Positions 1 through 64,000 of a stretch of DNA of 64,000 bases are shown here, one piece after another. The DNA is from Lantana camara (Eukaryota > Streptophyta > Magnoliopsida > Lamiales > Verbenaceae), in the NCBI GenBank assembly GCA_037501455.1, contig CM074862.1, forward strand, positions 60,295,501 to 60,359,500, given 5' to 3'. The notes beneath the pieces were generated by a model. The model did no database searches and was not told where the DNA came from. It worked only from the letters and a program-made list of their open reading frames with translations. The stretch's first letter is position 1; each line of letters begins with the position of its first letter. Made by a program: the position numbers and the translations under genes.

Positions 1-1499
1 AAATGCATTAATAGTGCACATGAACGTGTTCATTACATAAAATCATTTGTTATGCATTCACAGCATGATCATACATTACCGTGCGTCATATATGGTTCAT
101 TTGGTGTTTTGAGTCTCACGAACACGTTACGTTGTCCTTGTACAGTTTATCTCCAGGGTAGAGAAATCTTGATCAGCGAGGCACTCGGTAACTCATATCC
201 TCGTACCGTCATGTTTCAGGTAAGGGTGTTTTCGTTCTAGTTACAAATTAAACCCTACGACCTTATGTGACGATTTTTGCCAAAAACCTAATATATTTAT
301 ATATATGGTTTTCAAATGAAATTTATCGAGTAAATTATGATCGAGTAAACCCTTTTCTAGTGAATTATGGATTATGTTATGTTTCTTATGAATTGAAATG
401 TTTTGGCGAGGTTATGCATGTATGTTATGTTCACGGGCCCAGGAATTTAGTACATGTAGCTATCCGGGGAGGCAAGGGCCGACGGTGATCCCATATGCTG
501 ATTCCATTTATGTTTAACGGCGAAACGGACCTCGTCAAGGAGTTTTTGATGAGGAAACGCTAACCGGGCTTTGACGACTCATGAACCTCATAGCCACATT
601 GATATGTTTAGGTGGTCGGGCCTTGCAAACCCGTCCACCACCCGGAGGAAGAAGGCCGGGATACGGATTGCCCAAACGAATATGTCTTATGATATGATAT
701 ATGATCCGTGTGTATTATGATATATTGCATGATCACCTATTTAAAGTATTAATGATATGTGTCGTACACAGTCGGAGTTTGGTTGTAGATGATGCACGCT
801 CACTCGCCGAGCCTTTATGTTTATGTATGAATTATGAACGTAATGAATTAATATGATTAGTCGTAAAATCTGAGCATTGCTTAGTTATTCTCTTGCCCTT
901 TTGGGAACTAATTTTAAATAAAACCTTGCTCGGTATTTACGACTTGCATGTGCATGTTTTTATATATACGTATATCGCTCCTGCTCACTCAGTCTTCTAG
1001 AGACTGAGCCTCTCCCTCCCCAACCTTTTAGTGCGCAGGTTTGGCTTTGGAGTTCGAGCTAGACAGAGTAGTGTTGAGTCTTTGAGTCGGTTACATTAAT
1101 CTACAAGAGTCTCTGCACTCGCATATGCATTTGAATTGTACATGATTCGGATTTGTAAGATTATGATCTTGAATCTTTATGTATTTTTTATTAAATTGCT
1201 TTGCCGGACTTCGTGATGTTTTTAAAAGAGGCCTGAGGAACCCAAGTCTGCTTATGGTTCGTGTATTTAATTTCGGCAGGCCTGTGGCCAATGCATGTGT
1301 TTGGATTTTAGTTTTCCGAGGCGTTATGTTTTTTTTTTGGTTGGCTATAATTGCAGGGTCTAAGTTCCGCCTAGCTTAGGAAGGTTATTTTATTTGTCTC
1401 CCATTCGCTATGGTTTGATACGGGTGCGTACGTCCCATTTCATTACTCGTGTTAAGCCATAGTGCGGGGGATGTGGTGCCTCACGTGCGGGGTGCTACA
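1..1499 (+). mobile_element. E0: 3' part of a long gypsy-type LTR, truncated by the window edge
   Basis: The sequence ends in GGTGCTACA at 1499, the usual 3' end of the long LTRs here. It holds the blocks shared by this LTR group: a CTCCAGGG block near 150, a GGGCC...GACGGTGATCCCA block at 436-492, a hairpin with a GGAG loop at 530-554, a CACCCGGAGGAAGAAGG block near 635-652, a CTCGCCGAG palindrome near 803 and a CTCAGTC/GACTGAG hairpin at 988-1008. No primer-binding site follows 1499, so this is a 3' LTR or a solo LTR. It resembles the N2 LTR read on its minus strand, but is clearly diverged. The left end lies outside the window. Short ORFs here look like chance. Confidence 0.82.
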
Positions 1500-1702
1500 G
1501 TTTATGTTTTATGATTTTTTCGATTTTTTCTTGAATATGCTAATGATTTCGAAGTAGGTTGGAGACCTGTACTCGCCGAGTATTTGTATACACCTTGTTA
1601 TGTTTATTATGAAATGGGATAGGATCTTTCTTTTAAGCTATGTTTTATTATGATATGAATAAGTATAAGTTTGATTCGAAAATGAATTTGGTATGCAAAA
1701 CC
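1500..1702 (+). mobile_element. Host LTR A, left fragment
   Basis: This is LTR sequence containing the CTCGCCGAG motif near 1573 and ending in GTATGCAAAACC. It matches the part of the K LTR at about 55790-55950 in order and motif content. It is interrupted by the copia element and resumes at 19672, as the 5-bp AAACC duplication shows. E0 ends directly at its left border. Confidence 0.75.
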
Positions 1703-3658
1703 TGTTGGAAAACACGAATCAGAAAGCAGCGGAATTTAAAAAATTTTCCCAACAAAAGGACCTTGGACTCGCAATCGTGTAACCAAATTCGTAGAGACAG
1801 AAAACTTACTTTTCTTTTGTTCTTTTTTGAAGCGTTTCAAGCCACCCAAGAACGCTCTTCTCTCGGCTTGATCCCCTCTCCTTGGTAAAGCTCGAATTTC
1901 AAACTTCTAACTTGAAGTCTCTAGAGAAAGTCCACCAACTTGATCACAATCTAACTAGTAAGGATGCTAGTTCTCTAGTTAGTGTTTAGGCTTAACCTAG
2001 GGTTTATTTGATCTTGGAGAAAGGAAGGTGTTCAACACATGAACCAAAAGAATTGCCAATTAGCTCTAAAGGGGAGCATGAGCTCCCCTATATATAGGAG
2101 AGGGAGAGGGACGGCCGAACCTATTCCTTGTTGGACAAGGATTTGGTTCCTCTCTCTCCTATTACTTGATCATCAAGTATTTTCCAACTTTGACTTTGAA
2201 TTCTAATTCAAGTCAACTTTTAAGAGAGCTAAAAATATCCAAACTATTTTTGGATAATTTTATACTTTATTTATTATAAAATAAATAACTTATTTTTATC
2301 TAATTAGATAATTCATAATTAATTAACTAGATTATTTTCTCCAAAATAAGACTTTCTTTTTAATTCAAAATTAAACCAAAGTCTATTAAATAATTAACAC
2401 ATATAATTATTTAATACATATATATATAATATATATATATTCACACGTGTGTGACACGTATCACAGTGACACGTGTCACTCACGTGAGCCACATGTGTGA
2501 TTTCACACGTGTGGAACCCTCTTGGCCCGATTAACTCGTTTAATCATTTTAAAGCCTCAACTCATGTAACCTAGTTATTGTGTGTGACCCTCTAGGTTCT
2601 CAATTCAATTAGCAGTGACCCTAATTAATTAATTTACTAATTAATTAATCGGTCCACAGATTAAACGACCATAGTCTAGCAACAGGTGTTTAACCCCTAG
2701 CTGAATTGGAATGTTCGGATTCGACAGAACCTTTAAGTCATTGATTCATGTGAGATACAATCCTCCTACTTACTATCTCTCAACCAACATCTAGGGTAAG
2801 GGAATAATCAGAACCCTAATAATCCGGTCTTAAAGTTAAATGCATTTCATATCCATTTGATCTCAATCCAAGAAACCCTTTTCTTGATGTCTTGATCTAC
2901 TGCCTTGGCCAAGGACTCCATATGGCATATGAATGACTTACACAATAAGAGATCACCTTGCAAATGCAACTGTAGGTCCTTTCTTGATTCTCATTCACTT
3001 TCATGAATCACTTGTGCAGCCCCAGCATAAGCCTTGAATCAGTTGTCTAAGGCGACACCCTTTAAAGCTTATACCTAAGACTACAGAGTTAACTCATAAA
3101 GTGACAAGGAACCTCAAGTCTAAGGATCAATTAATCACATCAATGACTCGTGAGATATTTCCTCATCTGGAAGTTTCCATTTCCTGAAATAGAAACTTCC
3201 TTTCCCATTTAGGAATGTTCTCACACGGGGCACCTCAGTGAACTTACTTATTAAAGTAAGCACTCTCATGTATCACGCACGTATCAACTATACAGTTTGC
3301 ACCTCCATGAAACAAGGTGGTCCTTCTTAAGGGCGTGATCCCACAAGCAAGCCTTAGAGGAGTCAGGTTGACACTCCCACTGTCTGTAGGACTCATCGGC
3401 TTGGAGTATTTTACTAATCATGACTTATGTGATATAGGGCTCGTTTCATGAACCATTTCACCTAAATGGTAGAGTCCTAAAGTCATCAGGATTAGGGGAG
3501 TTCTCATACATGCTCAGCTAAAGTAAACGCATACCAAACAAGAGCATATAAAGAAGTGTTGCCTCAATTCGTTATTTTATTCAAAGATTGTCTGTGATTA
3601 CAATAAGGAAAAGCACAAAGCGGATATACAATCGGCTTTTAGGGCACTATTGCTAACA
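1703..3658 (-). repeat. 3' LTR of the copia element
   Basis: It begins TGTTGG and ends CTAACA on the plus strand, so on the minus strand it reads TGTTAG...CCAACA. The polypurine tract abuts its 3658 end. A cluster of CACGTG-type palindromes lies at about 2440-2515, next to an AT-repeat, and a CTATATATAG box lies near 2078-2087. Four CACGTG cores remain intact here against six in the 5' LTR. Confidence 0.95.
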
Positions 3659-3673
3659 ATCTCCCACTTGCCC
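3659..3673 (-). other. Polypurine tract of the copia element
   Basis: The minus strand reads GGGCAAGTGGGAGAT directly before the 3' LTR, which begins TGTTAG. This is where plus-strand DNA synthesis is primed during reverse transcription. Confidence 0.9.
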
Positions 3674-3674
3674 A

Positions 3675-4106
3675 TCAAAGCCATTCTAAAGCTACTCTAA
3701 GCCCCATCTTCTGAAGATGCCCTTGGAAAGCTTCTCGACTAAGGGGTTTAGTAAGTGGATCTGCCACGTTCTCTGCTGATGTGACCCTCTCAATTTGCAC
3801 ATCTCCTCTTTTGATAATATCACGGATTAGGTGATACTTCCTCATAATGTGCTTGGTCCGTTGGTGAGATCTTGGTTCTCTTGCTTGAGCAACCGCCCCA
3901 GTGTTGTCACAAAACACAGTAATGGGGTCTTTCATGCTAGGAACAACATTCAACTCTTGAATGAAGTTTCTAATCCAAACACCTTCCTTAGCTGCATCAT
4001 TTGCAGCTAAGTATTCGGCCTCAGTGGTCGAATCTGCAGTGGTTGTTTGCTTGGAACTCTTCCAACTCATTGCTCCGCCGTTTAGGCAGAAAATGTATCC
4101 TGACAT
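3675..4106 (-). pseudogene. Copia RNase H domain, 3' end of the polyprotein
   Basis: The translation carries the C-terminal copia RNase [20 protein letters not shown], then [19 protein letters not shown], a [12 protein letters not shown] segment and the closing ADPLTKPL motif. It is in the same reading frame as the reverse transcriptase segment upstream (4149-4922) and is separated from it by an in-frame TAA at 4149-4151. The frame ends about 15 bases before the polypurine tract, as expected for an element with nothing after pol. RNase H removes the RNA strand from RNA-DNA hybrids. It is non-functional here because the frame is broken upstream. Confidence 0.93.
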
Positions 4107-4148
4107 TGACTTAAAATCATCTAAGTCTGATGCAAAGCTTGCATCGCA

Positions 4149-5194
4149 TTATCCTCCGACAGTAAGATCTTTCTGACTTTCGTAAACTAAGAATAAATCT
4201 TTAGTACTTTTCAAGTACTTAAGAATATTCTTCACGGCAGCCCAGTGACCATCTCCAGGGTCAGATTGGAAACGACTCGTCACACTAAGTGTATAAGCCA
4301 CATCCGGTCGAGTACATAACATTGCATACATTATGCTACCTATTGCTGACGCATAAGGTGTATGAGTCATTCTCTTCTTCTCAAGGTTAGTCTTAGGACA
4401 CATCTTCTTTGAAAGACATGTTCCTAGACTCATAGGAAGGTTCTTAACCTTTGCTGACTCCATATTGAATCTCTTCAATACTTTGTCAATGTACATTGAC
4501 TGTGATAGTCCTATTAGCCTTCTAGATCTATCTCTATAGATTTTAATTCCAAGGATATAGGACGCATCACCAAGATCTTTCATCTCGAATTGGTTCGATA
4601 ACCATAACTTAGTCACTTTCATGTCATCCTTCGAATTCCCAATAAGAAGGATGTCATCAACATAAAGTACTAAGAATTGCACTGAGGTCTCCAATTCCTT
4701 TCTATACACACATGATTCATTCGAAATTTGCATGAAGCCAAACGCTTTGACTGATTCATCAAATCGAATGTTCCAATTCCTAGAAGCCTGTTTCAATCCA
4801 TAGATTGATCTTTGGAGTTTGCAAACCTTTTGCTCACTCCCACTGAATGTGAAACCTATGGGTTGCTCCATATAAATGTCTTTGTCAATGTCACCATTGA
4901 GAAAGGCAGTTTTCACATCCATTTACCATATCTCATAGTCATAATATGCAGTAATGGCAAGCATGATTCGAATGGACTTTTGCATTGCAACTGGTGAAAA
5001 GGTTTCGTCAAAGTCCACGCCGGGTCTTTGAGTGAATCCTTTTGCAACCAGTCTTGCTTTGTAGGCTGCAATGCTTCCATCAACTCCAAGCTTTCCTTAA
5101 AGATCCATTTGCAACCTATGGGTTTGACCCCATCAGGCAAATCTACCAAGGTCCAAACTTGGTTGGAGTTCATGGAATCCATTTCGGATTTCAT
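4149..5194 (-). pseudogene. Copia reverse transcriptase, frameshifted
   Basis: The open segment 4149-4922 shows the copia RT core: MDVKTAFLNGDI, SIYGLKQASRNWN, the catalytic YVDD box (codons at about 4653-4664), KDLGDASYILGIKIYRD and the thumb segment ASAIGSIMYAMLCTRPDVAY. The upstream part, 4913-5194, carries NQVWTLVDLPDGVKPIGCKWIFK. The frame is lost near 5095, and the expected continuation (YKARLVAKGF-like) is visible in another frame. So at least one frameshift divides the finger domain from the palm, and a TAA at 4149-4151 ends the frame before RNase H. Reverse transcriptase copies element RNA into DNA. Confidence 0.93.
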
Positions 5195-5273
5195 GGCTTC
5201 TATCCACTGTTCAGAGTCAGAATCTGAAAGTGCCTCCTCATACGTTGAAGGATCATTATCCTTTTGAGAGATT

Positions 5274-5880
5274 TCATGGAAGAATCCATACCATCTCTCC
5301 TGACTGTCTAGGAGTGCGTTCAGAACGCCTTAGAGGAGGATTTACATGTGTATCGAAATTCGTGATTGGTTGTGGTTGATCAGTAGGGGACGTTTCTTCA
5401 GTGGGTGGCGTGGGGTTACTTTGTACTTCTTCTAATTCTATAATCTTGCCTTTCTTTTCTTTAAGGAACGGTTCCTCAAGAAAAGTGGCATTTCTGGAAA
5501 CAAACACCTTCTGCTCAGATTGATCATAGAAGTAGTATCCTATAGATTCCTTAGGATAACCTACAAAGTAGCATAAGTTAGAACGAGATTCTAACTTATC
5601 TCCCACTTTCCTCTTCACGTAAGCAGGACAACCCCAAATTCTTAAGTAAGAATAGCTAGGGATTTTACCATGCCACATTTCATGGGGCGTTTTAGGGACT
5701 GACTTAGAGGGAACTAGATTCAAAATCTTTGCTGCACTTTCTAGGGCATAACCCCAGAAAGAAGGTGGTAAGTCAGTGAAACTCATCATGGAACGAACCA
5801 TATCAAGTAAGGTTCGATTCCTTCTCTCAGAAACTCCATTAAGCTGAGGAGTTCCCGGAGGAGTCCACTGAGAGATAATC
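5274..5880 (-). pseudogene. Copia integrase C-terminal half, downstream of the N1 insertion
   Basis: The minus-strand frame enters from the N1 insertion at 5880. It continues the integrase core with SQWTPPGTPQLNGVSERRN, which holds the catalytic Glu, then AYVKRKV, CYFVGYPKES and YYFYDQ. The reading across the target-site duplication shows that the frame was open before N1 inserted. The frame stops at 5274, and the next recognisable part (below 5194) is in another frame, so a frameshift lies near 5200-5280. Codons above 5880 in this frame come from the N1 LTR and are not element protein. Confidence 0.92.
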
Positions 5881-8800
5881 TGTAACATCCCGCTCGTCCG
5901 ATTTATAAGGTACGTCACGTTTCAACCTTTTAATGTGTTTAATTATGTGATTTTATATTTTTCGTGGCCCTATTTTGAACTTTTTAAGAGTTTAGGGGCC
6001 TTTTTGTAATTTTCTCTTTTTAGGGGTTTTTCGGTCATTTATCGTTCGAATGAGATTTTGACCATTTTGACCCCTTCAACGCGTTCGGGGCATCGAAACG
6101 AGTCCGTAGACTCTGAGTTTGCCCTATTCTGACGTCGTTAACCCCTTCTTCCGATCGTTTTCGTGTACGAGGACCCGAGATATAATACCAGATCCTCGTT
6201 TTGCGTGCCAAACGCAGCGGACCCAGCTCTCTCTCTTCTCTCCCGCGATTCGGTCACTGTTCACACACACTCACGGTGTGTTTTCACACACAATCCAAAC
6301 TCGCTCGTTTCTCGACGGATTTCGACGAACCAATAGTCCATTTCGATTGTCTCAACGACGCGGTCGCAACCGTACCAAGAACTCGACCAACCGACGACCG
6401 ACGGCGGAGATATTGCCGATTTTCAGACGCGGCTGGAGGGGTGGCGGAGCCGCCACTTCGCGGCCCTTTTGCGGCGGCTTCCGGCCACTTCCCGGGGACA
6501 CGCGCCCCACAGACGGCGAGAGGACGTCCCAGCGCAGCGGGGGATTTTGGCGGCGTGGCTAACGGCCACCGGACGGCGGCACACGCGCCGCCTGAAGTTC
6601 ACGCCGCCGCCACGTGAACAATGTCGCGGCGGCGCTCCGGCGACTTTTTCCGACCAAGGTTAGTGTTTTCCAAGGTTTTTCGACCTCCCGAGTCCATTTC
6701 CGGCATCGTTTTCACCGAATTTTGGCCGTAGGTGGTGGTTCCGGTGACGTGGTGGCGGCAGAAACTTCGGAGCTCAACGGGGGCCTTTTCCGGCCATCTT
6801 TTGGCCTCGGACCCTTCACGAAAGTTGTTTGGAACGACGAGAACTAATGAACCCCATTTGCTCGACTCCAGATTTTGCCGTTTGGCGGCGGTTCGCGGTA
6901 GCTACAGTGGCGGCGCACCGGTGGCGCCACCTCCGGGGATTTTTCCGGCGAGAAAGCTTAGGGCTTTCGTAAAGCTCGTCATGGGTAAGCCGATGCCTCT
7001 TTCGGATCGCATTTTGGTTCACCGGTTTGAAAGTAATTGAAGTTTGAAGATTTAGGGTTTTCGTATTGTTGGATCTGAAATTGAAGACAATTGGTTTGGA
7101 ATTTGCAGAAATTGATCGAGGAATTGGATTGGGCACGATGAATCTTTGCACGGGTGTTTTTTCGGGATTTTTCCGGCACGTTCCGGCAGCGGCCGAACGG
7201 CGGCCGGCCACTATTCCGGCGGCTCCGGCAGCGGCGATCCGGCGACCTTCGGACAGCGTGTCCGCCTCGTTGTGGTGAGTCTATCACCACTTTCCGTTCG
7301 TCAATCGGACACTCGGTTTAATTTCTGCGTATTTATTTGTGTATTTGGGACTTATTTGAATTAATTGTTTAAATGTGAATTAATGGTTATATGCTTGAAT
7401 TGTTGATCGAAATGTATTCCGTTATGTATGAAATCATGTATGATATGAAATGTGATATGTAAACTTGCGTGATTTAAATTAATTAAACTTTAAATTGTCA
7501 CTTGGTAAATAAATATGTTAATCACGTAAATTGGAATTTGATATGTAACTTCGTGATCTTTAAATAGAATTTGTAGCATGTTATTATATGATTTGTTTGG
7601 CTTTATAATACGTATAAATTTACGAAATGTTATATGTGAGTTCCATTGCCTTTCGAGTTCCCTTAATTGCATTAATTGTGTTTATGAATATGCCTTAGTG
7701 TTTTGTTTTGCATAGAATTAATATGAATTTGAAACCTGCTTATGTGATTGCATTTCGTATGTGCTTGAGCTTTGCCGTGCGTCTCTGTGTGGTTGTCTGA
7801 GTTTGAGTCTGAGCCCTGTGTTGTGTTTGTGTGTTCAGTTGGTTCAGGTGCACCCGGGGTGGTGACAAGTGAGTCGTGCAGGTTCCGGGGTGAACCATCT
7901 GCTGTGTCTTCGGCTATGTTTGGTGCCAGGTGAGGTTAGGATATAGTTATACCCTATTGATATGTGTCTATATGTTTGCATGCGAATATAAGCCTTACGT
8001 ATATATGTAGATACGTGTGCAATACGAATATGTGTGACTTTGTGTTATGTTGGATATAAGATATGTAAGTACGATATGTATGAATGTACGTGTATGTTTG
8101 TGATTGAGTGTGTGGGAGGTGTGTGCGTTGTGATATGTTTCGTTTCGATTCGAATGGGTAACTATGATATGATTATGATTATGAACGTGGCGTGCGTGAG
8201 TTTGTGAGTGCGTGCGTGTGTGTGTGCGTGAATTTTCTGAGTGTGTGCGCGTGTGTGTGCGTGCGTGGTCGTGTATGTGTGTCAGTGCATGTGTGGTGGT
8301 GTTGTGTGTGTGTGTAGGGCCGGTGATTATGGGTAAGGAGCCTCGGAGCGTCGAGTATTACTCCTGTGCATGATCATCGGGATGTGGGTAAGGAGCCTCG
8401 GAGCGTCGAGTATTACTCCTGTGCACATTTCCCCTTTGATTTGATGGTTTGATTCTGTTTTGCTTTGGGACACGGTGATTATGGGTAAGGAGCCTCGGAG
8501 TGTCGAGTATTACTCCTGTGCATGATCATCGGGATGTGGGTAAGGAGCCTCGGAGCGTCGAGTATTACTCCTGTGCACATTTTCCCCTTTTGTCTGAACG
8601 TTTGCTTGGTGTGCTTGTTTTCGTTCAGTTAGTTTGTTAAGAAATTGTTCGGGAAACGGGAGTGGATTTCTAATTAATAAAATTGGGACTGTTTTGGCCT
8701 TTGGCCTAACTCTTTTAATCTCCTATATCTAGTATCACGTGAGAAATATTTTAGAATGCAAAAACCACGCCCCGGTTCACGAACTCCCTTTTATGATATG

Positions 8801-9362
8801 TGATGTGCTCTGTATATGTATTTACGCGTGTGTGTGTAGCCCCTCGCTCAGTCTTTGGACTGACCCCTCCCCCTTTTATGTTTTTAGTGTGCAGGTTTCG
8901 GTTTGGGTTTGTGTTGGTGTTCGTGCTAGGCGGCGGTGTGTCGTGTCTTTTGAGTCTCTGTCTGCACGTTTCAGTTTGTTAAGTATTTTGTTCTGATTTA
9001 TGATTTGTAAATTTTGTATAAGATATGTTTGTGCAGGTTTGAGTTTATGATTTTAATTTAGGGAATTCGGGACAGGTTAGGACAGGTGCTCGGATTAGTC
9101 GAACCCGTTTAGTTGTTTCTGATGTTTGTATGTTACTGTATGTTCAAGGTATGAAAGTTTTTGTATGTTGGTATTTCGTGCTACTTCCGCTGTCATGCTT
9201 CGCATATTTACTTTTGAACAGGGTTAGATACCGCCTAGCTAGTGCGTGTGTTTTTGTTTGTCACCCGTTCGTTGTGACTTGGTGCGTGTGCGGACTTCCC
9301 ATTTCGTACACGTGTCGGGTCATAGTGCGGGGGTGTGGTACCCCACCGTGCGGGGTGCTACA
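5881..9362 (+). repeat. 5' LTR of N1
   Basis: This LTR starts TGTAACATCC and ends GTGCTACA and is nearly identical to 10537-14017. It has an unusually GC- and CpG-rich section at about 6340-7270, a TG-rich microsatellite zone at 8080-8320, four 40-bp repeats at 8331-8580 and a TCAGTC/GACTGA hairpin at 8848-8863. ORFs of up to 147 codons in the GC-rich part show no protein family and are probably chance. Confidence 0.96.
8331..8580 (+). repeat. Four 40-bp direct repeats in the N1 5' LTR
   Basis: Four near-identical units start at about 8331, 8385, 8482 and 8537 and occur as two pairs. Each begins GGGTAAGGAGCCTCGGAG and ends TATTACTCCTGTGCA. Each unit can fold: AGGAG near the start pairs with CTCCT near the end, and CTCG pairs with CGAG inside. 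The same array lies at about 12976-13233 in the other LTR. Function unknown. Confidence 0.9.
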
Positions 9363-9369
9363 TCTTAAG

Positions 9370-9381
9370 TGGTATCAGAGC
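9370..9381 (+). other. Primer-binding site of N1
   Basis: TGGTATCAGAGC lies 7 bases after the 5' LTR end. It is complementary to the 3' end of plant initiator methionine tRNA and primes minus-strand synthesis. Confidence 0.88.
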
Positions 9382-9875
9382 TACCAGGTTCAGAACCGGT
9401 GCTCTGGAGTCGTGTCGCGTCAGTCTAGGTCGTACGGCATAGGAATATGTGCGCATTGCATCCGTTTGGCCTGTAATTTTGCTTCCTCAGTTTGAATTGT
9501 ATTGAGTTATGTGACTAAGTGCGCAAAATGATTATGAATATGCAGCATTTTATCAATATGCTTTTAATTGCTTTTCATTATTGTACTTAGATGACTTAAA
9601 TGCAACATTACATTTGCATTCTTAACCCTCATACACCAACTCTAGTGTTTTAATTGCAGGGTTCCAGTACCAACAATTTAACTAGCTTCCATGACATCAT
9701 TGCAACATTACAGTCAAGATTTCAAACACCACGGTGAACGGTACACTAAGCATTCATGGCATGAGCATATATGCATCGTTTACTTAATTAATTCTTGTTG
9801 TTACGTGATTTATTTGCTAAGTATGTTATGTGTTGACTGTTGTGATTTCCTGATTCTGCTTTTGTGCTTGAGTGA

Positions 9876-10218
9876 AAGGGAGATTTAATTCTCTCTGTTT
9901 ACGTGCTAGGGAGATGCAGGATTCTCTCTATTTGTGTGGTAGAAAGATGTTGGATTCTTTTGAGTTTTGTGCACAAGAGATGCTGGATTCTCTTGTACTT
10001 AGGTATTCGAGGGATGCTGGATTCCCTTTGATTTAGGGTTTGAGAAATGCCGGATTTTCTCAAACTAGATTGTCTGAGAGATGTGGAATCAATCAGACTT
10101 AGGTTGAGAGACGGGGTTCTCTCAATTGTGTGCCTGAGAGACGGGGTTCTCTCTTTTGTGTGTTGAGAAATGGGGTTTCTCTCTTTTGTGTGTGCCGGGA
10201 GATAGGATTCTCTCTTGT
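9876..10218 (+). repeat. Array of about 11 short hairpins with changing but paired arms
   Basis: Units share a loop near GATGCTGGATT or CGGGGT. Clear examples are 9941-9961 (arm AAAGA), 9973-9996 (arm ACAAGAGA), 10009-10030 (arm AGGGA), 10039-10064 (arm TTTGAGAAA), 10072-10098 (arm GTCTGA), 10104-10125 (arm TTGAGAGA) and 10163-10183 (arm GAGAAA). Arms differ from unit to unit, yet the 3' arm changes to match, so pairing is kept while sequence is not. The internal region of N2 has a related array at 39243-39346. Confidence 0.85.
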
Positions 10219-10499
10219 TTGTTGTAGTTGAGCAACGCGCAGCCTGACGACAGTCTGCAAGCAACGAGGACGTGACGGTATCAAGCTTTGGGTACAGTGG
10301 CCTATTGGTGATCAAATGAGCTTGAAGTGACCAACGGTCAAGCGCTCAGTAGGACCCCTATGACAACGAATCACTATAAAGGGAGTTGATGCCAACCAAG
10401 GGAGAAATATCCTGCAGATATTGCAGTTCGCTTAGATCAGAGTTGCGCAGCGGAAGCTTGAAGTGGAATTCGTTTCAGCGTCGTTCAGGATCCGACCTT

Positions 10500-10534
10500 A
10501 GGACCTGAGGACAGGTCCTTTTGAAGGAGGGAAG
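10500..10534 (+). other. 3' hairpin and polypurine tract of N1
   Basis: AGGACCT (10500-10506) and AGGTCCT (10513-10519) form a 7-bp stem with loop GAGGAC. The purine tract GAAGGAGGGAAG follows at 10523-10534 and the 3' LTR starts at 10537. Equivalent hairpins precede the tracts of the Tekay element, K and N2. Confidence 0.85.
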
Positions 10535-10536
10535 TT

Positions 10537-13500
10537 TGTAACATCCCGCTCGTCCGATTTATAAGGTACGTCACGTTTCAACCTTTTAATGTGTTTAATT
10601 ATGTGATTTTATATTTTTCGTGGCCCTATTTTGAACTTTTTAAGAGTTTAGGGGCCTTTTTGTAATTTTCTCTTTTTAGGGGTTTTTCGGTCATTTATCG
10701 TTCGAATGAGATTTTGACCATTTTGACCCCTTCAACGCGTTCGGGGCATCGAAACGAGTCCGTAGACTCTGGGTTTGCCCTATTCTGACGTCGTTAACCC
10801 CTTCTTCCGACCGTTTTCGTGTACGAGGACCCGAGATATAATACCGGATCCTCGTTTTGCGTGCCAAACGCAGCGGACCCAGCTCTCTCTCTTCTCTCCC
10901 GCGATTTGGTCACTATTCACACACACTCACGGTGTGTTTTCACACACAATCCAAACTCGCTCGTTTCTCGACGGATTTCGACGAACCAATAGTCCATTTC
11001 GATTGTCTCAACGACGCGGTCGCAACCGTACCAAGAACTCGACCAACCGACGACCGACGGCGGAGATATTGCCGATTTTCAGACGCGGCTGGAGGGGTGG
11101 CGGAGCCGCCACTTCGCGGCCCTTTTGCGGCGGCTTCCGGCCACTTCCCGGCGACACGCGCCCCACAGACGGCGAGAGGACGTCCCGGCGCAGCGGGGGA
11201 TTTTGGCGGCGCGGCTAACGGCCACCGGACGGCGGCCACGCGCCGCCTGAAGTTCACGCCGCCGCCGCGTGAACAGTGTCGCGGCGGCGCTCCGACGACT
11301 TTTTCCGACCAAGGTTAGTGTTTTCCAAGGTTTTTCGACCTCCCGAGTCCATTTCCGGCATCGTTTTCACCGAATTTTGGCCGTAGGTGGTGGTTCCGGC
11401 GACGTGGTGGCGGCAGAAACTTCGGAGCTCAACGGGGGCCTTTTCCGGCCATCTTTTGGCCTCGGACCCTTCACGAAAGTTGTTCGGAACGACGAGAACT
11501 AATGAACCCCATTTGCTCGACTCCAGATTTTGCCGTTTGGCGGCGGTTCGCGGTAGCTACAGTGGCGGCGCACCGGTGGCGCCACCTCCGGGGATTTTTC
11601 CGGCGAGAAAGCTTAGGGCTTTCGTAAAGCTCGTCATGGGTAAGCCGATGCCTCTTTCGGATCGCATTTTGGTTCACCGGTTTGAAAGTAATTGAAGTTT
11701 GAAGATTTAGGGTTTTCGTATTGTTGGATCTGAAATTGAAGACAATTGGTTTGGAATTTGCAGAAATTGATCGAGGAATTGGATTGGGCACGATGAATCT
11801 TTGCACGGGTGTTTTTTCGGGATTTTTCCGGCACGTTCCGGCGGCGGCCGAACGGCGGCCGGCCACTATTCCGGCGGCTCCGGCAGCGGCGATCCGGCGA
11901 CCTTCGGACAGCGTGTCCGCCTCGTTGTGGTGAGTCTATCACCACTTTCCGTTCATCAATCGGACACTCGGTTTAATTTCTGCGTATTTATTTGTGTATT
12001 TGGGACTTATTTGAATTAATTGTTTAAATGTGAATTAATGGTTATATGCTTGAATTGTTGATCGAAATGTATTCCGTTATGTATGAAATCATGTATGATA
12101 TGAAATGTGATATGTAAACTTGCGTGATTTGAATTAATTAAACTTTAAATTGTCACTTGGTAAATAAATATGTTAATCACGTAAATTGGAATTTGATATG
12201 TAACTTCGTGATCTTTAAATAGAATTTGTAGCATGTTATTATATGATTTGTTTGGCTTTATAATACGTATAAATTTACGAAATGTTATATGTGAGTTCCA
12301 TTGCCTTTCGAGTTCCCTTAATTGCATTAATTGTGTTTATGAATATGCCTTAGTGTTTTGTTTTGCATAGAATTAATATGAATTTGAAACCTGCTTATGT
12401 GATTGCATTTCGTATGTGCTTGAGCTTTGCCGTGCATCTCTGTGTGGTTGTCTGAGTTTGAGTCTGAGCCCTGTGTTGTGTTTGTGTGTTCAGTTGGTTC
12501 AGGTGCACCCGGGGTGGTGACAAGTGAGTCGTGCAGGTTCTGAGGTGAACCATCTGCTGTGTCTTCGGCTATGTTTGGTGCCAGGTGAGGTTAGGATATA
12601 GTTATACCCTATTGATATGTGTCTATATGTTTGCATGCGAATATAAGCCTTACGTATATATGTAGATACGTGTGCAATACGAATATGTGTGACTTTGTGT
12701 TATGTTGGATATAAGATATGTAAGTACGATATGTATGAATGTACGTGTATGTTTGTGATTGAGTGTGTGGGAGGTGTGTGCGTTGTGATATGTTTCGTTT
12801 CGATTCGAATGGGTAACTATGATATGATTATGATTATGAACGTGGCGTGCGTGAGTTTGTGAGTGCGTGCGTGTGTGTGTGCGTGAATTTTCTGAGTGTG
12901 TGCGCGTGTGTGTGCGTGCGTGGTCGTGTATGTGTGTCAGTGCGTGTGTGGTGGTGTTATGTGTGTGTGTAGGGCCGGTGATTATGGGTAAGGAGCCTCG
13001 GAGCGTCGAGTATTACTCCTGTGCATGATCATCGGGATGTGGGTAAGGAGCCTCGGAGCGTCGAGTATTACTCCTGTGCACATTTCCCCTTTGATTTGAT
13101 GGTTTGATTCTGTTTTGTTTTGGGACACGGTGATTATGGGTAAGGAGCCTCGGAGCCTCGAGTATTACTCCTGTGCATGATCATCGGGATGTGGGTAAGG
13201 AGCCTCGGAGCGTCGAGTATTACTCCTGTGCACATTTTCCCCTTTTGTCTGAACGTTTGCTTGGTGTGCTTGTTTTCGTTAAGTTAGTTTGTTAAGAAAT
13301 TGTTCGGGAAATGGGAGTGGATTTCTAATTAATAAAATTGGGACTGTTTTGGCCTTTGGCCTAACTCTTTTAATCTCCTATATCTAGTATCACGTGAGAA
13401 ATATTTTAGAATGCAAAAACCACGCCCCGGTTCACGAACTCCCTTTTATGATATGTGATGTGCTCTGTATATGTATTTACGCGTGTGTGTGTAGCCCCTC

Positions 13501-14017
13501 GCTCAGTCTTTGGACTGACCCCTCCCCCTTTTATGTTTTTAGTGTGCAGGTTTCGGTTTGGGTTCGCGTTGGTGTTCGTGCTAGGCGGCGGTGTGTCGTG
13601 TCTTTTGAGTCTGTGTCTGCACGTTTCAGTTTGTTAAGTATTTTGTTCTGATTTATGATTTGTAAATTTTGTATGAGATATGTTTGTGCAGGTTTGAGTT
13701 TATGATTTGAATTTAGGGAATTCGGGATAGGTTAGGACAGGTGCTCGGATTAGTCGAACCCGTTTAGTTGTTTCTGATGTTTGTATGTTACTGTATGTTC
13801 AAGGTATGAAAGTTTTTGTATGTTGGTATTTCGTGCTACTTCCGCTGTCATGCTTCGCATATTTACTTTTGAACAGGGTTAGATACCGCCTAGCTAGTGC
13901 GTGTGTTTTTGTTTGTCACCCGTTCGCTGTGACTTGGTGCGTGTGCGGACTTCCCATTTCGTACACGTGTCGGGTCATAGTGCGGGGGTGTGGTACCCCA
14001 CCGTGCGGGGTGCTACA
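10537..14017 (+). repeat. 3' LTR of N1
   Basis: This is a copy of 5881-9362 with scattered single-base differences. It ends TACA at 14017, followed by the TSD TAATC. It carries the GC-rich zone (about 10990-11930), the four 40-bp repeats (about 12976-13233) and the TCAGTC/GACTGA hairpin (13503-13518). Confidence 0.96.
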
Positions 14018-15737
14018 TAATCCCATTATCTTTGAGATGATTAAGGAATTCTTCACTAAGATATTCGCCTCCTCGATCAGATCGAAGTGCTTTGATCTTG
14101 TGACCAGTTTGGTTCTCAACCTCCTTTTGAAATTCTAAGAATTTCTCAAAAGCTTTAGATTTATACTTCATTAAGTATACATAACCATACCGACTAAAGT
14201 CATCAGTAAAGGTTATGAAATACTGATGATTGTTTCTAGTGCTTACACTAAGCGGTCCACAAACATCAGTATGGATCAAATCCAAAACCTTAGTGGCACG
14301 TTCCACAGTTCCTTTAAAAGGAACTTTGGACATTTTTCCTTTGAGACAGGATTCGCAAGAAGTTAACTCTTTGAGATCATTTTCAGAGAATGATCCTAAA
14401 GTGTTTATCTTGCTAATTCTGTTTTTGGAAATGTGTCCTAATCTAGCGTGCCATAGGGGAGTTGAAACTTTGTCATCTCTCTTATGCTTTGTTTCTTGTT
14501 GTATATTCATAATATTGATATTTTGAGTTAGGTAAAGTCCATTACATAGAGTACCGATGTGAACGGAAGAGTTGTTCCGTTTGATAAAATATTTACCATT
14601 CTTAATATAAGTTTCATAACCTTCACAATCTAATATTGGAACTGAAATTATATTACGAATAATGCTCGGTACATAAAGGACTTTATTTAAGACTAACTCA
14701 AAACTACCTAAATATAATCTAGTTGTGCCTAAAGCTCGAGCTTCAACGTTTGAGCCATCGCCGATCTTCAAGACACATTCTCCTTCTTTGAGTTGTGGGA
14801 CTTCACTTAGCATCTGTACATCATTACAGATATGAGTTCCACAACCGGTATCAAGTACCCAAGAACTAGAATTAATAGAAAGATTTATTTCAACGAGAAA
14901 GATACCTTTCTTTAGAGTAGCCTTGTACTCTGGGCAGTTTCTCCTCCAATGTCCCGCTTTGCGACAATGGAAGCAAACATCCTCTTTCTGATCACGCTTC
15001 TTCTTTTGGGCCTTTCCCTTCGAAATGCCACCAGTGGGCCTAAGGGGTTTCTTCTTATTCTTTTGGGATTTCTTGCCCTTACCTTTAGAAGGCCCAGAAG
15101 AGGAAGATGGAGCATTCACCATCAAAACCTTATTGTCCTTGTTGATCGTGCTTTCAGCAGTCACAAGCTGACTAATCAGCTCAGCTACAGTAGCACCAGC
15201 ATGATTCATGTTGAAGTTAAGGACAAATGGGTTGAATGATGGTGGGAGCGAAGCTAGCAACAAATCCACTGAAAGCTCATCTTTCAGTGGCATGTCCATG
15301 GAAACGAGTTTCTCAGTAAGGGCAAGAAACTTGAGTCCATATTCATGGACACTTGAACCTTCCCTCATTCTCAAGTGGAACAATTCCTTTGAAGTGTTAT
15401 ACCTTGTAACACGTTCATGAGGGCGGTAAAGTTGCTCTAAGTGGTCGTAAATCTCCCAAGCGAATTCCATGGCCTCATGTTGCCTTTGCAAGTCCGGAGA
15501 CATGTTAGCCAACATAAGGCAACGGGCTTGGAGATTATCATCCTTCCACTTCTGAATCGCATCCCGCTCGGCCCGAGTGGGAGCCTCCCATTCGGGATTG
15601 GGCTCCCCTTCGAAGAGAACATAAGTTCTCTTCTCAGAATCTAAAATGATTTTTAGATTCCTCAGCCAATCAGAATAGTTGGGACCAGTTAACTTGTTTG
15701 ACTCGAGGATCGATACAAGAGGGTTTTTGGTTTCCAT
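14018..15737 (-). pseudogene. Copia gag, protease and integrase N-terminal half, interrupted by N1
   Basis: The minus-strand frame starts with METKNPLVSILESNKLTGPN at 15737 and runs 573 codons to the N1 insertion. Domains in order are a gag capsid-like region (residues 1-200), a zinc knuckle CX2CX4HX4C (residues 255-268), the protease active site DTGC (Asp296), the GAG-pre-integrase HHCC zinc site (His430, His435, Cys461, Cys464) and the integrase core with catalytic Asp491 and Asp554. The catalytic Glu lies beyond the insertion, at 5274-5880. The frame before N1 is open. Gag packages the RNA, protease matures the polyprotein and integrase inserts the cDNA. The start is the only Met that includes the whole conserved gag N-terminus. 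Confidence 0.95.
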
Positions 15738-17697
15738 TTCAAAACACGTAGAGAATCACAGAATCTACGACCTAAATGGTAAAACAGAGAACTAGTGACC
15801 ATGCTGAATTATAACGATATACAAAAGATAAGGTCTTTAATCTATTGTAGCTCCCACTGTCTTTCAAAGATCTATAATTCCCAAAGATCTAAGAGGAACA
15901 CGTTTCCCAGTGGGTACTAAGATCCTAGGCATTTTACCTCGAACCCACGACTTGCGGACATTCTCAGTAAGAACCCTAGGTAGGTACAACTTACCAATTC
16001 TAACACCTTTAGAACTCTTAGTAATCGTTTTTGCATCACCTATCTTTCAATATGGACCCACGACTCGTGCGACATCCATATTTACTTAGGCGTTAAGCTA
16101 GACCCATCAATCATAAGACCATGACCAAAACTTAGTTCGAACGACCCACGACTCGCGGACATCGCCCTTGCTAAAATCGATCATGAAATATTGATCATTT
16201 AAAATGATCAATTAGGTAACTAAGAACTAATAAAGTCCACTAGCTATCCCACGACTCGCGGACAATAACCAGCTTTACTTACTAAACTTAAAACCTATTG
16301 ATGGAATGCTAGGAATTTAATTCAAAATTTGCATTTCGAATTAAATACCTATTTGTTCGAAATTAGCTTAATATTTAATAGGAATTTTCGAATCAACCAG
16401 AGAGTTATCCGGTTCGACCTCACCAACATATATGTTGTCCAATTTTATTAGTCTTGATTAATGCAAGTACACTTAAATGCATTTCAAACAAGCACATAAA
16501 CAGATAACATGTCCTAGCATGATACTAACATGTAATGATCATGGGTTCTACCTATCTTATGCGTGATATGTGGGAGCCACTCCACAATCACAAGTTCTAA
16601 CATACATGCCACATAAACAGTTCAAATCACATAAGGGAAAGCGGTAACAAAATATGAGCCCTATCTCTATTACATTTAACAATTGAGATTCCCCTCCCTA
16701 ACATTTTGAGGGGTCTTCACTTATGACCTCCTTGTTACTTGAATGTGGTCCATCTTACTCCATGGGTGCATTGTCTCCAAAATGAAAATAAAACCTCACC
16801 ACCTATCTCTACTCTCAAATTACAATAAAAAGAAAAAGACATAAAGTAATAAGGCTCAATCTTCATATTGGCCTTAGACAATTACACGGGGCATACCCCG
16901 GCCTCAAAAACAGTAATATGGAAAGCCACATAATAAATCACATAACAGTACGCACATAAGTGAGGCTCCAACCTCAATTGAAAAACACAGCTATAGGGCT
17001 CCAACCCCAATTTAAACCATCCATGTGCATAAATTAAAACCATACATAGATCTAAACCCATGATCACCGAACATGCTTTTGCGAGAATTTAAATTTAGCC
17101 AACAAATTAAAATTCCCGTTTCAAGTCCTAATGACTTAAAACACGACTTAGATGCAATTCTTGTTCAAGAGCCTTTTCCATAAAACCCGGAAAAACAATA
17201 AACCAATAAAATTCCAATTAATTTCCAAAATCAATAATTTTATTCTTTCATTATTTTCAGAAAATAAAATTTATAATTTTTCCAAAGTACAAATTGCTTA
17301 AATTTCTAAAATCTCAATTTAATCAATTATTTCAAAAATAATTCAAATTTAATAAATAAATTTTTCAGAAAAAATTAAATCGGGATTGGATTGGACTAAA
17401 CACGAAAATCAAGATCGCGAAACGAAGTGCCCGGAACGGACTGCACGTCCGCCCGAGACCAAGCCCGGCTGACGCACAGCATCGCGCGCCCGGACGCGCG
17501 CGCCAGCGCTGCGCACAGCCGGCAGCGTAAGCTGCCAGAGTGCGCGCGCATGGCGCCCATCCTTGCGCGCGTCGCGCGCATCAGAGACGAATCAGGCTTT
17601 CTAAAAGAACTCAAGAATACTTAATTCGCATCTAAGCCTAAGAATTTCTACCAAATTCAGAATAATGGAGACTAATCAGAAACACGATTAACGAGGT
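15738..17697 (-). other. Long untranslated leader of the copia element, with a GC-rich segment
   Basis: About 2 kb separate the primer-binding site (17698-17710) from gag. Most of it is AT-rich and holds repeats of a CCCACGACTCGCGGACA-like phrase near 15943, 16067, 16144 and 16247. A GC-rich segment at about 17430-17590 is full of GCGCGC runs and can form strong stems. The 72-codon and 65-codon ORFs there look like chance. The leader may contain packaging or translation signals, which is inference. Confidence 0.75.
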
Positions 17698-17710
17698 GGC
17701 TCTGATACCA
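17698..17710 (-). other. Primer-binding site of the copia element
   Basis: The minus strand reads TGGTATCAGAGCC, directly downstream of the 5' LTR with a 2-base spacer. It is complementary to the 3' end of plant initiator methionine tRNA. Confidence 0.92.
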
Positions 17711-18097
17711 CTTTTTGGAAAACACGAATCAGAAAGCAGCGGAATTTAAAAAATTTTCCCAACAAAAGGACCTTGGACTCGCAATCGTGTAACCAAATTC
17801 GTAGAGACAGAAAACTTACTTTTATTTTGTTCTTTCTTGAAGCGTTTCAAGCCACCCAAGAACGCTCTTCTCGCGGCTTGATCCCCTCTCCTTGGTAAAG
17901 CTCGAATCTTCAAACTTCTAACTTGAAGTCTCTAGAGAAAGTCCACCAACTTGATCACAATCTAACTAGTAAGGATGCTAGTTCTCTAGTTAGTGTTTAG
18001 GCTTAACCTAGGGTTTATTTGATCTTGGAGAAAGGAAGGTGTTCAACACATGAACCAAAAGAATTGCCAATTAGCTCTAAAGGGGAGCATGAGCTCC

Positions 18098-18109
18098 CCT
18101 ATATATAGG
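18098..18109 (-). promoter_or_regulatory. Probable TATA box of the copia element
   Basis: The palindrome CCTATATATAGG is read on the minus strand, with the stem AGGGGAGC/GCTCCCCT (18081-18100) just downstream. It lies on the gag side of the CACGTG cluster. An alternative TATA-like AT-repeat lies at about 18428-18452. The start of transcription is inferred, not observed. Confidence 0.55.
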
Positions 18110-18451
18110 AGAGGGAGAGGGACGGCCGAACCTATTCCTTGTTGGACAAGGATTTGGTTCCTCTCTCTCCTATTACTTGATCATCAAGTATTTTCCAACT
18201 TTGACTTTGAATTCTAATTCAAGTCAACTTTTAACAGAGCTAAAAATATCCAAACTATTTTTAGATAATTTTATACTTTATTTATTATAAAATAAATAAC
18301 TTATTTTTATCTAATTAATTAATTCGTAATTAATTAACTAGATTATTTTCTCCAAAGTAAGACTTTCTTTTTAATTCAAAATTAAACCAAAGTCTATTAA
18401 ATAATTAACACATTTAATTATTTAATACATATATATATATAATATATATAT

Positions 18452-18528
18452 ATTCACACGTGTGTGACACGTGTCACAGTGACACGTGTCACTCACGTGA
18501 GCCACACGTGTGATTTCACACGTGTGGA
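18452..18528 (-). promoter_or_regulatory. Cluster of six CACGTG (G-box) palindromes
   Basis: Six CACGTG cores within about 75 bp (CACACGTGTG and GACACGTGTC types) sit in the upstream part of the 5' LTR. CACGTG is the core bound by plant bZIP and bHLH factors. The 3' LTR has four intact cores at 2440-2515; the others have changed to CACGTA- and CATGTG-type sequences. Confidence 0.7.
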
Positions 18529-19671
18529 ACCCTCTTGGCCCGATTAACTCGTTTAATCATTTTAAAGCCTCAACTCATGTAACCAAGTTATTGTGTGTAA
18601 CCCTCTAGGTTCTCAATTCAATTAGCAGTGACCCTAATTAATTAATTCACTAATTAATTAATCAGTCCACAGATTAAACGACCATAATCTAGCAACAGGT
18701 GTTTAACCCCTAGCTGAATTGGAATGTTCGGATTCGACAGAACCTTTAAGTCATTGATTCATGTGAGATACAATCCTCCTATTTACTATCTCTCAACCAA
18801 GATCTAGGGTAAGGGAATAATCAGAACCCTAATAATCCGGTCTTAAAGTTAAGTGCATTTCATATCCATTTGATCTGAATCCAAGAAACCCTTTTCTTGA
18901 TGTCTTGATCTACTGCCTTGGCCAAGGACTCCATATGGCATATGAATGACTTACACAATAAGAGATCACCTTGCAAATGCAAGTGTAGGTCCTTTCTTGA
19001 TTCTCATTCACTTTCATGAATCACTTGTGCAGCCCCAGCATAAGCCTTGAATCAGTTGTCTAAGGCGACACCCTTTAAAGCTTATACCTAAGACTACAGA
19101 GTTAACTCATAAAGTGACAAGGAACCTCAAGTCTAAGGATGAATTAATCACATCAATGACTCGTGAGATATTTCCTAATCTGGAAGTTTCCATTTCCTGA
19201 AATAGAAACTTCCTTTCCCATTTAGGAATGTTCTCACACGGGGCACCTCAGTGGACGGACTTACTAAAGTAAGCACCCTCATGTATCACGCACGTATCAA
19301 CTATACACTTTGCACCTCCATGAAACAAGGTGGTCCTTCTTAAGGGCGTGATCCCACAAGCAAACCTTAGAGGAGTCAGGTTGACACTCCCACTGTCTGT
19401 AGGACTCATCGGCTTGGAGTATTTTACTAATCATGACTTATGTGATATAGGGCTCGTTTCATGAACCATTTCACCTAAATGGTAGAGTCCTAAAGTCATC
19501 AGGATTAGGGGAGTTCTCATACATACACAGCTAAAGTAAACGCATACCAAACAAGAGCATATAAAGAAGTGTTGCCTCAATTCGTTATTTTATTCAAAGA
19601 TTATCTGTGATTACAATAAGAAAAAACACAAAGCGGATATACAATCGGCTTTTAGGGCACTATTCCTAACA

Positions 19672-19789
19672 AAACCCTACCCTGGTTCATAGTCTTTTGT
19701 TTAATATGTGCTTTGCTCTATATGTATATGTGTGTGGGTGCGCGTTAGCCCGCTCACTCAGTCGGTGGACTGACCCTCTTCTCACTCCA
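19672..19789 (+). mobile_element. Host LTR A, right fragment
   Basis: This continues 1500-1702 after the copia insertion (AAACCCTACCCTGGTTCATAG). It includes the TCAGTC/GACTGA hairpin at 19758-19773. The match to LTR sequence ends near 19789, where sequence in the opposite orientation begins. Confidence 0.7.
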
Positions 19790-20057
19790 TAGCTTGTCCC
19801 TCTAACGTGGTGTACGGCTCAAGAGAGGCACACGGTGTGGAGCATAGCTTGTTGTTGCCCATTATAACAGAACAACACAAGCTTATATATGCTCGTACCT
19901 AGCGTATCGTAATCCTAAAACATATAACAAAATTATACAAATATATATGTCACACGTATTTACATATAATTAAGACTTAATAATCACACACATTTGAGAA
20001 CGAGAATGTTGTATTAGGGTTTAACTATATCTTATCCTCACCTTACACCGACAAAAC
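19790..20057 (-). mobile_element. Inverted LTR fragment
   Basis: Read on the minus strand, this shows AAGGTGAGG, a GAGCATATATAAGCTTG block and AGCTATGCTCCACACCGTGTG, in the same order as the K LTR at about 51530-51760. Both ends are broken, so it is a relic left by rearrangement or by later insertions. The borders are estimates. Confidence 0.6.
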
Positions 20058-21505
20058 TATAATGCCCCGTTTTCTCGACAAGTCAGGTATGACGACACGA
20101 GTGGGTTTAGACCGAGCGTTATGTGATTTAGTTATGTTTTGATTGCTAACTGACTGTTTAAGTTATTAATTTCGCTAACTAATTGCTACTGTGTGACCTA
20201 TATGACTTAAGTGATCATGTTACTTAAACTCGTTTTCAATACGTTTACTTGCTAATAATGTTTTATTTTGATTATGAATGTATTTGAGCTTATATGAAAT
20301 CCTTGGACTCAATTGAACTTTGAATTGGACCTCAATTGCTCACTTACCAAACTTTCGGGTCCTAATTGAAGCACTTAATTTGTTGAGGGGCTAAAGTGCA
20401 ATTCCCCCCTATTCCTCCCCTTGATTACATGACATACCCCCCCCCCCCCCCCTTCTCATTCTTCCTCTTTTCATTTTTCTTCCAAGAACTCCCCAAACCC
20501 TTCATCCCTTCTCTTCCAAAATCGAGCCCAAGCAAGAGACAAGAATCAAGCTCCAATCTTTCTTTTTTCTTCCTCTCTTCCAAGGTATGTGTGAATATAT
20601 GTATATATGTGTATATGTGTATATGTGTATATATATATTTGTGGGTTTGTTGGATAATTGATGATTTGGTGATGATATGTGCATATATATGTGTATTGTG
20701 GTGTATTTTAATGTATTTTAGTGTATGAATTGATCCGGATATGATTTGGGGTGGTTTTGGAACCTTTCCCTCCGAACCCGTACTCCTTTACCTTTGTTTT
20801 TTGGAGAAATGACTCCGCACGGCCGTGCGGAGCTTCAGTTCATTTCACGAACGGCCGCGCACTATTGTTCGAGGTTTGGCAATTTCACCTTCGGCGTGGC
20901 CGCGCAGATTCTCAAGCCAATTTTTGCACGGCCGTGCAGCCTTCATTTGTACTCTGTTTTTCCTAGAAGCCTCTTGAAGTCTAGAACCTTCTCCAATTGG
21001 AATCACCTTAAATTCCTTGTGGTTTGTGAGATATGATCGTTTGAAAATTGTGTCGCCACTTCTCCAAAATTCTGCATTGGTCCAACTTCAAACCTACGCC
21101 ATTATCGCCTCATATTGAACCACGATTCGGGCCATATACCATCGGAAAGGCCTACTTGTATATTTTCATTTCCACTAAACAAAACTTGATTCCAACTTCT
21201 AGAACTTGAGATATTCCTAATTTTCTACAGCTTGTCCTTTTCCAAAAATTGTTAGCTTCCACCAAAATCCACTTCCTTGCGTTCCTTTCACCCCCTTGAC
21301 TTCCGTATGTGTTTTAATTGATCTCTTCTGCCTTAAAATTGTACTTATGATATGTTAAGATATGCTTATGAACTTTATGGATTGATTTGTGTTGGACAAA
21401 TGTGACATATATGCAAAAACGTTTAAAGTGCTATAATGTGACTCTTCTTGTAACCAATGCATTCCTTGTGTTTTTAATGAATTCCTTTCACCTCTAATTG
21501 ATTCA
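20058..21505 (+). mobile_element. LTR fragment (start of an LTR related to N2), interrupted by element G
   Basis: It opens TATAATGCCCCG, a decayed TGTAACGCCCCG start, followed by CAGGTATGACG and GAGTGGGTTTAGA, as in the N2 LTR read on the minus strand. A C-run of about 14 bases lies near 20439, a donor-like CCAAGGTATGTG near 20580 and a palindrome cassette at 20813-20940. Element G starts at 21506. No protein family is seen; the 110-codon and 96-codon ORFs look like chance. Confidence 0.7.
20813..20940 (+). repeat. Palindrome cassette, GCACGGCCGTGC type
   Basis: CTCCGCACGGCCGTGCGGAG (20813-20832) is a perfect 20-bp palindrome. Weaker copies around CGGCCGCGC (near 20850) and GTGGCCGCG (near 20895) follow, then a perfect TGCACGGCCGTGCA at 20925-20938. 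The position is comparable to the cassettes in other LTRs of the window. Confidence 0.8.
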
Positions 21506-23207
21506 TGTGACACCTCCGTTTTTTATCGTTTTTTAATCCGATTTTTTGTTCTTATTTTCCATGCATGAAATATACGTGTTATGAACTTGTGATTATGCTC
21601 GTTTTATGTTTTCGAGTTTGTTTGTTGAGCTTTTGGATTGTTTGTTTCGTTTGGAACCTAAAGGAGGTTAAAACGTTTTAACGCACCTTGGGTTCCGGGT
21701 TGTGTAATTCGAGCTCGGGAATTCAGATTTGAATTCCGTCACCTCTGTTGGACTTGTTTCGATAATTCGGGTTCAATGGACCAAGCCTTGTATCTTCCTA
21801 AGCCCATTTGATACTCTGAAATTCGACCGAAAACTCACCTCGCGCCTATATGACTATCTTTCACTTATTTGCACATAAGTCCCTCAATTCTTGGCATATT
21901 ACCCTCAAACTTGGTCCCACCATCTACCAACTCAATCCCATATCATTCCTTGCCTCTCCATTCTCGGTTCAAACAAGAAAAAGGGCAGAAAGTGTAGCAA
22001 CTTTGGAGAACAAACATTTCACCTCATCACTATTCACACCAAGGAGAATTTGAGCTCATTTCTCCATTTTCTTCCATCATCTTCAAGAGGTAAGCTTATA
22101 TTTGATATGTACATGTATATGTGATAATTTCTATCCCTTAATTTCATGTTTTGAGCTATGTTTGACATATATATGAAGTATAGATTGATTTATGAGGGTT
22201 TGATGATCTCATGCTATCCTTGGAGTTATACTTTGGTTTGATGATATCTATATGATCTCTCAAGCTTTATTCATGAATATATGCTCTTATTTTTTGTTAT
22301 GGTTGAATGTGTTGAGTGTTGCCATTGATGAGCTTCAAGTTTTCTTGCAGGACATGGATGATATATATGGCTTCCTTGCTCTCTTTGTCTTGTTTGATGA
22401 TTTTGGTGAAGTTGGGACAAGTTATTACATGAGTTTGATGCATAAATATTGGTTGTTGTTGGTGCTTGGTGTTGCTGCTGTGTGCCCTGTTTTGCTTCCC
22501 CTGTTTCTCGCATGAACACTGTTGCTACTGCTATTTTTTTTTCGAAGAATAAAGGCCAACACGGCCGTGTCAGCTTTGAACGTGATTTGGACATGGCCGT
22601 GTCGGAACTTCGAGTTGGGCTAATAATTTTTGTAAAATCGGACTGAACTGAAAACCAACACGACCGTGTCTAAAGTTTGAGTTTGGCTCCTGAATTTATT
22701 TTAATCGGACACGGCCATGTCCAATTTGAACTAAAACCTAACACAACCGTGTCCTGTATGTGCAGCGGCGACGGTTGTTCGTTTTGTAATTTCGATACCT
22801 TTCTTTATGTTTACTTGCTTCCTTTATGACTCGTATGTAATGGTGACTTATTATATTATGTGTTATTTGCATTGTATTGCATTTGCGACCTTATTTGATA
22901 TTAGTTTTCTGAGTATGAATTTATATGACCTAATTTGTATGTTTATGCATTCTATTTGCATTTATTGCATTCATAAGCATAACCGAGAGTCTATTTGGTT
23001 CATATCTGAGTCTAAGTCTTGGTTTTTGCCTCAGAGCCTCTTTCGGGCGTGCAGGAGTGGAGGTTTAGGTGATTGGTCGTTGTTCTAACCCTACTTCTGC
23101 TTCCTTTTGTTAAGGTGAGGTTAGGAACTTTGTATTAGATATCGACCTACGGCTTATTAAGTGATGTTTTACACCCTTGTGTGAATATATATCTTATATA
23201 TATTAAA
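21506..23207 (+). repeat. 5' LTR of element G, left part
   Basis: It starts TGTGACACCTCCG and is cut at 23207 by the Tekay insertion; the rest is 33387-34419, giving about 2.7 kb in total. It has a donor-like AAGAGGTAAGC at about 22084 and five ACACGGCCGTGT-type palindromes at 22559-22753. The GTGACACC start resembles that of K. The block CGAGCTCGGGAATTC...GTCACCTC near 21708-21745 recurs in J and, inverted, in M. Confidence 0.88.
22559..22753 (+). repeat. Palindrome cassette, ACACGGCCGTGT type
   Basis: Five copies lie at about 22559, 22591, 22658, 22708 and 22741. The first is perfect; the others have one or two changes (CATGG, CGACC, GGCCATG, CAACC). Spacing is about 30-65 bp. Most changed bases are C-to-T or G-to-A, as expected for decay of methylated cytosines. 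Confidence 0.82.
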
Positions 23208-25884
23208 TGTAACGCCCCGGTTTCCGGATGAACAGGTAAGCACGCCACGTGTGCGTTTTGAGTGTAGGTTTATTTTACTTCTTTTAATTATAATATATTC
23301 TTACGTGGCATTCATATTTTTATAAAATTCATGAAACATAATTTATATCAATTCTTTAAATTCATATCATTGAAAATATTATTTCATGACACGAAAAAAA
23401 TATTTATTGCATGAAATCAATTACCGAGAGTGATAAAATTACCAAATTGTCCCTAGTTAAATAATTTCTATAACTCTAGGGACTTAATTGCATAATCTTT
23501 TAGGGACATGATTGATCATTTCTCAAAACCTTAGATACCGTATTGCATAACTTAAAGACTTCAAGGATTGATTAGCAATTTGGCAAATTTCACAAAAATC
23601 AAGAGGATGAATTACGTATCATCTCTTCTCCCTCATTCCTTGATCATTTCTATCCAAAATTGCCAAACATATTCATCTCTCTCTCGGTTCAAAGAAAGGA
23701 AAAGGGAAGAAGATAATTTTCATTTCAATCATCAAGATTTCAAGAAGTGTTCCAAGAAATTGGAAGTGATCATCATCATCATCATCCTATTTCTTCATTT
23801 CTTCTATCCTCAAGGTTGGTGTGAGCTTGAATAGATGAGTTGATCATATTTGTATATGCTAGGGTTTAGGAATTTCATGATATATGAGTTATGTGTTGTG
23901 CAAAGCATGATTAAATGATCATAACATGAATTATTGCTTGATTTCTAGCTTGATTCTTTGAATATTGGCTTGAATGAGCAAGTATGGTCATGTACATGAA
24001 ACCTTGAAATCTTGTTGATATTGCATGTTTTATAGGTTTAAATGTTATATTATCATTTATGGAAGTTGTTTGCATTACATTTCCAGAAATTATAGCATTT
24101 GGGGTTCAAAAATGGATTCTTGTTGCTTTGTTGCTTTCTTCCCGAGAGCATACTCTGTTTTGCTTTGTTTTTTTTTTTTTCCAGTTGCAGAGCTGGGAAC
24201 GACCGTTCCCAGCCTTAAGGCATGGCGGGAACGGGCGTTCCCATTTCCTTTTCAAAATTTGGGCGGCCGAGCATGGGAACGGTCGTTCCCATTTTGGCCT
24301 TGCGCCGGAAGGGCCGTTCCCAGCTCAAAGGCGCGCTTTAAAAAGGGAAAAACGTTGCCGCGTTTTTGGGCAACGGGAACGACCGTTCCCATTTTTCAAA
24401 AGGGACCGGAACGGCCGTTCCCACCTGTAATGCAGTGTAAAATTCACTGCATAAATTTACGAAAATAGCCCCTCGACCCGACGACTTCTTTGACCCCGAA
24501 TTGCTATAATGTGTGTTAATATGATGTGAAACGAAATGTTATGATACCACATTGCATTTTCATGGTCGTCTCGACACATTTTCGCCGTTCGTCATATTTT
24601 GGTCATTTTAGGTCATGTCTCACGATTGTACATCGTATTTGCACAGGTCACGAGGGCGTGGACGGGGAGCAAGCTCCTTAGAACGCTTCTTTATTTTATT
24701 TTGCAAGAAAGGTGAGGTTTTGTTTTGGTAAAACGAACCCTATAACCCTTATGTGCTAGTTTTCGGCCAAAATCTATTATAATTATAAACGTTTTCAAAG
24801 CCATCAATATTTCAAGCAAGAAAGTATCGATTGTCATGATTTTCAAGCATGTTTGGCGAGTACATGATTGCACGTGGGCCCGAGGGTAATTCTTGAGCCA
24901 ACCGGGAAAGCAAGGGCTGACGGGTAACTCCTGAATTATCTTCACATTGTTGGGATCACCCCCGAAGCCACTAGGAGATTAGTGGTGGAAGGAGTTCCGT
25001 GTCTAGAGGGTCATGTCCTCTACACACACCATGTCGTGGATAGTCGAGCCTTGCAAACTCGCTATCACCCGGAGGAAGAAGGAGACTGGGGATTAATCCG
25101 GTATGTCGGGTTATCCTCGGGTTATTGCATGATTTCAAGCATGAACTTGTTTATGTGAGCACTAAATAAATTGCATGATCACGTATTTATCAAGTAAGCA
25201 AGCATGATCACGTATTGTTCACGATTGGGAGTTCGGTTGGAGATTGCCCTTACTCACCGGGGCCACATGTTCATGATATTGACAAACATGATTAAGTAAA
25301 CGTGTTAAAATGGATAGTGGTAATCTCGGGCAAAGGATGAGATTTCTTGAACTATATAATTATTGGTTTCCAAAAGTCTTTACCGAGGCTACAACTTGCA
25401 TGTGACGTGTGTTATATTTAATTATTACCCCTCACTCAGTCTTCGGTAGACTGATACTCCACTTTTCAGGTACCTTTTGAGCGTGGTTGTGCTAGGCGGG
25501 AGTTGGTCGAGTCCTGCATTATCACGGGTCTAGTGTTGCACCTTTCATGTATATATTTTGTCAGATATCATGTTATATTCACGATTGATACATTTTGGAT
25601 ACATGGTTATGTATATCATGAAAAGATGGTAATGTATTAGTAGTTAATTGGTACCTATATGTATCTATGTAATAAATATGGTACCTATGTATATAACTGA
25701 CTTTACTGCTTCCGCTTTTCTATTCATGACTGTTGATTTTGTTGGGGGAGAGTGTCCCGCCTAGAGCGTCGTTTTGTTGTCACCCGTTCGCTGTGGTTTT
25801 GGTTTATGTATGAACTGTCCATTTCATACGTGGATCGAGGCTACAGTGCGGGGGATGTGGCACCTTGGGGTCTAGGGTGCTACA
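23208..25884 (+). repeat. 5' LTR of the Tekay-like element
   Basis: It starts TGTAACGCCCCGG and ends GGGTGCTACA. It includes a donor-like AAG|GT at 23812-23816, six GGGAACG...CGTTCCC palindromes at 24192-24420, a GGAG-loop hairpin at 24968-24985, a TCAGTC/GACTGA hairpin at 25436-25454 and an acceptor-like TTTTCAG ending at 25469. ORFs in the LTR show no known family. Confidence 0.97.
24192..24420 (+). repeat. Palindrome cassette, GGGAACGRCCGTTCCC type
   Basis: Six copies lie at 24192-24213 (arms GCTGGGAACG/CGTTCCCAGC), about 24227, 24274, 24307, 24375 and 24407. Arms of 5-10 bp flank a GC centre. The second LTR has the same array at about 31690-31918. Confidence 0.9.
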
Positions 25885-25892
25885 TCTACAGG

Positions 25893-25904
25893 TGGTATCA
25901 GAGC
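25893..25904 (+). other. Primer-binding site of the Tekay-like element
   Basis: TGGTATCAGAGC lies 8 bases after the LTR end and is complementary to initiator methionine tRNA. Confidence 0.92.
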
Positions 25905-26139
25905 CCGGTTGCAAAACCGAGGTTCTCGAGTCGTGTCGAGTCAGTTTAGGTCGCACGGCATAGGATTATGTGGTAATTGGGAGTCTGCATTTGGTTGACT
26001 TGCCTGATTTACTTATTCCTTTGCATTTATTGAGCTAATTGATCTTTCTTGAACGTGTGTTACTTGATATTATGGAAATTATATGCACTCATTTGCATTT
26101 ATTGATCAAGCCACGCATGTTTAGTGATTTAATTTCAGG

Positions 26140-29100
26140 ATGGAGCGTGATAGACATTCCCATGACCGATCCCCGAGGCACAGGCATCATCATCGCCGCC
26201 ACCATCATCGCCGTGAGAGGTCACCGCCTCCTCCACCTGCTCAGGCACAACCCCAGGATTTCATGAATGCAGTAGTGGGGCTAATTGACCAGAGATTACA
26301 GGAACGGGTTCCTCCACCACCTCCAGCGCAGGTAGCACCTCCGGAGAATCCCATTTCTGCTATCTTGCGAGAGTTTCAGAACCAGCGTCCCCCGAAGTTC
26401 TATAAGGGAGACGATATCCAGGCAGAGATGTGGCTGAAAGAGATCGAGAGGATTTGGCAGCTTATTCCTTGCGATAGTCAGGAGAAGGCTCGTTGCACAC
26501 TTACCCTTATTCAGGGCGAGGCCTACTCCTGGTGGGAGAGCACTCAGATTGTTCTGGAGGCAGCAGGGACTGAGATTACCTGGGAGGTCTTTGTAAGGGA
26601 GTTCAGAAACAAGTATATTCCTCCAGCTTCCCGTACCCGCAGATTGAGGGAGTTTACAGAGCTAAAGCAGGGAGGCAGGTCCGTGGGTCAGTATATCGCC
26701 GAGTTCGAGAGGCTTTCTCGCTATGCACCTAACATAGCGAACGATGACTTTCACAAGGCGATGCAGTTCGTTCAGGGGTTGAGACCAGATATCCAGGATG
26801 CACTGAAAGCGGCTAACACTAGTACCTGGGCAAAAGCTACTGCAAAAGCCCTAAAGGTTGAAGATTCTGATAGTGTTAGGAGGGCTACTCAGCGAGCAGG
26901 ACAGGCTTCAGGCTCGAGATCAGGCCAGGGTTCGAGTTCAGGGAAGAGGCCGATGGTTTACTCTGCACCTCCAGCACAGAGGGACTCTGGGAAGAAGTTT
27001 AAGACTACGGGATTGTCACAGAAGGGTGCAGGGCCGTTGCTGAGAGGTCCGAGAGCTCTAGCACCACCCCAGCCACCTCAGAGACCGGGGTGCAGATGGT
27101 GTGGACAGCCTACACATACTTATGATAACTGCAGACGCCGGTTGGGCTTATGTTTGATCTGCGGGAGTAACGAGCACTTGGTTGACGGTTGTCCGGATCG
27201 TCAGGATCCACCACCTGCAGGACCGAGGCCACTGGTGAGAGCTCGAGCTTATGCACTTGCTGGAGAGGAGCAGGATGCTGAGATTGACCCCGCCGCAGTA
27301 GTTGAAGGTATTATTTGCATTCATGGCACGAACATCCATACATTATTTGATCCAGGAGCTACACACTCCTTTCTTGCGCACTCTATTGCTATTACCTTGT
27401 CGTTGCCTGCTATGTGTACTTCTATGCGCTATATAGTTAGTACTCCTTTCGGTAGTAGGCGAGAGACGGATCAGGTTTACATGGATGTTCCAGTGGTGAT
27501 TGAGGGCAGGGAATTTTTGACGGACTTCATTGTGATGCCGATGGAGAGATACGGGGCTATTCTGGGGATGGATTGGCTTTACAGACACCGTGCTACAATT
27601 GATTGTCGGGCCAAGAAGGTTCAGTTGGGTTCAGAGGTTGTCACGGGCTGTACTTCGAAGACGGTACCCCTACTTTCGTTTTCAGAGGCTCAGAAGTTAG
27701 TCAGAGACGGGGCTACAGGGTTCATTGCTTACATTCTGAACAAGCCCAAAGATCAGGTGAAATTAGAGGACACAGAAGTGGTAAAGGAATTCCCCGAGGT
27801 ATTTCCAGAGAAATTGGATTCTTTGCCTCCTGAGCGAGAGATTGAATTTGTGATTGATCTTTTCCCGAATGCTGAGCCGTATTCAAAGACTCCCTATCGG
27901 ATGGCTCCAGCTGAGTTGAAGGAATTAAAAGTTCAGCTTGAGGCCTTGTTGGAAGTTGGGTATATTCGGCCAAGTTCTTCGCCGTGGGGAGCACCAGTTT
28001 TGTTTGTGAAGAAAAAGGACGGGACTCTAAGAATGTGCATTGATTACAGGGAGTTGAACAGGATGACTATTAAGAACAAGTATCCCCTCCCACATATCGA
28101 GGAATTGTTCGAGATACTCCAGGGTTCTAAGGTGTATTCGAAATTGGATTTAAGACAGGGGTACTATCAGCTGCGAATCCGAGAAGAGGACATTCCTAAG
28201 ACAGGATTCAATACTCGGTACGGGCACTACGAGTTCGTGGTTATGCCATTTGGATTAACTAACGCCCCTGCAGCTTTCATGGATATGATGCACCGGATAT
28301 TCAGACCTTTCCTCGATAAGTTCGTGGTGATTTTTATTGATGACATTCTGGTTTTCTCAAAATCAGCCGAGGAGCACGCGAGACATCTCCGGCTCGTTCT
28401 TCAGACTCTAAAAGAGCATCAGTTGTTTGCTAAGTTCAGTAAATGTGAATTTTGGATAGATCGGGTTTCCTTCTTGGGGCACGTGATTTCAGGGAAAGGG
28501 TTGGAAGTCGATCCCTCGAAAATTGAGGCCGTGCTTAAGTGGGAGAAACCAAAGAATGCCTCGGAGATTAGAAGCTTCTTGGGATTGGCCGGTTATTACA
28601 GAAGGTTTGTTCAGGATTTCTCCAAGATTGCGGCACCGTTAACCCTGTTGACGAAGAAGGATGTTAAGTTAGTCTGGGACGAGAAGTGTGATCAAAGCTT
28701 TAATTTTCTGAAAGAAAAGTTAGTCTCAGCTCCGGTATTAACCTTACCCGAAGGTTCAGAAGAGTATGCAGTGTACACCGATGCTTCTAAAGAAGGCTTA
28801 GGTTGTGTTTTGACTCAGAAAGGAAAAGTGATCGCCTATGCTTCTCAGAAGCTAAAGGAATATGAAAGAAATTATCCGACACACGACCTAGAGCTTGCAG
28901 CCGTGATCTTTGCGCTCGGGAAATGGAGACATTATCTTTACGGGACTTCCTTTGAGATATTTATCGATCACAAGAGCCTCCAGTATTTATTCACACAGAA
29001 GGATTTGAATATGAGGCAACGGCGTTGGATGGAAAAGTTGGAAGACTATGATTGTACAATTAAATACCATCCCGGGAAAGCCAATGTGGTCACCGATGCA

Positions 29101-30669
29101 CTTAGCAGGAAGGCGAGTGTATCGAGTTTGGAAATAAAGGAAAGTGAGGAAGTTGCCCCGATTGTGTTAAAGGCTCGGGTTTCTAATATCACAGTTCAGC
29201 CGGAATTAAAACATCAGTTATTTGAGGCTCAGAATAAGGATCCGGAAGTGCAGAAGCTTGTAAGTAAAGCTAAAGATGACCCGGAGAGTCCGTTTGGGTT
29301 TGATGAGACCGGGTTGCTTCGGTTTAAGAACAGAGTAGTAGTACCTGAAGAATTGAGAAGGGTCCTACTTGAGGAAGCTCACAAGTCAGCATACTCGATC
29401 CACCCGGGAGGAAATAAAATGTATAAGGATTTGAAGCAATATTATTGGTGGAACGGGATGAAGAGAGACGTGGCAGAGTATGTGAAACATTGCTTGACTT
29501 GTCAGAAAGTGAAAGCTGAACATCAAAAGCCCGCGGGACTTCTACAACCGTTACCTATTCCCGAGTGGAAGTGGGAACAAGTAACGATGGACTTTGTTTC
29601 TGGATTACCGAAGGTTAAAGGCGGGTTTGATGGAATTTGGGTAATCGTGGACCGATTTACGAAGTCTGCTCACTTTCTACCGGTCCGGATGTCTTATAAG
29701 ATCCCGAAGTTGGCCGAGATCTATAACAGAGAGATTATTCGACTTCATGGTATTCAGGTGAGCATAGTTTCTGACCGAGACCCGAGATTTACTTCTAAGT
29801 TGTGGTAGGAATTACAGGCTGTCTTGGGAACGAAAGTTAAGTTCAGTACAGCATTCCACCCGCAAACAGACGGTCAAACTGAAAGGTTGATCAGGTATTT
29901 GGAAGATCTGCTTCGGGCTTGCGCGATGGATTTTCAGAACTCGTGGTCAGACCAGCTTCCCTTGATCGAGTTTGCTTATAATAACAGCTTTCAGGCTTCG
30001 ATCGGGATGGCTCCTTACGAGTTATTATATGGAAGGAAGTGCCGATCTCCGTTGTTCTTCGACTTGGAAGAGTGGAAGTGGTCGAAACAGGAAGGGGTAA
30101 AGAGAGGTGAAAGATTCGAAAGGCCTTCCAGAGTCGTCCAAGCTATGATTGAAAAGGTTCAAACGATCCAACAACGGATGAAAGCCGCGCAAGATAGACA
30201 GAAGAGTTATGCGGATAAGCGCCGCAGGGATCTAGAATTCGAAGTTGGTGACCGGGTTTTCTTGAAGGTGTCACCAAGGAAAGGTTTCACCCGGATCGGG
30301 AAAGGAGGAAAGCTTAATCCTCGCTACTTAGGTCCGTTTGAGATTCTGGAAAGAATAGGCGAGGTAGCCTATCGACTGGACCTACCACCGAGTCTTACGG
30401 GGATTCACAACGTGTTTCATGTTTCACAATTAAGGAAATATTACCCCGATGAGACTACGATTCTCCCCGTGGAAGAAGTTGAGCTGGAACCGAATTTGAC
30501 ATTTGTTCAGAGGCCGGTTAAGATCATGGATCGGAAATTCCAAAAATTGAGAAACTGGAGAATTCCCATGGTCAAAGTGTTGTGGAGAAGCGATAAAACC
30601 GAGGAAGCGACGTGGGAAACAGAGGATAAAATGAAACGGTTCCACCCGGAGTTGTTCGAGCAAGACTAG
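26140..30669 (+). pseudogene. Ty3/gypsy gag-pol polyprotein with one in-frame stop
   Basis: One reading frame of 1509 codons is broken only by TAG at 29806-29808 (codon 1223). Domains in order: a His/Arg-rich N-terminus (1-35); retrotransposon gag (about 85-235); two zinc knuckles CX2CX4HX4C (from 318 and 338); protease with [10 protein letters not shown] (Asp404); reverse transcriptase with a catalytic FIDD box (Asp734, Asp735); RNase H from about 870 (YTDAS to DALSRK); integrase with an HHCC zinc site, then Asp1151, Asp1212 and Glu1248 (a DD35E spacing); and a C-terminal chromodomain-like segment (about 1455-1505, FVQRPVKIMDR to WETEDKMKRFHPELF). The stop falls between the second Asp and the Glu of the integrase. 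The start is the first Met after the primer-binding site that begins the conserved gag. Everything else looks functional in sequence. Confidence 0.96.
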
Positions 30670-30706
30670 AGAATCTGGGGACCAGATTCTTCTAAGGGGG
30701 GGAGAG
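30670..30706 (+). other. 3' hairpin and polypurine tract of the Tekay-like element
   Basis: Right after the stop codon, AGAATCTGG and CCAGATTCT (30670-30690) form a 9-bp stem with loop GGA. The purine tract AAGGGGGGGAGAG follows at about 30694-30706, and the 3' LTR starts at 30708. The loop side resembles the GAGGAC and GGGGAC loops of N1 and N2, but the arms differ. Confidence 0.88.
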
Positions 30707-30707
30707 T

Positions 30708-33381
30708 TGTAACGCCCCGGTTTCCGGATGAACAGGTAAGCACGCCACGTGTGCGTTTTGAGTGTAGGTTTATTTTACTTCTTTTAATTATAATATATTC
30801 TTACGTGGCATTCATATTTTTATAAAATTCATGAAACATAATTTATATCAATTCTTTAAATTCATATCATTGAAAATATTATTTCATGACACGAAAAAAA
30901 TATTTATTGCATGAAATCAATTACCGAGAGTGATAAAATTACCAAATTGTCCCTAGTTAAATAATTTCTATAACTCTAGGGACTTAATTGCATAATCTTT
31001 TAGGGACATGATTGATCATTTCTCAAAACCTTAGATACCGTATTGCATAACTTAAAGACTTCAAGGATTGATTAGCAATTTGGCAAATTTCACAAAAATC
31101 AAGAGGATGAATTACGTATCATCTCTTCTCCCTCATTCCTTGATCATTTCTATCCAAAATTGCCAAACATATTCATCTCTCTCTCGGTTCAAAGAAAGGA
31201 AAAGGGAAGAAGATAATTTTCATTTCAATCATCAAGATTTCAAGAAGTGTTCCAAGAAATTGGAAGTGATCATCATCATCATCATCCTATTTCTTCATTT
31301 CTTCTATCCTCAAGGTTGGTGTGAGCTTGAATAGATGAGTTGATCATATTTGTATATGCTAGGGTTTAGGAATTTCATGATATATGAGTTATGTGTTGTG
31401 CAAAGCATGATTAAATGATCATAACATGAATTATTGCTTGATTTCTAGCTTGATTCTTTGAATATTGGCTTGAATGAGCAAGTATGGTCATGTACATGAA
31501 ACCTTGAAATCTTGTTGATATTGCATGTTTTATAGGTTTAAATGTTATATTATCATTTATGGAAGTTGTTTGCATTATATTTCCAGAAATTATAGCATTT
31601 GGGGTTCAAAAATGGATTCTTGTTGCTTTGTTGCTTTCTTCCCGAGAGCATACTCTGTTTTGCTCTGTTTTTTTTTTCCAGTTGCAGAGCTGGGAACGAC
31701 CGTTCCCAGCCTTAAGGCATGGCGGGAACGGGTATTCCCATTTCCTTTTCAAAATTTGGGCGGCCGAGCATGGGAACGGCCGTTCCCATTTTGGCCTTGC
31801 GCCGGAAGGGCCGTTCCCAGCTCAAAGGCGCGCTTTAAAAAGGGAAAAACGTTGCCGCGTTTTTGGGCAACGGGAACGACCGTTCCCATTTTTCAAAAGG
31901 GACCGGAACGGCCGTTCCCACCTGTAATGCAGTGTAAAATTCACTGCATAAATTTACGAAAATAGCCCCTCGACCCGACGACTTCTTTGACCCCGAATTG
32001 CTATAATATGTGTTAATATGTTGTGAAACGAAATGTTATGATACCACATTGCATTTTCATGGTCGTCTCGACACATTTTCGCCGTTCGTCATATTTTGGT
32101 CATTTTAGGTCATGTCTCACGATTGTACATCGTATTTGCATAGGTCACGAGGGCGTGGACGGGGAGCAAGCTCCTTAGAACGCTTCTTTATTTTATTTTG
32201 CAAGAAAGGTGAGGTTTTGTTTTGGTAAAACGAACCCTATAACCCTTATGTGCTAGTTTTCGGCCAAAATCTATTATAATTATAAACGTTTTCAAAGCCA
32301 TCAATATTTCAAGCAAGAATGTATCGATTGTCATGATTTTCAAGCATGTTTGGCGAGTACATGATTGCACGTGGGCCCGAGGGTAATTCTTGAGCCAACC
32401 GGGAAAGCAAGGGCTGACGGGTAACTCCTGAATTATCCTCACATTGTTGGGATCACCCCCAAAGCCACTAGGAGATTAGTGGTGGAAGGAGTTCCGTGTC
32501 TAGAGGGTCATGTCCTCTACACACACCATGTCGTGGATAGTCGAGCCTTGCAAACTCGCTATCACCCGGAGGAAGAAGGAGACTGGGGATTAATCCGGCA
32601 TGTCGGGTTATCCTCGGGTTATTGCATGATTTCAAGCATGAACTTGTTTATGTGAGCACTAAATAAATTGCATGATCACGTATTTATCAAGTAAGCAAGC
32701 ATGATCACGTATTGTTCACGATTAGGAGTTCGGTTGGAGATTGCCCTTACTCGCCGGGGCCACATGTTCATGATATTGACAAGCATGATTAAGTAAACGT
32801 GTTAAAATGGATAGTGGTAATCTCGGGCAAAGGATGAGATTTCTTGAACTATATAATTATTGGTTTCCAAAAGTCTTTACCGAGGCTACAACTTGCATGT
32901 GACGTGTGTTATATTTAATTATTGCCCCTCACTCAGTCTTCGGTAGACTGATACTCCACTTTTCAGGTACCTTTTGAGCGTGGTTGCGCTAGGCGGGAGT
33001 TGGTCGAGTCCTGCATTATCACGGGTCTAGTGTTGCACCTTTCATGTATATATTTTGTCAGATATCATGTTATATTCACGATTGATACATTTTGGATACA
33101 TGGTTATGTATATCATGAAAAGATGGTAATGTATTAGTAGTTAATTGGTACCTATATGTATCTATGTAATAAATATGGTACCTATGTATATAACTGACTT
33201 TACTGCTTCCGCTTTTCTATTCATGACTGTTGATTTTGTTGGGGGAGAGTGTCCCGCCTAGAGCGTCGTTTTGTTGTCACCCGTTCGCTGTGGTTTTGGT
33301 TTATGTATGAACTGTCCATTTCATACGTGGATCGAGGCTACAGTGCGGGGGATGTGGCGCCTTGGGGTCTAGGGTGCTACA
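30708..33381 (+). repeat. 3' LTR of the Tekay-like element
   Basis: This copy of 23208-25884 differs at about 17 single bases by eye, and its T-run near 31670 is 3 bases shorter. It ends TACA at 33381, followed by the TSD TTAAA. Confidence 0.97.
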
Positions 33382-33386
33382 TTAAA

Positions 33387-34419
33387 TATGCATGTTTAAG
33401 CTATGATTATGGCTTTATGGAAGTTTTTGGATCTTCTGGAATGGGTATAAGTATAAGCGTATATAAGCTTAAGATTTTAAACCATTTTATACGTTTATGT
33501 TTTGAGCGAGTTGGGCCCTGAAATATGGGAATTTGGTTCGTTATGGGTAAGGAATGCCCGAGATGGCAAGGGTCGTCGGGTTTAGCTTGTGCGTGGTTCC
33601 CTTTGAGATATTCACATACGACTTATGGAGGTTGAGAAGGCGTGGTATCTTGAGCCCTAGGTTGATAATCGGGGAAGGCATATCGTGGGTTAGAGACCCC
33701 GTATGTTTTTGGTAATGTAGGTGGAGAGGGTTTGATTCCCGAAACACCATGGTTGTGAGGTTGGATTATGTTTATGATTTTGTTTTTTATGTTATGATTT
33801 GAGAAGTTAGTAGAAGTCCGTACTCGCCGGAGGTTTATTTATGTTATGCTTTGATAGATTATGAGTTGAGACAGGTTCTTTTATGTATATTACGTATCTT
33901 TTGAAAAATGCTTTGGTATGCAAAACCCTAGCCTCGATTCATGACTATCCTTTTGATATATGCTTTGTTACTTATACTTATACATGTGTGGGTGTGCGTT
34001 TGACCCCCTCATTCTGTCGAGTTGTAGTCTGACCCCTCTCTTTTCCCACCTTCAGTGCAGGTTGTTTCGAGCTAAGCAGGGAAGTGCGAGTCTCAGTCTT
34101 GTACTTGTATGTCTAGGTCGAGTTGCATTCACGTTTCCTGCTTTTAGATACTCCTCTTATGTATTTGATATTCTGGCTTGTATATTTTGGAGAATTATGG
34201 ATATTCGTATATGTTTGAGCTCTTTAGATCTTTTTGATGCTTCTGCATATTTATATGTTTGTTTTGTGCACTCTGTTCAAGTTTTAGCCCCGCTTAGCCT
34301 AGTGTGTGAGTGTAGGTTCCTGTTCGCTTAGAATTGGACTCATGTATGGAGGTCCATTTCATATGTGTGTTCGGGTTTAGGTTAGGGGGATGTGGTGGCC
34401 CACAGTTCCGGGCGTTACA
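33387..34419 (+). repeat. 5' LTR of element G, right part
   Basis: This continues 21506-23207 after the Tekay insertion and ends GGGCGTTACA at 34419. It has a CTCGCCGGAG motif near 33825 and a decayed CAGTC/GACTG hairpin at about 34014-34034. The 123-codon ORF at 33960-34331 has no recognisable family. Confidence 0.87.
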
Positions 34420-34427
34420 TCTTAAAG

Positions 34428-34439
34428 TGGTATCAGAGC
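34428..34439 (+). other. Primer-binding site of element G
   Basis: TGGTATCAGAGC lies 8 bases after the G LTR. It marks this LTR as the 5' LTR. Confidence 0.85.
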
Positions 34440-34613
34440 TCTCGGTTACAAAACTGGAGCTCTAGAGTCGTGTGGGTCTGTCTAGGTCGTACGGCTTAGG
34501 ATAACGTGATTATGTGCATTTATGTGATTATTTGATTATTATCTTGTTAATTGTGCACATAAACATGTATTGACCCGCACGCATATGAATGGAAATCTTT
34601 GATTTTGCAGAAA

Positions 34614-35879
34614 CATACCTCCTAGAAGACATCACCACCGGGATAGATCTCCTGAACAACGTCATCACTAGGATCATTCCCTGCAACAAGAAAACAATAA
34701 TCCACCACCACCACCACAAATGGACCCCAGGAATTTCATGGAAAGATTAGCTGTATTCTTGGAGCAGAGAGCTCAGGAAAGGAATAACGCCGCTCATGCC
34801 AGGAATCATGGAGGGAATGCTATTACCGCCATTCTCTGAGAGTTTAAAAATAAGAGTTTACCGATTTTCGTTGGTGGAAATGATGTTCAAGCGGAGGAGT
34901 GCTTCATTCAAACTAACCAGATATGGGGTCTTATACCTTGTGGCTCGATGGAAAAGTTACAGTGCACCCTCACGATGATACAGGGACAGGCATATAGTTG
35001 GTGGAGAGCGTATAGGTGAGATTGGAAGCTACTGGAGAGGAGATTACTTGGGATGTCTTCGAGCAGGAATTCAAGAATAAGTATATTCTGAAAGCTACCC
35101 GAAGCAAATGTTTAAGAGAGGTTATGGATCTCAAGCAAGGGGGAATGTCCATGACAGATTATATCAACGAGTTTGAATTAGAGCTTCTCAATTTCTCCAG
35201 GATCTTCCTGAAGATATGAAAGATGCTTGGAAGTAGCTAATACGAACACGTGGGCGAAAGTGACCGATAAAGCCTTGAGAGTTGAGGATAGGGTGGTTCT
35301 CAGGAGAATGAGTTCGCATGTAGGACAGGTTTCGAGTTCAAGGAGTTCTAACAAGTTCGGGGGAGAGGCCGGCGTTTCAAGCTTTTCCCCAAACTAAGCC
35401 TCAGTACAAACAGCCCCAACTCGCGGGACCGAACCAACCAAAGCAACCTTTGGCTCTTCCGGCTCTCCCTAAAGTTTAATGTACATATTGTAAAGGCCCT
35501 CATCATGTGGACAACTGTTTTAGGCTTCATAAGAGATGCTTTGTTTGTGGGTCACCCGATCACATAGTGAGCACGTGCCCAAAAAGAAGGATAATCAGAG
35601 GCCCGCAATCCAGGCTAGGGCTTATGCTTTAGGCGGTGAGGAAGAGGAAGCTGCAGAGATCGACCCGAATACTGTGATTGAAGGTACCATTAGCATTTAT
35701 GGCACTACATTGCATGCATTGTTTGATCCCGGGGCTACTCATTCTTTTATTTCCCGGGATATTATTGATTCTATGTGCTTGCCTATATCTCTCTGTGCAC
35801 ATGATTACGTGGTTAGTTCTCCCCTTGGGGGTAGTATGGTAACTTACAGGTTGTATAGTGGGTGTCCTGTGAGCTTCGA
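34614..35879 (+). pseudogene. Decayed gag-protease of element G
   Basis: Fragments of a Ty3/gypsy gag are visible in shifting frames. They include NNPPPPPQMDPRNFMERLAV near 34700, GEEITWDVFEQEFKNKYI near 35031 and LKQGGMSMTDYINEFE near 35133. A double zinc knuckle follows (CTYCKGPHHVDNC and CFVCGSPDHIVSTC, about 35481-35580), then a protease N-terminus with EIDPNTVIEGTISIYG and [10 protein letters not shown] (catalytic Asp at 35724). Several stops and frameshifts break gag. The element ends abruptly about 50 codons after the active site, where element J begins. No RT, RNase H or integrase of G is in the window. It is close in sequence to the intact Tekay-like polyprotein. Confidence 0.9.
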
Positions 35880-35891
35880 CATAACGCCCCG
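35880..35891 (+). repeat. First bases of the J 5' LTR, left of the N2 insertion
   Basis: CATAACGCCCCG matches the LTR start TGTAACGCCCCG with its first two bases altered. The last five bases, CCCCG, are duplicated at 45511-45515 by the N2 insertion. Confidence 0.6.
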
Positions 35892-38800
35892 TGTAACACC
35901 CGGGACGATAGGCGCCACATCCCCCGCACTATGAGTCTAGTCCACACATGAAATAGATAGTTCAGCATGAACCAGACTCATAGCGAACGGGTGACAAAAT
36001 AAAAACAACCTTGCTAGGCGGAAACTAACCCCGTACCATATAATCAAAATGCTGTGCGGAAGCATTAATGTGCAATTCATAGATTTCAGCAAAGGCTACA
36101 AGCTCGAATTTCCAATACATAAAATTAAATCCATCATGCATCCTAACAACGGGTTCAACTAAGCACACAACCTGTCCCGAATCAATATCCAATAATTCCA
36201 TAACTAGCACAAAGGCCCAATTACATAAGAATATCCAATTAGAACATAATAATGTAAGATGTGACTCGAGTGTACAAGTGATCTAACAAAAGAAGTAAAA
36301 CTTGACCTCCGCCTAGCAAAACCTGCAAGAAACTGAGAAGTGGGAAAGAGGGGTCAGTCTCTAGAAGACTGAGTGAGCAGGAGCGATACATATACTATAG
36401 AAACATGCACATGCAAGTCATAAATTCCGAGCAAGGTTTTATTTAAAGTTAGTTCCTAAAAGGGCAAAAGAATGACTCAGCAATGCTCAGACTTTACGAC
36501 TATTCATATTAAATTCATTAAGTTCGTAAATCATATTCAATCAATAAGGCTCGGCGAGTGAGCGTGCACAATCTCCAACCAAACTCCGACCGTGTACGAC
36601 AAATATCATTAATACATTAAATAGGTGATCATGCAATATATCATAATACACTCAGATCACATATCATGTCCTAAATATATTGTTTGGGCAATCCGATGCC
36701 CGGCCTTCCCGCACAGTGCCTATCAATCAATAATCAATCAATCAATCAGTCAATCATTTTCAATCATAAATAAGTTCCAACCTTCTTCCTCCGGGTGGTG
36801 GACGGGCTTGCAAGACCCGGCCACCTCATGCATTGACCCAGGGGGGGTACATGAATCCCCCAAGGGCGCTCAGCTACCATTCCACACTAATCTCCTAGCG
36901 AGGTCCGGTCTCTGTTAAATGGTTGGGACTAGCACATGGGATCATCGTCGGCCCTTGCCTCCCCGGGTAGCCACATGTGCTAGATCCCGGGCCCCTGCAT
37001 TCATTCATGTTCTCGCCAAAACATTCAATTCATGAGAAACATAATACATTTATAACATACTTATTCCCTTTCATAATCATTGAGAAAAGATTTACTCGAT
37101 GACTCCATTTGAAAACAATATATAGATATACATAGGTTTTTGGCCAAAACTTGTCACATAAGGTTGTAGGGTTTAATACATATCTAGAACGAAAACACCC
37201 TCACCTGGAAGATGACGATACAAGGATACAAGCTAGGCCGTGAGCCTATCGATCACGATATCTCCACCCTGGAGATGAACTGTACAAGAGAAAGACATAA
37301 TGTGTACTCGTGAGAAACGACTCAATATGAAACCAATTAGGACGCACGGCATTAACATGAGGTGTTCGTGAAATTCTATGTCATGTTTCAATATACAATA
37401 GATCATAAGATGTCATGAGTTGATGTGATCATGTTCATGCACACCAATAAAGCCATTTAGACACATACATGTTTTAATCATTCAATTCATAATATATTAC
37501 AATACATGTTAACAAGGCATATGGATCAATTAGGCATGTATATAATGCATATAAGTCACATAAGGTGTCTAGGAGGTGCAAGGAAGGCGATAGAACGAGT
37601 TTAGGCCAAGTTTAGCAAAAGTTAGGAAAAGTTGACAATTTACGAAGATGCGCAAGCTGTAGAAAATTGGGTATAACTTGAGTTTGACAAATTGGAATTA
37701 CATTTTGCTTGTTGGAGGTGAAACTAGACACATAGATGTTTTCAAGGATATGTGGCACGAATCATGGTTCAAAGCGAGGTGAAAATGACGTAGGTTCGAA
37801 GTTGGATGAACGCAGATTGTCGAAGAAGTGGCGACACCAAAATTAATTGATCATATCTCATAAATGAGAAAATTTATTAAGATGATTCTAATTGGAGGAT
37901 GTTCTAGACTTCAAGAGGTTTCCTTGGGTTCAAAAATCAGGTCAATCCGAGTTCGTATGAGGGAGAACGAAGCAAAACAATATCAGGCTGAAACAGGGGA
38001 GGGTCCAACGTTTCTGCATCAAATCCACCCCCGTGGATTTTTCCTTTTGGAAAAATCCACCCTCGTGGATTTAGGTCAGTGGCGAAAAAAATGCAGAAAA
38101 CAGGGCACAAACGCGGGAGAAGACCAAAAATCACCAAAACACCTCAAAACTCAACCCAAATCACTTAAAACATGCAATATACCATGTAGGAACATTAAAT
38201 ACAAGTTTAGGACAATTAAGAACACATTAATTCACAAACCCATCAAATATAAATACATATACATACACCTATGTACACATATATACACACACATACTCTT
38301 GCTCCAAGAATTGAAACAACCAAGTATAAAACTCATGGAATAACATGTATTCATGTATTTTCACACAAGAAGTCAAGTTATAAAGCAAGAATCATAAAAC
38401 CCTATTATCACCCAACATATTCATATTTATATATATACACACATATACCTTGGAAAGGAAGAAGAAGAGGAAGAAACGGTTGAAGCTTGAATTCTTGGAT
38501 AAAACTTGATGAAATTCCCTTGTCTCCTTGTTTGGTAGCTTGGATCGATCAAAAGAAAAAGAGGGAAGAAGTTGGGAGCCCTTGTTTTTGCTAGAAGAAA
38601 TGAAAGAAGAAGAATGAGATTGTGGAGTGGGGGTTTGGATCGTGTATATGGAGAGGGAGAAGAGAAGAATTTGCACTTTGGTCCTTTGAGAATTTAAGTG
38701 ATTCAATTAGGACCCCAAGGTTTGGTAGGTGAATAATTGAGGTCCAATTAAAAGTTCTATTGAGTCCAAGGATTTCATATAATTTCAAATAAGTGCATAA

Positions 38801-39024
38801 GTGAAATAAATATTTAATTGGCAATTAAGCATGTTAAAACAAATTCAAATAGCATAATCAAATAAATCATCTAAGTCATATTAGTCACATGATAGCAATT
38901 TAGTTCACGAAATTAATATGTTAAACGATCACTTAACAATTAAAACACATAAATGTCACATAACTCTCAGTCTAAACCCACTCGTGATGTCATACCTGTA
39001 TGGCCGAAAAGTCGGGGCGTTACA
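35892..39024 (-). repeat. 3' LTR of N2
   Basis: On the minus strand it starts TGTAACGCCCCGA and ends CGGGTGTTACA. It carries a TCAGTC/GACTGA hairpin at 36354-36372, a GGAG-loop hairpin at 36882-36903, a CCCGGAGGAAGAAGG block near 36787-36801, a two-copy palindrome cassette at 38021-38072 and a donor-like site at about 38448. The 159-codon ORF at 37864 occurs in both LTRs only because the LTRs are duplicates. Confidence 0.96.
38021..38072 (-). repeat. Palindrome cassette, AAATCCAC...GTGGATTT type
   Basis: Two 20-bp units, 38021-38040 and 38053-38072, have 8-bp arms AAATCCAC/GTGGATTT around CCCC or CCTC centres. The spacer itself is palindromic (TTTTCC/GGAAAA). The other LTR has the same pair at about 44507-44558. 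Confidence 0.88.
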
Positions 39025-39026
39025 AC

Positions 39027-39060
39027 CTCTCCCCCTTAAGAAGGACCTGTCCCCAGGTCC
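39027..39060 (-). other. 3' hairpin and polypurine tract of N2
   Basis: On the minus strand GGACCT and AGGTCC (39043-39060) pair around loop GGGGAC. The tract AAGGGGGAGAG follows, two bases short of the LTR at 39024. Confidence 0.85.
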
Positions 39061-39242
39061 ACTGCCTTGATTCTGAACTTTGTGTAACTTTCCCGTGTTC
39101 ATCCCACGCGGGTTAGCAACTCCCCGTCAGGAATTAGTTCGGAAAAGGTCTTCAAGCAACAAGTGGTCTTCAATTGCTGTTAAATCACGACCCTTAACTC
39201 ACCGAAGCCTAAGCACTCGAAAGTCTAATCAGGGCAAGTAAT

Positions 39243-39346
39243 GAAAGAGCCCCGTCTTTCGAACAACAAGGAGAGAACCCCGTCTCTCACAAGCAACAAC
39301 GAGAGAACCCCGTCTCTCGGACAACAACGAGAGAACCCCGTCTCTC
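39243..39346 (-). repeat. Four 28-bp-spaced hairpins in N2
   Basis: Units at 39243-39260, 39271-39288, 39301-39318 and 39329-39346 have 6-bp arms around a CCCCG centre (CGGGG on the minus strand). Three have arms GAGAGA/TCTCTC; the first has GAAAGA/TCTTTC, a matched change. The loop equals that of several N1 hairpins. Confidence 0.87.
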
Positions 39347-42300
39347 AAACTCTCGAAACAACAACTAAATAAACAATCATGCCACAACCACACAGGAAAC
39401 AAGTAGGAGTTATCAAATACATCGAGAATCAATCATACAAGAACAATTAATACAACAAGTAATCCAAGCACTTAGCTTCTTAAAATTTTTCGAAATAAAG
39501 TTGTATGTATGTATATGCCATGGATGCTAAATGTACCGTTCACCGATGCTCGAGAATCTTATATTGTAGTAATCCGATTCAACACTTGATTCCTTCCATT
39601 GTGTCAGGCATTGCAATCCCCGATGTACTCAATACTTAAATAACCACCCGATCTTCATCACATAATCTTTTCCCTTATCTTCTCTAAACACCATAGTCCG
39701 AAGCTCTAATTTTTAGTGCGCACTTGATCTTAACCCAATTAGCTCGTTGTCCACCTCGATTAGGATTCGGCCTTCTTAGTTGTTCAAATTAGCCTTTAAA
39801 TGCTTAAGTTCTAACCTCCAACTTGAATACTAGAGTTAATCTTTAGTAGCTCAATTTCCATTCTCCAATCCTAATAACTTCCCCCGATTAATCCTGGAAA
39901 AACGCCCAACGAGATGATAACCCATCTTTCATGTTGTGTGTTTTCCTTCTAAGTATTCCTCTTCCAAAGTAACTCTTATTTTCATCACTTAAGTTGATTC
40001 TAACTTCATCTATCATGGAATATGACGATCCGATTAGCTTCCATTTTACCCAATACTTTTCTTGCCAATCCTTAAAATTCCTTCACGGTCCCATGTCTCC
40101 AAGCTGAAGACACGTTATGCCATCTACGATCCTTTTAATCTTGGAAGATTTAACTTGTAAGTCTCATAACGAGAAATCAACGAGGTTGATTCTTAAACTG
40201 AAGTTGCCAACGATCATTCTTTTACCTTATCTTAACGTTTCAATTTCCAAGTACTCCTTAACTCCACATCTTCATCTCTTGGAGCACTAGTCTCTTCTAA
40301 TACCATTTTCGAGACTTCATTCACCTTGGTCTTTGAAATTCCATTAAATGTTAGACCTTCCATTCCATCTCATATCGCCTTTGTAGACTCCCGTTACCTG
40401 TGGATTCTTGCATTTCCGTTGTTCCTTTTTGAAGTGACCTGTTCGAGCATAACCGTGGATTTAAATCATCTTCTGGGTCGGCTCTCCCCCTTAAGAGATT
40501 CTATCTCAACCCTTTGAACTTGTTCTATCACTTATGGAATATAGGATTCCCAACTTCTTAACTTCAGCTTCCTTGGTATAAAGGTCTTAGTTAAGCTACT
40601 TGTCCGGTGGCATTATTCATATTTACGTTGAAGTGATTGGTAGAGATAACTACCTACTTCTTCTATTCTACCCTCCAGCTCTATTTTCCCGAGCCTTGAT
40701 ATTTCCTCTTTCCTTTTGCTCCACACACTTTACAATCCAATAGTCCTCTTATCTCAATTTGGATGTGGCTCGATCGGAGTAACACTTGAGGAATGGAGTG
40801 GAGAAAGTTCCTATCAATTAAACACTAAACCATGCATGTTGGATTAAGATGCCAATGCACATAACCAACATATAAGGATGCAACACATTAGAGCAAGCAC
40901 TTAATGTAAAGATCTATGCACACATACAAAAATATAGAACAGTAAATAATTTAAAGCGATGTATGATGCGCGTGCCATGAATATATTAAACCTGTCACCG
41001 TGGCGATAAGCTTGAGCTTAGATAGTTGTTCTCCATTTCCTTATGTAAAGGCTTGCCTCGAACTTATTGATCATGGCTTGTTTACCCACGGTCTTCTAAA
41101 TCCTTAAAATGTTCTTGTATCAACTTGTGTTTTGCCATTGCCCGATCTTGCCATTCTTGATTCTAAAGTCTTCTATGGTCACGGAATTGGGTATTTCGAT
41201 CCTTTCCCGAAATTGGATTTCCAATTGTTGTCGGAATCTTCATCTTGATTTTCACTCCATTTGAAGTTTTCTTGACTTATACTTTACGAATTTATATCAA
41301 TGGAATGCACTCGCCCTCCAATTGTTTACGCTTGGTTTTATAATCTCCTCCAAAGGTTCTTTGTCTTCCTTTATCATTTCCATTTATTGCTCCATATCTC
41401 TGTGCTGCTCGACTTTCTTTATCTTCTCCAAATTCGATTCCTACCTTGTCCGGAGCCCAAGTATCCCAAGTCATCACTCATTTTCCTTTGTTCCCCGGAC
41501 TTAATTTCTAATGCATTTGGTTTATTTGAAAGCTATTCCTTGCAAATTTGTGTTGCTCACCATTCATTGACCCTATTATTCTTCAAACTTGATTTGTAAT
41601 AGCTTGATTTTCTTGGAAGCCCATCCTCAAGATCTTCATTGCTCACTTATCAAGAAACATATTTTACCTTGGATCCTCTTGGTTATCATCGCCCTTTCAT
41701 CGATCCAAACCTCGAAATAAAATACCCTTGAAGTTTTCCTTCGCTTCTTTCTTGAATTAAGTAATCCTAAGGAACCGGTTGATTAACCCTGGTAATGTAG
41801 GTGCATGTGTTGATCTTGTGAATGGTAGACGTCGCACACCCACTACTATCCTTTCGAATGCTCATCACTTCTTGGTAGTACTTGTCAATTATTCCCGCAA
41901 GTTGAGTTTTCCATCTCGGATTCCATCACCCGGATCATGGCCCGATTAAAGAAGGTCAGGACTCTCAAATTCTTGTATAAAATCCCCGGTACATCCCTTA
42001 CATCCTCCATGCTTGAAAGTAGGGCTCATGATGAGTTATTGTGATCGGGAGAATTGGCCGTGGTTTGATGTTGTAAGAATATCCTAAAATCACAACTTAT
42101 CTCAATTATGAATGCATGCCGGTTAGTAAGTGCATATGACACGTAGTTAGCATCAAAAGCACTTATTAATGCAAAATGCAACACTTAAATTAATAAAATT
42201 TAAGTTAAACACAGTTAATAATAAAATTTCCACGTCAAATTTCAATAACAATGCTCATGATCAATGCGGTGCACACGTTGACATGTTGTTCCTAAGCCGT

Positions 42301-42357
42301 TCGACCTATACTTGACATGACATGACACGACACAAAGAACCCCGGTTTTGCAACCGG

Positions 42358-42369
42358 GCTCTGATACCA
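42358..42369 (-). other. Primer-binding site of N2
   Basis: The minus strand reads TGGTATCAGAGC, 8 bases after the 5' LTR (which ends at 42378 on this strand). Confidence 0.9.
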
Positions 42370-42377
42370 CTTAAGGA

Positions 42378-45300
42378 TGTAACACCCGGGACGATAGGCG
42401 CCACATCCCCCGCACTATGAGTCTAGTCCACACATGAAATAGATAGTTCAGCATGAACCAGACTCATAGCGAACGGGTGACAAAATAAAAACAACCTTGC
42501 TAGGCGGAAACTAACCCCGTACCATATAATCAAAATGCTGTGCGGAAGCATTAATGTGCAATTCATAGATTTCAGCAAAGGCTACAAGCTCGAATTTCCA
42601 ATACATAAAATTAAATCCATCATGCATCCTAACAACGGGTTCAACTAAGCACACAACCTGTCCCGAATCAATATCCAATAATTCCATAACTAGCACAAAG
42701 GCCCAATTACATAAGAATATCCAATTAGAACATAATAATGTAAGATGTGACTCGAGTGTACAAGTGATCTAACAAAAGAAGTAAAACTTGACCTCCGCCT
42801 AGCAAAACCTGCAAGAAACTGAGAAGTGGGAAAGAGGGGTCAGTCTCTAGAAGACTGAGTGAGCAGGAGCGATACATATACTATAGAAACATGCACATGC
42901 AAGTCATAAATTCCGAGCAAGGTTTTATTTAAAGTTAGTTCCTAAAAGGGCAAAAGAATGACTCAGCAATGCTCAGACTTTACGACTATTCATATTAAAT
43001 TCATTAAGTTCGTAAATCATATTCAATCAATAAGGCTCGGCGAGTGAGCGTGCACAATCTCCAACCAAACTCCGACCGTGTACGACAAATATCATTAATA
43101 CATTAAATAGGTGATCATGCAATATATCATAATACACTCAGATCACATATCATGTCCTAAATATATTGTTTGGGCAATCCGATGCCCGGCCTTCCCGCAC
43201 AGTGCCTATCAATCAATAATCAATCAATCAATCAGTCAATCATTTTCAATCATAAATAAGTTCCAACCTTCTTCCTCCGGGTGGTGGACGGGCTTGCAAG
43301 ACCCGGCCACCTCATGCATTGACCCAGGGGGGGTACATGAATCCCCCAAGGGCGCTCAGCTACCATTCCACACTAATCTCCTAGCGAGGTCCGGTCTCTG
43401 TTAAATGGTTGGGACTAGCACATGGGATCACCGTCGGCCCTTGCCTCCCCGGGTAGCCACATGTGCTAGATCCCGGGCCCCTGCATTCATTCATGTTCTC
43501 GCCAAAACATTCAATTCATGAGAAACATAATACATTTATAACATACTTATTCCCTTTCATAATCATTGAGAAAAGATTTACTCGATGACTCCATTTGAAA
43601 ACAATATATAGATATACATAGGTTTTTGGCCAAAACTTGTCACATAAGGTTGTAGGGTTTAATACATATCTAGAACGAAAACACCCTCACCTGGAAGATG
43701 ACGATACAAGGATACAAGCTAGGCCGTGAGCATATCGATCACGATATCTCCACCCTGGAGATGAACTGTACAAGAGAAAGATATAATGTGTACTCGTGAG
43801 AAACGACTCAATATGAAACCAATTAGGACGCACGGCATTAACATGAGGTGTTCGTGAAATTCTATGTCATGTTTCAATATACAATAGATCATAAGATGTC
43901 ATGAGTTGATGTGATCATGTTCATGCACACCAATAAAGCCATTTAGACACATACATGTTTTAATAATTCAATTCATAATATATTACAATAAATGTTAACA
44001 AGGCATATGGATCAATTAGGCATGTATATAATGCATATAATTCACATAAGGAGTCTAGGAGGTGCAAGGAAGGCGATAGAACGAGTTTAGGCCAAGTTTA
44101 GCAAAAGTTAGGAAAAGTTGACAATTTACGAAGATGCGCAAGCTGTAGAAAATTGGGTATAACTTGAGTTTGACAAATTGGAATTACATTTTGCTTGTTG
44201 GAGGTGAAACTAGACACATAGATGTTTTCAAGGATATGTGGCACGAATCATGGTTCAAAGCGAGGTGAAAATGACGTAGGTTCGAAGTTGGATGAACGCA
44301 GATTGTCGAAGAAGTGGCGACACCAACATTAATTGATCATATCTCATAAATGAGAAAAGATATTAAGATGATTCTAATTGGAGGATGTTCTAGACTTCAA
44401 GAGGTTTCCTTGGGTTCAAAAATCAGGTCAATCCGAGTTCGTATGAGGGAGAACGAAGCAAAACAATATCAGGCTGAAACAGGGGAGGGTCCAACGTTTC
44501 TGCATCAAATCCACCCCCGTGGATTTTTCCTTTTGGAAAAATCCACCCTCGTGGATTTAGGTCAGTGGCGAAAAAAATGCAGAAAGCAGGGCACAAACGC
44601 GGGAGAAGACCAAAAATCACCAAAACACCTCAAAACTCAACCCAAATCACTTAAAACATGCAATATACCATGTAGGAACATTAAATACAAGTTTAGGACA
44701 ATTAAGAACACATTAATTCACAAACCCATCAAATATAAATACATGTACATACACCTATGTACACATATATACACACACATACTCTTGCTCCAAGAATTGA
44801 AACAACCAAGTATAAAACTCATGGAATAACATGTATTCATGTATTTTCACACAAGAAGTCAAGTTATAAAGCAAGAATCATAAAACCCTATTATCACCCA
44901 ACATATTCATATATATATATATACACACATATACCTTGGAAAGGAAGAAGAAGAGGAAGAAACGGTTGAAGCTTGAATTCTTGGATAAAACTTGATGAAA
45001 TTCCCTTGTCTCCTTGTTTGGTAGCTTGGATCGATCAAAAGAAAAAGAGGGAAGAAGTTGGGACCCCTTGTTTTTGCTAGAAGAAATGAAAGAAGAAGAA
45101 TGAGATTGTGGAGTGGGGGTTTGGATCGTGTATATGGAGAGGGAGAAGAGAAGAATTTGCACTTTGGTCCTTTGAGAATTTAAGTGATTCAATTAGGACC
45201 CCAAGGTTTGGTAGGTGAATAATTGAGGTCCAATTAAAAGTTCTATTGAGTCCAAGGATTTCATATAATTTCAAATAAGTGCATAAGTGAAATAAATATT

Positions 45301-45510
45301 TAATTGGCAATTAAGCATGTTAAAACAAATTCAAATAGCATAATCAAATAAATCATCTAAGTCATATTAGTCACATGATAGCAATTTAGTTCACGAAATT
45401 AATATGTTAAACGATCACTTAACAATTAAAACACATAAATGTCACATAACTCTCAGTCTAAACCCACTCGTGACGTCATACCTGTATGGCCGAAAAGTCG
45501 GGGCGTTACA
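42378..45510 (-). repeat. 5' LTR of N2
   Basis: Near-identical copy of 35892-39024, including both palindromes (about 44507-44558), the GGAG-loop hairpin and the TCAGTC/GACTGA hairpin (about 42840-42858). TSD CCCCG follows at 45511. Confidence 0.96.
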
Positions 45511-46739
45511 CCCCGATTTTTCAGTTGTACAAGTATGACGTATGTGTTTACCAATATGCGCAATTAGATTAATTATATATGTAATTATTTATTACCTCTT
45601 TTATTAAATGTTATTATTTGAATATTTGAATATGAATTCCTGAAACGTTTTTGCATATACGATTGTGTTTGAGTATCGTCTCTATTCGAATTGATTTTCG
45701 TTTTTCGTGGAAAATTGATATAACTGAAATATGTGCCTTATGATCGTGTTTATATGCTCGATGTATGATTTTTTTCTCGTTTGTTTGAGTTTTGGATTCG
45801 TTTGTGTGATCAGAACCGAAAAGGGGCTAAAGAGCATTTAGTGCACCTTATATTCTAGGTGGCGTAACTTGAGCTCAGGAACTCGGAATCGAGTTCTGTC
45901 ACCTCCAATGGTCGTATCAATGAATCGGATCCAATGGAACAAACCTCATATTTTTCTAAGACCATTTAGATCCTTGAATTTCAACCGAAACGAGCACCTC
46001 ACGCTTAAAACGGCATCCAATGACTTTTCCTAAGCTACGGACCTATACTAACACACCTAGACCCCTAACCCAAGACCTAAGATACACTTATCTCTCTCTC
46101 CCTACCTCAACCACATGAACCAACCCCCTCCCCCCCCCAAAAAAAAAAAAGAAAATACTCAGCCAAGAAGAAGAAGGAAGAACCACTATTCATCTTGTGA
46201 GATTTTGAGCTCGTCTCACTCTTTTCTGACTTCAAAGGTAAGCTCATTTTTGTAATCTCTATCTCCTGATGATCATGTCAAGTTATGATTTGCATGTTTT
46301 TATCAATAATTGAGTAATATGGTATATATAGTGAATAGTAAGGGTTTATGAACATTTAGTGATTTGGTCTTATTTCCTTCCAATTTCTTGGAGTTTCTTG
46401 AGTGATATTTGATCCTAAGACATGCTTTTATACTTACATGAACTTATATTGCTTGGGGGTTGGGGATTCATTGAGTTACCTTTGATGAATTTGAGTGAAA
46501 ATGGAAGAACATGAACTTGTTTGCCCTCATTGCTTTTGTCTCTTGTTATGGCTCGATTTTGCTCAGAATTTTGGGCATGAATTGTATAAATTTTGATGCA
46601 TAAACTTACCTTATTATGTTGCCTTGATGTTGGTTTGGTTTGGTTGTTGTTTCAGGGGTGAAACAGGGGTTGAACTTTGAGATTTCAGCCCCTGCGCGCG
46701 CTAACACCTGTTATGGGCTCGTCACCTGAGGCCTCTATT

Positions 46740-46797
46740 CCCACTAACGGTCATTAGGGGGTTTTCTAATGGAGGGGACTAATGACCATTAGTCCCC
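46740..46797 (+). repeat. Palindrome cassette of the J LTR
   Basis: GGGGACTAATG (46774-46784) pairs perfectly with CATTAGTCCCC (46787-46797) around AC. A decayed copy, CCACTAACGG..CATTAGGGG, precedes it at 46740-46760. Confidence 0.83.
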
Positions 46798-47524
46798 CCA
46801 AACTGCATTTTTATGTGCTTTGCTCGTTTGTTTTCCCATTTTACTCGTTTCCCTCCCCGATTTTGATCTTGATGTGTTACGTGCTTGTTTATATGTATAA
46901 ATTGCTATGTTATGAGTTGTAACTACTTGATTTTGGTATGTTCCATGTGTGACTAATGTGTTAGGAGTATTGGATTCGATTTTCGGGGTGATTTGATATG
47001 ATTTAATCGAGTAACGAGCATGCATGCCCTAAGTGATCCCGTATGCGTTGCTATGTGCTTTTCCTGCATTGTTTGATGTCCTAAGTGACTTCTCTTACCT
47101 TCAACTTCACTTTATGATATAAATTGATGAATGTATGACATGTTATAATGTATTTATGAATTGACTTGATATGATTATGAAAGATATGAAATGAATGAAC
47201 ATGAAACCTCCATGTATTGAATGAACTTGAATGGATTACTTGGTCATATGGCTTCATAACTGGAACTCATCTCTTATTCATCACATATCATGTTCATTAC
47301 ATTGTCGTGCGTCGTATATGCTTCAATTATAGTCTCGAGTCTCACGACCACACTGTGTTGTCTTTCGTACAGTTTTCTCCAGGGTGGAGATGTATCGGGT
47401 TCATAGGCTACCTTCAAGTCTTTCTTTCCTTTGGTATTGTTTGGTAAGGTGTAATAGGTGGGTTTCTCTTCTATTAATTATGATGACCCGATATATCCCT
47501 TACGTGCAAATTTTGAGTCAAAGT

Positions 47525-47527
<3 letters not shown>

Positions 47528-47574
<47 letters not shown>
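47528..47574. repeat. AT dinucleotide microsatellite
   Basis: About 23 uninterrupted AT/TA repeats inside the J LTR. Confidence 0.95.
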
Positions 47575-47576
<2 letters not shown>

Positions 47577-47894
47577 GTCTTTTTAGAGTAAATGATTTCC
47601 AACGTAAAGCCTTCTTTTATGTATCCCCCACCTTATGATTTTGGCGAGAACATGATTATGAACACGGGCCCTGGGACTTAGTACATGTGGCTATATAGGG
47701 AGGCAAGGGCCGACGGTGATCCCAGGTATTAGTCCCACATGAACTACGGTGATACCGGCCCTCGCTAGGAGATTAGCGAGGAATGGGGGGTTGAGTGCCT
47801 TTGGGGGAATTCATGTAACCCCCTTTGGTCCATGATTGAGGTGGCCGGGTCTTGCTAACCCGTCCACCACCCGGAGGAAAAAGGTGTAAGTGTT

Positions 47895-47980
47895 TATGAT
47901 TATGTATGATAATGATTATGAATGATTATGAATGATTATGTATGATAATGATTATGAATGATTATGAATGGTTATGTATG
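47895..47980. repeat. Short minisatellite ATGATTATGA(A/T)TG
   Basis: Repeats of TATGATTATG, AATGATTATG and TATGATAATG units in the J LTR. No other content is seen. Confidence 0.8.
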
Positions 47981-48746
47981 AATGTGTATGATCGCTAATG
48001 TAAAGATTCAATTGATATGCACACACGAGGAGTAGGTTGGAGATATTCGCCCACTTCCCAGGGCTCACGTAATGACCACATGAATGAATGTATGAATAAA
48101 TATGATAGTTGGAATCCCGTTGATGCTTTTCTTTGTTTTACCCGCTTGCGAAATGGTTGTAAAACTTCACACGGGATTATGAGTTGTATGAATGTGTTTA
48201 AATTCCGTGATATTATATATTTTATGCCCCGTTTTATACCCACCAGTCTCTTAAAGACTGAACCTGGCTTTGTTTTCAGTTCTTTTGCAGGTTTTAGAGC
48301 GCTACGCGGGATTTCGAGTCTGTCGAGTCTTTTGGTTAAGTCGGAGTCATTTTACACGTATTTTTGTAATTTAAATAAGTTATCTTGTAGAATGTACAAA
48401 TATTATGATTGTGATACATTGATTCGGGACAGGCTTCTAGGGATAGATTGAACCCGTGACTTATGATTTTTTATTTATGATTTATGTTTGAAATTTTGGG
48501 ACTAGGTAATTATGCTAGTGGAACCCGTCTTCTATGATATACCTTGTGTTGGAATATATGTTTTGCTTCCCCACATGTATTTACTCTATTGAACTGCGTA
48601 CTTGGTTTCGAAAGTTAGCTCCCACCTAGCATAGCGAGTGAGTGAGTCCCCGTTCGCCGTGGCTTGGCACGTGTATGGACGTTCCATTCCATATGTGGGT
48701 CGGGTCTTGGTGCGGGGGATGTGGTGGCTTGCGCTCGGGTGCTAAA

Positions 48747-49229
48747 TCCTTAAGTGGTATCAGAGCCCCGGTTGCAAAACCAGGGTTTCTAACATGGTGT
48801 CGTCTGAAGTCTAGGTCGTACGGCATAGGAACAACTTGTCAACGTGTGCACCGCATTGATCATGAGTATTGCTATTGAAAATTGATATGGAAATACATTA
48901 TTAAATGTGTGTAACTTAAATTTTGTTAACTTATATGTTGCATTTTGCATCAAATACGTGCTCTTGGTGCTAATTATGTGTCATATACACTTACTAACCA
49001 GCATGCAATTATATTTGAGATGAGTTGTGATTGTAGGATGTTCTTATAACATTAAACCACGGCCAATTCCCACGATCACAACAACCCGCCACGAGCTCTT
49101 CTTTCAGGTGTGGATAATTTAAAGAAGACTCTAGGAATTTAGCGGAGTTCGGGCAATTGGTGATTCTTATGACAAGGTTATAAGATGGGAGTTCAAGATA
49201 GAGATGGGAACTAAACCAGGGGTGAGGAC
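48747..49229 (+). other. Leader of element J, with primer-binding site
   Basis: The primer-binding site TGGTATCAGAGC is at 48755-48766. The next 460 bp follow the N2 leader closely (GTGTGCACCGCATTGATCATG, CATATACACTTACTAACC, ACCACGGCCAATTC), so J and N2 are related. The sequence stops at 49230, where element K begins. No coding sequence is recognisable. Confidence 0.8.
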
Positions 49230-51835
49230 CGTGACACCCTGGTTTTTCGGCCATCCAGGTACACACTTACGAGAGAGCTAAATGTGCAATTTAAATTATT
49301 TTAATTTCATATTTAATTGAATTATACTTTATTACTTGAAATTCTTATATGAATTATTTGAATTTATATGAAATATTCGAATTATAGGTCAAAATTTGCC
49401 TAAGTGATTTATGATATGAATTTTTATGAATTTTATGATATGTGAATTTAATTTTCGAGCATGCTAATTTTTGTGAATTATGTGATTCATGTGAATTAAG
49501 GGCTTAATTGTATGATTTATTTAATTTTGGACTTAATTGAGAATTTGAACTTGGACATATTTGACACTTTTTGAAAGTTTTGGACCTAATTGAAAAATAG
49601 CCTTTTTAATAAAATTTTATTTATATTAATTCATTTAATTGTTATTTTAAAATTTTATTTATTATTTCTTTGAAAATTTAATTTTATTATTTGAATAATA
49701 TGCTTATTTGTTGAAAATGTGTTGCTTTTGTGTTCGATTTGAGATCGAAATTTCATGCCAATTTAATATGCATGAATTATACGTGTTATGAATTCGATTA
49801 TGTGCTCGTTTTAATTTTCCGGACTTGTTTGATATGGTAACGCACCATATTTTAGTTGTTGGGGACTCGAGGGCCTAACTAGTTTTAGCACGCCTTGTGT
49901 TCCGGAATTTATATATTGAGCTAGGGAATTCGGATTCGAATTCCGGAAGTAACGCTGGACTCGTAACGAAGAATGGGAGCTAAGGAACCTAGCCTTCTAT
50001 TTTTCTAAGCCCGTTTAAACCTCCGAAATTTGTCCGAACCGAGCAACTCGCGCAGATTCGCCACCTTGCATTATTTTGGCCATATCTCTCTCATTCCTTA
50101 ACCAAATGAGTTGATTCTAACCCTAGTTAAGCCCTTAATCGCTCTCTCTAGCCCTCATTTTGAAAATCATCAGCCAAGAGAGAGAAAGAAGCAGCTAAAC
50201 CGAGAGAGAAAGAGAAAGGGATTTTTTACACTATTCATGTTGCAATTTCAAGCTCAATACTTCTCCGATTCGCCTCAAATTCAAAAGGTAAGTCCATGAT
50301 TTAATTCTCTATCTTCTCATCTTTCTTTTAAGTGCTTATTTTCTGATTTCCATAAAGATTTGAGTATGCTTTGGTGAAGAATGAATAGTTAGGTTTAGCT
50401 CCAAATCTTGAATTCATGAGATAGCTTTGGTTTTTGTGGATTTTAATGCATGAATCTTCTCTCCTTAAACTCCAATAACTGAATTCTTGCTCTTATTTTT
50501 ATAGATTGTGAGTATGTGAAGTTTCACCATGATTGGAGCTTGGATATGAGACTGAAAATCTGAGATTTTGGAGCATGATTGTGAACTTCTTCTTTGTTGA
50601 TTCATGTTGCGTGAGTTGCTGTCATTTTTTGCTTTGTTTAACTGCTGTTGTTGCTGCCTTGTTAACTGTTGCGTGTTGCCCCGCTTCCCCTGCTCCTCTC
50701 CCCTGTCGAACACGCTGCTGCTGTTGTTCGTTTGCTGCGGTGTTAATCTCCCCGGGCGGAGAGATTTTACATTGGTTGTGTCCCCGGGCGGGGCCACTTA
50801 TGCAGGAGCTGCCAGCATTCTCTTCCCCCAGCGGGGAGCCATGCATGTGAATTGGTTATATGAACTGCATGGTTTTTTTAGTGCACATGTGCTTGTGTGT
50901 GTGCGTGAATGTGAAGTGTGTGTATATATATATATAGTATACATATTGTAGTGCATACATTGATGTGGTTATATGCTGATGCATATATATAAATATTAAG
51001 ATTTGTAGATTGTTAATTATATGTAACGTGTATACATATGTAATATATATAGTGTGTGTTAGGCGATGCACGTAGTGTATATATATATATATATATATGT
51101 AATATATATTATGCGCGTACGTGATATATAATTGTATATTATAATATGTATTATGTAATTAGTTATTTAAGCCCTTGATTTATTTTATATAGTATGATTT
51201 TAATAATTTGATTTTATATATGAATTTTAACCTTAAGAATGAATGTGGTATGCTATTATACGACATTTTATGAGCTTGTTTGATATGTTATGAATTTATT
51301 TGACCTGATATAAGTTTGATTCTTAAAGTATTCGTGTGATATTATGTTATCTGCTTTGATATGCCGAAGTGTGAATTTATATGACGTGCATTGCATCATT
51401 TGCATCCATATGCATTAGCCGAGCGTTTCTATCGTTCATATGGAGTCTTAGCCTTGTTTCTTGTGTTTAGATGGTTCGAAGGGAGTTGCCCGTGGGGTGC
51501 TTTGGGCTGTTCGTTCGGTTTGTAGGTCAAGGTGAGGTTTAGGTTTGTTTCTTTTTAGTTAATGCGACCTACAACCCTATATGCTCGTTTTCAAGCCCGC
51601 ATGCGACTATATTATTATATTTATATAATAGATATGTGCATATATGATATGTTTATGGCTTTGTCATATGAATAAATGTTTTAAAGTATATATACGAGCA
51701 TATCTAAGCTTGAAATGTTTTGCTACCAGGCTATGCTCCATACCGTGTGTCTTCATGCTAGCTACGGATTAGGATGACACGGAGAGGTACGTCTATAGCA
51801 TACGCTAAGTTTCAAGGTAAGGTATGCACTGATCA
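49230..51835 (+). repeat. 5' LTR of element K, left part
   Basis: It starts CGTGACACCCTGG (first base changed from T) and matches the 3' LTR at 59488. Landmarks: donor-like AAAAGGTAAGTCC at 50283-50295, a CCCCGGGCGGGG cassette at 50748-50837 and AT-rich microsatellites at 50920-51130. It is interrupted at 51835 by solo LTR S and resumes at 55450. In the first 130 bp it differs from the 3' LTR at about 4%, so K is older than the Tekay-like, N1 and N2 insertions. Confidence 0.9.
50748..50837 (+). repeat. Palindrome cassette, CCCCGGGCGGGG type (K 5' LTR)
   Basis: Three units lie at 50748, 50781 and 50823. The 3' LTR has better-kept copies at 61017, 61049 and 61091. The differences (one G lost, CGGG to CAGC) show decay in the older copy. 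Confidence 0.82.
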
Positions 51836-54800
51836 TGTAGCACCCCAACCAGAAAGGCGCTACATCCCCTACACTATGAGTCTGATCCACACATGAAATG
51901 GAAAGTCCATGTATGAACCCAGCTCACAGCGAACGGGGACTCACTCACTCCTTAGGCTAGGCGGGAACTAAACATTCACAACCAAATCAAAAGGAACAAG
52001 AATAAATGCCAAAGGCGGAAGCATAACATATAATCTAGTACTAATTCAAGCCACATAACGGTTTCAACTAGCACAATAACCTATTCTCGAAAATTCGTGC
52101 ATAACATAATTCCATAATCATAATCATAGTCATACATTTATCCATTCTTGCAAATTCAATCAAATTACAAAATGCATATGAAGTGACTCAAACTTAACCA
52201 ATAGACTTAACAAACTAGACTCCCCGCTTAGCACTCCAAACCTGCAAAGAAACTGAAAACAAACCAGGTTCAGTCTATACGAGACTGGTGGGTATAAAAC
52301 GAGGCATAAGTAACATGTAGAACAATATTTAAACATTCACATGCAAGTTATAATCCCAAATGAGGTTTTTAGAGAATATCCCAAGTGGGTGAAATAAATA
52401 AGTCATCAAAAGGGATTATAACTTTCATTTTTCATTAGGTTGTTTGTGGCCCGGTGAGTGGGCGTGCAATATATCCAACCAACACCTCGTGTAGTTCATT
52501 AAACTTTCTTTCATTCTTTCTTTCATTCATGTATAACATTATTTTGTGCAGATTCATGAACATTTACACCTTCTTCCTCCAGGTGATGGCCGGGTGATCG
52601 GCCTGAACCATCCATTCATTGACCAAAAGGGGAACATGACTCCCCAAATGGCACTCAACGTCCATTCCTCGCTAACTCCTAACGAGGTCCGGTTACGCCG
52701 TTCATTGGTGGGACTAGTGTGAGGGTTTACCGTCAGCCCATGCCTCATCGGGTCACCACCCACACCAAGTCCCTGGGCCCCATTCTGTGCATTCATTCAT
52801 TCTTTCTCGCCAAAACATTTGGTAGGTTCATAAAAGAAGGGCTTTACTTTGAAATCAATTGTTCTTAAAACGACTCTATATACATATAATAGATTTTGGT
52901 CGAAACCTTTACACATTGGGAGTATATAGGGTCATTTATCTAAATAGTAGAGAAACCCACCTGTACGCCTCACCGACCGATACCAAGAAGAAAAGAATAC
53001 TTGAAAAAGGCCTAAGAACCCGGAAAGTCTCCGCCCTGGAGAAACTGTACAAGAGACAATATAGTGCATTCGTGAGACTCAAGACACTACATGAACCACA
53101 TATGACGCACGGCATGTCATGCACAAAATATGAGACGCATAAAAAGTAGCAACATGCTATGACGATGTTCATGTGTACAATTAATGCCTCAGAAACACAT
53201 AAACGAGCAATTCATTCAAGTACTTTCAAGATAATGAAGGTGTCATATTCATTCGTTTCATATCTTTTCATGAATCCTATCAAATCGAGCCATAATCTTC
53301 AAACCATAATCATAGTACACCAACATGTTTACAATACATATAATAAATATAGAGGCAAGAGAATTTACTTAAGACGTCGAAAGAATGCAAGAATCACTTA
53401 ACATTTCATATGGAAGCACTTAAGCCACCCTATAGCATATTAGTTTGTTACCCGACAAAATCATGTCGAAGCACTCCTCATCTTCAATATAACAATTATA
53501 ACACATAATACAACTTATTATAACATTTCATGAGCATTCAAGAGTTTAAAATACATAAGAGAGGCAAAGGATACAAGAAAGCTTCACACGTGTCATTTAA
53601 ACGTTCATGCATTAAAAATCATGTTTACACTTATCAAATGGAACCATAAAATTAAAATAAATAATCAAACATATCATATATTATCAATTAATCATGTATA
53701 GATTCATTAAAACCACATACGGAGTTCGAGGAAGTGGAAGGAAAGCAAGAGAACGGATTTGAGCAAGTTTTGGTGAGAGCTGACAGTTTTCGGGAATGGG
53801 CAAGCTGTAAAGAATTGAACATATCCTGAGTTCTAGAAGTTGGCATTGGGTTTTGTTTATTGGATATGAAACTAGACAAACATATCTTTCCGAGGATATA
53901 TAGCTTGAATTTTAGTTCAAAGCAACATGAAAATGGCGTAAGCTTGAAGTTGGATGAATGCAGTGTCTCGGAAAAGTGGCGACACAAAATTAAAATGACC
54001 ATATCTCACAAAACAGAAAAGATATTGAGGTGATTCCAATTGGAGAGGGTGCTAAACTCAAAGACGTTGATCGTGTCCGAAAATCAGATCGAATGGAGTT
54101 TGGATGAAGGGGTAACCGGCCGGGTAATTCACAAGGAAAAAGTTCCCAGGCCGGGGAAAACTGTCCAGAAACCTTCTGGACAAGAAGTACCCGCCCGGGT
54201 ACTTTTTCCTCACTAAATTTACCCGCCCGGGTAAGGTGTTTCTGCTAGAAAAAGAGCAGAAACAAGGGTTGATTGAGGGGAAGAACAAGGGAAGCAATAA
54301 GGCAGCAAAGGTAGGCATGAAATGATCAAGAAAACATAGCAAAACTCATCCCACAACACTTACAACAACCGGACAAGAGAAGGGAAGGAAAGGATCAATA
54401 AGAATGCATCTTCATCTTCAAGAAATTAATTCTCTGTTAATGGTGGATCATCATATATTCAACATTCATGAGTTTAAGTTTAGAAAAAGCAACATAGCAG
54501 CTTCAAAGAGCAAGAAATCACTCATAAAAGTTCATATAACGCATGTTTGATCAATCAATTCAAAATCAAAACTAAACCTAACTATTCATGCCAATCATCA
54601 AATCATAAGAAATCATGGATGAAAAGGAGCAACCCAAGGCTTGAAATGTTCCCAAGGAGATAGAGAATTCAATCATGTTCTTACCTTTCAAGTTGGAGAA
54701 GAAATGGTGGTGGCAAGAGCTCAAAATCAAGGATGGTGAATAGTTTTTTTTCTTTCTTCTCCCTTTATCTCGGTTTTGGCTGCTTCTCTTCCCTTTTCTC

Positions 54801-55449
54801 AGCTGATGGTCGAAGTGAAGGAAACATAGGGTGGTAGGGGGTTATGTTAGGGTGAGTTGGGCCCAAGTATGAGGATATTTGGTCAAGAATTGAGGGAGAT
54901 ACACAAAAACCGTGAAAGGTGGCAGTTTTGCGTGAGCTGTTCGTTCTGGGAAAAATAAGGGGGTCCAAAAGGGATTAGAAAAATATGAATCTAGGTTCCT
55001 TGGTTTTCTTTCTTCGTTACGAGTCCGACGCCTCTTCCGAAATTTGATTCCGAATTCCCGAGCTCAAGATATGCCGTCCGGAACCAGAGGAGAGCCGAAT
55101 GCCCTTAATCTCCCGACTTGGCCTCGTTCCCAAAATAAAATTCGTTAACACACCAAACAAGATCAAAAACATGAAACGATCACGTAAACATGTTCATAAC
55201 ACATAAATCTACAACATACCAAAATTTCACAAAATTACGAATTCAAGCCAAGTAGGAACGGCACGCGATCAAAACATATAAGTGTATAACATTCAAGAAT
55301 TCATTTAAATTTCCAATATTTCAATTAATCACATATTTAACAATTTAATAATTGGATTAAATATATATAAAACACTTATAAATAATTAATTCACGTAAAT
55401 CGATAAACACATACGTCATGCTAATGACTGAAAAAGTTGGGGCGTTACA
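51836..55449 (-). mobile_element. S: solo LTR with intact target-site duplication
   Basis: This 3614-bp LTR on the minus strand starts TGTAACGCCCCAA and ends GGGGTGCTACA. TSD GATCA is at 51831-51835 and 55450-55454. There is no second LTR and no internal region, so it is what remains after recombination between the two LTRs of one element. It has a CAGTC/GACTG hairpin at 52271-52287, a GGAG-loop hairpin at 52667-52687, a palindrome cassette at 54113-54234 and a donor-like site at about 54684. No primer-binding site or purine tract adjoins it. Confidence 0.95.
54113..54234 (-). repeat. Palindrome cassette, TACCCGCCCGGGTA type
   Basis: Units: TAACCGGCCGGGTA near 54113, TTCCCAGGCCGGGGAA at 54143-54158, GTACCCGCCCGGGTAC at 54187-54202 and TTACCCGCCCGGGTAA at 54219-54234. 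The outermost pairs differ between the last two units (GTA/TAC against TTA/TAA), both paired. Confidence 0.88.
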
Positions 55450-56582
55450 GATCAGGTACGTAAGCTTTGTAATGTTAATGATTTGTAATGAGCGAGAATG
55501 TAATGGTAATGTTATGTATTGGCAATGTTGGGCCCCGGAGCCTGCCAGGACGCCCAGTATGGCAGCGGGCCGTCGGGTTAAGCCTGGGCGTAGTCTCCAC
55601 TCGGATAGGATCAACCCGGAACCCACTAGGAGGTTTGGTGGGGGATGAAATCCTTGTGCATGAGAGTCATGAAACTCACGACCCATACATAACGTAATGG
55701 ATGATTAGGGTCGCGCAACCCTTCCAACACCAGAGAAGGAGGTTTGTTCTTAATGTTACTTTTATTTGATTTGTAATGTTTGATTCGTATGAGGAGCCCA
55801 GGATGGGATTTCTGCTCGTACTCGCCGAGCTTTTATATGCTATGTTGACTATGAAACGGGATAGGACTTTTAAGATATAGATACGATATGCTTTTATACG
55901 ATATATATACATTGGTTTTAAAAATGGATTTCGGTGTGCAAAACCCTATTCCGGGTTCATAGTCTTTTGTTTTAGTACGTGCTATGCTCTATATTATGTA
56001 TCGTGTGCGTGTGTTCAACCCCCTCACTCAGTCGAGTTGTAGACTGACCCCTCTCCTTTCCCCCCCCCCCCCCCCCCCCCCCAAGTTGCAGGTGCAGGGT
56101 TTGGGTCGAGCTAGGCGGCGGTCGTCTTTTGGGGTCTTTTGAGTCAAGTTGTTCGAGTCTTTTTGCATTCTGCATCTTTACATTATGCCTTGGAATTTTA
56201 ATTATGTATAAGCCTACGATTATGTATTTAATATATCTTATTGATCTGATTTGATTCGGGACAGGCTTCTAGGGATAGAATGAACCCGTTGAGTATTTAT
56301 GTTTTATGTTTGATTTACGGGATTAGGTATCAATGCTAGTTGAACCCATCGCCTGTTTATATTTGAGATCTTACATGATTGAATGTATTTGCGATCCTGT
56401 TGCTTCCGCCTTTGATTTTATTTTTTTACGTACTATGTTTCAGGGTCTAAACTGCCTAACCTAGGGGTGTTTTGTTTATCTTCCGTTCGCCATGGCTTGT
56501 TGCGTGTGCTGAGTTTCCATTTTGTTAAACTTGTCGGGCTATGGTGTGGGGGATGTGGTTCCATTCGCTCCGGGGTACTACA
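55450..56582 (+). repeat. 5' LTR of element K, right part
   Basis: Resumes after solo LTR S. It holds a GGAG-loop hairpin at 55622-55642, CTCGCCGAG near 55820, a TCAGTC/GACTGA hairpin at 56028-56047, a C-run of over 20 bases near 56060-56082 and an acceptor-like GTTGCAG at 56085-56091. It ends GGGGTACTACA at 56582. Confidence 0.88.
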
Positions 56583-56590
56583 TCTTAAAG

Positions 56591-56602
56591 TGGTATTAGA
56601 GC
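56591..56602 (+). other. Primer-binding site of element K, one base changed
   Basis: TGGTATTAGAGC has one C-to-T change from TGGTATCAGAGC. Confidence 0.8.
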
Positions 56603-56779
56603 TCTTGGTTGCAAAATCAGAGCTCTAGTGTCGTGTTGGGTCTGTCTAGGTCGTTCGGCTTAGGATTATGCGTTTGTTTACATTCATTTGCACCATATAT
56701 GTGAATTAATTGTTCAAATGAACATGTATTTACTAAACCCCATGCATCAATATTTCCTGGAATTGTATTCTGTTTTAGG

Positions 56780-57720
56780 ATGCTCTATCAATATCGATGG
56801 ATATCACCGGGAATTGGGCAAAGGAAACAAGAGTCCACGGGATACGAAGAAGTTTGGGAATTTTGATCCTTCGGGGTTGTTCGATGTGGAAGATGTCAAG
56901 ATTGAAGGATGGTTATTCGAGATGGTGGGATTTAGGAAGTTGTTCAAAATTTACAAAAGAAAGGAGATGCAATTCTTATTTATTTCAAGGCCGACTTTCA
57001 AGTAGCTTGAAAAGATGAAACTGAACTTGAAAGAGTTCGGGAAAGAGTTCGTATGGAGGAACTTGTTTGAGAGATTTGACCCGAGTGCATCCATTCGAGT
57101 GCAGCGGTAAGAAGATTTCAAGAATTCCTATTTCTTGGACAAGAATGGGAAAAGATAGGTGATTTTAGTTGGGAACTCGAGAAATAGGGAGTAGATGAAG
57201 ATTACCTTAACATCTGGAGATTTTACAAGGAATCGACTGATAATTCAAGAGTTTTTCCAGTTTCAACCACGTATATTCGGTCCGAGAAAATAAACAATAT
57301 GGTTCGAGTGGAAATGAGTAAGCAATGCTCAAAATTCCACATTTCTTATATGGGATAAGAACCTGGTTTGAGTTCTAGAACAAGAGAAGGATCCGAATTT
57401 CAAGAAAATCTTCAAGAAATTCAAGGTGTCAACAATATTAAGGACAAGGAGATTTTCTACCAAAGATAGAATTGATGTCTTTCTCCTCCCCCACCGGAAT
57501 TGATTCAACACTCTCTCGCCGAGGTTCGAGTTATATTGAAAAATTCGTAGGAATAATTGGAAGGATACTTCAAGTGTGAAGAGTTGGGATATTTGGGGAA
57601 CGGTTGTTCGAGCAACAAGAATTTGAGACCTTCCAAAACACCGTAACTTCAAGATCCCGGTTCAAGCTCAAGATGATACTTTAGAAGGAAAAGAAATTGA
57701 TGCCGAGCTCAACTCTACTA
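56780..57720 (+). pseudogene. Decayed gag of element K
   Basis: A Met at about 56779 starts a gag-like N-terminus. A capsid-like stretch follows in a shifted frame (GLFDVEDVKIEGWLFEM near 56876), then several stops. A damaged zinc knuckle, KCEELGYLGNGCS, is near 57572-57612. Similarity to the Tekay-like gag is weak and seen by eye only. Confidence 0.6.
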
Positions 57721-57800
57721 ACATGGTGAACGGTACACAAAGCATTCATGGCATTTCATACATGCATATTTTTAATCTCAGGGAAACCCACTTGTTTGCT
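57690..57800 (+). pseudogene. Protease relic of element K
   Basis: EIDAELNSTNMVNGTQSIHG followed by HIFNLRETHLFATL aligns with EIDPNTVIEGTISIYG...[10 protein letters not shown] of element G. The catalytic Asp has become Asn. The nucleotides GGTGAACGGTACA...CATGGCAT are shared with relics in N1 (near 9730) and N2 (near 39520, minus strand). Confidence 0.75.
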
Positions 57801-58229
57801 ACTCTTCTCCCCTTGTTGCTTCTTGGTGTTTGTTGTTGCTTGCATTGTTTTTTCTTTAGTGTAACTCTCTTCTTGGAAGAGAGTTGGGTGAGATCGAGGG
57901 CTCGGGTGGTTGTGAGTTGTGAGGGCCGAGTCTGCCCGGTGGCTTTGTTTGAAGGCGACTAGTGAAGTACGGAACTACCTTAGGCGTGGGTTGGTTGTTC
58001 GGGTTCCGAGTTGGGTTGGTGTGTGGCGTTAGGAGGTCCGTTTTGGGCTCAACGATATTTTCGGGTACCAGATTGAAGGCTAGCCTATTTATATCCTTTG
58101 TGGAAGCGGTTGTTTAATCCAGGACGGTGCGATGAGTTTTGTGGCTTACTTTTGGGATAACCAAGGGATCGAGCTAAGCTGGAGGAGACAAAGATCAGAG
58201 TAATGCATTTTGATGTTTCCTTGAAAGTT

Positions 58230-58525
58230 GGGATTCTTCATTACTTGATAGGGACGTTGAGATGTCGTTGATCTTTATCCCGGAGTTGAACTTTTCGAAG
58301 ACTTCCTACCGAATGACTCTAGCATGGTTGTTGGGGTTGAAAGCATAGTTCGATGAGCTCTTAGAAGGTGGTCTCATCCATTGAATACTTCTTCGTGGAG
58401 TACTCTAGTCCTGCCTAAGAAGAGACGGGACCTTAGGGTGAGTGTCGACTACCATGAGCTATACAGGTCAACTGTAGAAGATAAATACCCTCTGCTTACT
58501 TTGAAGAGTTGTTCATTCTGCCCCA
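58230..58525 (+). pseudogene. Reverse transcriptase relic of element K
   Basis: PELNFSKTSYRMTLA (near 58274) aligns with [17 protein letters not shown] of the intact element. SSWSTLVLPKKRRDLRVSVD and ELYRSTVEDKYPLLTL (58390-58510) align with its [20 protein letters not shown] onward. Stops and frameshifts separate them. The catalytic FIDD region was not found. Confidence 0.8.
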
Positions 58526-58889
58526 GAGTTCCGTGGTTCGCGCCGAGTTTGGTCTTATCAAGGGTATAACCGACTATGCATTCGGGTAGAAGAATCGAGA
58601 ATTACCCAAGAGTAAGAAGTCTCTCGTGTTGACGGGGTATATTAGGCGATTCTTTTCTTTGGGATTACCAACCGTTGAATCGTTTTACAAGAAACAGGTA
58701 CGGTTTAGAGTGGGAAGAGGTGGTAGAAGAGAGTTGCCTTCGTCATCTGCTTTTGCCTAATCGGGGGCACTCAAGACTACTTCGTTTACAATCGAGGCAC
58801 TAAGGAAAGCTTTGGTTGTGTGTTGCTTGCGGGAGAGTTTAGCCTACGTCTCGTGATGTGCAAGGTCTCGAGACTTACCCCACTCTTGG

Positions 58890-59110
58890 TTCAAGTTTGT
58901 TCGAGGACTTGAAGAACCGGTATAGATGTATCGGCCTAAGAAGAGACGTTGCAAACTTCCTATAGCAATGTCCAATATGCCATCGGTTGAAGGCCGAGCA
59001 TCAAGAAACGATTGGATTCTCTAACTACTTCCATATTCTAATTGGAAGTGGGAGCAAATGGCTAAGGACTATGTGTCCGGTTTGCTAAAGTTAAGGAGAT
59101 TTCGATGAGA
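58890..59110 (+). pseudogene. Integrase relic of element K
   Basis: LKNRYRCIGLRRDVANFL then CPICHRLKAEHQETIG (about 58911-59013) align with the zinc-binding part of the intact integrase ([20 protein letters not shown] and [13 protein letters not shown]). A [12 protein letters not shown] stretch follows. The core and most of RNase H are missing, so pol carries large deletions. Confidence 0.75.
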
Positions 59111-59452
59111 TTTGAGAGGTCGCTCATTTTAACGAGTTAGCCATTTTCTCATGGTTTCGTGGTTCGGGAATTGCTCAAGAGCTTCGCAGTTTGGAGATGA
59201 AGGCACCTAGAGTTGAAGTGGGAGATCGAGATTCCTCGAAAGCATCTCCTACAAGGGGTTCATTGTTCGTGAGCAACTGGTTAGAGTTTGGGTTTGGCAG
59301 AGGTTTGAGATGAAGACTAGAAGTTTTCCTTCGGTAAGAGTTCTTGTGGTGGGATTTAAAAATCCGAGAAGCCACTTGAGAATCGAATCAGAGTGGCACA
59401 ATGGAAGTGTGCAGTTAAGCTTCTTTCCAGCGTTGATCAAGACCTTGATTCT

Positions 59453-59487
59453 GACCTGAAGACAGGTCCTTTTTAAGGGGGAGAGAT
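59453..59487 (+). other. 3' hairpin and polypurine tract of element K
   Basis: GACCT (59453-59457) pairs with AGGTC (59464-59468) around GAAGAC. The purine tract AAGGGGGAGAGA follows and the 3' LTR starts TGTGACACC at 59488. Confidence 0.82.
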
Positions 59488-61281
59488 TGTGACACCCCGG
59501 TTTTTCGGCCGTCCAGGTACACACTTACGAGATAGCTAAATGTGCCATTTAAATTATTTTAATTTCATATTTAATTGAATTATACTTTATTACTTGAAAT
59601 TCTTATCTGAATTATTTGAATTTATATGAAATATTCGAATTATATGTCAAAATTTGACTAAGTGATTTATGATATGAATTTTATGATATGTGAATTTAAT
59701 TTTCGAGCATGCTAATTTTTGTGAATTATGTGATTCAAGTGAATTAAGGGTTTAATTGTATGATTTATTTAATTTTGGACTTAATTGAGAATTTGAACTT
59801 CGACATATTTGACACTTTTTGAAAGTTTTGGACCTAATTGAAAAATAGCCTTTTTAATAAAATTTTATTTATTTTAATTCGTTTAATTATTATTTTGAAA
59901 TTTTATTTATTATTTCTTTGAAAATTTAATTTTATTATTTGAATAATATGCTTATTTGTTGAAAATGTGTTGCGTTTGTGTTCGATTTGATATCGAAATT
60001 TCGTGTCAATTTAATATGCATGAATTATTTGTGTTATGAATTCGATTATGTGCTCGTTTTAATTTTCCGGACTTGTTTGATATGGTAACGCAACATATTT
60101 TATTTGTTGGGGACTCGAGGGCCTAACTAGTTTTAGCGCGCCTGATGTTCCGGAATTTATATCTTGAGCTAGGGAATTCGGATTCGAATTCTGGAAGTAA
60201 CGCTGGACTCATAATGAAGAATGGGAGCTAAGGAAACAAGCCTTGTATTTTTCTAAGCCCGTTTAAGCCTCCGAAATTTGTCCGAACCGAGCAGCTCGTG
60301 CAGATTCGCCACCTTGGAGTATTTTGGCCATATCTCTCTCATTCCTTAACCAAATGAGTTGATTCTTGAGCTCACTTAACCCTAGTTAAGCCCTTAATCA
60401 CTCTCTCCAGTCCTCATTTCGAAAATCAACAGCCAAGAGATAGAAATAAGCAGCTAAACCGAAAGAGAAAGAGAAAGGGAAAGGGATTTTCTGCACTATT
60501 CATGTTGCGATTTCAAACTCAATACTTCTCCGATTCGCCTCAAATTCGAAAGGTAACTCCATGATTTTATTCTCCATATTCTCATCTTTCTTTTAAGAGC
60601 TTATTTTCTGATTTCCATGGAAATTTGAGTATGGCTTGGTGAAGAATGAATAGTTAGGTTTAGTTCAAAATCTTGAATTCATGAGATAGCTTCAGTTTTT
60701 GTGGATTTTAATGCATGAATCTTGTCTCCTTAAACTCAAATAACTAAATTCTTGCTCTTATTTTTATGGATTGGGAGTATGTGAGGTTTCACCATGATTG
60801 GAGCTTGGATATGAGACTGAAAATCTGAGATTTTGGAGCATGATTGTGAACTTCTTCCTTGTTGATTCATGCTGCGTGAGTTACTGTCATTTTTTGCTTT
60901 GTTTAACTGCTGATGTTGCTGCCTTGTTAACTACTGCGTGTTGCCCCGCTTCCCCTGCTCTGCTCCTCTATCGAACACGCTGCTGCTGCTGCTATTCATT
61001 TGCTGCGGTGTTAATCTTCCCGGGCGGGGAGATTTTACATTGGTTGTGTCCCCGGGCGGGGACACTTATGCAGAAGCTGCCAGCATTCTCTTCCCCGGGC
61101 GGGGAGCCATGCATGTGAATTGGTTATATGAGCTGCATGGTTTTTTTAGTCCACGTGTGCTTGTGTGTGTGCGTGAATCTGAAGTGTGTGTGTATATATA
61201 TATAGTATACATATCGTAGTGCCATGCATTGATGTGGTTATGTGCTGATGCATATATAAGTGTGTGTGTGTATATATATAT
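59488..61281 (+). repeat. 3' LTR of element K, truncated by LTR M
   Basis: Matches 49230 onward for 1.8 kb and is then interrupted at 61281 inside a TG/TA microsatellite. It has donor-like CGAAAGGTAACTCC near 60547 and a palindrome cassette at 61017-61106. Confidence 0.92.
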
Positions 61282-64000
61282 TGTAACACCCCCAGAGCGA
61301 AGGGTGCCACATCCCCCGCACTAAGGTCCAGCACGAGTAGCGAAATGGAAGTCCGCACCCGTATCAGACCATAGCGAACGGGAGACACACAAAACTCACA
61401 CCCTCGCTAGGCGGCCTAGACCCTCAAGAACTGCAAGAATTCAAATCAGAGTAGCGGAAGCAATTAAAGTAATTCTCAAGCTAAACATATCTCCCAAGAT
61501 CACATATACATTTCAGAAGTGGGGAAAGGGCAAGCTTTCATGATAGTTCCTATACAGAATATACAATGCCATCAAGGCCCAAAAGCGAAAGTGTAATCAT
61601 AAATACATAATCCAAAATACAACAATAAGAGTAGAAGTAATCCACTACGATGCATGAAGACCCAAGCTAAACCACAAGTAAACCCAAAAGACACTTGCCG
61701 CCTAGCTTGACTCGGAAGAACCTGCAAACTCAAAAGAAAGGAAAAAGGGGAAAACAACAACGAGGGTTAGTCCTAGCGACTAGTGAGGGAGCTAACTCAC
61801 GCACCCGATATATATATAGAGCAAAGCACTTAATCAAATAGAAAGATCCTTGAACCGAGAGTGGTTTTTGCAAGCCAAATTAATTCCCGTGATATAGATA
61901 TATATAAGTTAAAGGAAAGGGAAAAGGGCAAAACAAGACTCCAAGTTTTAGGTGAATTAAGAATCCGCTCTCGTTCCGTAGATCATACAAAGCTTAAACC
62001 AACTCGGCGAGTACGAGTCACACACATCCCCAACTTCTAAATACGAAGAACAAAGCAAAGCAAAACAAATCAGAATCCATCCCCGACACCGGTTGATAGA
62101 AGGGTTGATCGGCCCTAACTATCCACATACACAAACGAGACAAGGTTTAATTACTTCCTTGAAACCTTCGGCGGTTGCCTCCGCCGGCTCAAGAGAAACA
62201 CCCTTCGTCAAACTCCCAAGGTTGGGTGAAACTCTCAAATGGAGGTGTTAATGGGAGAGCTCGGCGTCCCCTCGATCGTCCCGAGATTACCATACCACAC
62301 TCCGGGGCCCAAACAGATCACGAAAGTCACACAAACAAATCTTAAAGCTTATCTTTCAAAGCCACATCTCGCTTACACACACACACACACACTTGCACCA
62401 AACTAAACTTTTCAAACGAAAGCAAAATAACTTATATACTTATACAAAACATTTTCAAACTCTTATAACAGATGGGGCAAATCCCGCAACATAAGTATCA
62501 TACACTTATTTACCATATACTATACGTATTCACATGCGAGGTTTCATATCAATTAGGGTCGTAGGTCGAGTAACTAAAAGAACAAAACCTCACCTTGGCA
62601 ACGAACGAAGCGGAGTCAAAAGAGGAAACCGGACACCTACGGAGCAAGCTCGTCCCCTATAGGAAGAACATCTGAACAAGGCAAACAACAAGGAACACTC
62701 TTAGACTCAATATGAACCACATTGACGCTCGGTACATGAATATGTATGCTTATGATGCAAATGATATGAAATGAATCCACATTTAGATCATCTATGAGCA
62801 TTCAAAGCATAATCAAACATATATCATAAACGAGGCAAGAATACACAACAAGAAACAACGGAAAGGAAACAAAACGAACGAAACTAGAGTTCCTAGGAGA
62901 CACGCCCGTGTCCCCCGGGAAAGGCAAGCTGAGACACCCCCGTGTCTCAGTACAGAAACTAAACAACAGAAACCTGGAGGTGACACGCCCGTGTCACCAA
63001 GAAAAGGCAAGCCGAGACACCCCCGTGTCTCGGTACAAAAAAGCGAAAACAAACTCAAAAGGTGACACGCCCGTGTCACCAACAAAGGGCAAACCGTGAC
63101 ACCCCCATGTCACGGTACAGAAAAATGCAGGCTGCTCAACAGTAACTCAGCAAGCCCAAAACAAAACCCAACACTCATGCTCTAATTACCAAGCAAAGAA
63201 ATGCAACAATTGCTAAGAAACAAGTCCTAGGAGCATACCAACAACAACAAATCTCAAGGAAACATGAAAGGAGCAAGAATCAATCAAATTCTTCCAACAC
63301 TTACTATTCACATGCTTGCCAAATCTCAACAACCAACCATGGAAATGAATTCAAAAGCATATAAAAGACAGAAGAGGGAGAGTAGATTGCAACCATGAAC
63401 TTACCTTTCAATTTGGAGAAGTTTTGATGAAGATTTGAGCTCAAAATCACAAGGTTGGCCAAAAGGCTTCTTCTTCTTCCTTGCTTCCTTGTACCGATCA
63501 GTTTTGGGAGAGAGAGAGGAGGATTGGCTCGGTTTCAAGGGGATTTAGGGCTGCAATGGTTAGCTAACTCAAGTGTATTCCAAGGTTAAGGGCTTGGTTG
63601 GGTTAAGGTGGGGTCCACAACTCAAAGCTAGGTCAAAAGGTGGCTCTCAAGCGTAAAGGGCTCGTTACGGGTGAAATACGAAGGTCTTAATGAGCTTAGA
63701 AAAATGTGAGGTTTGTTCCATTGAACCCGAATCGTCGAAACGAGTTCAATGGAGGTGACGGAATTCGAATCCGAATTCCCGAGCTCAAGATACACGTCCC
63801 AGAACCCAAGGTGCGCTAAGTGCTCTTTAGCCTCCTTTAGGTCCCGTCTCCAAAACGAACCCAAAAAGGCAACCAAAACAAATACCAAAACATATAACGA
63901 GCATATAAACGAGTTCATAAAGCATATCATCAACACATAACTCGAATTCACAAAAATCAGAATTAATTACGAACCTAAAACGAGCAAAATACAAGGTGAA
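61282..64000 (-). mobile_element. M: minus-strand LTR running off the window
   Basis: It begins TGTAACACCCCC on the plus strand (LTR 3' end on its own strand) and continues past 64000. It holds a TAGTC/GACTA hairpin at 61769-61783, a CTCGGCGAG motif near 62003, an AC microsatellite near 62378-62392, six palindromes at 62899-63114, and a donor-like site at about 63405. Blocks near 63700-63840 match the start regions of the G and J LTRs. ORFs here show no protein family. The left TSD candidate is TATAT at 61277-61281; the other copy is outside. Confidence 0.88.
62899..63114 (-). repeat. Palindrome cassette, GACACGCCCGTGTC type, six units with changing outer arms
   Basis: Units lie at about 62899-62912, 62929-62950, 62979-62998, 63012-63033, 63061-63080 and 63093-63114. 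Inner arms are ACAC/GTGT (ACAC/ATGT in the last). Outer arms vary: CTGAG/CTCAG, GGTG/CACC, CCGAG/CTCGG and CCGTG/CACGG, each paired. Two sub-types alternate. Confidence 0.92.

Follow-up and report, generated by a model that had tools for sequence, protein, structure and literature searches.

Arrays of inverted half-sites in long LTRs of chromovirus-related retrotransposons of Lantana camara, candidate docking sites for a dimeric protein

Background

Palindromes that are clustered in long terminal repeats (LTRs) and differ between families are known from the Sireviruses, whose repeated motif (RM) boxes lie in Ty1/copia LTRs and were proposed to be regulatory (PMC2829016, available text). In maize, the Sirevirus palindromes attract small RNAs (PMC10760457 and PMC5311732, available text). 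The LTRs of Del elements, with a published size range of 1,143-4,831 bp, carry a plastic 5' CpG island, which is absent from the eudicot group studied (PMC4029996, available text). In Arabidopsis, the VANC target arrays of VANDAL transposons are non-coding and diverge as sets between related elements (PMC5735166 and PMC10398659, available text).

Here we describe palindrome cassettes in long LTRs of a 64,000-nucleotide stretch of the Lantana camara genome (the window). The initial annotation of this DNA knew of no description of such cassettes. This holds for Ty3/gypsy LTRs, for which none was found in the literature searched on palindromes in LTRs (few subscription papers covered), but comparable structures exist in Ty1/copia LTRs, and the closest precedent is, by analogy, the palindromic CGG-CCG boxes of the Sireviruses (PMC2829016, available text). 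Both are clustered, family-specific LTR palindromes with a CpG-containing core, CGG-CCG in the Sireviruses. However, the RM boxes belong to Ty1/copia elements, occur in at least 8 copies per element with extra copies near env, and have their core immediately 5' of a conserved TATA box, whereas the cassettes described here hold about 2-6 units each, lie inside a predicted leader intron and are carried by a Ty3/gypsy chromovirus (element C) and its LTR relatives. Furthermore, the units here have variable outer half-sites that flank a 4-bp centre (the published maize Sirevirus box has one central base) and exchange between families is observed.

The likeness to the Del CpG islands is one of description: there, too, the first half of the LTR contains a CpG-rich region that varies more in sequence and length than the remainder. 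The available text of PMC4029996 neither mentions palindromes nor resolves units. As with the VANC targets, arrays of short sites occupy non-coding DNA, including introns, are not the same in related elements and evolve as sets; the VANC sites (YAGTATTAY), however, have a single orientation and are read by an element-encoded protein (available text of the papers cited above), whereas the sites described here are dyads and no extra gene was seen in element C, where gag-pol is the only ORF content of at least 180 aa, alongside short ORFs. A Ty1/copia element of the window (1705-19672) likewise has palindromes, of CACGTG type, clustered in a long LTR, and GTGACAC/GTGTCAC is common to it and the cassettes, but its gap is 0 instead of 4 and its coding region is that of Ty1/copia. 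On what reads these half-sites, nothing was found in the literature searched.

Results and discussion

Cassettes and half-sites in the window

Perfect or near-perfect units were present at all 11 places at which palindromes had been noted, and the sense of each was established. The cassettes on the forward strand are those at 20813-20940 (f1, half-site GCAC), 22559-22753 (f2, (G)ACAC), 24192-24421 and 31689-31918 (f3, half-site GGGAAC, in the two LTRs of element C, the 5' copy with six units), 46740-46797 (f5, half-site GGGGACTAAT, with a perfect unit and an imperfect one), and 50748-50837 and, in the paired LTR, 61017-61106 (f6, TCCCC, the former copy being mostly imperfect). Those on the reverse strand are at 38021-38072 and 44507-44558 (f4, half-site AAATCCAC, in two LTRs of element D), 54113-54234 (f7, GTACCC, four units flanking the central palindrome TGTCCAGAA) and 62899-63114 (f8, GTGACAC and GAGACAC). 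The f1, f4 and f7 cassettes have a downstream flank group in common. A single upstream palindrome, GGAATTCGGATTCGAATTCC, which served as a landmark, is found in the f8 LTR (63760-63779, reverse strand) and again in the f6 LTR (49925-49944, forward strand).

The initial annotation had counted eight distinct arms, which is too many: GACAC is common to the cassettes at 22559 and 62899, and intermediates join those at 50748 and 54113, so that about six half-site classes occur in the window (about nine overall). The GACAC-type unit-pair pattern also matched four contigs (L140-L143) of a viral contig set. Nor does every long LTR carry a cassette, as had been stated, since the LTR at 5881-9363 has just five scattered palindromes and no array. 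The claim of a constant position and form despite replacement of the sequence was confirmed, and the proposed distance of about 0.75-1.5 kb from the LTR start agrees with the ~985, 955 and 1518 bp found in LTRs with a clear start.

Carrier elements and predicted leader intron

Element C (forward strand) is a Ty3/gypsy chromovirus, putatively of the Del/Tekay-like kind, with long LTRs of 2,678 bp (23208-25885) and 2,675 bp (30708-33382), lengths inside the published Del range, and a gag-pol with a C-terminal chromodomain. One ORF (26140-29808) comprises gag, protease, reverse transcriptase, RNase H and the integrase zinc domain, and a second one (29824-30669) the C-terminal part of integrase and the chromodomain; the domains matched were RVT_1, RNase H, integrase and Chromo (PF00385, 26.5 bits with a cut-off of 25.1). 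The element starts with TGTAACGCCC, one base off the Del/Tekay U3 end TGTAACACCC, and element D, read in sense, does likewise. Of the 7,954 relatives of its reverse transcriptase, 120 were listed, and all organism-named entries among these are plants. The other carriers are tied to element C through LTR homology only.

The cassettes seem to lie within a predicted leader intron. In element C, the predicted intron (23815-24646, forward strand; CAAG/GTTGGT ... TTTGCACAG) surrounds the f3 cassette and would be followed by a short leader exon (24647-24711, forward strand) and GTGAGG. Similar introns are predicted around the f2 cassette (22090-23034, forward strand) and the f8 cassette (62672-63404, reverse strand), and a donor-like site precedes the cassette in 13 of 21 LTRs.

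Abundance above chance

A strict filter (perfect arms of at least 6 bp, gap of 0-4, GC of at least half, at least two palindromes within 90 bp) gave 8 clusters in the window; 30 shuffles of 500-bp blocks that preserved dinucleotides averaged 0.77 clusters and never exceeded 3. This control, suggested in the initial annotation, came out in favour of the cassettes, and a chance origin was set aside. Five of the eight clusters are places noted earlier (24192, 31690, 54113, 61017 and 62899) and the remaining three lie at 2441, 17521 and 18464; six noted places fail the filter because of imperfect units, spacing just above 90 bp or masking by a longer overlapping palindrome. Elsewhere in the genome, twenty 10-kb samples yielded 14 clusters, compared to 0-3 in five shuffles, and 11 of these were judged by eye to be cassettes of the same kind (L003, L004 and L011 were excluded). 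Over the 1.27-Gb genome, the commonest of three half-sites searched forms 47,719 inverted pairs (871 in the backwards-read control), GTGACAC 34,829 (49) and AAATCCAC 5,058 (1). The cassettes are confirmed as real, above chance and present across the genome.

Insertions of plant LTR elements are weakly biased towards palindromes (PMC6911290, available text), and the cassettes might be considered integration targets of other elements. However, the cassette is still present in 26 of 31 sampled LTRs, and the same source, in its available text, concludes that targeting is mainly not through palindrome recognition. We therefore set aside this highly improbable explanation.

Architecture of the units

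The arms of the units within one cassette are alike, whereas the spacers are different. The gap between the arms is 4 bp in 53 of the 65 forward matches listed for the commonest half-site and in 49 of the 50 listed for AAATCCAC; the 50 forward matches listed for GTGACAC are divided between gap 4 (23) and gap 0 (27), the latter form being also present in the window's Ty1/copia LTR. The sequence of the centre varies, even among homologous units with identical arms, but it is GC-rich and hence not fully free. Most units have CG-NN-CG centres; CGGCCG and CGACCG/CGGTCG are common cores, and CGCCCG/CGGGCG and CCCCCG/CGGGGG equally so. Pairs of two different half-sites are scarce genome-wide, with 102 (61+41) for one combination and 27 (18+9) for AAATCCAC/GTGTCAC, and a few of them have a gap of 4 (3 of the 100 listed for the former and 2 of 27 for the latter). 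The 27 pairs exceed the 6 of their own control; this excess and the mixed pairs with gap 4 we counted against recognition by a protein.

The cassettes could alternatively be CpG-rich DNA that serves a methylation or silencing state with no family-specific reader, the arms drifting symmetrically through a repair or copying process. The CG-NN-CG centres and the variable 5' CpG island of Del LTRs (PMC4029996, available text) speak for this, as does the lower variation of CpG columns inside than outside the units (0.005 versus 0.029 in f3 and 0.004 versus 0.020 in f8, on few columns). CpG content alone, however, demands neither identical arms across a cassette nor a preferred gap, the second CpG is lost from many AAATCCAC units, and the perfect f5 unit has none. 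We consider such an origin unlikely.

Variation and exchange of cassettes

In two young families, f3 and f8, the palindromes are 8-11 times less variable than the intervening spacers (0.0066 versus 0.071 in f3 and 0.0049 versus 0.040 in f8). Six half-sites were found on one homologous downstream flank group, a single half-site is distributed over five flank groups, and matches between cassettes may end at the cassette border, so that whole modules are exchanged between related LTRs. A few arm pairs show changes in both halves, for which an intermediate form can still be seen, and the cassette place is common to related LTRs. The initial annotation had held that common descent alone could hardly account for this pattern; module exchange and such both-sided changes, however, leave room for descent.

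Plain descent and spread, in which functionless palindromes are copied along with successful elements, would agree with the sharing of cassettes by copies of a family and with their decay in old copies. It is nevertheless improbable, and was set aside, in view of the low variation of units relative to spacers in the same copies, the six half-sites on one flank group and the excess of clusters over shuffled sequence.

Covariation had been proposed as a check on the palindromes. Of five f7 stems, three retain a number of pairs that none of 500 shuffles reaches, and the other two do not stand out in this way; 149 of 895 arm cells in f7 are unpaired. The initial annotation had named unpaired arm changes as frequent as paired ones as an argument against its proposal, and in f7 the one-sided changes do outnumber the paired ones. 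As sole proof, covariation is mixed.

RNA hairpins or double-stranded sites

The main rival to protein-bound dyads is RNA hairpins with 4-base loops, acting, for example, as a packaging or dimerisation signal on unspliced RNA or as a source of small RNAs. A cassette located in the intron would mark unspliced RNA, in parallel to retroviruses. The folding of five of the eight cassettes surpasses that of every one of 200 shuffles (z -3.8 to -8.1), the f7 spacers pair too, making that cassette one long nested inverted repeat, and the small RNAs drawn to maize Sirevirus palindromes offer a parallel (PMC10760457 and PMC5311732, available text). However, folding is weak in three of the eight (z -0.4 to -2.1; three of eight were folded in part only), and G-U wobble, a sign of selection on RNA, is not preferred, with 18 G-U versus 16 A-C types among the distinct one-sided changes. 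In addition, all units of a cassette have like arms around a would-be loop that differs in sequence and switches strand; hairpins should tolerate stems that differ and loops of another length. Hairpins are a possible but doubtful explanation.

We favour, with a rough probability of 0.55, the reading that a cassette is an array of inverted half-sites that likely provides double-stranded docking for a putative dimeric DNA-binding protein with a family-specific half-site. It is suggested by units that are symmetric and prefer a gap of 4 bp though their centres vary, by inverted pairs in far greater number than in the backwards-read control and mixed pairs that are scarce, by the low variation of units relative to spacers, by a location that related LTRs have in common, by the exchange of whole cassettes and by the lack of an RNA-pairing sign among one-sided changes, and it has a precedent in the VANC target arrays (PMC5735166, available text). 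Of the roles proposed initially, the best fit is recognition by a dimeric protein that drifts in specificity along with the family. Counted against it were the predicted intron location, which suits an RNA signal too, the five cassettes that fold beyond all shuffles, the unpaired arms and the two unremarkable stems of f7, the gap of 0 in over half of the listed GTGACAC pairs and the centres that are not fully free.

The reader of the units would be a protein acting on DNA, which, from its position in the leader intron, might activate the element or protect it against silencing. It is probably a host factor, since gag-pol fills the internal part of element C. Half-sites may diverge because a family would benefit from relying on a protein, or a variant of one, that its relatives do not use, and new half-sites could arrive with a cassette swapped in from another family or through both-sided changes of a unit. 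More tentatively, the chromovirus LTRs might hold a system of private keys, in which each family has its own putative dimeric protein on a gap-4 dyad array, keys evolve by paired changes and whole-cassette swaps, and a race in which elements escape and are recaptured separates related elements and would explain why the CpG region is plastic in Del LTRs.

Conclusions

A single plant genome contains tens of thousands of precisely spaced inverted half-site pairs of few kinds. If a family-specific protein reads the cassettes, they would form a natural series of matched keys, illustrating how selfish elements exchange regulators yet stay functional, and would offer direct access to the means by which related retrotransposons keep their transcription separate and evade silencing. 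The variability of the CpG region in Del LTRs may likewise have its structural cause in the cassettes.

Structure and carriers of the palindromic cassettes

The palindromes described in the initial annotation are present at all 11 of the places that it listed and, read in sense, their units share a common plan, i.e. a half-site, a 4-bp GC-rich centre and the inverted half-site. When perfect inverted repeats were collected from 264 kb (the window and 20 samples), their innermost six bases were most often CGCCCG/CGGGCG (17), CGGCCG (14), CCCCCG/CGGGGG (12) and CGACCG/CGGTCG (10). The comparison with shuffled sequence that the annotation had proposed gave 8 clusters in the window against a shuffle mean of 0.77, and 14 clusters in the 20 samples from elsewhere in the genome against 0-3 in shuffles, under a strict filter that catches only 5 of the 11 annotated places.

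The window (64 kb of a 1.27-Gb genome) is filled by nested LTR retrotransposons. Element C (23208-33382), whose LTRs of 2,678 and 2,675 bp carry the f3 cassettes, contains ORFs for gag, protease, reverse transcriptase, RNase H and integrase, followed by an integrase tail and a chromodomain, and because of these predicted products it is classified as a Ty3/gypsy chromovirus; those relatives of its reverse transcriptase that carry an organism name come from plants. In elements C and D (the latter with the f4 LTRs, cassettes at 38021 and 44507), the LTR starts in sense with TGTAACGCCC, which differs by one base from TGTAACACCC, the most frequent U3 end among Del elements of sorghum and maize according to PMC4029996. 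The interior of element D did not match the pol of element C, and the seven families other than that of element C were linked to the same LTR type via partial LTR homology, not by coding regions of their own. An element at 5881-14018 has 3.48-kb LTRs that are 99% alike, an internal region of only ~1.2 kb and no cassette array in its LTR. Elsewhere (G000 C2:86070040-86091274), four f3 cassettes in a row, spaced by ~6,970 bp, suggest tandem elements with common LTRs.

Symmetry and constraint

Half-site pairs were counted genome-wide with the gap free from 0 to 14, using the pattern read backwards as control. GGGAAC/GTTCCC (f3) was found 47,719 times (control 871), GTGACAC/GTGTCAC (f8) 34,829 times (control 49) and AAATCCAC/GTGGATTT 5,058 times (control 1). 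Among the first forward matches listed, all on contig 1, the gap was 4 in 53 of 65 for GGGAAC, 49 of 50 for AAATCCAC and 23 of 50 for GTGACAC. Eight of the 12 other GGGAAC gaps among these matches represent an extra half-site overlapping a gap-4 site; the remaining 27 of the 50 GTGACAC matches listed have gap 0, a form that also occurs in the LTRs of element A, a Ty1/copia element. The mixed pair GGGAAC + GTGTCAC occurred 102 times on both strands (control 219), with gap 4 in 3 of the 100 matches listed, and AAATCCAC + GTGTCAC 27 times on both strands (control 6), with gap 4 in 2 of 27. The LTRs of element A (1705-19672) contain CACGTG-type palindrome clusters at 2441-2513 and 18456-18527, and GTGACACGTGTCAC among them is the f8 half-site at gap 0.

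Beyond the window copies, the alignments drew on the best matches (20 of 38 further places for f3, 20 of 39 for f8 and all 39 for f7), omitting four short side matches for f7 and three for f3. Mean minor frequencies in palindrome columns, spacers and flanks were 0.0066, 0.071 and 0.050 for f3 (22 copies), 0.0049, 0.040 and 0.022 for f8 (21 copies), and 0.129, 0.191 and 0.226 for f7 (40 older copies). When the unit mask was slid round the alignment, it did equally well in 2 of 300 (f3), 2 of 309 (f8) and 6 of 144 (f7) shifts. CpG columns varied less in units than outside (0.005 vs 0.029 for f3, 0.004 vs 0.020 for f8; 12-26 columns each).

Position and exchange of half-sites

A separate palindrome 5' of the cassette, GGAATTCNGATTNGAATTCC, has 8,815 copies in the genome (backwards control 0) and served as landmark. 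In the window, this single upstream LTR palindrome, GGAATTCGGATTCGAATTCC, is located at 21718-21737, 45879-45896, 49925-49944, 60174-60191 and 63760-63779. A variant, GGAACTC...GAGTTCC, is changed on both sides, and the 8,815 copies are of the first form. Thirty-one landmarks were taken from the initial 23 Mb of contig 1, and 26 of them are followed by a cassette within ~0.45-1.9 kb, several of these cassettes being partly degenerate by eye (e.g. L111, L113, L138, L139). No cassette was found at the remaining five: L100/L120, and also L105, L109, L110 and L118, for which the search extended to only 1.25 kb. By eye alone, other sequence seems to break up three of these, L105, L110 and L118. Further half-sites were CCAAAC (L101), GTAAC (L117, L138) and GGTCGC (L111, L113 and also L007); about nine classes are distinguished when f2 is counted with f8 and f6 with f7.

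Forty-five cassettes were sorted by downstream flank (single linkage, at least 100 bp, borders and labels set by hand). One group of 8 cassettes contains six half-site classes, and GTGACAC is found in five groups. The 123-bp match between L010a and L016 covers the extent of the cassette and nothing else; L016 and L019b match in the cassette and differ in the adjoining flanks, weaker similarity resuming ~350 bp off on both sides. L010 combines GGGAAC and AAATCCAC units inside one cassette. Overall, the cassettes are genuine and numerous, they are under constraint in young families, and they can be exchanged.

Half-sites also change base by base. Among 12 homologous cassettes, a base pair in unit 3 reads C-G in 10 and A-T in the other 2; a pair in unit 4 reads T-A in 6 rows, T-C in 3 and G-C in the last 3, so that the route of paired change can still be seen. 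In f7, U1, U2 and U4 (units flanking a central palindrome) each have a pair that alternates between A-T and C-G, and in the central palindrome a pair alternates between C-G and G-C. In the covariation test of f7, U2, the central palindrome and U4 exceed all 500 shuffles in the number of pairs kept; U1 and U3 do not. Against paired change, 149 of 895 arm cells in f7 are unpaired, no paired change occurred in f3, and f8 had one, in a single row.

Possible function as DNA or RNA

Distinct one-sided changes comprised 18 G-U, 16 A-C and 47 others, and RNA pairing is therefore not favoured. Homologous units have a variable centre (GCCC, GGTC, GGGC) and constant arms. Five of the eight cassettes fold strongly as RNA (z -3.8 to -8.1) and three weakly (-0.4 to -2.1), f2, f3 and f8 having been folded in part only; strong folds are expected under either reading, since identical palindromes pair mutually. 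In the f7 cassette at 54113-54234 the inter-unit spacers are complementary too, and the entire 122-bp cassette thus folds as one nested inverted repeat.

Among 27 LTRs with at least 700 bases available, 20 have a module of CAG, 45-125 bases and AGGTRAG 3' of the cassette, compared with 0.74 on average and at most 3 in shuffles. A donor-like site lies 5' of the cassette in 13 of 21 LTRs, where shuffles gave 4.5 on average and no more than 9. These counts are not independent, the LTRs being related. The cassette is accordingly placed by prediction only within a leader intron, and because of this location there is a real chance that it works as RNA. The predicted short leader exon (24647-24711 and equivalents) often has a small inverted repeat of its own, e.g. 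GGAGCAAGCTCC or CTCCAGGGTGGAG.

Relation to known systems

In the literature searched, no description was found of palindromic cassettes of this kind in Ty3/gypsy LTRs. The available text of PMC4029996 describes a variable 5' CpG island in Del LTRs of several grass groups, absent in the eudicot group studied, and nowhere uses the word palindrome. Sireviruses are reported to carry family-specific palindromic repeated motifs, located in the LTR as well as ahead of env, most of which have a CGG-CCG core in common (PMC2829016); the palindromes of maize Sireviruses draw small RNAs, and a cis-regulatory role has been suggested for them (PMC10760457 and PMC5311732). However, Sireviruses are Ty1/copia elements, whereas element C is assigned to Ty3/gypsy. 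In VANDAL transposons, the arrays of sites targeted by VANC, including those in introns, change rapidly and as sets (PMC5735166 and PMC10398659). By analogy, the cassettes may act like Sirevirus boxes and VANC arrays. Recognition of the cassettes by a dimeric protein is the best-supported reading, to which we give a probability slightly above one half (roughly 0.55).
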